Shown here in pieces: positions 1 through 64,000 of a DNA stretch of 64,000 nt; the first letter of the stretch is position 1; each line of letters opens with the position of its first letter. The notes below the pieces were generated by a model. That model was given only the letters and a program-made list of their open reading frames with translations, did not search any database and had not been told where the DNA came from. The position numbers and the translations under genes were made by a program. The DNA lies in assembly GCA_947561395.2 (NCBI GenBank), contig OX387185.1:24371866-24435865 (forward strand), given 5' to 3'. The stretch comes from Buxus sempervirens. Lineage: Eukaryota > Streptophyta > Magnoliopsida > Buxales > Buxaceae.

Positions 1-119
1 ATAATAGCTATTCCTTCAGAGATACGGAAGTTGCTGCTCTAGTATAACCCCAGAAGAGTTGCCTTATGAACTCCCTCTATGCATGGTATTCTACACGTAG
101 TTGATCTTATACTGGGGTC

Positions 120-610
120 TAAATTGTCTAATCTTACAGCATACCATATGAACCTAAGTGAGCATGCTGAGATAAAAATGCAAGTCGAAGAGTTGCTATC
201 TAAAGGGCTTTATTCATAGCAATTTAAGCCCAGGTGATGTCCTTGCTTTACTTACACCAAAAAAGATGGTACTTGGTGTATGTGTGTTGATAGTTCTGCT
301 ATCAGAAAATTTACCATCAAATACCAGTTTCATATCCCAAGACTTGATGATATGCGAGGCATGATGGCTGGTTCTATTATTCTTTCGAAATTAGACTTGA
401 AGAGCAGATGTCATGAAATATGCATAAGGCCTGCAGATGAGCGGTAGATAGCATTTAAGAAAAAAGATAGGCTCTACGAGTGGCTGGTTATGGCATTTGG
501 TCTCTTCAATACTCCTAGCATATCCGTGCATTTTATGGCTTAGGTATTTCAGCCTTTCTTTGGTTACTTTTCGATTGTTTGTTTTGATGATATTTTAATC
601 TTCCAATAAG
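120..610 (+). pseudogene. Decayed Ty3/gypsy reverse transcriptase fragment
   Basis: Translation of this stretch gives a recognisable Ty3-type reverse transcriptase with stops and a frame change. Visible pieces are a TPKKDGTWCMCVDS segment (about 257-292), a FHIPRLDDM segment (about 330-356), a block resembling SKLDLKSRCHEICI (about 388-430), a MAFGLFNTP block (about 490-516) and FDDILIF (about 581-601), which corresponds to the catalytic YVDD/FDDIL box. Similarity stops at about 605 and no protease, RNase H or integrase follows. There are in-frame stops near 217 and 446. It is a dead fragment, oriented like the host gene. Family membership is from motif recognition; lineage within Ty3 cannot be told. 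Confidence 0.75.
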
Positions 611-799
611 ACCAAGGATGATACAAGTGATTCTGATTATTTTTATTTTTTCATGATAATATTATGTTAAATTTCTTTTATTTAATGTCTATAAATGCAT
701 GTGAGATGTTTATTGTTTATGAGATGTATGTGTGAGCTTTATGGAAGAACACTTGAATGATTTGTAAATGAAAAAATTAGTGCATATGACATTGCTTTA

Positions 800-1230
800 T
801 ATGAGAACATTGCATGGGATTGCATATACCCTATGAGAGAGTAAGGTATGAGGATCTAGGATCCAATAGTCACCAATAACTCTATAGATCGAGTAAGGTG
901 TGGCTGTTAGGGCCCAATAGTCACCGCGAACCTGATATATCATTGGTTATCCCTACATTTCATGGTTAGGGCATCTAAAGTACCCAAGACCTAGCTTATA
1001 AGATGTAGATGTGATTTGGGAGCCTAAACTTGAGATTTAGTCAGAGAATGCGACTAGATGTGACCGTACCATGTTATGGAATTGGGCAGTCACATGGATG
1101 TTTGGGACATTTGTAGTTGTATTTCCCTTTTTGACATTGTTATGCTACAAATACGGAATAATAATATTATAGCAATTCATCGAATTTAAGTTGTGACTGC
1201 AATTCTCTCCTTACATGGAAATTAAACATT
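800..1230 (+). repeat. LTR-like remnant, U-type repeat, forward copy
   Basis: This stretch resembles 55370-55720 in the same orientation. It has a doubled motif around 'caatagtcaccaataactct' at 866-885 (again at 917-930), then 'acccaagacctagctta' at 981-997, matched by 'accaagacttagcttg' near 55527. The block is AT-rich and has no ORF. It is probably the 3' half of an old Ty3-type LTR. Boundaries are approximate. Confidence 0.5.
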
Positions 1231-1689
1231 GCATGTGAACCTACACTATTGTATCAATTTAAAGATGAAGGATTTAATTCAATTAAAATCATGAGACTTG
1301 CACACTAAAATTTTATAAAAAGTATATTAAAAAATCTGCCGAATTTTTGAAAATAAATCAATATTTAATAAATCCAAATAATCTAATGTATTAATAATTA
1401 ATAAAGTGCCTATAAATAAAACTCAGTTTAAATGAAATAACTACAATTCCAACAAAAAATTCCTATCAACTAAATAAAATCCTTAGCTAATTTAAGTAGA
1501 CGTGTCTCAACGCTCTAATACGTTGATCCATATGTAGTCTATTGTCCCAAACCCTGATTTCACTTGTATATTGTAAAATATAGGGATGAGCAACGCTTAG
1601 TCGGCAATATTCCACAGACTTGGATCTGGTTGAAAACCTAAGACATGTAGAATAGGCAAACACAAAATAAATAGTTCATTTGTCATAGT

Positions 1690-2150
1690 ATAATAATTTA
1701 TGCTAGAATGAACCATAGGATGCATGCATGTCCTAAAATAACCTTGTAAGTGCTATGCCACACAATTCACTAACTCATGCACAACAAATATGCAATGCAT
1801 GTGATGTGTCTTGGAGTACCTTGGATAGCACATACTTCAAACTATAAAGTCCTCCCCCATAACGCTTGGACAAAGTATTCTACATATACAATGCATTTTT
1901 ACGGGCTTTCAACCGATCAAATCATAATGCCAAACCACTATTTTTGGAAAGAGAAATATACTTGTGAATTTCCCAAACATCCCTACAAGAGCCCTACTCC
2001 CAAATACAACATGGTCTCATCTATTCTTATTGCCTAACTAAATTTCAAGTTAAGGCTCTCAAGTCACATCCACATCCTACAAGTTGGGTCTTGGGCACTG
2101 CATAATCTCTTTAAGTTAAAGTGTGTAAGTGGCTGTTAGATGCATGTGCT
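1690..2150 (-). repeat. LTR-like remnant, U-type repeat, inverted copy
   Basis: Read on the minus strand, 2098-2060 gives 'cccaagacccaacttgtagg', the same block as in the forward copies at about 981 and 55527. Minus-strand 1964-1905 gives 'ccaaaaatagtgg' then 'cggttgaaagc', matching 55661-55705. The copy is therefore inverted relative to the one about 500 bp upstream. An 86-codon ORF here (1777-2037, +) lies inside this repeat and is not a gene. Confidence 0.55.
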
Positions 2151-4568
2151 AGCCATGGCTTAAAGCCTTAAACAACTAATATTCATAAACAATAAAGGGA
2201 CGGATGAACAATGAAGGGAGGGATTGAAATTTCAATAAAATTTGGAAATGGGGGGAAATTGAAAATTTAAAATCTTATTTTAGCCCTAAATTTGTTAAAA
2301 TATCAAAAAGATATAGGACTATTTCTAGTTTACAAATTATGACCCCTAGGCCTTAAGAAAAACCCATCTCTCTCTCTCTCTCTCCTTTTTTTTTTTTATT
2401 TAACTACTTTCTTAGGACCTTCTTTCTCTTCTGTGAAGGCCCATGCCATCTCTCAGGGACTTCCTCTATCTTCCGTGAAAGCCAAATGCCTTCCTTGGTT
2501 TGCTCTCTCTCTCTCTCTCTCTCTCTCCTTTCCAATCACAACAAGGAGAAGGAAGATCAAGACGGCATCAAAGCAGCATGAAGAGCCTTCCTTCTTTATT
2601 CTTCAACCACTTTCCAAATTTGTAAATTGAGCACTTGAAAACAAAACACATTGCCACCATTGTTGTGGTTACAAAAGCGATGAATCATGTGGGTGACTTG
2701 GCCAAAGATCTTCCTTCCTCCAAACCCATATTTTATTACTTCCTTGATATTAATTTACCAAACAAAACATGTGATCTAGTTGTTCCCCCTTCACAAAATC
2801 CCATTGGATATCAGTACGAAAATCTATTTAACTTTTTTTATCTCGTTGTCCCTTGCTGTTTTCTATCATATTACTGTTGAAATTTAATCAATAATTATAG
2901 TAAATCAATTGTAAATAATAAAAATATATCAATTGTCTTATTTTTATAGAAATCTACAAACCTCAAATCATCATTTTTCTATATAATTTGGAACAGTTCA
3001 AACAAGCCACCAATGTGGTTTAATGCAAGAAACAATCATCTCCTATGAATATATTGAAGATAACAGAAGATGAAAATGAAATTCCTGCAACTAATCCTAC
3101 AATCTAAAATCTCCCTAGCCATCCACTTCCAGACTTGATTAATTATCACAAGAATGAAACGCTGGTCTATATATATTATTTGGGTTTAGGGTATTCATAA
3201 TTTGATTAGGATTACTGATGTACCCCAAATCCTCAGCCTCGAAGTCCACCCAATTTTCAATTTTCGTCCGATTTTTATTTGGTAATTTAAGTAACACCTC
3301 GTTACACTATTTCTTTAATTAATACTCGAATTAGGGCTATTTAATTAAGTACGATTATCAAAATAAACTCTATTTGAATGGGCTGCATATCTAGCTATTT
3401 GGATCCTAACTTGACCAAACTTAAGTCCAATTCCTATGCCAAAGAAAGTTAATTAATCTATTAATTAATAAATTACACTAGTTAGAAAAGGGACTAAGAA
3501 CCTATTATAGATATTTTCATGTGTAAAGGGTTTACATGTAAGAATTAGACAGCAGGATGGGAAAGCTGGTGAGACGTGAATTTACATGGCAGCTTATTTT
3601 GTATTTTCTAGATATAGAGCTTGCAATGGATCAGGTTTGGACAAGATTGTTATTTTTGATAACTGGTTGTTATGGGACATTAATGAGTGGATTCTTAACC
3701 TGTGTAATCTGCCTAACCCATATAGTTTCCTCTGTAATACGATAAGAATAAAATAGGATAATTTTATATTCATGCACGTTAGAGCATGTGTATTTATTTA
3801 GGTATATTTTAATTATCTATGTATGTATGTGTGTATTTATGTATTTATCTATGTCAGAAGTTCACGGGTCGAGTCAAAAATTGCCATTGCTATCTAGTTG
3901 TACTTTCACTTTCTACTTTATATGGTAAGTTAAAGCCCAGAACATTTGTTAGATTATAAAAGGTCTTCCCTAAATCTAACATCTTCTTGTATGAAACCTT
4001 AAACGTATTAATAAACTGGTCAGATTCATCTACACATGACAAATTTTGATACATGTTAATGGGATATGTTTTTATTTTAATATTTTTTAGATGGGCAAAT
4101 CATTGATTAGCCTTCAAAACTCTCTCCACTGGCTTGAAATTCAGCTGAGACACCATTCTTTTTTTATAAGGGGCTATACTTGTCAGATGAATGATCTTGA
4201 TTGGTAACGTCCTCTCCACATGTGATAGAAAAACCATTTCTGAGATCACCAAATGTGGTGAGACAGACTAGAAGACCTTTCACCATATATGTGTGTGCAT
4301 GTATGTCTTGTTAGCAGATAGAAGGGCAAGCTTGCGGAAGTTAATTTGCATGTGGATGTGAATTCATTGTGTATTTATGTGAAAATTTTGTACCTTTACC
4401 ATAAAAAGTGGTGGATAATTTTGGTTTTATATGATAAAATTACCTTGTTGCAAGTTATGCTTGATATATGTACAATCTGTTACTTATGATTATGGGACTT
4501 TTGGGAATTCCATTTCCTGTCTTTTTTTATTATGTGGAAAATACTTGAAAATCTTGTATGCTTGTCAG
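2151..4568. other. Non-coding AT-rich stretch with CT microsatellites
   Basis: I see no coding exon here. It holds (TC)n runs at 2367-2385 and 2502-2527 and a T-rich run. A possible old LTR start on the minus strand lies near 3307 (TGTAACGAGGTG), which could belong with the inverted repeat remnant at 1690-2150. The last part is probably intron of the PRP40C-like gene, whose earlier exons are not visible in the window. Confidence 0.4.
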
Positions 4569-4715
4569 GAAAAATTGAAGGAAAGGGAGCGAGAAATGCG
4601 AAAAAGGAAAGTAAGAGAAGAGCAGGAAATGGAGAGAGTGCGATTGAAAGTTCGCAGAAAGGAGGCTGTTTCTTCTTATCAAGCTCTACTTGTGGAAACC
4701 ATTAAAGACCCTCAG
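4569..4715 (+). CDS. PRP40C: PRP40C-like exon (charged helix and start of FF domain)
   Basis: The acceptor is 'cttgtcag' ending at 4568 and the donor is 'CAG|gtagtt' at 4716. The exon is 49 codons, phase 0 at both ends. The codons upstream of 4569 in the same open frame are intronic: they are unlike the family and lie before a good acceptor. Confidence 0.85.
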
Positions 4716-7700
4716 GTAGTTGTTCATCTCTGTGTTCTGTTGGCATATGGAATAGTTGCCACTTGAGGTTTTTCATTTTTATTTTATTTTGATCTTGTGT
4801 CGGAGAGATTTCTGAAATAACTTATACCAACTCGCAAAAGTTTTTTTCAAATTGGTAGCATTTTTTGCCTTTTTTTTTGGTGGAGCCTATGTGGTTCTTT
4901 AGTATCAAAGGCCATTGATGTCGAATATATGCTGCTGCAAACAAGTTATAAATCACATCTACCATTTACATTGTGCTTTGAGATGTTGCCAGTGTCTACA
5001 AATGCTGTTCTTCAGGGAAACATTTCACTGTTTTTGCAGTGGGCTTTGTGAGCATCTGATTGATTTTGGCTTTAAATCTTGTGAAATCGGTCTGGAATAG
5101 AATTGCAGATAATGATCTATGTCTTTTAATCTTGTCCATTTTTTAACTGTAACAAGGAACCAGAATAGTAATTTTGATGCCGCAACAGCCTGATTTTTCT
5201 CTGATAAAATCATTAAGTAAAATTGATATAAATCATGGAATTAGAAAAAAAAAACTGAAAATGGGAAAAATTAAAATATATAAAGATACAAAAATAAACA
5301 TAGATAAGATTTAAGCACCTCATCTTATGGATTTTAGACAGCTTATTCCAAATTGGCAAATCACTAGGAAAAGTGATAGCAAAAGTCAACAGGGCACATG
5401 TCCAGTCACAAAAAATTCAGAGCTTGAGCATTTTTAATAGATTATAAACAAAATGGAGTAGATAAAAATTGAAAAATCCATTTCATTGTGCTGTGCCCAT
5501 AAGTCAGGAAAAAGTTCAAATTGATCAACCAAATTTCTTATAGTTAGTTCAGCAGCTAAAATTCTGTCCTACCATACTTATCTATCAGAAACCATATTGT
5601 GTGTTTCTGTTATATAACTTCAAATAACTTCTGTTTTGACTCCATCTGGGTTATTTTTAGTCTTGCACCTGGACTTGATCTTCCAAATATGCATCATCTT
5701 GGACCTTGCTGCCAGAGTCTGCATTTTATATATTCAAACTGTCTGAGTAATTTTATCACCAACTGGGTTTACTCATAGATTAACTAGGATATGCTCACTC
5801 TATAACTTACTGTTCTCAATAGGTTGAAAATTCTCAACGTTGTCATCTTATCTACACCCACCCTACAAGTATCTTGCTAAACGTCTGAAAATTCTGCTAC
5901 TCAAGTTGTAGGTCTGTGCCATCTCAAAAAATTTCCCTTTTAGCTTTCGTGGACTTTGTCAATTGTTTAGAACTTGAAACCTTCTCTTTCCGAAAAGGAA
6001 AAGAAAAAACACTCGTCTTCACAGTGTAACTTTTTCAAGCATACATTAATGGCGGATAAGGCTCATTGTGGTCTGATGAAGCTGATTTCTGAGACATCAG
6101 GCTCCCTGAAGGTTGATTTCTTTCTTTTAATAGTATTTATGACAAAAATTCAAATAATAGCTTGTCTTATCTTAAGGGATAGATTTTTTTAATTATATTT
6201 CTTATTTTTTAGCTTCAATTCTGGCATCTTCTCAACTAATTTTTCTAAATCACTTTCTAGTGCAAATATGGGTTTTAGTGCAGAACAATGCAAATTATGT
6301 GAGGCCGTGTTGATTTTTCTACTTGGTCTAAAAAATTTTGTACCTACTTTCAAGGTTCATTATAAATTTTTTTTAATTTAAAATAAAATGAAGATGAAAT
6401 GCATACCAAATCATATATGTATGGATTTTATCAAGGATTTATTATTTTCGGATTCAAAAATCTAGATAATTTAGGAAACTTTTTTTTTTTTTTTTGGACA
6501 TAGATATGTTTCTCTTATTGATTAGTTATAAGTTATATATGCAAGGATTAATCTAAATGTTGGTCCAAAAACATCGTTTTTGATCAAAGATTATTTATGC
6601 TCAATTATGTAAAAAGGTTAAATATATTTTTAAAATGGAAACTTATAGGTTTTACTATTTAATGTTTCATATTTGTGCTATAAAACAGTGTGATTTTTTG
6701 TACGCCTTTTACTATATAATTAGTATATTATTTATGAAACCAATTTATTTTAGAAATTTTATAATAAAAATATATTAAATATGATTTAGTGGAAAAGGTT
6801 TAACATGTCTCGAGTAAAAGTACTTCTAAATCAATAAAAAAAAATTGAATATCTCAAAGAAATGGCTGTTTGTTATACAGTTATTTAATCATTACTTGTT
6901 TATTGTTACAGCTATACTAAGTTTGATTTAGGTGGCAGGAAACCTGAAATGGAATTTAGTATGAGACTTGGCTTTAGTTGGCCTTTGTGCCACTCCTATG
7001 ATTGAGGGAGGAACAATATAAATTTTTGGTTTGATTTAATTGGGCTTGTTTATATATAATAGGTCCACCATAATGGAAGTGGTCACTCCTTGGAATCACC
7101 TAGTTCATGATCATACCAGCGCTTCACCCTCATTCTCATTTATGTAGAAGTTCTATTCAGTTGTTTAGACACTTGTTAGTTTTTCCTCGTATGTCTTAAA
7201 TCGTGAAAATTCTTTTAGCACTTTTTTTCGTTCATTGTATTTTCTAAATGTTATCAAATTTTTTTTTTGGCTCAGTACTGTTTTATGTAACAAACACCGA
7301 TGAAAATTTTTAGCACTCTTTTACATGCTTTCTTTAAACCAGTGAAGACAAAGGTTGTATGAAATTAGTGGGATTACTTGCGAAACTATAATTGTGGGAT
7401 CTGGAGGAATATAATGAATCAGAAGGTTTTGAAGTTGCTTAATCTGAGACCCGATATGTGGAATGTAATGAATTTTTTATATTTTACATCATGAGAAGGT
7501 GATACCTTGCTTAATCTAAGTCAAAACATAGCCAAAATGGTAGACCTCCTTGTTGTGAAACCAAACTATCTGATACCTGATAACTAATCATTGCTCCATA
7601 ACTTCTACTCATCGATCATGGTATTATTCTTATGGGCATTGTCTTCTGTGCCGACAAAATTTTACTAGTGCCAGCAAAATTTTTCCAATGTCGACTAGAA

Positions 7701-7881
7701 GCCGCACCAAAACCAGGTGGTTTTGGTGTACTGGTTTTGGTGTACCACTAAAACTTCATCTCTTTCAACCGGGCATAGGAGAAATTTTGCCTTGTGCTGG
7801 TAAAAAATAATAAAATAAAATCTAATATTAGGGTGATATTATTATATTTGTAATGATATAATTGTTATATAAACATATATA

Positions 7882-7914
<33 letters not shown>

Positions 7915-10900
7915 GTTTATATGTGTGTGTGTGTGTGTTGTGTGTGTGTATATATGTTTATAACAATTTTTAATGTCTATATGTATATATATTATCATTA
8001 TTTCAATAACAATTTTTTAAAATTTTATAATATTTTTATAATTTGTTTGGATTTTTCAATTTTTTGAATTTTTAGGCAAAGTGACACGAGCAGTATTCCG
8101 GCTAAATTTTGGTTAAACCGGCATGGCATATCTTGCTTATGGGTGTTTCAATGCGTTCCCTCTTCAAACTTTTTGGTGTTTATCTAGTCCTCAAAATTTT
8201 ATGATGCATCATTTCACCTGATCTAGTCCTTGAACATTCCTTTTTATGCTAGCTGAAGCTATCTTTACTTAAGTTACCCTAATCCTAGCATATGATGATT
8301 TTATCTTCTTTCCTAAAAGTTATCTCCAATATCTGCAAGGCACCTAGTTAAGTATCTTGTTAATAAAAGATGTTCTGGTCAAGGTTTTAAATATTGCTAG
8401 ATATATCTCCACCTGGGGTAAGCATAAATATCACGATATGTCAAGGGAAATGTGCAATATTCAACTGATGATTTATATCATCTCCTAGGGAAATGGGATA
8501 AATTGCCAGATATATCAAGGGTCCAAGGGATATATGGATATTTAAAACCATGGTTCTAGTGACATCTCAACCCTTATAGATAAGGCAATTACTTTGTTTT
8601 TGTTGGAGTTCCCAAAACTGCCTGCCATACAAAATATCCAGAGTAGTAATTTTTTTGATTTTCAAACTGACCTTCACTACTTGCAGTCCAAGGCTGCCAA
8701 AAGCAAGGTCTGCAAAACTAAGCATAACGTAACCTTACCAACTGAAATCCATAATAGAAGAAATAACATCTATTCACCTTCTTGTGACATGGTTTTGACT
8801 TTTATTTTTATTTTTTATTGCTCTTCTTAATTATTTTTCTGATGGATATGGCAATCCTGAATTTGCTCAAAATCGTTGCCTACAATTTTAGGTTTGTCAA
8901 TCTTAGAACTGTGTTTTCTAGTACGGATGGCTGGAAATTTTTTTTTCCCTTTCCCTCTTTATTAGTATTTCTGATGGGGATGTCCATTCCAAAATGCTGA
9001 ACATCAGTAATTAGCAGCTTTGTCCATGTTATAACCTATATTTTTGTTTGTGTTCGCAAGAATTGGTTTGGGACCTGATTTTAAATTTTGATTGCAAGAA
9101 ACACCCTTTTGGAATAAGGAAATTTAGAGGGAAATATTTCTATATTGTGGTTTTTGGCATCAAGATGAGGGAAATATTGATACAAGGAAACTTTTGTTAC
9201 CTTTCAAAAAGGGGAATTTTGATATATTGCAGGGAAATTTTTTAACCAGGGCTTGGGGTAACCAATATAACCATTCAGAACCTTTTTTGCCAAATATTAG
9301 CAGTTTGGGGATTTTGAACGATTCTGTTTTAGCCTGAGCACCGATGAAGATATTGTGTATATTTCTGCTTTTGTTTAGGCATCGTGGACTGAATCAAAGC
9401 TTAAATTGGAGAAGGATCCCCAAGGCCGTGCCACTAATGCTGATTTAGATGAAGCAGATAAGGAGAAGCTTTTCAGGGAGCATGTGAAGTCCCTGTATGA
9501 GGTAATTTTATGCTTCCAACGGGTTCTTGAACTTTCATTGTTCGATTTACAGATACTCTCATTCTTCTCAGTGTTGTTTATATGACTGAATTTAGTAGTT
9601 TTAATATTAACAAGCACTTCTTCTGTGAAAATGAAATAAGATTGCTGATAATTGTGTAAGTTGTTGTTTCTCTTTCTTTTCTTCTGTACTTGTATCCTTG
9701 TTCCCAGCATTGATTTACCACAATGATTTTGGTTCAAACTTTCTTTGGGATGGATAATGTGTTAGTGACCTGTTTACTGCCAATTGAAAAGGCAATATAT
9801 AACTTGATTTGATGTTTGTTTCTGAAAGTATATTAACCAGGACAATGCATAAACTTCAACTAAATGGAGAGACAAGATTTGTGTCACCGACCTCAATTAG
9901 GTGGAAACTGGCCTATATTGATGATGATGATAATGACCAGCTTCAGTTTGAGCCCAACGGAGATCAATTCTGAGCCTATGACTAAGCCCAAGTTGAACCC
10001 ATACTCTATTGAACTTCGCCCAATCAGGCTCTTATTAGGATTCGATTGGGCAGTTTGGGTTCACTGCTCTTATGTGAGCCTATCTAGTGGGGTTGCTCTT
10101 ATCGTTTACCTGTAGTGACAGGAGCGGAGAAAAGGGTAAAAGGATTGAAAACTGCTTTAGGTTCTGTTGAACTATGGTCTTGGGGGAATCGGGCTGGCAA
10201 CAGAACTAATATTCAGCATTTTTGCACTAAGTGGATGCATTCATACTCAAACCTGTGTTCTCATCCTAGCTGCCCAAGGCCTTACCATCACACCAAGTGA
10301 TGGTACTTGAATAAAGTAAAATGGTGATAAGAAAAAGGAATAAGAATAAAAGAAAGTAAGGCAAAGAGAAAAAAAAAATGTGCACTCAAAAGTAGAAAGT
10401 TAGTCCTGAATCTTAATCACAATGGGATGAGATGTTAATTGTGATAATGAGTTAGGTATTATGAATCAAAAATTGGTTTCAATGACCTTTAGGCATTTCG
10501 CTTTATGAAGTCCACTTGTGCAGAGATCAAAACCTAGAAGATGCAAGATATATTGAAAAGCCGTTAGGTTGATGAATGTTTTGCCAAGAAAGTTCATGAT
10601 CTTGACGTTTGAGAGAATAGTGAAGACAGAAAACTTGACAAGCCCAAAATCCCAATGTACCTTGTATAGTTGTTAAAATGGGGAGCCCCCAATCGTATTG
10701 CCCCCATGGTTGTTTGATGCGCACCATCCACTCATTATGCTTGTATTATGATAAGTTTTCAAAATGTCTTGTAATTTGATGGTGGCCAACTTATTCTTTT
10801 GATGATATTTATAATTAAGGTTTTAAATTCCAATTTCAAGTGCAATTTCTCACTTTAAGGAGATTTTGGGGGATATTTTGCTTGTCCTATTTCCTGTAAA

Positions 10901-11862
10901 TTATTTGAAGATATGATTTTTGATAGGATGGGATGGGGGACAAGATTCGTGTTCCTGATCCGACTTTGGTGGGAGCTGGCTTATGTTGATGATGTGATTT
11001 CTTATAGAAGATCATGCAGAAAATTTTTGTATATGTTGATACCCAATTTTGATCTCCATCATTCTTTCCCATAATTTCTCATGGTGTAACTCTTTTTTAT
11101 CAAACAAGTACAATTCATACTTTGAATTATATGAGTTTTCTTGAACTGAAATAAATGTTATTCATATCTCACACTAGATTTGATTTCTAATTGACTCATG
11201 TAATTTAGGCTTTAGTGATGTGATCTATTGATTAAATCATTGTATGCATCGATATGTGAGGCAACTGAACTGTATAGTTAATCTTTTCTTCAATTTTTTA
11301 TGGCACTCTAAAATTATATTAATATTGTGGAAGATTGGCTTTCTTATCACTTACAGATTGGTATTAGTATTGGACTATCATGCACCCATGACTCAACCAT
11401 TGATTTAGCATGTTTTTGAAAAAAAAATTTTAAAGGATGTATCATTGCCTCAACATTTATTATTAAGTGTTACTAACTTTATTGTCTGTCTTGGCATGTA
11501 AACTCTTAATTGTTATTTACTCTATTTTTTGTCACTTTTAGAGGTGTGTGCGTGAATTCCGAGCTCTTTTAGCTGAGGTTATTACTGCTGAAGCAGCCTC
11601 CCAAGTGACGGATGATGGGAAGACAGTTCTAACTTCTTGGTCTATGGCCAAACAAATTCTAAAGCCTGATCCAAGGTATTCGAAGATGGCAAGGAACGAC
11701 AGGGAGTCCCTATGGCGCCGATATGCTGACGGAATGCAGCGGAAGCATAAGTTAGTATCTGATACAACAGAAGAGAAGCATGGTTTGGAAGTGAAAAGTA
11801 AAAGCTCTCTTGATTCTGGAAGGTCTCCGTCAGTGTCAAGGAGAAATCATGGAAGGAGATAG
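4569..11862 (+). CDS. PRP40C: PRP40C/TCERG1-like FF-domain splicing factor, C-terminal part (5' exons missing)
   Basis: Three exons, all joined in phase 0, encode the C-terminal end of a pre-mRNA-processing protein 40C-type factor: 4569-4715, 9379-9501 and 11542-11862 (stop TAG). All splice sites are GT-AG. Exon one is a very charged helix (EREREMRKRKVREEQEMER) leading into an FF domain that begins SSYQALLVETIKDPQ. Exon two continues it (SWTESKLKLEKDPQGR, EKLFREHVKSLYE). Exon three holds a further FF-like repeat (FRALLAEVITAEAA, TSWSMAKQILKPDPRYSKM, WRRYADGMQRKHK) and a short Ser/Arg-rich tail. Family members carry WW domains before the FF repeats and link RNA polymerase II C-terminal-domain phosphorylation to splicing in the nucleus. 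Those WW exons and earlier FF exons lie outside the window or in sequence I could not resolve. The introns are long (4.7 and 2.0 kb). No stop or frame damage is seen, so the gene is probably functional. The gene symbol rests on family recognition without a search. Confidence 0.85.
7875..7950. repeat. (TA)n / (TG)n compound microsatellite
   Basis: Alternating TA then TG runs inside the long intron. It is simple-sequence DNA only. Confidence 0.9.
8383..8549. mobile_element. Probable MITE (non-autonomous DNA transposon)
   Basis: The segment is bounded by perfect 12-bp terminal inverted repeats, GGTTTTAAATAT at 8383-8394 and ATATTTAAAACC at 8538-8549. It is 167 bp long, non-coding, AT-rich and contains internal 'gatatat' sub-repeats. 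No convincing target-site duplication flanks it, so the superfamily (hAT-like is a guess) is undecided. Confidence 0.5.
9379..9501 (+). CDS. PRP40C: PRP40C-like exon (FF domain)
   Basis: The acceptor 'ttttgtttag' ends at 9378 and the donor is 'GAG|gtaatt' at 9502. The exon is 41 codons, beginning with A-S-W-T-E-S-K and ending K-S-L-Y-E, which is the usual spacing of an FF domain split by an intron in this family. Confidence 0.88.
9868..9945 (+). mobile_element. SINE-like 3' tail, copy 1
   Basis: This block reads 'gacaagatttgtgtcaccga', then 'cctcaattaggtgg', then a (TGA)n-rich tail. It resembles the 3' end of tRNA-derived plant SINEs of the Au type, which typically end in a TTAGTGGGA block and a short simple repeat. 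A related block lies at 10937-11000. No A/B box head is convincing, so these are 5'-truncated remnants at best. Confidence 0.35.
10937..11000 (+). mobile_element. SINE-like 3' tail, copy 2
   Basis: 'gacaagattcgtgttcctga', then 'actttggtggga' and a 'ttgatgatgtg' tail. It is a diverged direct copy of the block at 9868-9945 in the same intron. Confidence 0.35.
11542..11862 (+). CDS. PRP40C: PRP40C-like last coding exon
   Basis: The acceptor 'cacttttag' ends at 11541. There are 106 codons then TAG at 11860-11862. The exon encodes the last FF-like segment and a basic Ser/Arg/Lys tail (KSSLDSGRSPSVSRRNHGRR). Confidence 0.88.
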   Translation, partial: RCVREFRALLAEVITAEAASQVTDDGKTVLTSWSMAKQILKPDPRYSKMARNDRESLWRRYADGMQRKHKLVSDTTEEKHGLEVKSKSSLDSGRSPSVSRRNHGRR

Positions 11863-12900
11863 TTTTTGGTGAGAAATTAAACTTTCTTCATAGATCTTAG
11901 ACATGTTTTTTGGGCATGTCTCATCTTTGCATCCATTGTCTTTTAGTCAACATCCAATATTTTGGCATGCTTATGGTTTTTGTGTACATGTACACATTGA
12001 GATTTCTGTATTATTATGTCTAGGCATCATCAATCTGGTTAATGGCCCTTGAGTGGTATATTGGTGGAGATGCTGTGTAAACCGATTCCTGTAGACTTCA
12101 AAGTCATTGCCGACAGTGAACTGGCTAAAAAAACCTGTTTTGAATGGTTATAATTATTTTTTGGTGAATGAAATAAAAATTTTAGGTATACAAATGAGAC
12201 ACATCAGCTTAATCAATGTGGCTTCTCTTTAGCCTGTGTAGTGTCACATACCTGACAAAGAATTTGTATTCTACTTGTTGGACTGTTTAATGATCTCGTT
12301 GTTTTTCATGGCTAGCAGTCAAAAACAGTCACAGGATATCTTAAGCTTGGAGATGATTGAGAAATTCCATATATGTTACCATATCTAACATTAGTTTTAC
12401 ACTTTCTTTTTTTAACTTTTGCACTGATTACCCAATGGGTTTTACATATTTTGTTTCTGTAACATGCTCTTTCATTTGTCCCCAGTATAAATGCTAACAT
12501 GACAAATCACTTCTTACTTCTTGAAATACTTTTTCCTTTTCTTCTCCTCTTTGTGCTGAACACATAATGAGAGACCTCACCATCTTTTCCTGTTAGGTGA
12601 ATGCAATGATCTCCATGCATTTAGTGATAAGAGCGCTGAACCCCGGCTATGAACATCGGCATGGTTGCACTGAGCTCAAAGGATACTCCAAGAGCTGCAA
12701 GATCACTCACAGAGCCTAAAAGAAGCATTTTCCTGCCCATTTTATTTACGAATTAAGAGGCCATTGTTATACATGCAATCGGAGGCACTTAGAGAGAAGT
12801 TCAATATAATCTGTGCATTGTATCCTGTATCCTCCATGTTTTTGTGTAACTGTTGGGAAGTTGGACCTATGATAGGATTAACTTTCATGTCAAATGATAC
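11863..12900 (+). other. Probable 3'UTR with a UTR intron
   Basis: A good donor (ttttg|gtgaga) lies at 11869, seven bases after the stop. A good acceptor (ttttcctgttag) ends at 12596, followed by a less AT-rich stretch to about 12850. This suggests a 3'UTR exon from 12597. It is inferred from splice-site quality only, and the poly(A) site is not resolved. Confidence 0.4.
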
Positions 12901-13369
12901 ATAACCAGTAGTTTATATTGTGATTTCACCAATAGAGAATGAACTTTCTGACTTTGAAATGTTAAAAGCCATTACAAAATTGTATACTGAAAGTTCTGTT
13001 CTGTCACTTCCTGCAATTTTTGTGTGTTAACAAAAGACTACAAAGATGTGGCCAATTCTTTCATATTCAAGTGTCTATTATCAACCGACATTACAAACTC
13101 CAGTCACCCTTCTCTGCATCTTTACCTTTTAAATTGTGAGAAACAATGTAGGGCTTATTCTCTTTTCTTCCCATGAGTAAAATACAATGCCGAAATGTCG
13201 TCGCTCTCTTGAGGTTGGGAAATTTGCAAAATTATGTTATCACAAATTATGCCACGAGTAAATCGTCTGATTAGGTTATAATGAACATTACTGGAGGAAA
13301 TGGTTCTATGTCCGGTAAAACTATTTAAACGTTTTAAGTTTCAGGATGAGACTTGCATATACAGTTGGG

Positions 13370-13690
13370 TAATTATGATCGAGAGAGCAAAATAACGAAG
13401 AACAGAACGAAGGAAAGCATAACATAAAATATAAAAGTTTTACGTGGTTTGGCCTTTAATGCCTACGTCTATGTGCATAGATGATGAGAAGATTTACCTA
13501 AAACAGAAGGATCATAGGAGGCTCTTTTATATGCATTGAATGCCCTGAAAAAAGGCTGAACAATTCTTGAATCTCCCAATGTCTTCCACCCCAAGAAACA
13601 GTTGTGATCCACCTTATATACCCAAAAAAATGCAAGTTACCAGAGCATGGAGTGAAAATGAGAGCGCAAGAGCAAGAGACCATTAATTTT
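13370..13690 (-). repeat. Decayed copia-type LTR fragment
   Basis: The block 'ttttacgtggtttggc...tgcctacgtct...gatgatgag' (13437-13490) matches the LTR of the copia element at 56195 ('tttacgtggttcagc', 'tgcctacgtcca', 'gatgag') in the same order. Ends are not definable and no internal region is present. Confidence 0.5.
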
Positions 13691-13717
13691 AAAAAATATC
13701 CTCTGGTCTAGAGTGCA

Positions 13718-13772
13718 TTTAAAATGCATGCATGCATGCACTCAAGAAACTATATATATATATATATATACT
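13718..13772. repeat. (TGCA)n and (TA)n microsatellites
   Basis: 'atgcatgcatgcatgca' at about 13724-13740 is followed by an uninterrupted (TA)n run at about 13751-13770. Confidence 0.85.
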
Positions 13773-16700
13773 TTTGATCTACAAAATAGAAATATTTTTA
13801 AAACAAAATTTCAAGTTGATTTTTCCGACAATTCAATGTTTTGGCAATATTTTTGTAAAATTGAATTTTCAAGTTTTCAAAATTTGAGAAATAACTTAGC
13901 ATTTGAAAGAAAATATTTCTCATCAAAAATCAGGTTTTGTTTATTAACTTGATTGAGATTTTGATCTACGTCTATTTTTAACGGATTCAAATTGGGGAGG
14001 GGATGGGGATTATTCCCTTATTTACAAATGTTGTTGTAAGCAAATGAACACCGGATTAAATGATATTAAAGTAAGTAATACTGCATGTAAAAAATGAGAA
14101 ATAAACTACTAAAACTATAATTTTTGCTTGTGCCTGTATGGTTACGAATAGTTCTCTATATAATCATATTCTGTGCATGTGTAGCGACTAGAACTTCATT
14201 AAGAGTAAAATAGGTATTTCACAAATTATTCTAAACAATTTTAATAAGTCGTGGGCTTGTTAGGCTTATGATGCATTCCATAGTTGTATTGGATCTTAAT
14301 TAATACGACTAACAAAGGCTTTAAACCTAGTAATATACTAAAGGGTAAAATTTACTTTATTAAAACCCTACTAATCCACCTTGCTCATATCTTGAATCAT
14401 TGTTATTTTAATAGTTCTGAACATGTGGTAGGAGTTGGATATCTAGAAACCCTAGACATTTGAGAAAGGAGAAGGTTTTGTAGAATTTTAAAATTTCACA
14501 AGATGATTAACTAAATAGAATATATTTTGCGATCACAAGTAGGTGGATCTATAGTTTTCTTCACATTGGATACTTTAGTTTGTAGAACATGCATGATTTG
14601 CTATGATCTCCATAATCTATACTATTTATAACACGAGGCACCCCTTGGAAGCATGCCTTAAAATTATATTTATCCTTCCTATAATGCATTTACAATTCAC
14701 TGCTAAACTTCATTAATATAGTGCTATAACAGTATTCTCCATTTCATTTTATTTTAACTCATGCTGTTGAGAACTGTTTCCTCCTACTTCTTCAACCATT
14801 TATTTACATACATGCAATACCGCACGTGCACACCACTAGTTATATATGATGGTAACTGATGCATGGTATGCTCTTTGGTATATGTTGTGATATGTTGTAT
14901 TGTCCTTACAAGTCATGCCACGGATGATTTGATTATCTGAGATGAAGAAAACGTGTAATCACTATATTGAATTGGGAGATGAATGATAGGGAGAATGATT
15001 ATATGCATGCTAACATTGCTATAATAAGTTTAGATTCATCTTAGGTTGTTATGATCATCTCATAACTCTATTTTTATTGATTACATATTTATGAAGTTAG
15101 TTTTGTAAAGGAAACTTATAAATTTTGAAAAATGATAAAACCTGGGAATTTTTCATTATTTTGACACGCCTTAGTTGGCTTTACAGCAAGCCGCAATCAG
15201 TTTCAGCAAGGGACATTATAGCAGTGCTCGAAAATTCAGACCTGCCTATATTGAGGAGGGTTACGGCATGTTGTAATTACAAGTTAGAAATCAATAATTT
15301 AGGGTAAAAGCAATGTGATATAAGTTCTAGAAATTATTACAATAAATTTAACGTTTTGATCCACGCTTAGTACACATTAGGTCAATATACTAAAAGTTCC
15401 AATTGTTGTGTGCGCGTGTCCGATCCGCAGGATCGCACTGCTGACTGGACTCGAGGCGCACGGGGGTGTGTGTCTCTCCTTTTGGGAAAATCAGGATTTT
15501 GGAGTCGCCACTGCCTGATGGGGTGCAGGCAGACATCTGGATGCCTAAGGTTTGTCTATTAATGGTTTGTGGCTTGCAATTCAAACTAAGCTCTCGGTTA
15601 CGGTTTGGGGAAGTCCGTAGACACTCCGGTCCATCCCGTCGGGTGATGGGTCCCACGGGTCTTCCTAGTTTAGAATCAACTTTTGTTCTATCGATCTCAC
15701 CCAATCCTATTCAGATATGCCCTCATCATGTTAAGTCTGTGTGGGGACCATCCTGAGTGGTGTGGGTCCCCTTTACTTGATTTTATCTTCTTTATTAAAA
15801 AATGGTCTCCGTCTGACTGGGTGGGCCCCATTGCAAGGCCTGCAGAATCTTTGGAGGGCTAAGCATTGCCCACATGTCCCTTTGATGGGCTTTAAACTAA
15901 TCCTAGAAAGCCCTTTAGGGTTTGGTTTAATTTGATTGTTTTTATTTGGGTTTTAACAAAGAATTAGGTTTAAGATTTATTTGATGGGCCTGGATCGTCT
16001 GTGGGCCTATTGGATGGGCTTCACAAAAGTTGCCTTTTGTGTTGCTTATTACCAGTTTAATTCTTCTCCAATGGAGCTAGGAACGGGCTTGGGGCCCATT
16101 TCCTAGGCTTTAGGCTAGAAAGCTCAAGTCTTTGTGGGTATGGGATTTGGATCTCTGTCCACCCTTGGTAAACGGGCTTGTTGACCAAAAATTTGAATCT
16201 CAATCATTTCTGACCAAACATGATTTCACCCAATTATGTGGGCTTTTATTTCATGGGGTACGGACCCATCCAGGGCGTCTAGGCTACAGAACAATCCCCT
16301 TAATTATAACTCTAAAACATTAGAAAAAAGCCCTTTGATTTTAACTTCAATTTCACAAGATTTGATTACTTATATGGTTGGGAATGATTTGGTTCGTTTT
16401 AATTGCGACTGAACTCAGTTTGATTTGTCGGGTTGCCTATGTACCCAATTATTTGGGATCAAGTCATAACGTAGTTCAAAAGTAATTTAAGTTTGAATTT
16501 AAGGTAAGAGATCTTACCTTATATTTAATTTGGTTTATTTTAATTAATTGGACCATTAAGATCCGGTTTAATTGGGTTTAATTTGAATGACTTAATGTTT
16601 AAGGTATTGGACCATAAAAGACCATTCCTTAGATTAAACCATTTGAGTTTAATTTTGAGTTAAACCGCAAAAAGGAAACGGTTTGATTTGAAAAGATTTG

Positions 16701-17129
16701 ATTTGATTTGATTTGAGTGGTTCAATTTCAAAGGCATTGGACCATAGAAGATCATACCTTAATTGGACCAAGAAGTTTAATTTGTTTAATTGATTTAATT
16801 TGGGTTGAACCAAAAGGGAAAAACGATTCAATTTAAGGGAATTTAATTTGGTGTGGTTTAACCCCAAGGCATTAGACCGTAGAAAATCGTACCATAGATT
16901 AAACCACAAGGTTTAATTTGATTGATTAGTTCAATTAAACCACTTTTATGACTTGAACCGTAAAAGGGAAACATTTTCGATTTGTTGGTTGAATTTATTC
17001 ACTTTAATGTGTATGGGGGTTAGTTTGAACCATTTTCATTATCCCATTAATTACATAGTTTGGTTCAATTTTAAGATAATTTTGGTTCATTTTAATTTTA
17101 GAACAATTTCGGTTGAATTTAAAATGGTT

Positions 17130-17480
17130 ATAATTTAGTTTTAGTTTAAGGACGATTTCGGTCCAATTTGGATTTTAACTTGGTTTATTTTAGTTTAAGG
17201 ACAATTTCTTTCCAATGTTGAATTTAATTTGAATTTTATTTGGTTTATTTTAGTTTAAGGACAATTTCGGTCCAATTTGGATTTTAATTTGGTTTATTTT
17301 AGTTTAAGGACAATTTCAGTCCAATTTGAATTTTAACTTGGTTTATTTTAGTTTAAGGACAATTATAGTCCAATTTGAGTTTGATTTGGATTTTATTTGG
17401 TTTATTTTAGTTTAAGGACATTTCGGTCCATTTTTAAGAGGTTTTTTTGGTTTAATTTATTTTAAGGACAATTCTGGTCC
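17130..17480. repeat. Tandem minisatellite in Y 3' LTR
   Basis: About six to seven imperfect units of roughly 54 bp, each with 'tggtttattttagtttaagg' and 'acaatttcggtccaatttg'. The same array is in the other LTR at 48300-48625, so it predates the insertion of Y. Confidence 0.85.
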
Positions 17481-18860
17481 AATTTGAAGGCGAACCATTA
17501 TGTTGGACATTTAACAGTTCAATTTGGATTGAAATAGGACTTTCTGGTTCAATTTCGAACACTTTTGGGACACATTGTGGGTTGGTTCAAAGTACTTTTG
17601 CGTGCATTTAATCACTTTTATATGAAAAAGAGAAGTAATTTTATTTTTACATCATGGGTTTTGATGCAATTTTGGGATGTTTGGCTTCTAGAAAGGTCCA
17701 ATGATTTTTATGGATTTTTTGGAATTTTTCTAGGGCCAAATTGGGCTTGAATTGGGCAAAAATGCACATTCCTAGGTCAAATCGGGTTGGTTTTGTGGTT
17801 CAGAGGCCTTTGGTTCAGGCGGTTTGGGCTTGTGGTAATATGTGGGTCAAACGGTCCGGGTGAGGTGGATCAGGGCTGGAGCTTGGGTTTGGGCCGAGAC
17901 AAAGGTGCGCGGGCTATGCATGATGCGCCTGGGCCATCTCGGCCCATTGATCTTTTTTTTTTTAAATTTATTATTCTTTTTTTTAACGGGCTGGCGGAGC
18001 AAGCCTGATTTGTTGCGCGGGTACAAGGCCGGATCGGACCGATATAAGCCCGGGCATGTATATGGGCCGACGGAGCGTGCATGGGCCGGATTGGAGCGAT
18101 TACTGTATTTGGGTCCTAGCGGGCCTTAATACTTGGGCATGCGGGTCTTGGGCACGGCCAGGCCCGATGCGCCTAGGTTTAGAGCGCCTGGGCTCAAAGC
18201 ACGGCCCAGCCTACTGTCTGACGCGCGCAAGAGGCCAAGACGTGGCCCAGGACACTGAAAAAGTCCCTTTTGCTCGTTGTTTAGCCTAAAATTTGCGATT
18301 TCTACCACCTGATGACTCCAGGATGTTTACAGATCCGTTTTTGGCCAAATTTTGGGTATTTTTAGCCCAATTTTATGTTTGTAAACTCAGATTTTAACCC
18401 ATATCCTTATTTTAATAATTTTGGTTCATTTTTAGGGAGCTTTCACACAGGAGTCCGGGTGACCCAAATATGAGTCCCTGACTCTCCTTCTTTTGGGAGT
18501 TCATCTTGTGAAGTCCAAGTGGTCCTGAAAAGAATCCCTAGCCCTTCGGATTTGTTTCAAGGAAGAAATTGAAGATTCCCTCATCTTTAATTGTAATCCA
18601 ATTAGGATAAAGAGTCCAGGCGACCCTAATAAGAGTCCCTGACTCTCTAAAATCAATCGGAGAATAGAATTAAAGATAAGGGATAAAATTAGGGGAAGAA
18701 ATAGAAGAGATAAACCTAATGTAAGTCTTATCTTCTCTTCTCTGTGATAACCCTCCGTAACTCTTCAAATCAACCTCCTTGTTTTCCTCCAAAAACTCTT
18801 CGTATCCTTCTCTTTCAAAACACTTTTTTCCAACCTCCTCCTAAACCTTATCTCTTTGGC

Positions 18861-18872
18861 TTTTTATATAGG
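18861..18872 (-). promoter_or_regulatory. LTR TATA box (Y 3' LTR)
   Basis: Minus-strand 'cctatataaaaa', conserved in the 5' LTR at 50019-50030, where it would drive the gag-pol transcript. Confidence 0.6.
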
Positions 18873-19202
18873 TGGACTTGTAGCATGTGTGGTTCCACTC
18901 CACGATTGAGAGAAGTTGTAACTTCTCTCAACTTTCTCACTTATCCCCTAAAAGAGGGGACGTTTTGTTCCCTTTTTTTGTTTTAATTTAGTTAAAGAGA
19001 AAGAGGGAGGGGGAAGGGGGGGACACATGGCATGTGGTCCCCACCTCTTAAAACAAATCTTGAGAAGTCGTGCATGTGCACGACCATGTGATTTTTTATT
19101 TGAAACTTCTTTTTTTTTTTGTTGATGTTTTGGGGATTTCTTTGGGACATGGCCTACAATGCCACGTCATCAAAGATATGCCTTTTTTTTTAGGTGCAAA
19201 CA

Positions 19203-19215
19203 GTGTCCCCTTTGA
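19203..19215 (-). other. Polypurine tract of element Y
   Basis: Minus-strand 'caaaggggacac' lies directly before the 3' LTR, the expected position of the plus-strand primer. Confidence 0.7.
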
Positions 19216-19287
19216 ACTTGCATGTGATGTTTATCACATGTGAGTTCAAAATTCAAATTTGAGTTTATTTTGAACTTTTAAAAGGAT

Positions 19288-19330
19288 AAATCCTAATTCA
19301 AATAGGATTTCCTTTATCTATATAAAAGGA
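19288..19330 (+). promoter_or_regulatory. Putative promoter of the antisense PMD ORF
   Basis: TATAAAAGG lies at 19321-19329, inside element Y and outside its LTR, facing the PMD ORF. A small hairpin AAATCCTA/TAGGATTT (19288-19295 and 19303-19310) lies just upstream. A start near 19350 would give a leader that is spliced at the AG at 20434-20435. Inferred from position and motif. Confidence 0.5.
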
Positions 19331-19854
19331 TTCTTTATCACTTTTTATTTATTTATTTCATTACGTGATTCTTCCATCCTGAAACAAGAGAACCCAGAAG
19401 GCTTTCATTGCTCTTGTCTCCTCTTCTGTATTCCTGAAAATTAGAGAAGGTGATCTCCCTTTTTTTTTTATATCTCTTCCAAAGCAGATTACTCTTCCTT
19501 TCTTCATCTTGTGTTAGGGATCTTGAGGTCCATGAAGCACTGTGATGAAAGAGTTGGATAGATAATCTTTATATTTTTCTTTAAGCCGTTATTAGGCTTT
19601 TGGAAGACCAGGATGATGAAGCAGATATTTAAGAACCCTCAAAAATTTATTGAAGAATAATTACAGTAATCTGGATTAACTGATGAATTCCCCAATAAAT
19701 TGAATAATTTATGGTTCCCCAGATTTTAATTTGTTTTTTGAAATTTTATTTGAGAATTTTCGGGTAAATTAAGGTTTCAAAGTACCAAAAATTCTTCAAA
19801 CAAGTAATTTCAGGCTATTTTTGAAGTCTAATAGACCATTGGGCCAAGGCAGAC

Positions 19855-20035
19855 CATGCGCGGGTCTATTCTGACCCGCGCGGGTCCAGTAGATCCAAAC
19901 GGCCTGTTTTGACTCTCATGGGCCCAAACGGGTCTGTTTTAGACCCGCGTGGGTCTATTGTTATCCAAAAGAATCTATTCTGACCCCATGGGTCTATCAT
20001 GACCCGCGCGGATCTATTCTAACCCACAGGCCTCA
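19855..20035. repeat. CG-rich palindrome cluster in the PMD leader
   Basis: GACCCGCGCGGGTC (19873-19886) recurs as GACCCGCGTGGGTC (19942-19955), GACCCCATGGGTC (19982-19994) and GACCCGCGCGGATC (20001-20014), separated by 'tattctgacc'-like spacers. The block is much more CG-rich than its surroundings and sits in the presumed leader intron of the PMD ORF. Confidence 0.75.
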
Positions 20036-20435
20036 TAAGCCCATTTTTAACACACCTAGGTTTCCAAGTCCGGCACAGAATACTTCCAGGTGCTGAAATG
20101 GCCCAGTGCGCTTGGCCCAACACATTTCTGGGCATGTGGGTGGCCCAACAAGCTTGCCCAGATGCAAAAGTGGCCTGATAAGGCTACTTTAATTACAGTT
20201 ATGCCATTTTGACATATTTTAGTGATTTCTGGCCAATTTTGACCCCTTTTATTGCTGTTTTGCCATTATTGGCCTGTTTTGATTATCTCTAGCCACTTAT
20301 AACAGAAATTCAGCAACATTTAGGCCCCCTTTTGTTTTCTTTTTGTTGACATTAGCCTTCACTTTCTTTCTTTTTTTTGTTGTGAAATTGGCTCATCATT
20401 TTTTTTTCTCTTTTTTTTTTTTTGCTTGTTTGCAG

Positions 20436-20808
20436 ATGAGTACACTTCCTCATATTGATGCCCGTGGACATATCACCACTAAACATGCCTTGGACGACAA
20501 CAACATCGAGCTTCCAACAGGCCCCCTTTATCAGCGGTCTATATTTTTGACAGAATGCCATATTGACCCCCCAGTAGTTGGCCATGTTAGTTGGGTTCAG
20601 AAAGTGGCTATAGGATCTAGCCACTTAGAGTATGATCACGCCAACTTTAAAGGCTTCGTGAGTGCTTGTAAAGTTTCAGGTGCTCGTTTTACTGCTATCA
20701 CTTTGGAGAAAGTGAACAACGAAGTTCATGGTGACACGATTGTTACGGTGCCCGATGAATTTGTCCCTTGTTTACCAAGGCTACTTTGAAATAAATTGCC
20801 TTGGAAGG
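20436..20808 (+). pseudogene. Antisense PMD ORF of element Y, N-terminal part
   Basis: The ORF starts at ATG 20436, immediately after a strong polypyrimidine tract and AG (20434-20435), so the leader is probably spliced. It begins MSTLPHIDARG. One nonsense codon (TGA, 20787-20789) interrupts it. Element Z then splits the frame at the GAAGG target site (20804-20808). With Z and one TSD copy removed, the frame continues in the same phase at 28233. This N-terminal part shows no recognisable domain. It lies on the strand opposite gag-pol, downstream of pol. Confidence 0.75.
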
Positions 20809-22253
20809 TGTGTGCATGGTCGCACGTGGCGGGGCGCACGTGATGTCGCGCGTGCCTCTTGATGGGAAAAATGGGAAGTTGGAGTCGCCACTACCTGATG
20901 GGGTGCAGGCAGACACATGGGTGCCTATGTTTGTATATCTGTGTGGGCCCACAGTGGTTCAGATGAGAGCCACTTGGCTTCTCTTGAAGAGCTTTTGAGA
21001 ACCAAAGGGAAAAGATGGGGGCTGGGATTTGCCTCCTCCCTTTTTTCTATCCCTAATCACTGCACAAACAGGGACTCAAGTGTCCCTATTCTTGCTTCTT
21101 TTTCCCAAACAAACACATCATCAACTTTGCATGAAACAACAAGCAAACCAAGGCATCTCTAAGCATGTTTCAAGCTAAAACTGAACTAAGTAATGAGTTA
21201 CACCATCAAGAGCTACAAAACAAGTTTTAGATGCATGCGAATTACATTAAACAGTGGAACATGCAGAGCTCCTAGATATATCTTCAATGCATGCAAAAGT
21301 AAACCTATCTATGAAATATGTACAAGGCCGAATGGGCTTTTTTATGACTCAAAACAGTGACTAAAACAGAAATGGAATCATGGTGAAAACACACAAAACA
21401 GCAGGTAAAAGTAGGCGTTGACATGATCCCCAAAAGGGGTAAAACACATACCTTAAACATTGATTAATCCATGCATGCATGCAACATCAACCAGACCATA
21501 TGCAAATGAAAACTAGAGCACAAACTCAATGTGCATAGCATATTATTTTCAGCCTCCTATCAATGTAGATTATTCAGTTATTCTAAAAAAGGCACTTAAA
21601 GAAGGGAACAAGGGGGGGTTACTCATGGGGTACATCAGATAAGATTAAAGGGGAACACCCTCCTCTATCGAATAAAAGCACAACAATCAGCAATATGGGA
21701 CAAAGGGCAGTGATTTTAGGGTGCTTAAAAGCCAACTAAAAGTCACTCATCTCCTTCCTCTGGTTCGACCAAAACACCCACCTTACCTTGGAAGGATTAC
21801 ATCCTTGTGGTGGTGTGGAAAACGTGAAGAGAATGGAGAAGAAAGTAAAACAACCATCCCCAACAGCATACACATAAGGCACATAGAACTTTAAGTGCTC
21901 CAAATCACACCATGCTCATATATGTGAAACAAAGTAAAACAAAGAGCTTACCTTGGGGGTCTAGACCCCTTTTTGAGTGTGTGGGCTTCTCCTTGAAGTA
22001 AGAATAGGTGCTGGAGCCTCCCTTGGCACCACCAACAGCAGCAAGCCTCCACTTGCTTGGATGGAAATGAAGGGGAAGAAGTGAAGAGAGAGAGGAAAGC
22101 TCAAGGTGGGGTGTTTGGGGGGTTATGGAGGCAAGGAAGGGCTTGGAGGAGGGATCTCTGAGCAAGGTTCGTGGGGGAGAAGAAGTGGAAAACAGCCAAA
22201 ACCAAGCCAACCCCCGAAATGGGGCTGATGTTGCCTTTTTATAGCAAACTTTT

Positions 22254-22489
22254 TGTATCCGGCATTTAATGTTGGATACACTACACTTCCTTTGTATCCG
22301 GCATTTAATGTCGGATACACTAAGCTTCCTTTGTATCCGACATAAAATGTCGGATACAAACACAATTATTTCAAAAATTCAATTTTCTGAGCGAATCCAC
22401 ACGAATCTTGCGGCCAAATCTCTTGTATCCGGCAATATATGTCGGATATGCACAAAATTATGTGTATCCGATATATATGACCGGATACA
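22254..22489. repeat. Palindrome array, Z copy a (5 hairpins)
   Basis: Five 27-nt units lie at 22254-22280, 22293-22319, 22332-22358, 22424-22450 and 22463-22489. Each has a left arm like TGTATCCGACAT and a right arm like ATGTCGGATACA around a short A/T loop. The third unit is a perfect 12-bp stem with a 3-nt loop. The first two keep pairing through G-T wobbles. The array lies directly upstream of the LTR TATA box on the minus strand. Confidence 0.9.
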
Positions 22490-22734
22490 AACACGATATT
22501 TACATATTTGCCCCTCGACTTGACCGATTCGACCGATTTGACACTTTTAGATATTTGCAGATTGCCCCTTGCGAATTTTGGTTTAGTCCCTGAGATATTT
22601 GACAAGTTTTGGATATTTAAAGATTGCCCCCTGAGATATTTTTCTGTGTTTGTCGCCACATGTGTAGTTCTCCACGTGTGCAGCTTCCAGTTTTGCTGCT
22701 CAGAAACCTTGGCAGCTCATATCTTCTTCACCCA

Positions 22735-22919
22735 GACTCCGATTCCAGCAAACTTAGTTGCGTTAGAACCGTATCGAAGCCCTCTATCCCATGGCATGGG
22801 GGTAAGCACCTAGATCGGGGTTTAGTAGAAAGTCAACTTTCGGCTCCCCTTCAAGTTTGACCGGCCTGCAGAACCTTCATCCGGACTCCGATTCCAGCAA
22901 ACTCAGTTGCGTTGGAACC
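22735..22919. repeat. Tandem ~150-bp unit in X-family LTR (copy a)
   Basis: The block 'gactccgattccagcaaact' with 'agttgcgttagaaccgt' occurs twice (about 22736 and 22883). V1 is inserted in the second copy. The same doubled block occurs at 27893/28047 and, more diverged, at 54845/54990. Confidence 0.75.
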
Positions 22920-24729
22920 TGTAGACACCCCAAATTGCATTACAAAATGAGAAAATAATTGAAAATATCAATTGGGATTTGAAACAGGTCAAAAATGCAC
23001 AAAATTTAATCATTTAAGCAGTGCCCGTATTGTATATGCGGGCTGGTCGCACCTGAAATTGTTATATGGGCATGCCACACCTGTATTGAGAATGCGGGCA
23101 CCACTTGCCCTCAATGTATGTACGGGAGCAAGAGATTTGTGCGAATTTTATCCTTGCTCGATTTCTGAGCCAATCTGCATCCAAATATCTCTTTAGATGA
23201 GCGAATTTATTTATTTATTCGTGTGAATTATCATTGTTGGTCATGGATGGGCATTATCCTTATTTTCAATTCAATCTGGTGGGATCATGGTATATCCTTC
23301 TGGACCAGCCATACCCCTGGGTTTGCCTATAAATAGAGGTGAGATCCTTAAGCAAAGGGCCACGAAATTTTGAAGTCTAAGGAGCTCCAAGTGAAGAGAG
23401 GAATCCCTGCTACTCTGCTTGCTCAATCCAGGTAAGTCCCTTTTTCCCTTTTATTTTCTGTCCTCAATTCTAGAGATAATAGGATCTTCTCTATTGCTTT
23501 AGAATAAGGCCTGGCTTATACTTGTATTCCTAAACTTGCCTCCAAGTACCTCAAGAATCCTCTCTAGCCGTAAAACGTGAAGAGAGAGCTAGGGGAAAAG
23601 AGAACAGGTGGATCCCTAGAATAGAACCCCATAATCTGTTTTTCTCCTTTTTTATAAAATAAGGCCTTTGATTGTGATTGTATACCCAAACCTATCTCTA
23701 AGTACCTCAAGAATCCTCTCTAGCCATAACACGTGAAGAGAGAGCTAGGGGAAAAGAGAACAGGTGGATCTGTAGGGTAGACCCCAATGTGCTCTAATCT
23801 GTGAGATGTGGCTGCTTTGGATATTCTGATCATGTTTTAATGGTTTTATTTTGAATATAAATGAATCATATGAATCAATGATGTTTATAGCATGAGATCC
23901 CCACATTTTTCTAAAATTTGGATTTTTCACATCTTTGCACCTACAGCACTGTTTTCGTGATTTTTGGGATATTAGGCTAAGATCCTAGATCTATCATGAT
24001 CTATATGATAGATCTGGATTCAGAAGCCTGAAAGTAATTTCTAGGGTTTCATGAAGTGGTTTTTTAGTCTTTTTTCATGTTTGAGAGAAGACCCTATGGT
24101 CTAAGTTCTCCCCTTTTGATGTTATTCATCAACGTGGGTATTTTTGGTTTTGATTTCTTAATTTAATGTGAAATTTGGGCTATATCTATGTCCTGGACTG
24201 TTCAAGTTCAATTCTACAATATTTTATAAAAATCATATTTTTCTAGATTTCTAGAATTTAACTTGAAGCCAGATTTTTGAATTTTTCACTTTAGATTGGT
24301 TTTATTTGATTTTATCTCAATTTTATCTTAATCATGAAACCCTAGGAATGGTATGATCATATTTGAAAGTTCTGAATCAATCAGGCTATTCGTATGAAAA
24401 AACCATACACTTATGTCTTTTTTGTGATTTTTTATGATTTTTGTAGTAAGCCTTCTTTATTTTAACATGAACAATGCCTGGCAATTACCTTGTGTGGATG
24501 AATAGGGGTGCCTAACACCTTCCCCTGTTCATAACCTAATCCCCTTACCCATCTCTGGTTGTTTTTTTAATAGGGTTATTTTTACCCTAAATTTGCCTTT
24601 TTGTGCTTATTTGATGATTTTGGTGTCCATTCACACCTAAACAGAATGGTGGTGACTCTGTGTTTTTTTACCAATCCCGTGTGATGATTAGGAAGTCATT
24701 GAATTGATTTTCCCATGTCTCACAGAACC
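22915..24729 (+). mobile_element. Solo LTR 'V1' with TSD GAACC
   Basis: An 1805-bp solo LTR at 22920-24724, starting TGTAGACACCCCAAATTGC and ending CATGTCTCACA, with GAACC at 22915-22919 and 24725-24729. V2 (42988-44765) is its close relative in opposite orientation. It holds a TATA box (23328-23336), a conserved GTAAGT donor (23432), a GCCCG/CGGGC palindrome (23023-23043) and the 'ttggtgtccattcacacc' block near the 3' end that is shared with V2 and T. This is the innermost layer of the nest. Confidence 0.93.
23328..23336 (+). promoter_or_regulatory. TATA box in V1 LTR
   Basis: TATAAATAG, 104 nt upstream of a CAG|GTAAGT donor at 23432. The same box-to-donor spacing occurs in T (61955 to 62058) and V2. 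Confidence 0.6.
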
Positions 24730-25712
24730 GTGTCGGGATTCTTTATCCATTGAGATAAAGTAAGATAGCCAATTATCATTTGATCAAAAAGTCAATTTTT
24801 GTCTCCTCAGGGTTTGAATTTCCCGCCAGGGTTTCCATTTTCAGCACTTCCAGGGGTGCAAAAAATAAGGTGCTTACACATGGTTCTTGGTTTGAGTCAA
24901 TTTGGTTTCTTACCCGATTCCTAATCCAGCATGCACAATTGGTTAAGTCTGGCGGGACCGCCAAAGTGGCGTGGGTCCCTTTACTTGATTTTATCTTCTT
25001 AACCTAGAGTGATCTGAGTCTAATCGGGCAGGCCCCATTGGAAGGCCTGCGGATCCCTTGGTGGGCTTGGTTAAGCCCATGTGTCCCCTGGTGGGCCTCA
25101 GTCTAGCCTGAAAGGCCCTTTGGGCTTTGGTTCAAGTGAATTTGATTTTATTTGATGTTCAAGTTGGAAATTAAGTGATTTTCATACAAAGTGGGCCAGG
25201 ATTGCTTTGTGGGCTCCTAAGCGGGCCACACCATTGGTTGCCAAGTGATTTTGAGTTATCTTGATTAACTGTGCCAAAATAGGCCAAGCTTTGGGCTTGT
25301 GGCCCTTTACCTGGGCTTGGGCTTGAAAGCCCAAGACTTCCTGAGTTAGGGCTTGGGTGCCCTAATCTTTGTTGGGTTCAATGGGCTTAGTGGGCCCGAC
25401 AAGCCCTACCCGTGGTCTCGGCCAAACCATGCCTAAATCTAAGCATCATGCTTCCCAAGTTGGGCTTTGGTGGGCCTCCAATGGTGTGGCCCACTCATTC
25501 AGTTAGATTATCTTGATTTAGCAAAAGTAAGTTTGTCGAGCTTGGTGGGCCCTGTTGGAAGGCCTACAGGAAATCAAATTGGATCGGGTCGGTCCGTGGC
25601 CCATCTTGGGTCTCCGGTTGACCCCGGAAACCCTTCTGGTTCATCCAAATTGGTCAACAAAGCATGAAAATAGCAAAAGATCATAAAACAGCAAAAATTG
25701 GCATTTTAACAG

Positions 25713-25777
25713 TGTAGCCGATCTTATCCGTCGGCTACAAACAAAGTTACTTGTAGCCGACCATGATTGTTGGCTAC
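25713..25777. repeat. Distal palindrome pair, Z copy b
   Basis: Units at 25713-25739 and 25752-25777 have arms TGTAGCCGA / TCGGCTACA, with the second right arm TTGGCTAC. The T-A pair of the ATCC/GGAT arms is replaced by G-C on both sides. Confidence 0.85.
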
Positions 25778-27397
25778 GAAGGGAACCCTGCTGATCTGAC
25801 CTGGGTTGTCGGATCAGCTCAAAAAATGGTTTTTTCGTATTTTTTGCATTGGGCTTAGTTCTGGGGCTTCCTAGGGATGTTGTAAAATTATGTGGGCCCC
25901 AATGCAGGCCCACATTGGTTCCAAGAGTGGGGGATGCCCTAAATTGGTTTCTTTTGGTATTTTTCAACAAAGAAAGGGGGGGAGGAAGAAGGCATAGGGC
26001 TGCCTCTTCCATTTTTGGGTCATGCACAATACTTAACAGGGACCATGGGGTCCCTGTTTTGATCTTCCAACCCACCAAACAGCGAGCAAAAAAATTCAAC
26101 CAGAATTAAATGGACAAGAAAACATAAACCCATACATTTAAATGAGCCTATCACTGTATTCTCCTATGCAAACCAAGGACATTGTGTGTGCATGTGCCCA
26201 TGGGGCCATGGTGAGAAAGTGAGCATAAATGACCTATCATGCCTTCTAGCTTTAAAAAGAATTGATGCATGCAATGTGTGTATGAACCAAACTAAAGGGA
26301 GCAAGCCACTCAAGCATACGTGGGTGAAATACATGCTGTGAAAGAGCAGGAGCAGTAATCATTTGGGTGAGAAATCATGCTAAGGCAGGGGCTAGGAAAC
26401 AGCATAAGAGGGAGGGTGAGAGAAAGATCCTTCATGCTTGCTAAGGGGTTGGATTGGGGTGGTGCCTTGATGGGGATCATGCTTAGGCCAACAGTTGAAC
26501 AGTTGGAGATAGGGGGATCATATCAACACTCAAAACAGCAAACTAAAGGCTTCCATACATTGGGGAAGAACAAATTAATGCACACACATAAAACAGCCAA
26601 CCTAAGAGGGCAAAGGGGATCATGCTCGTGCAAAAAAAGAATAATAGCATGTTGGTGGATGCATGCGCATGTTCCTACTTTCATACCCTTCAAAGAATGT
26701 GTAATAGAGAGAGCATACAATCATACCAAAACAATCCAGCAAAATGGTGAGAAAATGAAGGGAAAGTGGGGGGTTATTCAAGGGTACATTAGATTGTTGA
26801 AGAAAGGGAACATGCTCCCTTGGAATAATGGTGAGACAAGCCAAAAGAAGCATGACAAGTGCTTCCAAATGGGATCATAGACACACTTGTCAAGGCCTCT
26901 CCTCTTCTCATTCGGATACTAAACCCTCCTCTTACCATGGGAGGTCATCTTCATGAAGGAAATAAAGGAAAGATGGGGGAACAACATGTTGGAGAACACC
27001 TCATGGTAAGACAAAACAAAGCTTTCCAATATGCTCAAGATCACTTCATTTTACATATGTGAAGTAAGTAATGGAGGGGGACAATACCTTGGGTTTTGCT
27101 AACCCTGGAGTGTGGCGTACGACCTCATTTGAAGCAAGGCAAGGGGCTGGAGCAACTCCTGTTGACACCAACAGCAAGTCGTCCTTCTCCTTCAAGTGGT
27201 AAGTGGTGAGGATGAAGAAGGGGGGAAGGATGGAGGGTTAGGATAGTCAAAAGAGAGGTGTTTAGGGCTTGGGGAAGCAAGTGAGGGGAAGAAGGAAGGA
27301 TTTCGGAGCCGGAGCAAAGGGGAATAAGAAGTGAAATCAAGCCAAGAAGAGCCAACCCCCGAAATGGGGCTGCTGTTGCCTTTTTATAGAAAAATTT

Positions 27398-27653
27398 TTG
27401 TATGCGGCATTTAATGTCGGATACACTACACTTCCTTTGTATCCGGTATTTTATGTCGAATACACTGCACTTCCTTTGTATCCGACTATTCGACATAAAA
27501 TATCGGATACAAACACAATTATTTCAAATTTTTAATTTTCTGTGCGTATTTGTCAGCGAATCCGCACGAATCTCGCGGGCAAATCTCTTGTATCTAGAAA
27601 TATATGTCGGATATGCACAAAATTATGTGTATCCAACATATATGATCGGATAC
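27398..27653. repeat. Palindrome array, Z copy b
   Basis: Copies of the same five-unit array as at 22254-22489 lie near 27398-27424, 27437-27463, 27476-27510, 27588-27614 and 27627-27653. Some arms are degraded (for example TGTATCTAG). The minus-strand TATA 'ctataaaaag' abuts the array near 27380-27390. Confidence 0.85.
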
Positions 27654-28232
27654 AAACACGATATTTACAGATTTGCCCCTCTACTTGACCGATTTGACAC
27701 TTTTGGATATCCGCAGATTGCCCCCTGCGAATTTTGGTTTAGTCCCTAAGATATTTAGCAAGTTTTTGATTTTTAAAGATTGCCCCATGAGATATTTTTC
27801 TGCGTTTGCCGCCACGTGTGCAGTTCTTTTGCCACGTGTGCAATTTCCGGTTTTGCTGCTTGGAAACTTCAACTGCTCATATTTTCTTCACCCGGACTCC
27901 GATTTGGGCAAACTCAATTGTGTTAGAATCGTATCGGAGTCCTCTATCCATGGGGATAGGGTTAAGCAGTTGATCTGGGGTTTAGCAGAAAGTCAATTTC
28001 CGCTCCCCCCCAAGTTTGACCGGCCTGTAAATCCTTCATCCAAACTCCGATTCCCGTAAACTCAGTTGCGTTAGAACCGTGTCGGGATTCTCTATCCACT
28101 AAGATAGGGCAAGGTGGCCAATCATTGCTTGATCAAAAAGTCAATTTTTCATCCCCTCGGGGTTTGACTTTCCAGCTAGGGTTTACATTTCCAGCACTTC
28201 CGGGGGTGCAAAAATGAGGTGCTTACAGAAGG

Positions 28233-30059
28233 ATTTTTAGTTTAGGGGCCAAGCATCATTTCAATTATGCCTTTATGAATGGACTGAGATTATATTGGAG
28301 AAGTTCAACCATATTCTTCACCAGGCAGACATTTATGGTGCAGTTGCTGCTTCTCGATAGGCATACGATAGGCATCCAGAAGTATGGTGAGCTTTTTGTG
28401 AACTGTGGAGTGTTCAGTCCAATACACTCCATATAGGTGGGGGAGAGGTTGGCATCTTTCTTCATGAATTGAAGGTTATTGGTGGTTTGCCCATTTTTGG
28501 TGCTATCTATGAAGAATTCATCCCTATTAATTAGGAGTTACTTTCCTTGGGAAAATCTGGAGAAGGTCAACACCTGTTGGTGGTAAGGGAATTGCTGAAA
28601 ATTCATAGTGATATTTGATTATATCTTAAGGTGCAATCAATTAAATGACACATATGGATTGAGCACTTTTACACAGGGCCCGTGCTATACTCTCCTTTTG
28701 GTGAGAGTAGTGCCCCCGGTGGACAGAAGAGATCGTCCCGACGTTCACCAAAGGGACCAGCAGAAGATGGAAAGTTGAAATTGCCCTTGAATATTTCAGA
28801 ACGTGGCGAACTGGCAGCTTATTTGGCTTTATGGTTAAGCCGCTTTGTGGTGCCCTATGATCAAGATGTTGTGAGGCCAGAGACTTTTTTGATGGCTTCC
28901 TTGATGGCATAGGGTACGGTTATTTCTTTGGTGCCAGTTGTATTGGGGCTCATTTATCATGTCATGGGAGAGATAGTTACCTGTCCAAATGGCCCAGGGT
29001 ATTCCAATATTCTTTTCCCGAGTCACTATGTCACGGCATGGCTAGTAGAGCATTTCCCTTGCCTTTATATCAGCCGTTCTGATGCTGAATTTCCACATGG
29101 TTATCCTCATATGGTGAGCTATGCTGGCGTGGAGGCAACCCGGAAGAACAAGTTTGAAGTACGGACAATGTTTCGACATGACCGTCATTTTATTGTCCGG
29201 CCTACTAGTTTTCCAGAGGAGGATGATGTGACCGTTATTGATCAAGAAGAGTTATCTAAAGAGAGATTTGATCTTTTGATTAGCATAAGGTCTGCTTTGC
29301 TTCCTATACGGATTGGTCTGAACTCTTGGTTGGAACCTTACTATCCGAACTGATTTGCCCATCAATTTGGTTTTGACCAAGGAGTGCCTTCTAACAAACT
29401 TCTATTTAATTTTAGTCAGAGAAGCAACCGAGGCATAGAGGATCTGTTCGTGGCGTGGCACCGATTCCTTCAAAGGAACAATGGTGCTTATTTTCAGATA
29501 CCGAGGATGAGCCGAGCCGGTATATGCACATGGTATTATGTGTGTTGGTGGGCCAGGTAGGCATTTCCTTATTTAGGCCGACCTTTGGACGAGGTTCTTT
29601 CTGTTTTGATTGGAAATCCTTTCAGAGCTCCACGAGGCTTCGTGTATGTTGTGAAAAATCTTCGTGAGATATCCACTGGTTTGAAAGGATTACAGCATGT
29701 ATCTAGGACTCGTCCTTTGTCAGATTTTGGGGATAAATGCCCAACTCCTACGCTTGCAAGCCCAAGCCAGTCAATTCTGGATGTTCCACCACTAAAGACA
29801 CTTCATGTTGAAAAGGATCGTGGCACTTTTATCACTGAGAGTCCCAGCCAGTCACTTCCTGCTACTACACCAGTGGAGCAACTCCATACTAATGATGGAC
29901 GGGATGTTCATTTTAAAAGGGCTTGCTATCATAGGCTCGGTGATTCAGAGGATGACGATGATGACACCAGCAATTTTGTGGTAAATTTCCGTAACTCTAA
30001 GAGTGGCACATCAGCATCTTCTAGCAAGGAAGATCAGTTAACCATGTCTGGTGTCCCTG
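28233..30059 (+). pseudogene. Antisense PMD ORF of element Y, plant mobile domain core
   Basis: This is the central part of the PMD protein and continues the phase of the N-terminal part. Family signatures include LHQADIYGAVAAS, LHIGGGEVGIFLHELKVIGG, AAYLALWLSRFVVP and VAWHRFLQRNNGAYF. Plant mobile domains (PF10536 type) occur in MULE and Ty3 elements and in host MAIL/MAIN-like proteins. In-frame stops are TAG 28238, 28358, 28532, 28910 and 29558, and TGA 28388, 28616, 28646 and 29351. None is TAA and no frameshift is needed across the segment. After the domain comes an acidic Ser-rich linker (DSEDDDDDTSN). The exon ends at 30059, where a 97-bp intron starts. The nonsense codons fit C-to-T change in CGA, CAG or TGG codons, which is inference. 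Confidence 0.82.
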
Positions 30060-30156
30060 GTATGTGTAGTATAAATTAGTATTTAAAGTTTCATTATTGG
30101 AAACTCTTGTGATAATATTCGAACTTGACTGACCCTCTTCTTTTTTCTTGGTACAG
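30060..30156 (+). other. Spliceosomal intron in the PMD ORF
   Basis: Donor CCTG|gtatgtg and acceptor ttcttggtacag|ac. It is 97 bp, contains in-frame stops and a pyrimidine-rich 3' end. Removal keeps the frame. An intron in this direction shows that the ORF is meant to be expressed from the strand opposite gag-pol. Confidence 0.8.
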
Positions 30157-30721
30157 ACATATCACTCCAGGAGGATTTTAGCTCTGCTTCGTGTATGGTT
30201 GCCACAGAGGATATTGTTCCAGAGCCAGCCACTATCAATTCTGTTGAGGTGACAGAAGAGGAAAGTGCACCCCTTGAAGATTTTGATGCACGTGTGGCTT
30301 CCTTTGTTTCTAACACTATGCGGGGGATATCAAAAATCATTGTGACTTGTACTCCCAGGTCCATGGATAAAAGTCGCCCCAAGATTGAACAGGCTTTGAA
30401 TATTTTGAATTTTATGCCAAGTTTGGATGATAATGAACGACAGAAGGTTGAAACATTTATCTCAAAGGTTTGTAAGCTTCTTAAACTAAGGGAGGACCTT
30501 CTCCCCATCAAGTCCAAAGTTAGAAAAGGGCCTCAAGTTGACGTTGAAGAAATCCAACGCCTTAAAAGTCTTCGTCGTACATGTTTGGAGCAAAAGGAGC
30601 AGTTAGTGGAACAACTAGGGCAACTTAATGAGGATATGGGTTCTCAAACTTTGAAACTCCAATCCTTAGAGCCAAAACTCGCTGAAGCAAAGGCAAGGGT
30701 GAGGTCCTTGAGAGAGAAGTA
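30157..30721 (+). pseudogene. Antisense PMD ORF of element Y, coiled-coil part
   Basis: It continues the frame after the intron with an acidic stretch (VEVTEEESAPLEDFDARVAS). A long heptad-rich helix follows, about residues EEIQRLKSLRRTCLEQKEQL through EAKARVRSLREK, typical of the C-terminal coiled coils next to PMDs in plant retroelements. There is no nonsense codon in this exon. W1 interrupts it at the AAGTA target site (30717-30721), and the frame resumes at 33720. Confidence 0.8.
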
Positions 30722-33719
30722 TGTAAAACCCCGAATTTTCACCTAATAAATAAATAAATAATAAATAAAAGAAAATATGAGTTGAGTCCTAGTTAAAATA
30801 AAAAGTGAAGATTTAGAGGATAAGTAATTCAAATAAGTCATAAGTGGTAAATAAAGAAAGAATTTTAATGAAATTAGTCTAAAAGAGTAAAAAGGGTATT
30901 TTGGTAATTTTCAGAAAATGGTAATTAATAAATAGATCATTAAATAATAACTAGAATTAGAAAATAGAAGAAAATAAATTATTTTGACAAGTTAGAAATT
31001 AAAAGGAATTAATAAAAGCCTAAAAGTGGGAAAAAGGGTAATTAGGAGATTTCAAGTCTTAATTTGGAGAAAATAAGGTTTTAGGTGATATTAATGTTTA
31101 ATTAAATATTATGCACGAAAATAGGTTGTAAGTAGGAGTTTAAATGATAAGAGATTAAATTATTAATGTTTAAGTAGAAAAATAAAAGGTGGAGAAAAAG
31201 TAGGAATTAATTAGAATGGGTTAGACTTTAATTAGACCATGGTTAGGTTAGCCCAAATTAAAGTAGTTTATTAGGGTTGTTTAGGACTTCTAAAGCCTAA
31301 TATAAATAGGAGATTAAGGTTAGACAGGAGAGAATTTTCGTGGGTTTATTATTGAGAGAAAAGAGGGAGAGAAAGGAAGAAGGCTGCTAATGAAGATTTC
31401 TGACCAGCCATCGTCAAAATATGATCGAGGAAAATCCGTACGGTGGATCGCCTTCAAATTTGGGGGTTTTGATCTTCACTGATGGAACTACAATGTGTAT
31501 GGTGGAGATGTGAATCAGAGAACTCTAGCTTGGTGCGTTTGGGAGCAAAAGTCAAGTCCAGAATAAAAAGCTTCAATGGAAGAAGGATTTTAGCATATAA
31601 GGCAAGTAATAACCCCTGGAAAACATGAGGAACTGCATGATTTCTTTTTCTGTGATTTAATATTGATTGAATGGATTAGTCGGAACAGTATTTACATGGA
31701 ATCAAATTGTTTATATGTTAATGATTGGTATTCTTGAAGGATTTGTTGAAATAAAGAAGAAAACTTGGTTTGATCATGAAATTAATTATAGGATGGTATT
31801 TAATTGATGAGAATTAGTCTAGAGGGCTTTAGGAATTTTTTAGAATGTTATTAGATTAATTTAGACCAAAGAAACATATAGCAAGAGCATAAAAATCCGA
31901 ACTTTGTAAAACTGGAAATTTTCTGTTAAAAATTGCACGAGCACCTAGGATCGTCCAGGATCGCCTAGCCCTGTAGAGGTAGGCGCTCTAAGCAGAATTT
32001 GTAGATTTTGGGGATTTTGTAATACGAATAAATATCCAATAATTTTCCTGATTAGTTAAGCATATTAGCATCTTTATAAGGACCTAATTAAGGTATAAAA
32101 ATTATAAAATTAAATCGGAAAGATTAACCAATAAATTGAAGGTTATAATGAAAGGTTTGTCCATAAAAGGGTCAAATGGTATGGATATTGATATAAATAG
32201 TACTACTGGAAATTTATAAGATAAAAACATCTCCTAAACTTTATTTTAGGTCTGTAGGACATGCTGGAGAAATAAAATACAGAAAACCTAAATAGAAACT
32301 ATCTTAGGTATTAAGACAGGAAATTGGATTCTAATAAAGGGATTAATAAGAAAAACTCTAAGTAAGATTTGATTTACTTTATTTGAGCTTTCAATATGAA
32401 TGTCGGTTTCTGGAATTGCATAAACTCTGATTTCTATCGAATTTATGATACATGAGCTTTATTTTGAATATAATTAAGAAATTGCATATATAATTCTGAA
32501 AAAGGCTTTATTTGGATTTTTAAGGATTGAATTGTGATTTTCTCTTGGAATTGAATATTTTGTATGGATTGGAATGTGGTATGATTTTAGTCACTTTACT
32601 TTTACGGTTGGGTGATACGACTTCTATGGTTGAGTTGATACTAGCTTTTACGGCAGAGATGGGTAATCCTCTACGTAGAGATGTGTAATCCTTTACGAGT
32701 AAAAGTGTGTATGCCTCCTACAGTAGTGTGTCCTCCCATATGTGGTTTTATCATTGTTTTGTATCAGTGGGCTTAGCTGTATATGGATCCATAGTTTTTG
32801 GCTGGTTAGCTAAGTGGTATTTAGTTTTGGTTGAATTACTCCTATATGCGAGCGCTTCCCTTACAAGTTAGTTTGCTCTAGGAAGGTCCTATGTCTGGAG
32901 GGACACCCCGGTGCGCCGCTGGTGATTCCCTGTACATGTGGATAAGCGACCATCTCCATGTATTGATTCTGGTGCTGCATGCTGGTGGTACATGCCAACT
33001 CTGTTGAGTTCGTGAGCAATAAGTCGATGACTATGGCTCTTGTCTATAGCTGTGCTGCATGGGGCTTGAGTATCATTAAGTAGCACTGCCCCTAAGCCGC
33101 ACGGTGGTATAGCAGTTAGTTGAATGTCATATCAAATACTTATCATCTTTGTGAGTCTTGCAATGGCACGTGGTTTATTGGTTTTACCCCGTTAACATCC
33201 AATTACTGGTATTTGTACATGATCATCTGTTTTATCACTTTATTTGGAATTGCCATGGATAACTTGGATTTCTCGTCTTATCGTTGATTAATCGAATACC
33301 TCATGACTATTTGCTTACATTGGACTGTTTCTAATTGCATGCACTTGCTACTTGCTGAGATGTAAATCTCACTCCGTTTTCCCCTTTTTTAAGGTTGCAT
33401 GGAGAGATCGCGAAGATGGGGTTTTAATTTGATGGGTAGAATTGTAATTGGTATTAATGTCACATGTTGATTAGATAAACTTTACTGTAAACTGAATTGA
33501 TATTATTGAATAAAGAATTGTTTTTATTGGCCACCAGAACTCTGATATATATTTAATTAGTTTTTAAAATTATTGTGAATCTTGGTTTGTATCGGACCCC
33601 AGCTTCGTGGTAACACCTCGGGTTTGGTTGTTGAACCGGACTTGGGTTGTTACAGTAGCGAACCGGGTTCGGGTTGGGTGCCGGTTTGCGTTGACCCGGG
33701 TTTGGGGCGTTACAAAGTA
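30717..33719 (+). mobile_element. Solo LTR 'W1' with TSD AAGTA
   Basis: A 2993-bp solo LTR (30722-33714), starting TGTAAAACCCCGAATTTTC and ending GGGGCGTTACA. AAGTA is repeated at 30717-30721 and 33715-33719. It has a TATA box (TATAAATAGG, 31301-31310), a degenerate tandem 'tacg' block (32600-32720) and a 'tgctgagatgtaaatctcac' motif (33354-33373), which recurs in W2 and W3. The ends suggest a Ty3 chromovirus (Tekay/Del-like) LTR; lineage is inference as no internal genes remain. Confidence 0.93.
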
Positions 33720-33930
33720 TGACTTTGACGTGGAAGCAAAGAGCGAGCTTCAAAAGAAAGTGGACTTCGTCACATCCAGCATCCAAGATTACGGGAAGTC
33801 TGATCAGGATCTCCAACAGGCTCTGCATGAAGCTAGGGAGGATAAGCTTCATGAACATGTGTGGATTACTTTGTTGATGATCAGATTGGAGGAGAAATTT
33901 AGTGGAATGAGTCAGACTTTTTCTGCTTAG
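33720..33930 (+). pseudogene. Antisense PMD ORF of element Y, C-terminus
   Basis: After W1 the frame continues the coiled coil (VEAKSELQKKVDFVTSSIQD, LQQALHEAREDKLHEHVW) and ends at stop TAG, 33928-33930. Summing the four coding pieces (373+1827+565+211 nt) gives exactly 992 codons including the stop. The whole ORF is therefore in one phase once the two insertions and the intron are discounted. Confidence 0.8.
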
Positions 33931-34597
33931 ATAGGATGATGTAGCACTGTCTCTTTTTTATGTTCTCTCTTTTTTCACACTTTTTTACATATATAGACAT
34001 TTTTTTACTCCTCTCTCTTGTTCATGTCCATAATTAATAAAACCATTTGAGACTTTTTCTTTTGGAACATATTTTCTTTTTATTGTTGTGGCTGGACCTG
34101 AAATTAGGTTGCCTACGTGCCCGTTTTAAATGATCAAGCCAACTGTAGTTCTATTCGGTAGATTTTTTTTTTTTTTTACATTCCGAGCAGTTTAACCACA
34201 TGCAGGGGTTTGGTGGTTACATAGTGATAGTAGCCACGTGCACACGTTTGGTGGTGTATGTTGTCCCAGCAGTTTAACCACATGCAGACATTTGGTGGTT
34301 TTTTTTTTTACATCGTCCTAGCAGTTTAACCACATGTGGACTTTGGTGGATTCATTGGTGCTAGCAGTTTAACCACATGCACACTTTTGGTGGTTACATT
34401 GGTGCTAGAAGTTTAACCACATGCACACTTTTGGTGGATATATTGCCCCAGCAGTTTAACCACATGCAGATACTTGGTGGATATGCTGTCCCAACAATTT
34501 AACCACATGCAGACATTTGGTGTATATGCTGTCCCAGCAGTTTAACCACATGCAGACACTTGGTGTATTTTTTTTTTATTTTTTTTATTTTTATGAT
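33931..34597. repeat. Region between convergent PMD ORF and pol, with minisatellite
   Basis: It contains the 3' flank of the PMD ORF (T-rich, with 'attaataaaa' at about 34034) and, from about 34180 to 34567, eight to nine imperfect units of about 45-55 bp. Each unit carries 'cagtttaaccacatgcagac' and 'ttggtgg'. T homopolymers interrupt it. The pol stop is at 34598. Confidence 0.85.
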
Positions 34598-35140
34598 CTA
34601 TGGGTAGAACTTTTTGATGAATTTCCCATTTACACAAGAGTATATACATCTTCCCTCATGATCTGAAAATTCATACGCTCCTTTAGGAAAGACTTTAGTG
34701 ACAACATACGGTCCTTCCCATTTTGATTCAAATTTCCCACCAGTTCTTCGATTGACCACAATGGGTCGTCTGATGGTAAGAACCAGGTCACCAACTTTAA
34801 ACGACCTGGCCTTCACTTTTTTATTGAATGCCCCTGCAACTCGCGCTTGATAAAATTCGAGTTGATGTTGCACTGCGAGTCTCTTTTCATCCAATGCTTC
34901 TAGCTCAGCCAATCTAACCACAGTATTTTCATCTGGCTTTGTGAGCTGCATTAAGACTCTAAGTGATGGTAGTTGTACCTCTAATGGGAGTACAGCTTCT
35001 GCTCCATATACAAGACTGAATGGAGTACACCCTGTGGAGGTTCTCATCGTGGTTCGATACGCCCACAATGCTTTTGGAAAACGCTCATGCCAATCCCTCT
35101 TATTTCTGGACACTGTTTTTTTGAGAATTTTGCAAAGCAC
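34598..35140 (-). pseudogene. Element Y integrase, C-terminal half
   Basis: 180 codons in the same frame as the integrase core upstream. It includes the end of the catalytic domain (WHERFPKALWAYRTTMRTST, FSLVYGAEAVLPLEVQ) and a C-terminal module with FKVGDLVLTIRR and FESKWEGPYVV, the usual chromodomain-less Tat integrase tail. It ends with the pol stop at 34598. A stop-laden stretch (35141-35290) separates it from the core, but the frame is unchanged. Confidence 0.85.
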
Positions 35141-35710
35141 TTCATTGAATTCCTCTGCTTGTCCATTTGCCTAAGGATTATAAGATGATGAGCATGCCAT
35201 GCGAAATTTATATTTCTCCATCAACTTGGTGAGAGCTTTACATTCGAAATATTTAGCCCAATCTGAAATTATTTTAGATGGGACCCCATATCAATATATA
35301 ATATGATTTAGAATGAAATTTGCAACTTCCGATGCCCCCACTTGTCTTAACGGAACCGCTTCAGCCCACTTTGAAAAATAGTCTGTCCCTGCCAGTATAT
35401 AGGCGTGTTGCCTTGATGAAGGAGGTTTAAAAGGACCCATGACATCCAAACCCCACGTTTCAAATGGCCAGGATAGAATGGTGGGATGAAGAGGTTGCAG
35501 TGGTTGATGTATGAAATCACCATGTATTTGACACACCTTGCAAGTAGTTGCAAATTTTATGGCGTCTTGCACCATGTTTGGCCAATAGTAAGCTAACCTC
35601 TTGAGTTGTGCAGCAAGTTTTGGACTGGCTTGGTGTGCACCACATGTCCCTGAGTGGACTTCGTGGAGGGCATGCAATGCTTCTTTTTTTGATAGACACC
35701 TTAAAAGCAT
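35141..35710 (-). pseudogene. Element Y integrase, zinc-binding and catalytic core
   Basis: The H-H-C-C zinc module is visible (HEVHSGTCGAH ... CKVCQ), followed by the first catalytic Asp in WGLDVMGPF. The second catalytic Asp region reads IISDWAKYF in the stop-containing part below 35290, with the usual SDNG altered after the Asp. The catalytic Glu region (GQAEEFN) is also readable there. Nonsense codons near 35288 and 35173 break the protein. In an intact element it would insert the cDNA into chromosomes, leaving the 5-bp TSD seen here. Confidence 0.85.
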
Positions 35711-36058
35711 TCCATCAAAGGATCACCTATATAGCGTGTCATTAGAGATTGTGAAACGAGGAACCCGACATCGCTCATCGACCCTTTTTCTGGGATCAGT
35801 TGGTAATCTTCCATGCTACAAATAATCAAGAATAGGTTGTCGCCAATCTATATCCTCTTCCACTTGATATGCGGTGGATATATCTGCTGTTTGCATCTCT
35901 TCCATACGCTCTTGCAATGGTGGGAGAATATGCCGCTCACCAACTATTATTTGCAAGTCTCTTTGATCTAGAAGAGTTAGGGATGCAGCCAAATTAGCAA
36001 GTGCATCGGCTTTATCATTTTCTGCTCGTGGTATACGATTGACTCGAATTCTTGTGAA

Positions 36059-36946
36059 CTAGGAAATCAATTCCTTGGCTCTTTGATAATAAGGAATTAA
36101 AGTCTCATTTTTGACATCATACTGCCCATTTATTTGCTTGATGACCAACTGCGAATCACCAAATACTTGCAAGTTTCCAATGTGCATTTCACGAGCAATT
36201 TCGAGGCCAGCTATCAAAGCTTCATATTTAGCCACATTAATTGAGAAAAGCTCGAGGAGAGCAAAGGAATGTGGTATTAAACCACCTAAGGGGGTGATAA
36301 ACAAAATTCCAACACCTGCCCCTCGTTTTCTTGATGCCCCATCAAAATATAGTTGCCAAGGCTCTACTTCTTCTATGTACAAAACCTCTTCATCTGGCAG
36401 TTGAGTGGATAGCTCAATGTCGTCAGGAGTAGGGTGTGCAGCTAAAAAGTCTGCTAGTGCCTGTCCTTTTATTGCTTTTTGAGGAACGTATTTGATTTCA
36501 AATTCTGACAAAATCAAGGACCACTTAGCTAACCTTCCTGACAGCATGGGTCGAGACATCAAGTATTTAAGTGGATTGGCTCTTGAGATAAGGGTTATGG
36601 AATGTGCCAGAAGATAATGCTGTAATTTCTGAACAGCAAATATAAGAGCCAAACAAACTTTTTCAATAGGAGAATAATTTTGTTCTGCTCCCACTAATGT
36701 TCGACTCAGGTAATACAAGGCATTCTCCTTTCCCTCATCATTATTTTGGGCCAGTAAAGCTCCCAAGGAGTTTTCCAGGGCTACGATGTAAAGAATCAAC
36801 GGCTTTCCTTTGATGGGGGCTGCTAACACTGGCGGGTTTAGCAAATATTGTTTGATGCTTTCAAAAGCATTTTGACATGCCTGATCCCACACAAAAGGTG
36901 TATCCTTTTTCATTAATCTAGAAAACGGCTGGCATCTTCTAGACAA
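36059..36946 (-). pseudogene. Element Y RNase H and second (Tat-type) RNase H
   Basis: 295 open codons. The N-terminal part is the connection/RNase H of Ty3 pol (LYYLSRTLVGAEQNYSPIEK, LAKWSLILSEFEIKYVPQK). The C-terminal part is a second RNase H of archaeal type with LYFDGASRKRGAGVGI, YEALIAGLEIA and VFGDSQLVIKQ, holding the D, E and D residues. A second RNase H is diagnostic for the Tat/Ogre lineage. The frame is the same as the RT (37579) and integrase (35710) segments. The gap 36058-35711 is stop-interrupted linker. Confidence 0.88.
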
Positions 36947-37009
36947 ATTCGAGATAAACCTCCTTATATAGGCAAGTCTCCCTTGTAGCCCTCAGAACTC
37001 ACGTAAATT

Positions 37010-37660
37010 TCAGGGAGGAGGCATCTCACTGATTGCTTTGATTTTTGTGGGATCAATTTCAATGCCACAATATCGGACAACAAAGCCAAGGAATTTTCCT
37101 GAGGTTACCCCAAATGCACATTTCAGGGGATTCATATTTAACTGATATTTTCTTAGTCTATCAAAGACTCTTTTTAAGTCGTCAAGATGATCTCCTCTTT
37201 CCCTTGTTTTGACAACTAAGTCATCTACGTAGCATTCCACAATATTATGCAGCATGTCATAAAAAATGATTGTCATCGCCCTTTGATATGTAGCTCCCTC
37301 ATTTTTTAATCCAAAGGGCATTATAGTGTAACAATATATCCCCTTAGGAGTGCGAAAAGCTGTTAGTTCTTCATCTTCGGGTGCCATCTTGATTTGGTTG
37401 TAACCCAAAAATCTGTCCATAAAGGACAAGGCGCCAAAGCCAGTGGTTGCATCTACCAATAGTTCTGTGATTGGCAAAGGAAACTCGTCTTTAGGACATG
37501 CCTCATTTAGATCTATGAAATCTATGCAAATGCGGATTTGTCCATTTTCTTTTTGACTGGAACAATATTTGCAAGCCATATCGGGTATTTGACCTCGCGG
37601 ATAAAACCCACATTTATCAGTTTATCAACTTCGGCTTCAATCTGGGTCACCAACTTCGGT
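37010..37660 (-). pseudogene. Element Y reverse transcriptase
   Basis: The RT domain shows ICIDFIDLNEACPKDEFPLP, FMDRFLGYNQIKM, the YCYTIMPFGLKNEGATYQRA block and the catalytic YVDDLVVK. The first about 30 codons (37660-37580) are in a different phase from the rest, so there is a small frameshift near 37580. The frame then stays the same through RNase H and integrase. It would copy genomic RNA to cDNA in cytoplasmic particles. Confidence 0.9.
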
Positions 37661-38612
37661 CTAAAGATGTTGAGCTTGTTTGACAGGCCGATTTTGGTTG
37701 GATATTGCCAGTTTGTGGACTGCTATTTCAGGGTCCAAACCCGGCATGTCTTGATATCCCCAAGCAAAAACATCACAATATCCTTGGAGTAGTGCTTCAT
37801 AATTTTCGGATTCTTCCTTGGTTAATAAATTACTGACATAGATTGGCTTTGGGTCATCCATTGTGCCGAGATTTATCTCTCGGAGGTAAGCAACTGTTGC
37901 TTGACCACCATCTTCAATTTCAACAGGTGCAGATCGCACTTCTTGCAGGAAATCTGGAGAGTCAATATCTTGTTCAGTTTCCTTTGTTTCACATTCATCA
38001 ACAGAGATATAGTTGGCTTGCACAATCATTTCCAGATTTTGATTATCAGGGTCATCCTTTGGCCTTTTAAAGATGACCGTGCATTGTTCTCCTTTCTTTG
38101 TAGCCTTCCTTCTCCTTTTATTGGACTTGGAATTTGGCAAGTTTCCAAGGCGTTGGAAGACTGATAGACGAGGCTTTTCCTCAACAACTATTTCTTCATA
38201 TTTGTCATCCCCGAAGATGGCCTTTTCTCGGTCAGTAAGGACTTGATTGGAAGAAGATGACTCAGCCTTTGAAGGTTCTTGTAAACCTTGCTTCTTATTT
38301 TTCTTGTATATCACTTTCTTTTTATACCTTCCATGGAAAGTTGGCTTGCTTTTGATAGCCACCTTTCCATTCCTTCTTTCATCATCGTTGAACGGTGTGG
38401 TAACAACCATCTCAGGCCGGGGGATGGATTGGTTCACCTTACGAAGGGGAAAAGTGTAGCTTATTGTGAGCATCGCCATCGTATCTTTTATTGACACCAA
38501 TGCCTTTTGGCCCGGATGCCTTAGACTTTTAGGCACATACTTGAAAGTCTTTTTAGGCTTTGAGGCGGTGTTTACATTCCCTTGCTTAGGACTTTGATCT
38601 TCTTGAGAGATG
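37661..38612 (-). pseudogene. Element Y protease-RT linker
   Basis: The frame continues from the protease segment across W2. It is rich in Lys/Ser and low-complexity (SNKRRRKATKKGEQ), then reaches the conserved pre-RT segment (GYCDVFAWGYQDMPGLDP) typical of Tat pol. The first five bases of the local ORF come from the TSD flank, so the true upstream part is 41533 and above. Confidence 0.8.
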
Positions 38613-41537
38613 TCCACTGTAAAACCCCGAATTTTCCCAAATATTAAAATAAAATAATAATTAATATTCTTGAGGATTATTATGATGGAAATAATTTATT
38701 ATGTTAGAGAATATCGTTATTAGTGGAGATCAGGAGTTTGGCGCAGATCTGACCGTCCGATCATGAGATATCGAGGTATGTATTCTGATTGGGCTGTGTG
38801 TATAGGAAAGTTTGCATGTGAGCTACATGGGATCAGAGAGTATAAATACCAATTAAATAACCTAAAACACACACGTTTGTATTCTCTTTGTATTCGCTGG
38901 TATTCGACAGCCGCAGAAGACTAACGCACGATTGAGGAAGAAGAGAAGAAGAAGGGAGAGAGAATCTATCTTGGGTTTTCATCTTCTGGAGACTGTCTTG
39001 CAATCGTGAAGAGTGTGATCACTGCTGGTTTAGAGGAGGAAGAAGAAGAATGCACGAATAGAGGTAGGTGACACCGTTTTACCTTCGTGTTCGGATTTAC
39101 ATTCGTTTAATCGGAAAAACATGTTTTTATGATATGTAATGATGTATTTAGTTAGATAATCATGTTATAAATATGTTAGAATGAGTTTAGACGAGAAAAA
39201 TCATGTTTTGGAACTGATTCTGTTCGTTTTCGAACGACCGCCGACCTTGACTGTGCTCGGTGATCATCGGCGCTAGTTATAATCTGTAGACCGCTGAAGA
39301 CCGCTGGAAGACGTACCGTCGGCGCTCAATTTTGAACTACCGCCGACCTTTGACTGCCTAGGTGATCTTGAGCGATCCTAGGCACTCTAGCAAAAAAAAT
39401 GCAATTTTGACAGTTTTTCATTCCCTTTTCTTCTCCAACCCTTTTCCAAATAACCTGAGCCTCCTACACAGCACCCTTATTTACCCGAAAGACATTTAAG
39501 TAAATGTCCTGTGTATTTATTGCTCTATTTACTTAAGTCTTTACATGTAAATAAGGTTTTACCCCCCATTTGGAACCAATAAAAATACTTCCAAGGTCCA
39601 ATCCCCAGTCAATAAAAAGTCAACTTTCCAGTTCATGCCTAAATTTCCAGTTTTCCCGATTTTTATCAAAAAGCCCATTTTGGGTTTGATACCCAGATGA
39701 GTGATTCAGAAGCCCATAAAATTCTAGGAGATGTGTTTACCCTTCAATAGACTACAACCAAAATTTGAGCCCGAAACTCCTTGTAGATTTGTCTAGAAAA
39801 ATTATATACCAAAAGTCAACGTTTTTAACTAGACTTGGAATATTTTTGGGGTCCGAAACTTTTTGTTCCAGAATCTATTGATTTTTGGTATGGTGACCTT
39901 ATTGGGAATCCTAAGACTATTCCACTCATCCAAAATGTATTTTGAGAGCTTTACGACATTCTTAGTCCCAATCATTATAAAATAGGTTATTTGGATTTTC
40001 ACCACTTGTAACACTTCTATAAGATTATTCTTAAGGTCTCTCTGAAGGCCAATTATACTAAAAAGTTCATATTAGATATTTAACCACCTTGTTTTATGAT
40101 TTAGTACAATTTAAGGTTTAAAGAGGATCAAATTCACTTAAAATGATTACAAGGATTCTATATACGTAATTTTCTTCTCAAAATATAATTGGATTGTGGA
40201 CTGAATGCCATGATGGCTATAAGAGATTGTACCATCTGCGGATGAGATATGAGACTACCTGTGGGTGAGATTTGTAACTCCTGCGGGAGAGACCTCTTGT
40301 GGGGGAGATGTATTCATGATGTAATTGCATCCCACAAGGGAGATGTATATGTGACCACCTGCGGGTGAGATGAGACCTCCTGTTGGGGGAGATGTGATCC
40401 TGATTGGATTGCATCCTACAGGGGAGATATGTGACTACCTGCGAGTGAGATGAGACCTCCTATTGGGGGAGATGTGATCCTGATTGGATTGCATCCCACA
40501 TGGGAGATATGTGACCTCCTGCGGGAGATATGTGACCTCTTGTGGGGGAGATGTAATCATGATGTGATTGCATCCCACAAGGGAGATATATGTGATTACC
40601 ACTTGCGGGTGAGATGTGACCACCTGCGGATGAGATATGATGACTCCTGCGGGAGAGACCTCATGTAGGATAGATGTGATTACTGCGTGATTGCATCCTA
40701 CATGGGAGAATGTTGTTATCAGATGGAGATTTACTATTAATTATGAATGACATGATCTACATTTGAATAAGAAGAGTTTGATTAAACGGTTTAGCTGTGA
40801 TTTGATTTGAATGACTCAAAAATAGAATACAAATGAACCATGAATTAATTATAGAATTATTTTAGGGAAAGCAATACTGGCAGTGAATTGGAAAACCCTT
40901 TAGATGTGATTTATATTACATTGCCTTTCTAATTGAAACGAAGGTTACATAATAAACTCTCTTTATTCCAAACACTAATTAGATGTTGGTTTCGTATGGT
41001 GATTACTCGTTCTTTTATTGACCGTGACTACTCGATTATTTTATCGTGCATGAATGATTACTTTTATATATAAACTGTTTCTAGCATGCATGTGTTACCT
41101 ACTGAGATAGTTGTATCTCACCCTACTTCTTATTCTTATTTTTCAGTTGTTCCACGTGAGAGCGTCCTTGGGGTTGACTCGAGGGGGAGTTGCAGATTAC
41201 TGAGCTGAGGATTTTTCTTATTTAGTTTAGATCTTTCTATTAAAGGTTGATATAGATGTACCTTGATAGATAGTTTATGATTTAATTGAATATGAGAGAA
41301 AGTGTGTTAGAAAACCCGTTTACCAGATTTATGAATTTATATTTATGAGTTAGTTTGATGGTTATAGTTAGCCACGCATATTGATGAAATTAATGTTTTA
41401 ATTCTCCGCACTCTGATAATAAATGAAATTAGTTGGATTTAAATGTCTGGTAATTAGTAGCTTTTGGCCCAGTATCACTTCGGATTCGGGTTTGGTGCTT
41501 GTTTTGCATAGACCCGAGTTCGAGGCGTTACATCCAC
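38613..41537 (+). mobile_element. Solo LTR 'W2' with TSD TCCAC
   Basis: A 2915-bp solo LTR (38618-41532), starting TGTAAAACCCCGAATTTTCC and ending GAGGCGTTACA. TCCAC is at 38613-38617 and 41533-41537. It contains a TATA (TATAAATACC, 38841-38850), a large minisatellite (40217-40710) and the 'tactgagatag...tatctcacc' motif (about 41100-41123) shared with W1 and W3. It lies in the Y pol frame, which resumes in phase on both sides. Confidence 0.93.
40217..40710. repeat. Minisatellite inside W2
   Basis: Many ~20-bp modules of the form 'gggagatatgtgacctcctg' and 'tgcgggtgagatgagacctc', with higher-order units that include 'gattgcatcccacaa'. Chance ORFs on both strands (for example 40435-40623) follow from the repeat period. 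Confidence 0.88.
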
Positions 41538-42131
41538 CTTAATCCGGGGTGCTGTAGGTGTTGTAAATGCGGTGCTCCTCTTTTCTTTGCATCCATATTC
41601 TGCATTTTTTGAATTTTGGAAGGGAAAAGAGGCTAGCTTGGTTTCTTTGTAGAATTTAGCATCTGCATAATTCACTTCTTCCCCTTGAAAAGGATCTGGA
41701 TCTCCAGGAATTCTTATCACTTCCCCGTCTTTGTTAAACTTGAAGCATTGGTGGAGTGTTGAAGGGATCACCCCATATGTGTGGAGCCATGGGTATCCAA
41801 GGAGGACATTATATGATGTGTCAGCATCGATCACATGGAAGAGGGCATCGGAATATAACTCTCCAATTTCCACTTTAAGGGTGATCGTGCCGCATACCCT
41901 TTGTCCCATTTGATTGAACCCTTGAATTGTCATCATGGATGGTGACAATTGCTTGGAATTAATTCCCATGACTTTGAGGGCTCTTGAGGGAAGTATATTT
42001 ACAGCTGAACCACAATCCAACAGGATTCGATTTAGGTAAGCCTCACCAATAAACCCCTTGACGTAAAGAGGTCTGTTGTGGTTTCCTGACCCAAGTTGCA
42101 AATCTTCATCTGTGAAGGTAATGCATGCCAT
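41538..42131 (-). pseudogene. Element Y aspartic protease
   Basis: About 198 codons before the W2 insertion point. It shows the retropepsin region with NRILLDCGSAVNILPSRAL (D-C-G in place of the more usual D-T/S-G), a flap-like MTIQGFNQMGQRVCG and the C-terminal VIDADTSYNVLLGYPWL. DxGSA..NILP is the usual Tat/Ogre form. It matures the Gag-Pol polyprotein. It is in a different frame from the segment at 42696, so there is a frameshift between about 42260 and 42131. Confidence 0.88.
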
Positions 42132-42258
42132 GCACGAAGCTCACAAGTTTGATGACTTCAATTGAACCTCCACTTGATTGATTTCTTCTTTGTAGAGGTC
42201 AGGGCTTGACAAAGCTTCAACTAGTGCTTTCCTGAGATCCTTGGATAGCTGCAAAGCC

Positions 42259-42987
42259 TCATAGACACTTAAAAGTGCTGGGATGCGCTAGCACATCATA
42301 TTTGACCCCATGATCAATTTTAGGATCTTCCTCGGCTTTATCCTTGGGGTTGCTTTTTAAAGCTTTTTCTGCTGCCCCTTTATTAGGAACATTATTTTCT
42401 GATTCAGGGTTCCCCAAGCGCTGTCCAGAACGAAGTGTTATTTCATCCATTTCTTGGTTTGATTCGACCTCCTCATTCACTTCAAAAGAGGCCATGCAAC
42501 ATGGCATAACTTCTTCTTCGAGCAAGTCGTCTTCTGATAAATCAAGCTTGACATAGTCTTTCAAAGTGAACGGTATTCTTTCAGGCTGTTCGTGCTCATC
42601 CTCTGGCGAGACCGGTACTTTCTTTTGTGCCTTCTTCTTCTTCTTCTTGGAAGCCTTCTTTTTCTTTCCAAACCATCTGCTGCCACGAGAGGTCATTTCT
42701 GAGGAATCGCCTAGTTAGGAATCAGGTGCAGCTTGCCTTTGTGTTCTTTTGCTTTTGTAGGTTTGCCAACCATCCCCTACTTCATCCTATGTGATTAAAG
42801 AGTCATCCTAATACTCCAAATTTGGTTCAGTCATGAGCTCATAGAGCGTGGGAATATTGGGATTACCACAATGTGGCATGTCCAGATAGGCATAGACAAT
42901 AGTTGTGTCATCACCCGTTTTGAATTCTACCGGAATGGCCGCTGGTGGCAGTGAGGCGGTCTGTACTGGTTCACCAACCAAAGACAC
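42259..42987 (-). pseudogene. Element Y gag-protease linker
   Basis: A charged linker. 42987-42808 continues the gag frame after V2 (VGEPVQTASLPPAAIPVEF), and 42696-42259 is Lys-rich then acidic. Both are in the same frame, with stops between them (the first at 42808-42810). No catalytic domain is present. Such linkers are usual in large Tat elements. Confidence 0.7.
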
Positions 42988-44770
42988 TGTGAGACATGGA
43001 AAAATCAATTCAATGACTTCCAAATCATCACGCGGGATTGGTTAAAAACACAGAGTCACCACCATTTTGTTTACGTGTGAATGGACACCAAAATATCAAA
43101 TAAGCACAAAAAGGCAAATTTAGGGTAAAAATAACCCTATTTAAAAAAAAACAACCAGAGATGGGTAAGGGGATTAGGTTATGAATAGGGGGAAGGTGTT
43201 AGGCACCCCTATTCATCCACACAAGGTGGTTGCCAGGTATTGTTCATGTTAAAATAAAGAAAAAAGGGCTTGGTACAAAAATCATGAAAAATCACAAAAA
43301 AGACAAAAATGTATGGTTTTTTTCATACGAATAGCCTAATTGATTCAGAACTTTCAAATATGATCATACCATTCCTAGGGTTTCATGATTAAAATAAAAT
43401 TGAGATAAAATCAAATAAAACCAAAATAAAGTGAAAACTTCAAAAATCTGGCTTCAAGTTAAATTCTAGAAATCTAGAAAAAATATGATTTTTATAAAAT
43501 ATTGCAGAATTGAACTCGAACAATCCAGGATACAGGTATAGCCCATATTTCACGTTAGATCAAGAAATCAAAACCAAAAATACCCACGTTGATGAAGAAC
43601 ATCAAAAGGGGAGAACTTAAACCGTAGGGTCTTCTCTCAAAAATGAAAAATGACTCAAAAACCACATCATGAAACCCTAGAAGTTACTTTCAGGCTTTTG
43701 AATCCAGATCTATCATACTGATCATGATAGATCTAGGATTTTAGCCTAATATCACAAAAATCACGAAAACAATGCTGTAGGTGCAAAAGTGGTGAAAATC
43801 TCAATTTTAGGAGAAAAGTGGGGATCTCATGCTATAAACATCATGGATTCATTTAGATTCAAAATAAAACCATTAAAACATGAACAGGATAGTCAAAGCA
43901 GCCATATCTCACAGATTAGAGCATATAGGGGTCTACCTTACGGATCCACCTATTCTCTTTTCCCCTAGCTCTCTCTTCACGTTTTATGGCTAGAGAGGAT
44001 TCTTGAGGTACTTGGAGATAGGTTTGGTAATACAAACACAATCAAAGGCCTTATTCTATAAAAAAGGAGAAAAACAGATATGAGGTTCTATTCTAGGGAT
44101 CCACCTGTTCTCCTTTCCCCTAGCTCTCTCTTCACCTTTTATGGCTAGAGATGATTCTTTAGGTACTTGGAGGTAGGTTTAGGAATACAAAATAAGAACC
44201 AGGCCTTATTCTACAGTAATGGAGAAGATCCTATTATTTCTAGAATTGAAGACAGAAAATAAAAGGGAAAAGGGACTTACTTGGATTGAGCAAGTAGAGC
44301 AGCAGGGATTCCTCTCTTTACTTGGAGCTCCTTAAACTTCAAATTTTCGTGGCCCTTTGCTTAAGGATCTCACCTCTATTTATAGGCAAACCCAGGGGTA
44401 AGGCTGGTCCAAAGGGATATACCATGATCCACCAAATTGGATTGAAAAATAGGGATAATGCCCATCCATGGCCAACAAAGATAATTCAAACGAATAAATA
44501 AATAAATTCGCTCACCAAGAGATATATTTGAATGTAGATAAGGCTCAGAAATCGAGCAAAGATCAAATTCGCACAAATCTCTTGTGCCCGTATTCTTAAT
44601 AAGGGCGCGGCATGTCCGTATATAAAATTCGGGCACGACTAGCCCGCAAGTACAATATGGTCATTGCTTAAATGATTAGATTTTATGCATTTTTGACCTG
44701 TTTTAAATCTCAATTAATATTTTCAATTATTTTCTCATTTTGTAGTGCAATTTGGGGTGTCTACAGACAC
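42983..44770 (-). mobile_element. Solo LTR 'V2' with TSD GACAC
   Basis: A 1778-bp solo LTR (42988-44765), starting TGTAGACACCCCAAATTGC on the minus strand. GACAC flanks lie at 42983-42987 and 44766-44770. It is nearly colinear with V1. Its minus-strand TATA is the reverse complement of 44376-44384 and its donor is CAA|GTAAGT at about 44280. It interrupts Y gag, which resumes in phase. Confidence 0.93.
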
Positions 44771-45698
44771 ATTATTTGATGCTGCAGTAGATTCCTTTTT
44801 AAGAGGCCCTGAAATTTCAATCTCCCCTTTGTCAATCATACTTTGGATTATGTCCTTAAGAACAAAGCAATCGCTAATGGTATGACTGACCATGCGATGA
44901 TATCGACAATACTTGGGATCAGTAGTCTTATCAACATCTGCAGGTCTCTTTGGCTCAAGGAGCTTTATGACCTTTTCTTGAAGCAGATCCTCAAATATCG
45001 ATTCCACATCATCATCATCGAAGGAGTATTTCTTTTCCCTTCTTTCTTTCAAAGTTTTGGGAGGATTCTTTGGTTTCCCATTCCCACTTCCGTTTCCATT
45101 TTCTTTCTGTTTGTTGGTTTTTACGAAAGTAGGCATGGCCTCCTTCTTTGTTTCCTTTCTTGTTTCTATCTTGCCACCTGTTGCAATAGTGGGAGACTTC
45201 TTGGTCATTGTTGACTTTTGACGAACCATTTGCCGTTCGACGTTACTTGCTTTTGATACCAGTGCATCAAACGACTGTGGCTTAGCAGTCCCCACAAATG
45301 TGGCAATTTTTGGCAACAGATTATTAGCACACATTTGGACAGCAGATTGTTCTGTTAGCTTTTCAGGGCATTGGAGATTAAGATTTTGCCATCTGGTTAT
45401 GAAATCATTAACGCCCTCATTGACCTTTTGCTTTGCATCTGCAAGGTCAATAATGGAAATCTTCTTTTTCAAGCTAACAAATTGAGCTAAGAAAGCTCTC
45501 TGCATGTCGTCCCATGTGAGTATGGAGCCAGGAGGTAACTGAGTGTACCATGTGAAAGCGGCTCCTTTCAGTGATTGCACAAATTGCCTTATCAACAAGG
45601 CATCTGTTAATGCTGATTCCTCACATGCAAAATAGAAATGGGCTAAGTGCTCTTAAGGAGAGCCATTTATCCCATCAAACTTTTCAAAATTGGGTTTC
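44766..45698 (-). pseudogene. Element Y gag, capsid-like domain and Tat tail
   Basis: A Retrotrans_gag-type domain: QFVQSLKGAAFTWYTQLPPG, AFLAQFVSLKKKISI, FITRWQNLNLQCPEKLTEQ. It is followed by a basic Lys/Asn linker and the Tat-type tail KYCRYHRMVSHTISDCFVLK in place of a classical CCHC knuckle. Two stops (45698-45700 and near 45653) separate it from the upstream gag part in the same frame. V2 interrupts the end. Gag builds the particle and packages RNA. Confidence 0.85.
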
Positions 45699-45700
45699 TA

Positions 45701-46483
45701 ATACCCATGCGGGAATGGCACTATGTCATAGTGTGCATGGTATGGCTTTCTGTAGCCAAGCACAGGTGGCGACATGGAAGCTTGGAATTCCCTAATTCCT
45801 TCAGCAATCAGGGTTTTAATATCCACTTGGGGTGGAGGAGCTGCCGATGTCGAGGCTTCTTGCTGTGCTAGCCTTTGATTTGAACAACTGGCTTGTGCTG
45901 CCAATTGAGCTGTGAGGGATGCAATTTCTACATCTTTCTCAGCCATCTTTCTTTGGAGTTCTTGCAACTGCTCTTCAACGTTGGATGTGCCTGCTACCAT
46001 CATTGACATGGTTTTAGGTTCACCATCTGAAGAAAAGCTCATATTCAATTTACTTCGGAATTCCGGTGACAAACCCTCTGGAAATTCGTCTTCTTGGAAG
46101 TTTGATTTTGAATCCCCATAAAGTGGATTCATAGAAGAGCTCATTGTTGACTTTGACGGGCTCTCCCCAGAACATGACCCACTGCTCGAGGAATCAAAGT
46201 GGTCTGGCAGCAACAACTTTGCCTTAGACCGTGTAATGGGGCCTATGTAGTCTTTTGGTTTGTGAGGCACAGGGCTTGGTTTGAAATTGCATGGTATCTC
46301 TGCTTCCTTTGCTAATACAAAACTAGACACAAAGGCCCATTTCTTTGCTTCATGATCTGCCTTGGCCTTGTTGGCTTCTTCAGCGGCAAATGCAGTTAGC
46401 GGGGGCAAAGATGCCCCCATGGGTAGCTTATCTATTGGACGCCTTGTTGTTTGTGTCCTTTTCTTCTTTGGGATGGCTGGCAA
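45701..46483 (-). pseudogene. Element Y gag, coiled-coil linker
   Basis: Open and in frame with the capsid-like part. It has an Ala/Lys-rich helix, a Ser-rich patch and a coiled coil (VEEQLQELQRKMAEKDVEIA), ending in YDIVPFPHGY then a stop. It is in a different frame from the gag N-terminal segment upstream, implying a frameshift near 46490. Confidence 0.75.
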
Positions 46484-46494
46484 ACTGCTGATTT

Positions 46495-47265
46495 TTATGG
46501 TGGAACTGGGACTTGTACAATCCTTGGGGGATGGTCCCAGTTGGAGTACCCTAGGAAGGTATGGAGTTTTTGAAACACTCCCTTCTGCTGTGGGAGTTGA
46601 AATTCACTTTTTATTGGGAAGGGATTTGTTCCCTTGGCTCCCTGAGCTTTCTGCCGATGTTGATGTCTTGGGTGTAGCTGGAGGCTAAGTTTCTTCAATC
46701 TCCTTAATTGTCGTCATCATGGACGATGTTATGGTGATTGGAACAGCTGGAACAATCACCATGTTAATTGGGACAATCCCAATCATAATTTGGGTCGGCA
46801 TAATGACCCAGCACGAGGCTTGGTGGGCACCTTTCGGCTTTCTGCCTTGGGTGCGTCCTTGGTGCTCGTAGCCTTAGTGATGGGAACCGTTGGGCTTGGT
46901 GCCTTGGTCTTGCGGCTTGCCTTACTGCTTTTGGACTTCTTGGTCTTTGGGACCAGTCTGTATTTTTTAGCCGCATTAATCATAGCCATGACGCGAAGGT
47001 CCATTTGTTTCTTCGATGCCTTTTTGTTCTTTCGGCTCCTCCTGGTCTTTAGTGACTTGTTAGGAGCAGCCTTGGCCTTCTGGACCTCCTTGTTTTCAAG
47101 AATAGGCACTTGAAAGTTTGATGCCTCAAGACATAGTGGGGAACGGCTGATGGAAAAAGTGGCACGGTAACAAGCCTTCTTTGAACTTTTTCTCGTTCCC
47201 TCCTTAGTGGTTTGAAGCTTGTGGTAGTATACTGTCACTTGTGGTGCCATGTCCGTAAAGCACAC
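46495..47265 (-). pseudogene. Element Y gag, N-terminal basic part
   Basis: It likely starts at an ATG near 47250 (MAPQVTVYYHKL), about 100 bp inside the 5' LTR. It is Lys/Ala/Ser-rich (KSLKTRRSRKNKKASKKQMD) and carries a stop near 46783 followed by more in-frame gag-like sequence to 46495. A basic, low-complexity N-terminus is common in Tat-lineage gag. Confidence 0.7.
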
Positions 47266-47325
47266 AAGAAAATTGCAAGTATTCAGTCTTATAAAATAAA
47301 GTTAAAGAATAAAAAGGAGAATGCG

Positions 47326-47349
47326 TCCCACCGGGCGTGCAAAAAACCC
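47326..47349 (-). other. Candidate primer binding site of element Y
   Basis: Directly inside the 5' LTR the minus strand reads 'ttgcacgcccggtgggacgc', in the position of a tRNA primer binding site. The matching tRNA is not assigned. Confidence 0.45.
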
Positions 47350-50300
47350 TGTTGACCAAAAATTTGAATCTCAATCATTTCTGATCAAACATGATTTCAC
47401 CCAATTATGTGGGCTTTTATTTCATGGGGTACAAACCCATCCAGGGCGTCTAGGTTACAGAACAATCCCCTTAATTACAACTCTAAAACATTAGAGAAAA
47501 CCCTTTGATTCTAACTTCATTTTCACAAGACTTGATTACTTATATGGTTGGGAATGATTTGGTTTGTTTTAATTGCGACTGAACCTGGTTTGATTTGTCG
47601 GGTTGCCTACGTACCCAATTATATTGGATCAAGTCATAACGTAGTTCAAAATTAATTTAAGTTTGAATTAAGGGTAAGAGATCTTACCTTATATTTAATT
47701 TGGTTTATTTTAATTAATTGGACCATTAAGATCCAGTTTAATTGGGTTTAATTTGAATGGCTTAATGTTTAAGGCATTGGACTGTAAAAGATCATACCTT
47801 AAATTAAACCATTTGAGTTTAATTTTGAGTTAAACCGCAAAGAGGAAACGGTTTGATTTGAAAAGATTTGATTTGATTTGAGTGGTTCAATTTCAAAGGC
47901 ATTGGACCATAGAAGATCATACCTTAATTGAACCAAGAAGTTTAATTTGTTTAATTGATTTAATTTGGGTTGAACCGAAAGGGGAAAACGATTCAATTTA
48001 AGGGAATTTAATTTGGTGTGGTTTAACCCCAAGGCATTAGACCGTAGAAAATCGTACCTTAGATTAAACCACAAGGTTCAATTTGATTGATTAGTTCAAT
48101 TAAACCACTTTTATGACTTGAACCGTAAAAGGGAAACGGTTTCGATTTGTTGGTTGAATTTAATCACTTTAATGTGTATGGGGGTTGGTTTGAACCATTT
48201 TCATTATCCCATTAATTACATAGTTTGGTTCAATTTTAAGATAATTTTGGTTCATTTTAGCTTTAGAACAATTTCGGTTCAATTTAAAATGTTTATAATT
48301 TAGTTTTAGTTTAAGGACGATTTCGGTCCAATTTGGATTTTAACTTGGTTTATTTTAGTTTAAGGACAATTTCGGTCCAATGTTGAATTTAATTTGAATT
48401 TTATTTGGTTTATTTTAGTTTAAGGACAATTTCGATCCAATTTGGATTTTAATTTGGTCTATTTTAGTTTAAGGACAATTTCGGTCCAATTTGAATTTTA
48501 ACTTGGTTTATTTTAGTTTAAGGACAATTTCTGTCCAATTTGAGTTTGATTTGGATTTTATTTGGTTTATTTTAGTTTAAGGACATTTCGGTCCATTTTA
48601 AGAGGTTTTTTTTGGTTTAATTGAGTTTAAGGACAATCCAGTCCAATTTGATGGAGAACCATTATGTTGGACATTTAACGGTTCAATTTGGATTGAAATA
48701 GGACTTTCTGGTTCAATTTTGAACACTTTTGGGACACATTATGGGTTGGTTCAAAGCACTTTTGGGTGCATTTAATCACTTTTACATGAAAAAGTGAAGT
48801 AATTTTATTTTTACATCATGGGTTTTGATGCAATTTTGGGATGTTTGGCTTCTAGAAAGGTCCAATGATTTTTAGGGATTTTCTGGAATTTTCCTAGGGC
48901 CAAATTGGGCTTGAATTGGGCAAACATGCACATTCCTAGGTCAAACCGAGTAGGTTTTGTGGTTCATAGAGCTTTGGTTCAGGCGGTTTGGGCTTGTGGT
49001 AATCCGCGGGTCAGATGGTCCGAGTGAAATGGATCAGGGCTGAAGCTTGGGTTTGGGCCGAGACAAAGGTGCGCGGGCTATGCATGATGCGCCTGGGCCA
49101 TCTCGGCCCATTGCTCTTTTTTTTTTTAAATTTATTATTCTTTTTTTTAACGAGCTGGCGGAGCAGGCCTGATTTGTTGTGCGGGTACAAGGCTGGATCG
49201 GACCGATATAAGCCCGGGCATGTATATGGGCCGGCGGAGCGTGCATGGGCCGGATTGGAGCGATTACCGTATTTGGGTCATAGCGGGCCTTAATACCTGG
49301 GCACGCGGGTCTTGGGCACGGCCAAGCCGGATGCGCCTAGGTTTAAAGCGCCTGGGCTAAGTGCACGGCCCAGCCTGCTGTCTGACGCATGCAAGAGGCC
49401 AAGATGTGGCCTAGGATGCTGAAAAAGTCCCTTTTGCTCGTTGTTTAGCCTCAAATTTGCGATTTCTACCACCTGCCGACTTCGGGATGTTTACAGATCC
49501 CTTTTTTTTGCTGAATTCTGGGTATTTTTAGCCCAGTTTTATGTCTTTAAACTCAGATTTTAACCCATAACCTTATTTTAATAATTTTGGTTCATTTTTA
49601 TGGAGTTTTCACACAGGAGTCCGGGTGACCCAAATATGAGTCACTCTTCTTTTGGGAGTTCATCTTGTAAAGTCCAAGTGGTCCTGAAAAGAATCCCCGG
49701 CCCTTCGGATTTGTTTCAAGGAAGAAATTGAAGATTCCCTCATCTTTAATTGTAATCCAATTAAGATACAGAGTCCAGGCGACCCTAATAAGAGTCCCTG
49801 ACTCTCTGAAATCAAACGGAGAACAGAATTAAAGATAAGGGATAAGATTAGGGGAAGAAAAAGAAGAGATAAACCTAATGTAAGTTTTACCTTCTCTTCT
49901 CTGTGATAACCCTTCGTAACTCTTCAAATCAACCTCCTTGTTTTCCTCCAAAAACTCTTCGTATCCTTCTCTTTCAAAACACTTTTTTCCAACCTCCTCT
50001 AAACCTTATCTCTTTGGCTTTTTATATAGGTGGATTTGTAGCATGTGTGGGAAGTTATAACTTCCCACACTCCATTCCACGATTGAGAGAAGTTGTAACT
50101 TCTCTCAACTTTCTCACTTATCCCCAAAAAAAGGGGACGTTTTGTTCCCTTTTTTTGTTTTAATTTAATTAAAGAGTAATAGGGAGGGGGGAGGGGGGGG
50201 ACACATGGCATGTGGTCCCCACCTCTTAAAACAAATTTTGACCTCTTAAAACAAATCTTGAGAAGTCGTGCATGTGCACCACCATGTGAATTTTTATTTG

Positions 50301-50392
50301 AAACTTATTTTTTTTTTTTTGGGGATTTCTTTGGGACGTGGCCTACAATGCCACGTCATCAAAGATATGCCTATTTTTTTTAGGTGCAAACA
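47350..50392 (-). repeat. 5' LTR of element Y
   Basis: A 3043-bp LTR, partner of 16179-19202. It carries the same tandem array (48300-48625), G-run (50181-50200) and TATA (50019-50030). It differs by small indels, for example a short duplicated 'gacctcttaaaacaaat' near 50239 and an extra 'gggaagttataacttccc' inverted repeat near 50049. Confidence 0.95.
48300..48625. repeat. Tandem minisatellite in Y 5' LTR
   Basis: Same ~54-bp units as 17130-17480 ('ttttagtttaaggacaattt', 'cggtccaatttg'). Confidence 0.85.
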
Positions 50393-50710
50393 GGGCTCTT
50401 TTTAAAGAAAGAAGTAGGGCCCGATAGGCCCAATCCCTAGTCCTAGCCAAACCAAGCCTAATCTAGCCAATACATGTTTCTCATTGGGCTTTTACTTGGG
50501 CCTCAAGTGGTGTGGCCCTTAATTAGGTTGCTTATTGCTTAAAGCCTATTAGTTGGACTAGGTGGGCCCAATTGGAAGGCCCACAGGTGCTCAAGTTGGG
50601 ACCACTAGGTCGAAGGCCCATGTTGGGTTTCGGATTGACCCAAAAACCCTACTGGATGGATTAGTTCAATAAACAAGGGGAATCAAATATAGGTTTTTCG
50701 GGTGTTCTAG

Positions 50711-50776
50711 GTGTATCCGAAATTAAATTTCGGCTACACCTCAAACCTACATAGCCGAAATTGTATTTTGGCTATG
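50711..50776. repeat. Distal palindrome pair in X
   Basis: Two inverted repeats: GTGTATCCGAAATT/AATTTCGGCTACAC (about 50711-50739) and CATAGCCGAAAT/ATTTTGGCTATG (about 50750-50776). The position within the LTR corresponds to 25713-25777 of Z. Confidence 0.8.
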
Positions 50777-51206
50777 AAGAAAACATAGCTTGCCCGACCT
50801 GAGTTTTCGAGCAAGCACTGAAAATAAATTTTTTGTGGTTTTAAAAAGGGGGTTGGATTCTCTAGTCCTTAAAGGTGACCAGGGAATGTGTGGGCCCGTC
50901 AGTGGGCCCACAATGGCCTGGGTTTAAGGAAATGAGCCTAATTAGGCTCATTTCACTTACTTTTACACCAATGAGAGGGGGACTAAGGCTTGGGGCCTTG
51001 TCCCCCCTCCTTGAGCAGAAACTCAAAGAAATAACAGGGACCAAGAGTGTCCCTGTTCTGGTTTTGGAAGCATCCCCACTCCTTCCATGGGGAGAAGAAG
51101 GGGAGTGGCCCAGTTGGCCTAAGATTGGGTCTACTCAGCCACACCATTTCTCATGCCCATATAATCCACACAAAACCAACCATATAAAGAAGAAAATAGG
51201 TGTTAA

Positions 51207-53461
51207 AGGTGTGTAACGCCCCGGATCCGTGTTGTTCATTAAAGATATAACACGTCTCACAGAGGGTTAGGTAAGGATCTCAATAACGGTGATCGCTGGA
51301 TAATCACACACAATTTATATCACATCAGAGTGCACAATTAAAATTCTAATCCAAGCAATCTATAGAATCTTCAAATACATCAAATGGTTCCAATTTACTA
51401 CCTTATTACAATTCCCACAAATTCAATTGAACAGAGTTTAAGACTAAATAACCTATTAGTCTAAGGATTGTAGTAATAATCCTCCTCCCTATAAGTGTCA
51501 GTTGGATCTACCCCAGTAGGCACCTCACCACGAAGATCTGAAAAACAAAACAACAACGAGGGATGAGATACGAATATCTCAGCGAGTGACACGTGCATGC
51601 AGAAATAGTTAACACAGTTATAAGACATGCTTCAATAAATAACCAAGAAATTAAACAACAGATTTCCGATAACAACACAAAAAGGTCAATGTCATGCATA
51701 TTGTTACATTGATTAATTTACATGCCAAGTAGACACTCCACACCTCCATGTACACAGTTCCGACCTACTCAGGGTATCGGACACTCTGAAATGACGGCCT
51801 ACTCAGGGTATTGTCATCCAATGCCGGCCTACTCCGGGTATCGGCACTGACAACCAGGCCTACTCAAGGTATCTGGCTGCTCTACATTGGTCGTGGCAAC
51901 ACACAAGGCCATGCAATTACACCAATAAACAAATACCATCACATTACTAAGCTTAACAAGGATCCAAGGGAAGCTAAACCCAAAACCGATAAATAACCAA
52001 ATAAACTCCGCATTCAGTAAACCCACATTTATTTCAAAACTGTGTATCCCAATACACACATCACAAGTTGTTCCAACCAGAACAGTAACTCCTCACAAGT
52101 GTTCTAACTAGAACAGTAACTCCTCATAAGTGTTCCAACCAGAACTTCAACTCACACAAGGAAATAGTCTTTACAATTCATTTCAAAACTTGCCAATAAG
52201 TGAAGCCAGGATTTAATAAATTCTCAACCAAGTACAGTGTTTAACCAAAGAGAACTAAAATAGGAACTCCTAGTGTTTGGTATCCAAAACATCACTTACA
52301 GATAGCCCTAAATTTGCTTTGGAAGCTCCTAAGAATTTCCAGAATTTTATCTTTAATATTCTCATAGGTAATATTGTTTCTAGAGTCTTAAACATGTGAT
52401 TTATCAAGTGCTTGAAACCTCTTATCATCAAAATCCAACTTGGTTTACTCAAACATGCAATTCGGCAAAGAAATGGACCATGCGCTGACCTCCTGCGCTA
52501 GGTGGGAGGTCGATGGTCGAAATTTTTGGGTATGCACCCACTTCAAGTCGAGTGAGCGCGAGCTAGGCGCGAAGTGGGCGGGAGGTTCGTCCGAGATGCG
52601 CGTATTGGGTTTAAGTGCGCGCGAGCTGAGCGCCAAGTGGGCGCAAGCTCGGCGGATAGTTTAATTTAACCTTGCGCCTACTACCCGAAGTGGGCGCCAG
52701 TGAGCGCCAAGTGGGCGGATAGAAAACTAAAATTTCGAGTCTCTGTTATTTCCAGATCTACAACTCTGGTCGAACTTTTTCGGTCTGTAACTACTTCTTT
52801 AGTCTCCTAATATCCCCAGAACACATTCAAATTAGTTTTGGAATTAATCTAACACAATTTTTATTTATCCTCATCCAGTTCTAAAGAGACAACCCTCAGA
52901 CTATCTCCGTCCAGAAAAACCAATGAATATCTCATTCCGCAAACATATGCATTCGGATTAAACCTACGAGTAATACAAAACCCAGGTTTTAAAACAGTGC
53001 CACTCACCTTATAAGCTTCCAAGTCTTGGCAACAGCAACCCCTCGTAGAGCAAACCCCAACCAACCGTTCGTTCGTCTGGTTGCTATAGTCACCCAGATG
53101 TTCTCTTGATCACCAAAAGAAAAGCCCTCCTGAACTTCTTGATCACGAACACTAAATGGCCGGAACTTCCCCAGATCTTCTTCTCTCCCAAGAAACCTAG
53201 GACAAAATCGCCGCAGCCGCAATCGCTAATCCTCAATACGAGTATAAGCGTATTAAGAGCAAAACCCAAAACCTAATTTTTCTAGAGTATAAATACCTTC
53301 CGTAATTAATTTACCGCTTGACGAACTTTCAAAACCTCTGATATGGTGTGTGCTCGCCCACCGAAACTCCTACATCCACACACCTTATTAGTTTAATTTA
53401 TTATTATTATTATTTGTTTTTCCCATAAAATCATGAAAAATCATCGGGGTTTTACAAGGTG
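51207..53461 (-). mobile_element. Solo LTR 'W3' with TSD AGGTG
   Basis: A 2245-bp solo LTR (51212-53456) with AGGTG at 51207-51211 and 53457-53461. On the minus strand it starts TGTAAAACCCCGATG and ends GGGGCGTTACA. It contains four 'ggcctactcagggtat'-like units (51760-51870), the 'gagatattcgtatctcat' motif (about 51562-51580) and GC-rich 'gtgggcg' modules (52550-52720). It is inserted in X. Confidence 0.92.
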
Positions 53462-55174
53462 CTCCAAAGTAGGCAAGAGTGCACATGCATATATGAGGTG
53501 TGTGTGTGATTTCTAAAGAGATCAAAGTCATAAGAAAGTCTAACATGCTTTCTAATTTCATGCAAGCATATATGAGATGTGGCCAAATACATGCAATAAG
53601 GTGTAACTTATCCATGCAAATATACTAAAAGAGAACATGCTTAATCCAAGCAAGCATGCATGCGCATCACCACTATCACACCAAAAGGAAACAAGCAAAA
53701 GTGCCAAACAACATCCAAAGGACAAGTAGAAGAAAGGATAAGGGGGGAAAACCTTATGGAGGGATACATGGGACATGAATAAGGAGAACATGCTCTCCTA
53801 TAACTTAACAAAATGGAAGTAAGAAGAAATAGAAAAAAAAAAGTGTTTTAAAAGGAGACTCTAGACACTATAAACTTGGTCCCTCCTCCTCTCTTTTGGG
53901 CTTGGACACTTCCCCCTACCATGGGAAGCTACTTTTATGGAGGCAATAAAGATAAAGATAGAGAGAAGAAGATAGAGGTGCAATAACATGGTAAAAGAGA
54001 GCAAGAACATCAAGACATGCTCATATCTCACTCATTCTCATATATGTTGAACAAATATGACAAGAGAGCTTGCCCTGGGGTTTGGAAGTCTCTTGGGTGT
54101 GTGTTGAAGTCCCTTGAAGCCTCAACAGTGGATGGAGCACCTCTCCTTCAAGTTCCAAGTGATTCTCCAAGCTCCTCTTCAGTTGAAAGTGAGGAAGAAG
54201 AGGGAAGGAAGGTGTTGGGAGGTGTTAGGAGGTTAAGCGAGTGATGGAGGGGTAGAGAGAAGGGTTTCGTACAAGGGGAGGAGAGGGAGAAGAGCCAAAA
54301 TCACCAACCCATGCAAATGAGCTACTGATTTCATTTTATAGACAAAAATAATGTAGCTGAAATATCAGGTCGGCTACATTATTTATATGTATAGCCGGAA
54401 ATAATTTTCGGCTATACATATTTTCTTTGCATCTAAAATACAATTTCGGATACATATGTGTCTTGTCAGAAATGATTACCTGTAGGGATAAGGTCAGAGA
54501 ATCCTGACGCAAAATCTGGGAATCTTATCTTGTATCCGAAATATAAATTCGGATATTTTTAGGAAATATCTGATTTTCCCAGATTTACCCCCTTCTCTCT
54601 CCAATTTGGCTGATTTGATGTGGATTCTCTCACTTAATGAGAGAATCTGAATTTTGATTTTTTTTAATTAATTTAATTAGCAAAAATGAGATATTTTGAG
54701 AAATAACATTATTTTATTCAAGATATTTTCTTTCTTGTCCTTCACTTTCGCCACTTGGCAGATGTGACTTGCACATTCGCCACGTGGATAGCTTTTCTAC
54801 ATTTTTGCCCTTAGGGTTGCTCTGCTCATAACTCCTTTATCTGAACCTCGATTCTGGCAAACTCAGTTGCATCAGAACTGTGTCGGGATTTCCTATTCAT
54901 CGAGATAGGATATGGCAGCCAATTCAGCTTTGACTAGGAAGTCAAAAACTACTCCCTAGGGTTTGATCTGCTCATAACTTCTTTATCCGGACCCCAATTC
55001 TAGAAAACTCAGTTGCATCGGAACCATGTCGAAATTTCCTATCCTTCGGGATAGGATATGGTAGCCAATCTGGGTTTGATCAAAAAAATCAATTTATGCT
55101 TTCTAGGGTTTGACCTGCCTGTTAGGGTTTTCATTTCCGGCACTTCCGGGAGGTGCAAAAATGAGGTGCTTACA
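53462..55174 (-). repeat. Remaining 5' part of LTR X
   Basis: Outer part of X on the minus strand. It includes U3 palindromes (54350-54555), the doubled ~150-bp unit (about 54845 and 54990) and the TGTAAGCACC terminus. ORFs here are chance frames. Confidence 0.8.
54350..54555. repeat. Palindrome array in X U3
   Basis: Units at 54350-54380 (arms AATGTAGC/GCTACATT), 54386-54420 (TATGTATAGCCG/CGGCTATACATA), a partial one at 54429-54453, and 54531-54555 (TATCCGAA/TTCGGATA). It abuts the minus-strand TATA at about 54335-54342. Confidence 0.88.
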
Positions 55175-55179
55175 TGTTG

Positions 55180-56189
55180 GTTTATTTATTTCTAATGATT
55201 CTTAAACTTGTTCTAAATAATTCTATTCATTAAAATTTATTTAATTGATTAAATAATTTCATGGTTGTACGTAGTTGAAACCACATAAAGATATGCGTTT
55301 CGGATTTGGATTTGTATTTGTTGTGGCAGTATCATGAATAAAATCATCATATTGCATTTATACCTGCAAGAGAGTGAAATGTGAGGACTAATACCTAATA
55401 ATCATCAATAACTATGGAATGGGTGAGGTGTGAGGGATAATTCCAACAGCCACTAATAACCTAAAATTTTGATATTGTGATCCTTGAATGTTGTAGTAAA
55501 AAAGATTTATGGAGACCAAGACTTAGCTTGTAGGATGTGGATTACTTGTGAAACTGGACTTGAATTTCAATCAGGTATATAATTTAGATGAGAATAAGGT
55601 TTTGTTTTAGAGCCAAACCATCACAACGGTGTCATGAAATCTACGATTGTACTCCTCTTTCCAAAAATAGTGGCTCATTATAGTGTTCAATCGGTTGAAA
55701 GCAAATTTTCTTGCAGAATACTATAAAGAAACTCTTTATTATCCTCTGGGGATAGGATCATATAATGGGAATGTGTGCTGGCTTGGGTTATCTAAAACAA
55801 CTTTATAATGTATTACATAACAAGCTGTAAGTAAGGTGGGAGAGGACTTACATAATTGCCACTCTGCAGATGTCTAGCTATAGTATGTGGATGCATGCAC
55901 TATTCACATACATATATTACACACTTATTTGTGCATGAGTTTACAGGTTTTGGTGTATTTGTTTTATATAGATATCATCTTTAGGAATTCATGCTTCCTA
56001 GTTATATGTTATTTTGCATTAGTCATTATCATAACTGCATACATGTTTATTTTATGATGTTTATATTCTATATGTTACTATTTTTAGTATGTATGGTTGT
56101 ATATTTTATAAGAGTTTCTTATTGGGACTGAAACTCTAGGATGGAAGCCTATTAAGCATTGCTCTCACCTATCATATTTTGCAAATAAT
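55180..56189 (+). repeat. Central part of U between X and the copia element
   Basis: Non-coding. It includes the repeated 'agtgaaatgtgaggac' and 'ggtgaggtgtgagggat' modules (55374-55460) and the block shared with 800-1230 and inverted 1690-2150. No ORF of interest. Confidence 0.55.
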
Positions 56190-56194
56190 GAAGT

Positions 56195-56432
56195 TGTTAG
56201 AAATCGTACAGCAACAATAAACGAAACAGAAAATAGAATAAACAAGAGACACGATTTACGTGGTTCAGCAAGGATGCCTACGTCCACGAATGATGAGGTT
56301 CCTTTCCTTAATCTGTGAAAAATAGGGTTACAAAACACACAACCCTCTCCTGGCTGAAAAACAAAGCTGGCGCTAAGTGTACAATATGGCCCTTATCTAA
56401 ACATTGACTTAATTCAAATCACATACACGACA
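56195..56432 (-). repeat. 3' LTR of the copia element (shortened)
   Basis: It matches the 5' LTR except for a central segment of about 65 bp net that is missing and replaced by 'aagctggcgctaagtgtac'. Termini are TG...CA. Confidence 0.92.
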
Positions 56433-56444
56433 AATCTCCACCTT
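56433..56444 (-). other. Copia polypurine tract
   Basis: Minus-strand AAGGTGGAGATT lies directly upstream of the 3' LTR. Confidence 0.8.
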
Positions 56445-56536
56445 GACTTGAATCATGTCAATCTCCTGGACACCCTTTCCTTCCCGCATTGTCTTCTTAA
56501 GAATGCAGCTCAACACCCATTATAGGTGTTGTCTCC

Positions 56537-57209
56537 TCAATGTCTGAGCAAGTTGATTAAGCCCAAGCAATACTTGAACTTCTCTGTTGGTAGCACCTTG
56601 GTTAACATGTCTGCATCATTGTCCTTTGTATTCACCTTACAAAGATGAATTTCCCTTTCTGAGATATATTCTCTAATTTTGTGGTATCTCACTGCAATGT
56701 GTTTAGTTCTTGCATGATAAACTTGGTTCTTTGCTAAGTGAATAGCACTCTGGCTATCGCATCCAATCCGTACACTTCCTTGATTCATGCCAAGTTCATT
56801 AAAAATTCCTTTCAACCATATAGCTTCCTTTGCTGCTTCCAAAGCAGCCATGTATTCAGCCTCTGTTGTTGATAAAGCAACCACCCCTTGAAGTACAAAC
56901 CTCCAACTCCCCTCCTGTGAGAGTGAATACATATCCTGTAGATGACTTCCCTTTATCTAAATCTCTTGAAAAGTTAGAATCTACATAACCAGCCACATGA
57001 TTTGAAGATTCACTTTTCTCAAATAGAATACCAAGGTTCTTAGTTCCAGTCAAATATCTGAAAATCCATTTCACTGCACTCCAATGTTCTTTCCCTGGAT
57101 TTGCCATGTATCTGCTAACCATGCTCACTACATGAGCTATGTCAGGTCTTGTACATACTATGGTATACATCAAACTACCCACTGCACTGGCATAAGGAAC
57201 ATGAGACAT
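56537..57209 (-). pseudogene. Copia RNase H
   Basis: Two overlapping frames. The first has YVDSNFSRDLDKGKSSTGYV with the first catalytic Asp. The second has TEAEYMAALEAAKEAIWLKG and IGCDSQSAIHLAKN with the Glu and second Asp, then HARTKHIAVRYHKIREYI. Frame changes occur near 57200 and 56900. It ends shortly before the PPT. Confidence 0.88.
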
Positions 57210-58276
57210 CTCAGTTTTTCTTCTTCAGTAGAAGGACACAATCCTGCACTCAACTTGAAATGTGCAACAAGAGGTGTGAAAACAAGTTTTGCTTTATTCA
57301 TATTAAATCTTTCTAAAACCTTCTCTATGTAATTTCCTTGTGAAAGCCACAACCTCCCTTGTTGCATATCTCTGTGGATTTCCATGTCAAGTATTTTTCT
57401 AGCATGTCCTAAATCCTTCATGTCAAATTCATTTCCCAACATGGATTTCAACATATTAATATTAGACATATTCTTCACAGCAATTAACATGTCATCAACA
57501 TATAGCAACAAATATATGTAGGAACCATCACAAAGAACTTTAAAGTAAACACAACAGTCATACTCACATCTTGTGTAGCCTTTCTTCATCATAAACGAAT
57601 CAAATCGTTTGTTCCATTGTCTTGGAGACTGATTCAAACCATAGAGAGACCTCTTCAACTTGCAAACAAGGTTCTCCTTCCCTGGTTCTTTGAATTCTTC
57701 AGGTTGCTGCATGTATATCTGCTCTTCCAACTCTCCATGAAGAAAAACCGTCTTCACATCAAGTTGTACCAATTCAAGATTGAACTGGGCTACCATGGCT
57801 AATAGAACTATTATTGAAGTATGTTTCACAACTGGTGCAAAGATCTTATTGAATTCAATCCCTTCCTTTTGTGCATAACCTTTTGCAATCAACCATGCCT
57901 TATACCGTTCAGGTTCACCTTTACTTGTAGCTTCTTTCTTTCTGTATGTCCATTTGCAACCAATTGCCTTCTTTCCTTCGGGTAGTTCCGTCAACTCCCA
58001 AGTCTTGTTCATGTGCAAGGACTCCATCTCCTCATTCATAGCAGTCATCAATTTATTATTATCTTCATAATTCATGGCTTCCTGAAATGAACATGGATAT
58101 CCAGGTGCAGTAATGAGAGCAAAAGAAACCATATCATCAAAGCCATACCCGACAAGTGCTTTCTTTTCCCTTCTTTGTTTGTCCCTTGCAATGATATGAG
58201 TTTCTTGTTCACTAGATGACTCTCCTTGAGGCATATTACAATGCTCTTCATGCTCAACTGTATCATCTAGCTCCAC
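57170..58276 (-). pseudogene. Copia reverse transcriptase
   Basis: A full copia RT: WTYRKKEATSKGEPERYKAW, GYAQKEGIEFNKIFAPVVKH, LVQLDVKTVFLHGELEEQIY and the catalytic YLLLYVDDMLIA. It is in the same frame as the integrase, separated by TAG at 58334-58336 and a short linker. A frameshift near its end moves RNase H to another frame. Confidence 0.92.
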
Positions 58277-58333
58277 CTCAACACGAAGTGTATCCTTTTC
58301 TTGATGGTCATCTGGTTGCGATACTTCATCATT

Positions 58334-59320
58334 CTACTTTCCATGTTTCAGCAAATGTGATTCATCAAAGACCACATCTCTACTAGTGAACACCTTCTTA
58401 GATTCAAGATCCCAAAGCTTGTATCCCTTTACACCTTTCTCAAACCCAATGAAGATGCATTTCTTTGATTTTGAATCAAGCTTGCTCCTTTCTATGCTTT
58501 GAATGTCGACATATGCTCGGCATCCAAAAATCTTCAGCATCGAATAGTCTGCTTGTTTTCCTAACCATACCTCCTCTGGGGTCTTGAAACCAATAGTTGT
58601 GGAGGGTGACCTGTTAATTATGTTGCAAGCCATGTTGATAGCTTCTGCCCAAAATGACTTATCAAGATCAGCAAGTAATCTCATGCTTCTAGCCCTCTCC
58701 AAGAGTGTTCTGTTCATTCTTTTTGCCACTCTATTTTGTTGCGAAGTCCCCTTATTTGTAAAATGCCTGGCAATTCCTTCATTTTGGTAATACTCCATGA
58801 ATTTTGTATGCTTGTATTCTGCTCCATTGTCTGATCTGATACATTTCAGCTGTTTGCCTGTTTGCTTTTCAACTTCTGCCTTCCATCTCCTGAAGATCCC
58901 AAATACTTCAGATTTATGCTTTATAAAGTAAACCCATACCTTCCTGGAATAGTCATCCACAAAAGATACAAAGTATTCTGCCTTTCCTTTTGATGGTACT
59001 GGTGAAGGCCCCCATACATCTGTATGAACATAATCCAACACTTCCTTGCTTCTATGAGTTCTAGTATTGAATTTAACCCCGCATTGTTTCCCATACAAGC
59101 AATATTTACAAAAGCTGATCTTGCAATTTTTAACACCTTTCAACAGTTTCCTTTTATGAAGTTCCATCATACCCTTTTCACCCATGTGCCCTAATCTTGT
59201 ATGCCAGTGATCACTGTCATCATTATTATCATCTAAGGTTGTAACTGCAGCTCCACCTACAACTATATTCCCTAGCAGTTTATAGAGGTTTCCAACCTTG
59301 TGACCCTTCATGACTATCAT
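58334..59320 (-). pseudogene. Copia integrase with altered catalytic Glu
   Basis: The GAG-pre-integrase zinc segment (HWHTRLGHMGEKGM ... CKYCLYG), then core residues: Asp in YVHTDVWGPSP and Asp in IRSDNGAEY. At the third position the family has E in a GVAERxNRT block; here it reads NRVAKRMNRTL, so the catalytic Glu is Lys. The C-terminal part (FGCRAYVDI, KKCIFIGFEKGVKGYKLWD) is normal. It is predicted to be inactive. Confidence 0.9.
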
Positions 59321-59740
59321 GGCACCCTTGGATTCTTTAAGAACTCCACCTTCTGCTATATATTTACATCCATTGGAATCTAATACTCCCAGAGAGATTA
59401 GATTTTTGGTTAAGTCAGGAACATGTCGTACATCACTAAGAGTTCAAACTGAACCATCAAACATCTTAATTTTGATTGTTCTTATTCCAATGGACTTACA
59501 GGAAGCATTGTTTCTCATCAAAATAGATCCTCCATTAAACGGCTCATATGTATCGAACCAATGTCTATGAGGACACATATGCCAAGAACAACCAGAATCT
59601 AAAATCCACGAATCTTCAAATTGATTCTTAGCTGATGTAACTGATAGGACATCCGCATCAGACTCATCTAAATATCCTTCAGCTATACTTGCTTAATTAG
59701 AAGAAATACCTTTTCCTTTCTTCTTTTCCAGATCCATCTT
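59321..59740 (-). pseudogene. Copia protease region
   Basis: Minus-strand translation near 59610-59560 shows WILDSGCSWHMCPH, the Asp-Ser-Gly active-site motif of copia protease, followed by the usual segment leading to LISLGVLDSNGC (about 59400-59365). Stops near 59697 and 59445 break the frame. Confidence 0.8.
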
Positions 59741-60492
59741 GCATTTCCTGCAATCTCATTTCATGTGTCCTACTTTCTTGCAGTAATAACATTTGAACTC
59801 CTCCTCACCTTTAGACTTGGATTGAGTCCTAATACTGTTGAACTTCTCTTGTCTTGTTCTATTACATCCCCAACTCTTTCCTTCAGCCACAAGGCCTTCA
59901 GCCCATGAACCTGCAGTTGCAGGTTTCCTCTTCATCTCGTTTGACAGAAGTGCTGCAATAACCTCTTCCAGTTCCAGAGTGTCTTTCCCATAGAGCAAAG
60001 TGGTTACTAGGTGTTCATACGAAGCAGGAAGTGATGCTAAAACAGCAGTGCCTTATCTTCCTCTTCAACCTTAACTTCTATGCTCAGCAATTGAGAAATG
60101 ATCTTGTTGAATGTATTTAAGTGTTCCAACAGCCCAGCTCCTTCTGCCATTCTAAGTGTGTACAATTGCTATTTTAAGAATAGCTTATTCGTCAAGGATT
60201 TCATCATGTACAAGCTTTCGAGTTTTACCCAGATCGTAGGAGGAGATTCATCATCGATGACATTGTACATCACCTCATCCGCAAGACATAATCGAATAGT
60301 GCTTACCACTTTCAGTTCCAACTCTTCCCAATCATCAATGCTCATACCTTCTGGCTTTTTCGTTTTTCCGTACAGTGTTCTGTGTAGACCTTGCTGTATG
60401 AGGAGATCTTTAACCCTCCGTTGCCATAAGCCAAAATTTCCCTTTCCGTCAAACTTGTCTACCTCAAGTCTGTGGGAACCCTTTGTTGCCAT
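59741..60492 (-). pseudogene. Copia gag with zinc knuckle
   Basis: It starts at ATG 60492 (MATKGSHRLEVDKFDGKG), just inside the PBS. A UBN2-like gag domain follows (FGLWQRRVKDLLIQQGLHRT, WVKLESLYMMKSLTNKLFLK). A frameshift occurs between 60169 and 59998. The knuckle (CYYCKKVGHMK, followed by a stop where the last Cys-containing segment begins) ends the segment. The longer ORF upstream of 60492 is LTR sequence. Confidence 0.85.
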
Positions 60493-60513
60493 CCCTCCGA
60501 TGTGAAGAACCTC

Positions 60514-60525
60514 GCTCTGATACCA
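60514..60525 (-). other. Copia primer binding site
   Basis: Minus-strand TGGTATCAGAGC, complementary to the 3' end of plant initiator tRNA-Met, three bases after the 5' LTR. Confidence 0.9.
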
Positions 60526-60527
60526 AT

Positions 60528-60830
60528 TGTTAGAAATTGTACAGCAACAATAAACGAAATAGAAAACAGAATAAACAAGAGACACAATTTACATGGTTCA
60601 GTAAGGATGCCTACGTCCACGGATGATGGGGTTCCTTTCCTTAATTTGTGAAAAATAGGGTTACAAAACACACAACCCTCTCCTGGCCGAAAAACAATAC
60701 AGTCTCTCAAATTTGACCAGAAACCCTAACTCTTGGGTTTTATACAAGAGCCACCCAAGTTATAAAAATACCCCTCATACGGTATGGCCCGTATCTAAAC
60801 ATTGACTTAACTCAAGTCACATACACAACA
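60528..60830 (-). repeat. 5' LTR of the copia element
   Basis: 303 bp with TG...CA ends. It contains 'tacatggttcagtaaggatg', a block also found in the remnant at 13370-13690. Confidence 0.92.
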
Positions 60831-60835
60831 GAAGT

Positions 60836-61543
60836 ATACATGGATCAGGAGCAAGATGTAGCTTAAGAGTAAACTATTTATTATTTACCTTATCAACACA
60901 ATCTGATATTGAATTGATTTACTTAGAGTAGGAGAGTAGACAAATCGATTGATATTGGGATATTATGTCAAATTCCATAGGTTCATATTTATGATTAATA
61001 ATTGTTAAAGATTCGATTTATATTTCAGACTATAGTTATGAATTATGTATTTTGGAACTATATTTATTGGATTTTTGGTTTCTAAGTACAAGATCTTGGT
61101 TTATTTTGTTTGACACAAGCACGAATGAGTGAGGGTAAATATCCTTTGCCTTGCAAGATCTCTAATACATACTTGGAATCGAGGCGTGGCAATATGATTA
61201 CACTATTTGTCATAACCATATTTTATATATTGTTCTATAGTATTTGCTTCTAAATATACATGATATACTAACTATAAATGTAAAATCTGTATAACCATAT
61301 TTCACATACAGTCACACAATAGTAATTGCACTAATTAAAGCTAACATGCCTATTATTTACCATGAAAACATGCCCTAATGTCTATTCTTCCCTTGAATTC
61401 TATGAGAGTTCTTTTTGACCTTTGGACTCTGTAGTTACCATTTTAGATATTTGTCCATAGTGTCAAAATGTTGATGACGTGTCCTTAAATCTCAAATCTA
61501 AGTAGGACAGGTACATCCGAACGTTAGCTTAAACCGTTTTACC
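60836..61543. other. Rest of U and flanking non-coding sequence
   Basis: 60836-61191 is the presumed end of U. 61192-61543 is AT-rich with no ORF or repeat I could identify. Confidence 0.4.
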
Positions 61544-61643
61544 TGTAGACACCCTAAAATTGCGCTGGAAAAATAATGAACAATTGGCAAAAATCATTCT
61601 TTCCTTTGAAACCAGCACAAAATTTGAGAATTAAACATTTTTT

Positions 61644-61791
61644 CTTGTATCCGACAAATCAGGTCGGATACAAGCGTATCCTTTTATATTCGACAGAAGT
61701 TGTCGGATACAAGCAGGTATTAATGTATCCGACGACATATGTCGGATACATATATATCCTCTTGTATCCGACCTGATATGTCGGATACAAG
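61644..61791. repeat. Palindrome array in T (4 hairpins)
   Basis: Units at 61644-61674, 61681-61713, 61724-61750 and 61761-61791. Arms are CTTGTATCCGAC / GTCGGATACAAG with 7-nt loops. The first and last are perfect 12-bp stems. They lie 165-310 bp upstream of the TATA box. Confidence 0.92.
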
Positions 61792-61954
61792 CTTTTTACT
61801 CAAAATTAGGGTTTTCCTAGAGTTTTCACTTTTTACCATCATATCCTTCATTAAAAGAGTGGAAATCTCGGAAATAGCCTTAGGGTTTAGGTTGGTGGAC
61901 TCTAGACATCTTTTTGTGTCTAGCATCATGCAAACCCTAACCCTAGCCTTTGCC

Positions 61955-61963
61955 TATAAATAG
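61955..61963 (+). promoter_or_regulatory. TATA box in T LTR
   Basis: TATAAATAG, 103 nt before a CCCAG|GTAAGC donor at 62058. It matches the V1 and V2 arrangement. Confidence 0.6.
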
Positions 61964-64000
61964 GAGGCTCCTCCTCAAGCAAATGGCCAATAAGTTGGAG
62001 ATTGAAGAGCTCTGAGTGAAGAAGGGAACCGCTGCCGCATTGCTTCCAGACACCCAGGTAAGCCTAAACCCCTCTTTATTTGTCTGTCTTTACATTCTAG
62101 AAGTTAGTTCTTTTCTTCAACCTTTCTATAGAATAAGGCCTACTCTTTGTGTGTGCAAACCCTTCCTCTACTCAAAATACCTCAAGACTCCCCTTAGTCG
62201 TAAAACGTGAAGGCGGGATCTAGGGGAAACGAGACTGAGGATTGATCCTTAGTGCTAGAACCTTGTTGAATGGCCTTTTGATTCTATGAAAACCGTTTCA
62301 TAATCAAAGTACCCCATGATTATCTCGAAGAACCGTTAAACGGGGAGAGAGAACTAAGGGAAACGAGAATGGAACGGAACCCTAGGTTGTTTTAGAACCC
62401 CATTTGATTGATATGAATGCATGCTATATGTTGTTATGTTATTGAAGAAATGATTTTTACACATACACACATAGCACTTGCTTTTGTCGGAATCGGCTTA
62501 TATTTCGGATTTATTGCATTCATTGTGATAGATCTGGAATAAATAGCCCCAAACAATTCTGGGATATTTCTTAATGGTTTTCAACATGATTTCAAGCAAG
62601 TATTGAAGACCTCTAGGTCTAACCTCTCGGTTTCGGGCATTTTTGCTCAATTTTGGGTTTTTTGGCATATTCTCTTCAATCAGAGAGGATGGTGAGCCAA
62701 ACTTGTGCCCTATTTCTTCCTAGAGGTTCTTCAACACTTTTTCAAGTGATTTTGATTTGTATTGCATGGATTACACACACCCAATCACTGTTTTGAATTG
62801 GTTTTACAAGTGGCAAAAACGGGACAGCAGCTGAACCCCAACTTCGGACACTTATAACTTCATCATCCAGATGAATTTTGGAGTGATTTTAGAGCCATGG
62901 CAAAGGTGAGGCTGTCTAGTTTATGCCTGTAAAATTTCATCAATTTTTATGAATAGGATTTTTGACACCACTCAGTTGAAGTTGATAGGTCAGTTCAGGC
63001 CAGATTACGGAACCTGCCACTTTGACTGAGCGTCATGTGTTCGTTTTAAGTCCGATTCGAGTGATTTTTGTTTCTGTGATTTCCTTTAGAAGTCTAATTT
63101 CAAATCCAGTTGGTTTCATATTTTTTTGACTCCATTTGTGTCGTAAAGAACAGATTTACTCAAAACTGCTCAACAGCACTTTTCTGGGTTAATCTGTGAT
63201 CCTCGGGGCCTGTTCGGGAGGTCACCCAAGGAACATCCGAATGAATTTTTGTATGAGGCTAGTTTCATTTGAAATATGGCCATACATTCTTCATTCACAC
63301 CAAATTTCCTAGATTTATATGGAGCCAATTTTTCTAAATGATTTTCCAAACTTGCCCACTTGTCACTTTTAACTATCTCCAGCAGCAGATTTAAAAGGAG
63401 AATAACTCCTAGGATTTTAACCGGAATTGATTGAAAATTTTCATGAGTCTTCTATTTATCATAATCTTTCAAATTGATTTAGTTTGATTCAATCTAAACT
63501 AGATTTGAATGATTTCAAGACAAATGGCTCTATCTTTTACTGAATTTTCCGGATTTGACTCAACTTGGTTTTGTGCAATTTTTGCTTTGATTTCCATCTA
63601 TTGGTGATATTCCATAAATGATATTGACATAAAAGAGGATCTGGAATTCATTTGGATTTCTCATGTGAAGGTATCACACATTTGTTTAATCCTTTTTCAA
63701 GGTTTTTGATTATTTTAGCAAGCTTTCTCATTTTTTTAGCATGAACAACACTTGGCAACCACCTTGTGTGGATGAATGGGGGTGCCTAACACCTTCCCCC
63801 GTTCATAATCTAATCCCCTTACCCATCTTTGGATTTGATTTTCAAGTAGAGTTATTTTTACTCTAGTATTTGCCTTTTATCTCTTTTTGCTTATTTTGAA
63901 TCTTTTGGTGTCCATTCACACCCCAAAAATTGAATGGTGGCGACTCTCCCATATTTCGTTGAGCCCCTGTGATGACGGAGGGGAATCATCCCGGTGATTT

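Follow-up and report, generated by a model that had tools for sequence, protein, structure and literature searches.

What keeps the two arms paired in the short palindromes that cluster in long terminal repeats (LTRs) of Buxus sempervirens? The question arises from a 64,000-nucleotide stretch of contig OX387185.1 (positions 24,371,866 to 24,435,865, forward strand), hereafter the window, where an initial annotation reported inverted-repeat clusters in LTR families designated Z, X and T, and offered hairpin RNA, cruciform DNA or a dimeric protein site of the CCG-N-CGG type as their basis. The dimeric site fits best, with a CCG-N11-CGG geometry. We favor the arrays being candidate symmetric protein-binding promoter modules rather than RNA hairpins, at a probability of roughly 0.6.

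Palindromic units were present at every place where clusters had been reported, although the two distal clusters described as pairs proved to be triplets. By scan and by eye, the window arrays hold 24 units, far more than expected by chance. With arms of at least 9, loops of 3-15 and low complexity filtered out, 35 perfect-arm palindromes occur in the window (12 of them within arrays by our own reading) versus 1-4 per dinucleotide-preserving shuffle (n = 5). Within arrays, forward arms TGTATCCGA and reverse arms TCGGATACA (≤1 mismatch) mostly alternate at 18 bp and then 21 bp, so the unit is 27 bp and the period is 39 bp. A relaxed scan (≤4 mismatches) of the window and 20 fetched loci (L016-L035) gave 125 units with a 9-nt loop, including four that are the window T array met again in L016 and a few weak ones (window 37613, L017 4034) that are probably chance.

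The Z-family array at 22254-22489 (minus strand) consists of five units (22254, 22293, 22332, 22424 and 22463) in two sub-arrays, each with a 39-bp period, and its last core lies 15 bp from the TATA box on the minus strand. The second Z LTR array at 27398-27654 (minus strand) also has five units, one carrying an 8-nt insertion (27477-27511) and one decayed (~27588, identified by eye). Between them, the distal Z cluster at 25713-25818 (minus strand) contains two TGTAGCCGA/TCGGCTACA-type units at 25713 and 25752 and a third, TGATCTGA/TCGGATCA, at 25790-25818. A distal-type cluster without an assigned strand (50712-50816) contains a mixed TGTATCCGA/TCGGCTACA unit at 50712-50738 and two units identified by eye, at 50750-50776 and ~50788-50816. 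The X-family array at 54350-54557 (minus strand, LTR start TGTAAGCACC at ~55174) has four units, the first three at a 38-bp period, and the T-family array at 61644-61791 (plus strand, LTR start TGTAGACACCC at ~61545, TATA near 61953) has four at a 39-bp period. Two further T-type LTR pieces, one nested in the left Z LTR (22920-24724, plus strand) and the other at 42987-44766 (minus strand), have GCCCGTAT- or GTCCGTAT-type palindromes in place of TGTATCCGA units, and their GCCCGTAT-type dyads include CCG-N11-CGG at 23025 and 44616, respectively.

Other elements surround the arrays. Two 3.0-kb LTR-like repeats (16179-19203 and 47350-50393), sharing 93% identity, lie on either side of minus-strand Ty3/gypsy frames that include a second RNase H-like domain. 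Tandem units of 49/60 bp occur within these repeats (17030-17562), and no CCG/CGG palindromes were seen in those units. At 56194-60697, separating the X and T LTRs, two 171-bp repeats (94%) enclose minus-strand Ty1/copia frames (RVT_2, integrase). Beyond the downstream end of the window, L016 has open frames at 7568-9642 carrying a FAR1 DNA-binding domain and a MULE transposase domain.

Spacing is the strongest signal of the arrays. When the whole genome (676.5 Mb, 247 contigs) was searched for exact TGTATCCGA/TCGGATACA arms with 3-11 bases between them, 6,077 places were found, and the loop was nine in all of the matches listed. The same arms with 0-8 bases between them occur 33 times, and with 10-38 bases 122 times, the insertion variant of 35 nt at 27477 being among the latter. 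The 9-nt loop accounts, by subtraction, for no fewer than 5,922 of at most 6,232 exact-arm units, or at least 95%. The family loci are 20 fetched from each of 40, 55 and 40 matches listed. In the loci scored for spacing, the loop is nine in 275 of 283 units, and the period among 179 distinct neighbor pairs is 39 in 158, 38 in 12 and other in 9. The loops had been described as varying freely. Their sequence does vary (81 distinct loops, mean pairwise identity 0.43), but their length is nearly fixed at 9 nt. Loops in Z loci retain the modal length in 98 of 100 cases and spacers in 56 of 57, whereas the gap between the sub-arrays does so in 10 of 21 (two gaps, 115 and 116, probably reflect a missed or lost unit), a modest contrast that is weakened by the relatedness of the copies.

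A second arm type obeys the same core geometry. The arms GCCCGTAT and ATACGGGC with 1-15 bases between them occur at 3,744 places genome-wide; among the matches listed, the loop is 5 nt in 50 of 50, and the next unit follows at 28 bp in 98 of 100 (21-51 permitted). Both arm types reduce to CCG-N11-CGG, and the difference between the 39- and 28-bp periods, 11 bp or about one helical turn, is suggestive only. Related LTRs carry either one arm type or the other. By eye, nine of 20 fetched X-type loci lack TGTATCCGA units and have GCCCGTAT- or GTCCGTAT-type palindromes instead. A third flank type, TGATCCGA, was found in the distal cluster. In an array-enriched sample of 250,901 bases, CCG-N11-CGG tops the non-palindromic trinucleotide dyads tried for symmetric flanks, with 73 cases versus 0-4 for other CCG spacings, where spacings below 6 were unable to reach the threshold; several runner-up dyads are shifted readings of the same CCG-N11-CGG units.

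The Z and X arrays, as had been noted, abut the TATA box, with the last core mostly 14-17 bp before it in scored loci. From the end of the CGG core to the TATA box, the distance in Z is 15 bp at 12 loci and 16 bp at two (14 of 22 scored by script, the other eight yielding no distance). In X, where seven of 21 loci yielded none, it is 16-17 bp at five, 14 bp at two that carry the second arm type, and 1, 7, 7, 19, 19, 42 and 42 bp at the rest; we interpret these last values as a TATA within the array or a more distant unit. Only three of 21 T loci were scored, with TATA inside the array, and in the window ~160 bp separate the T array from the TATA box downstream of it. The promoter array comprises five units in most Z loci, and the window copy has three further distal units. 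The TGATCC-type distal cluster represented by 25713-25818 recurs ~1.1-1.7 kb downstream, in the sense direction, of the Z promoter array in six loci (L021, L026, L028, L032, L033 and L035), and is also found in L025, L027 and L036, where no promoter array was scored alongside. In L035, a PPT-like AAAGAGGGGCAGC precedes the Z-type LTR, and upstream frames for rve, RNaseH and RVT_3 share the strand of this LTR. In this one case, the LTR appears to belong to a Ty3/gypsy element (RNase H plus RVT_3), if LTR and frames are parts of a single element. Of 20 open frames tested, those near Z and X had no Pfam match.

Pairing of the arms was compared with within-array permutation, which is safer than an independence formula, although related arrays (e.g. 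L060, L064 and L065) still repeat in it. After removal of one identical array from the 95, there were 94 left, of which 34 are informative for position 5 of the unit. Paired arm changes exceed permutation at positions 2, 5 and 10, but there is no excess at 9-19, 11-17 or 12-16, nor in the loop. The proposed compensatory change is supported at three positions; selection on pairing as such is not supported. Position-5 pairs are T-A, G-C or A-T, in the X array of the window G-C, G-C, T-A and T-A in order. Units mixing T and G at position 5 number 165 against ~1,640 expected by the independence formula, tenfold fewer, although the formula ignores relatedness. Pairing had also been said to survive through G-T wobbles. 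The Z and X LTRs lie on the minus strand, however, where a G.T read on the plus strand corresponds to A.C on the sense strand. Mismatch cells on the sense strand are 73 G.T versus 137 A.C; most of the difference comes from Z, and the copies are related. G.T is not favored over A.C on the sense strand, and we claim nothing beyond that.

The outer flanks of the distal TGATCC unit differ between copies, yet are complementary; the first outer pair matches in 12 of 16 rows (shuffled mean 5.8, p = 0.001). Six of the 16 rows match weakly and may be something other than distal units. All ten rows with at most one mismatch are paired at that first outer position. Excess complementarity is absent at outer pairs 4 and 5.

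These paired changes, in three pair types at position 5 and in the distal outer flanks, are what one would expect if transcripts formed stem-loops, with U3 at the 3′ end and the distal cluster in the leader, serving as a processing, packaging or small-RNA signal. Array RNA also folds far better than shuffles, strongly on both strands (z of -6.9 to -13.7 over six strands), and maize Sirevirus palindromes attract small RNAs, as reported in PMC10760457 and PMC5311732. The window has no Rfam match at the gathering score, and a preference for G.U over A.C on the sense strand is absent; we consider such RNA hairpins unlikely. Beyond single units, the outer units of T arrays, at 61644-61791 and other genome places, often have reverse-complement loops 117 bp apart, giving a larger foldback, and units 1 and 4 of the window array are nearly reverse complements. 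Several copies lack such symmetry by eye, and we do not regard the longer foldback of the whole T array as selected.

Symmetry could instead be kept without selection on a bound protein, by cruciform or hairpin DNA, or by arm-to-arm correction through template switching in reverse transcription, which would account for symmetric states where no single base is preferred. Such correction should reach the loop, yet 31 of 93 distinct Z units have A-C at pair 9-19 and there is no excess at 11-17 or 12-16. CCG-N11-CGG in both arm types would also be left unexplained, making this very unlikely. Alternatively, the arrays could be inert, descending from one ancestral palindromic unit that was tandemly duplicated and spread between LTR lineages by recombination. 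The units do look duplicated, unit loss between copies is observed, and whole-unit transfer moves both arms at once, mimicking compensation. This is nevertheless improbable when one core spacing is held across different arm types, TATA distance is similar in scored Z and X loci, and lengths are conserved while the gap varies in the same Z loci.

The combination of fixed spacing, regular period, similar TATA distance in scored Z and X loci, matched half-sites and unmatched centers points to a site for a protein on duplex DNA. We propose that the arrays serve the LTRs as upstream promoter modules, in which each unit would form a two-fold symmetric DNA site, with two CCG half-site cores facing each other at a fixed 14-bp step, and would be bound as double-stranded DNA by a symmetric protein, dimeric or higher. 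Tandem units at 39 or 28 bp could allow cooperative occupancy just upstream of TATA and thereby tune retrotransposon transcription, by activation or repression. The core flanks (TGTA[T/G/A]CCGA, GCCCGTAT and TGATCCGA) would set specificity, and LTR lineages may change type through array swapping. That array RNA folds back so strongly is probably incidental, with small-RNA targeting as a likely side effect, and it could feed small-RNA silencing of the kind reported for maize Sireviruses.

Some observations count against the protein site. A constant length within a single arm type might simply reflect descent from one ancestral unit, and the Z gap contrast is modest among related copies. The T array is ~160 bp away from its TATA box, 8 of 22 Z and 7 of 21 X loci yielded no TATA distance, and seven of the 14 scored X loci depart from the common one. 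Three position-5 bases, mostly matched, within single arrays are awkward for one protein, and complementary outer flanks around the distal TGATCC unit are not predicted by a simple half-site model.

A broader version is doubtful: many LTR promoters, including Ty3/gypsy, might be governed by a family of plant DNA-binding proteins whose CCG-N11-CGG dimer geometry is rigid and whose half-site code diversifies (TGTATCCGA, TGTAGCCGA, TGTAACCGA, TGATCCGA and GCCCGTAT), with lineages switching arrays to follow or escape it, in an arms race or addiction with a host- or element-encoded regulator. If the protein-site reading is right, the CCG-N11-CGG ruler would link promoters of several abundant LTR lineages, and a large part of the retrotransposon transcription in this genome may be controlled by one family of factors. 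A 27- or 21-bp duplex is a ready probe for pulling out the factor, and with discrete arm types the way in which LTRs change regulators can be tested directly.

How do the arrays compare with known systems? Gal4-type zinc-cluster proteins, a fungal class, have dimer sites of the form CGG-N11-CCG. Such sites likewise place two inverted CGG triplets 11 bp apart; the polarity is reversed in the Buxus arrays. A search of the open-licence literature for the Gal4 spacing found no match, and in that literature we recognized no report of CCG-N11-CGG arrays in Ty3/gypsy LTRs. Literature hits to the arm strings, among the matches listed, looked like chance matches in primers and similar sequences. Box I of Tnt1 and similar LTR activators are symmetric or repeated motifs. 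They are named, with other LTR activator repeats, in PMC2829016. By description, the Buxus arrays resemble them as symmetric or repeated motifs in LTRs.

Sirevirus repeated motif (RM) boxes are closer, and Bousios et al. 2016 is reportedly a maize follow-up on them. The remark in the initial annotation that no such LTR system was known goes too far, as arrays of CGG-CCG palindromes, the RM boxes, precede the TATA box in Sirevirus LTRs (Bousios et al. 2010, PMC2829016). RM boxes number eight or more per element and form CpG islands, and in 2010 they were described as Sirevirus-specific and absent from classic elements. Common to both systems are tandem palindromes with CCG/CGG cores, LTR clusters before TATA, family-variable flanks and extra copies away from the promoter. 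In Buxus, the cluster lies shortly upstream of TATA in scored Z and X loci and ~160 bp away in T. On the other hand, RM boxes belong to Sireviruses, which are Ty1/copia, whereas the Z-type LTR of L035, one case, appears to be Ty3/gypsy. By our own reading of Table 3 in PMC2829016, the RM core is CGG-N4 to N6-CCG in 12 of 13 entries (Tnd-1 excepted), versus CCG-N11-CGG here, and the two arm types with one core spacing are unlike RM. The Buxus arrays are nearest to RM boxes and would work like them, but are not classed as such. They extend a type of motif that has been described in one other group of retrotransposons and, if our reading is right, carry palindromic CCG/CGG promoter arrays beyond the Ty1/copia Sireviruses.
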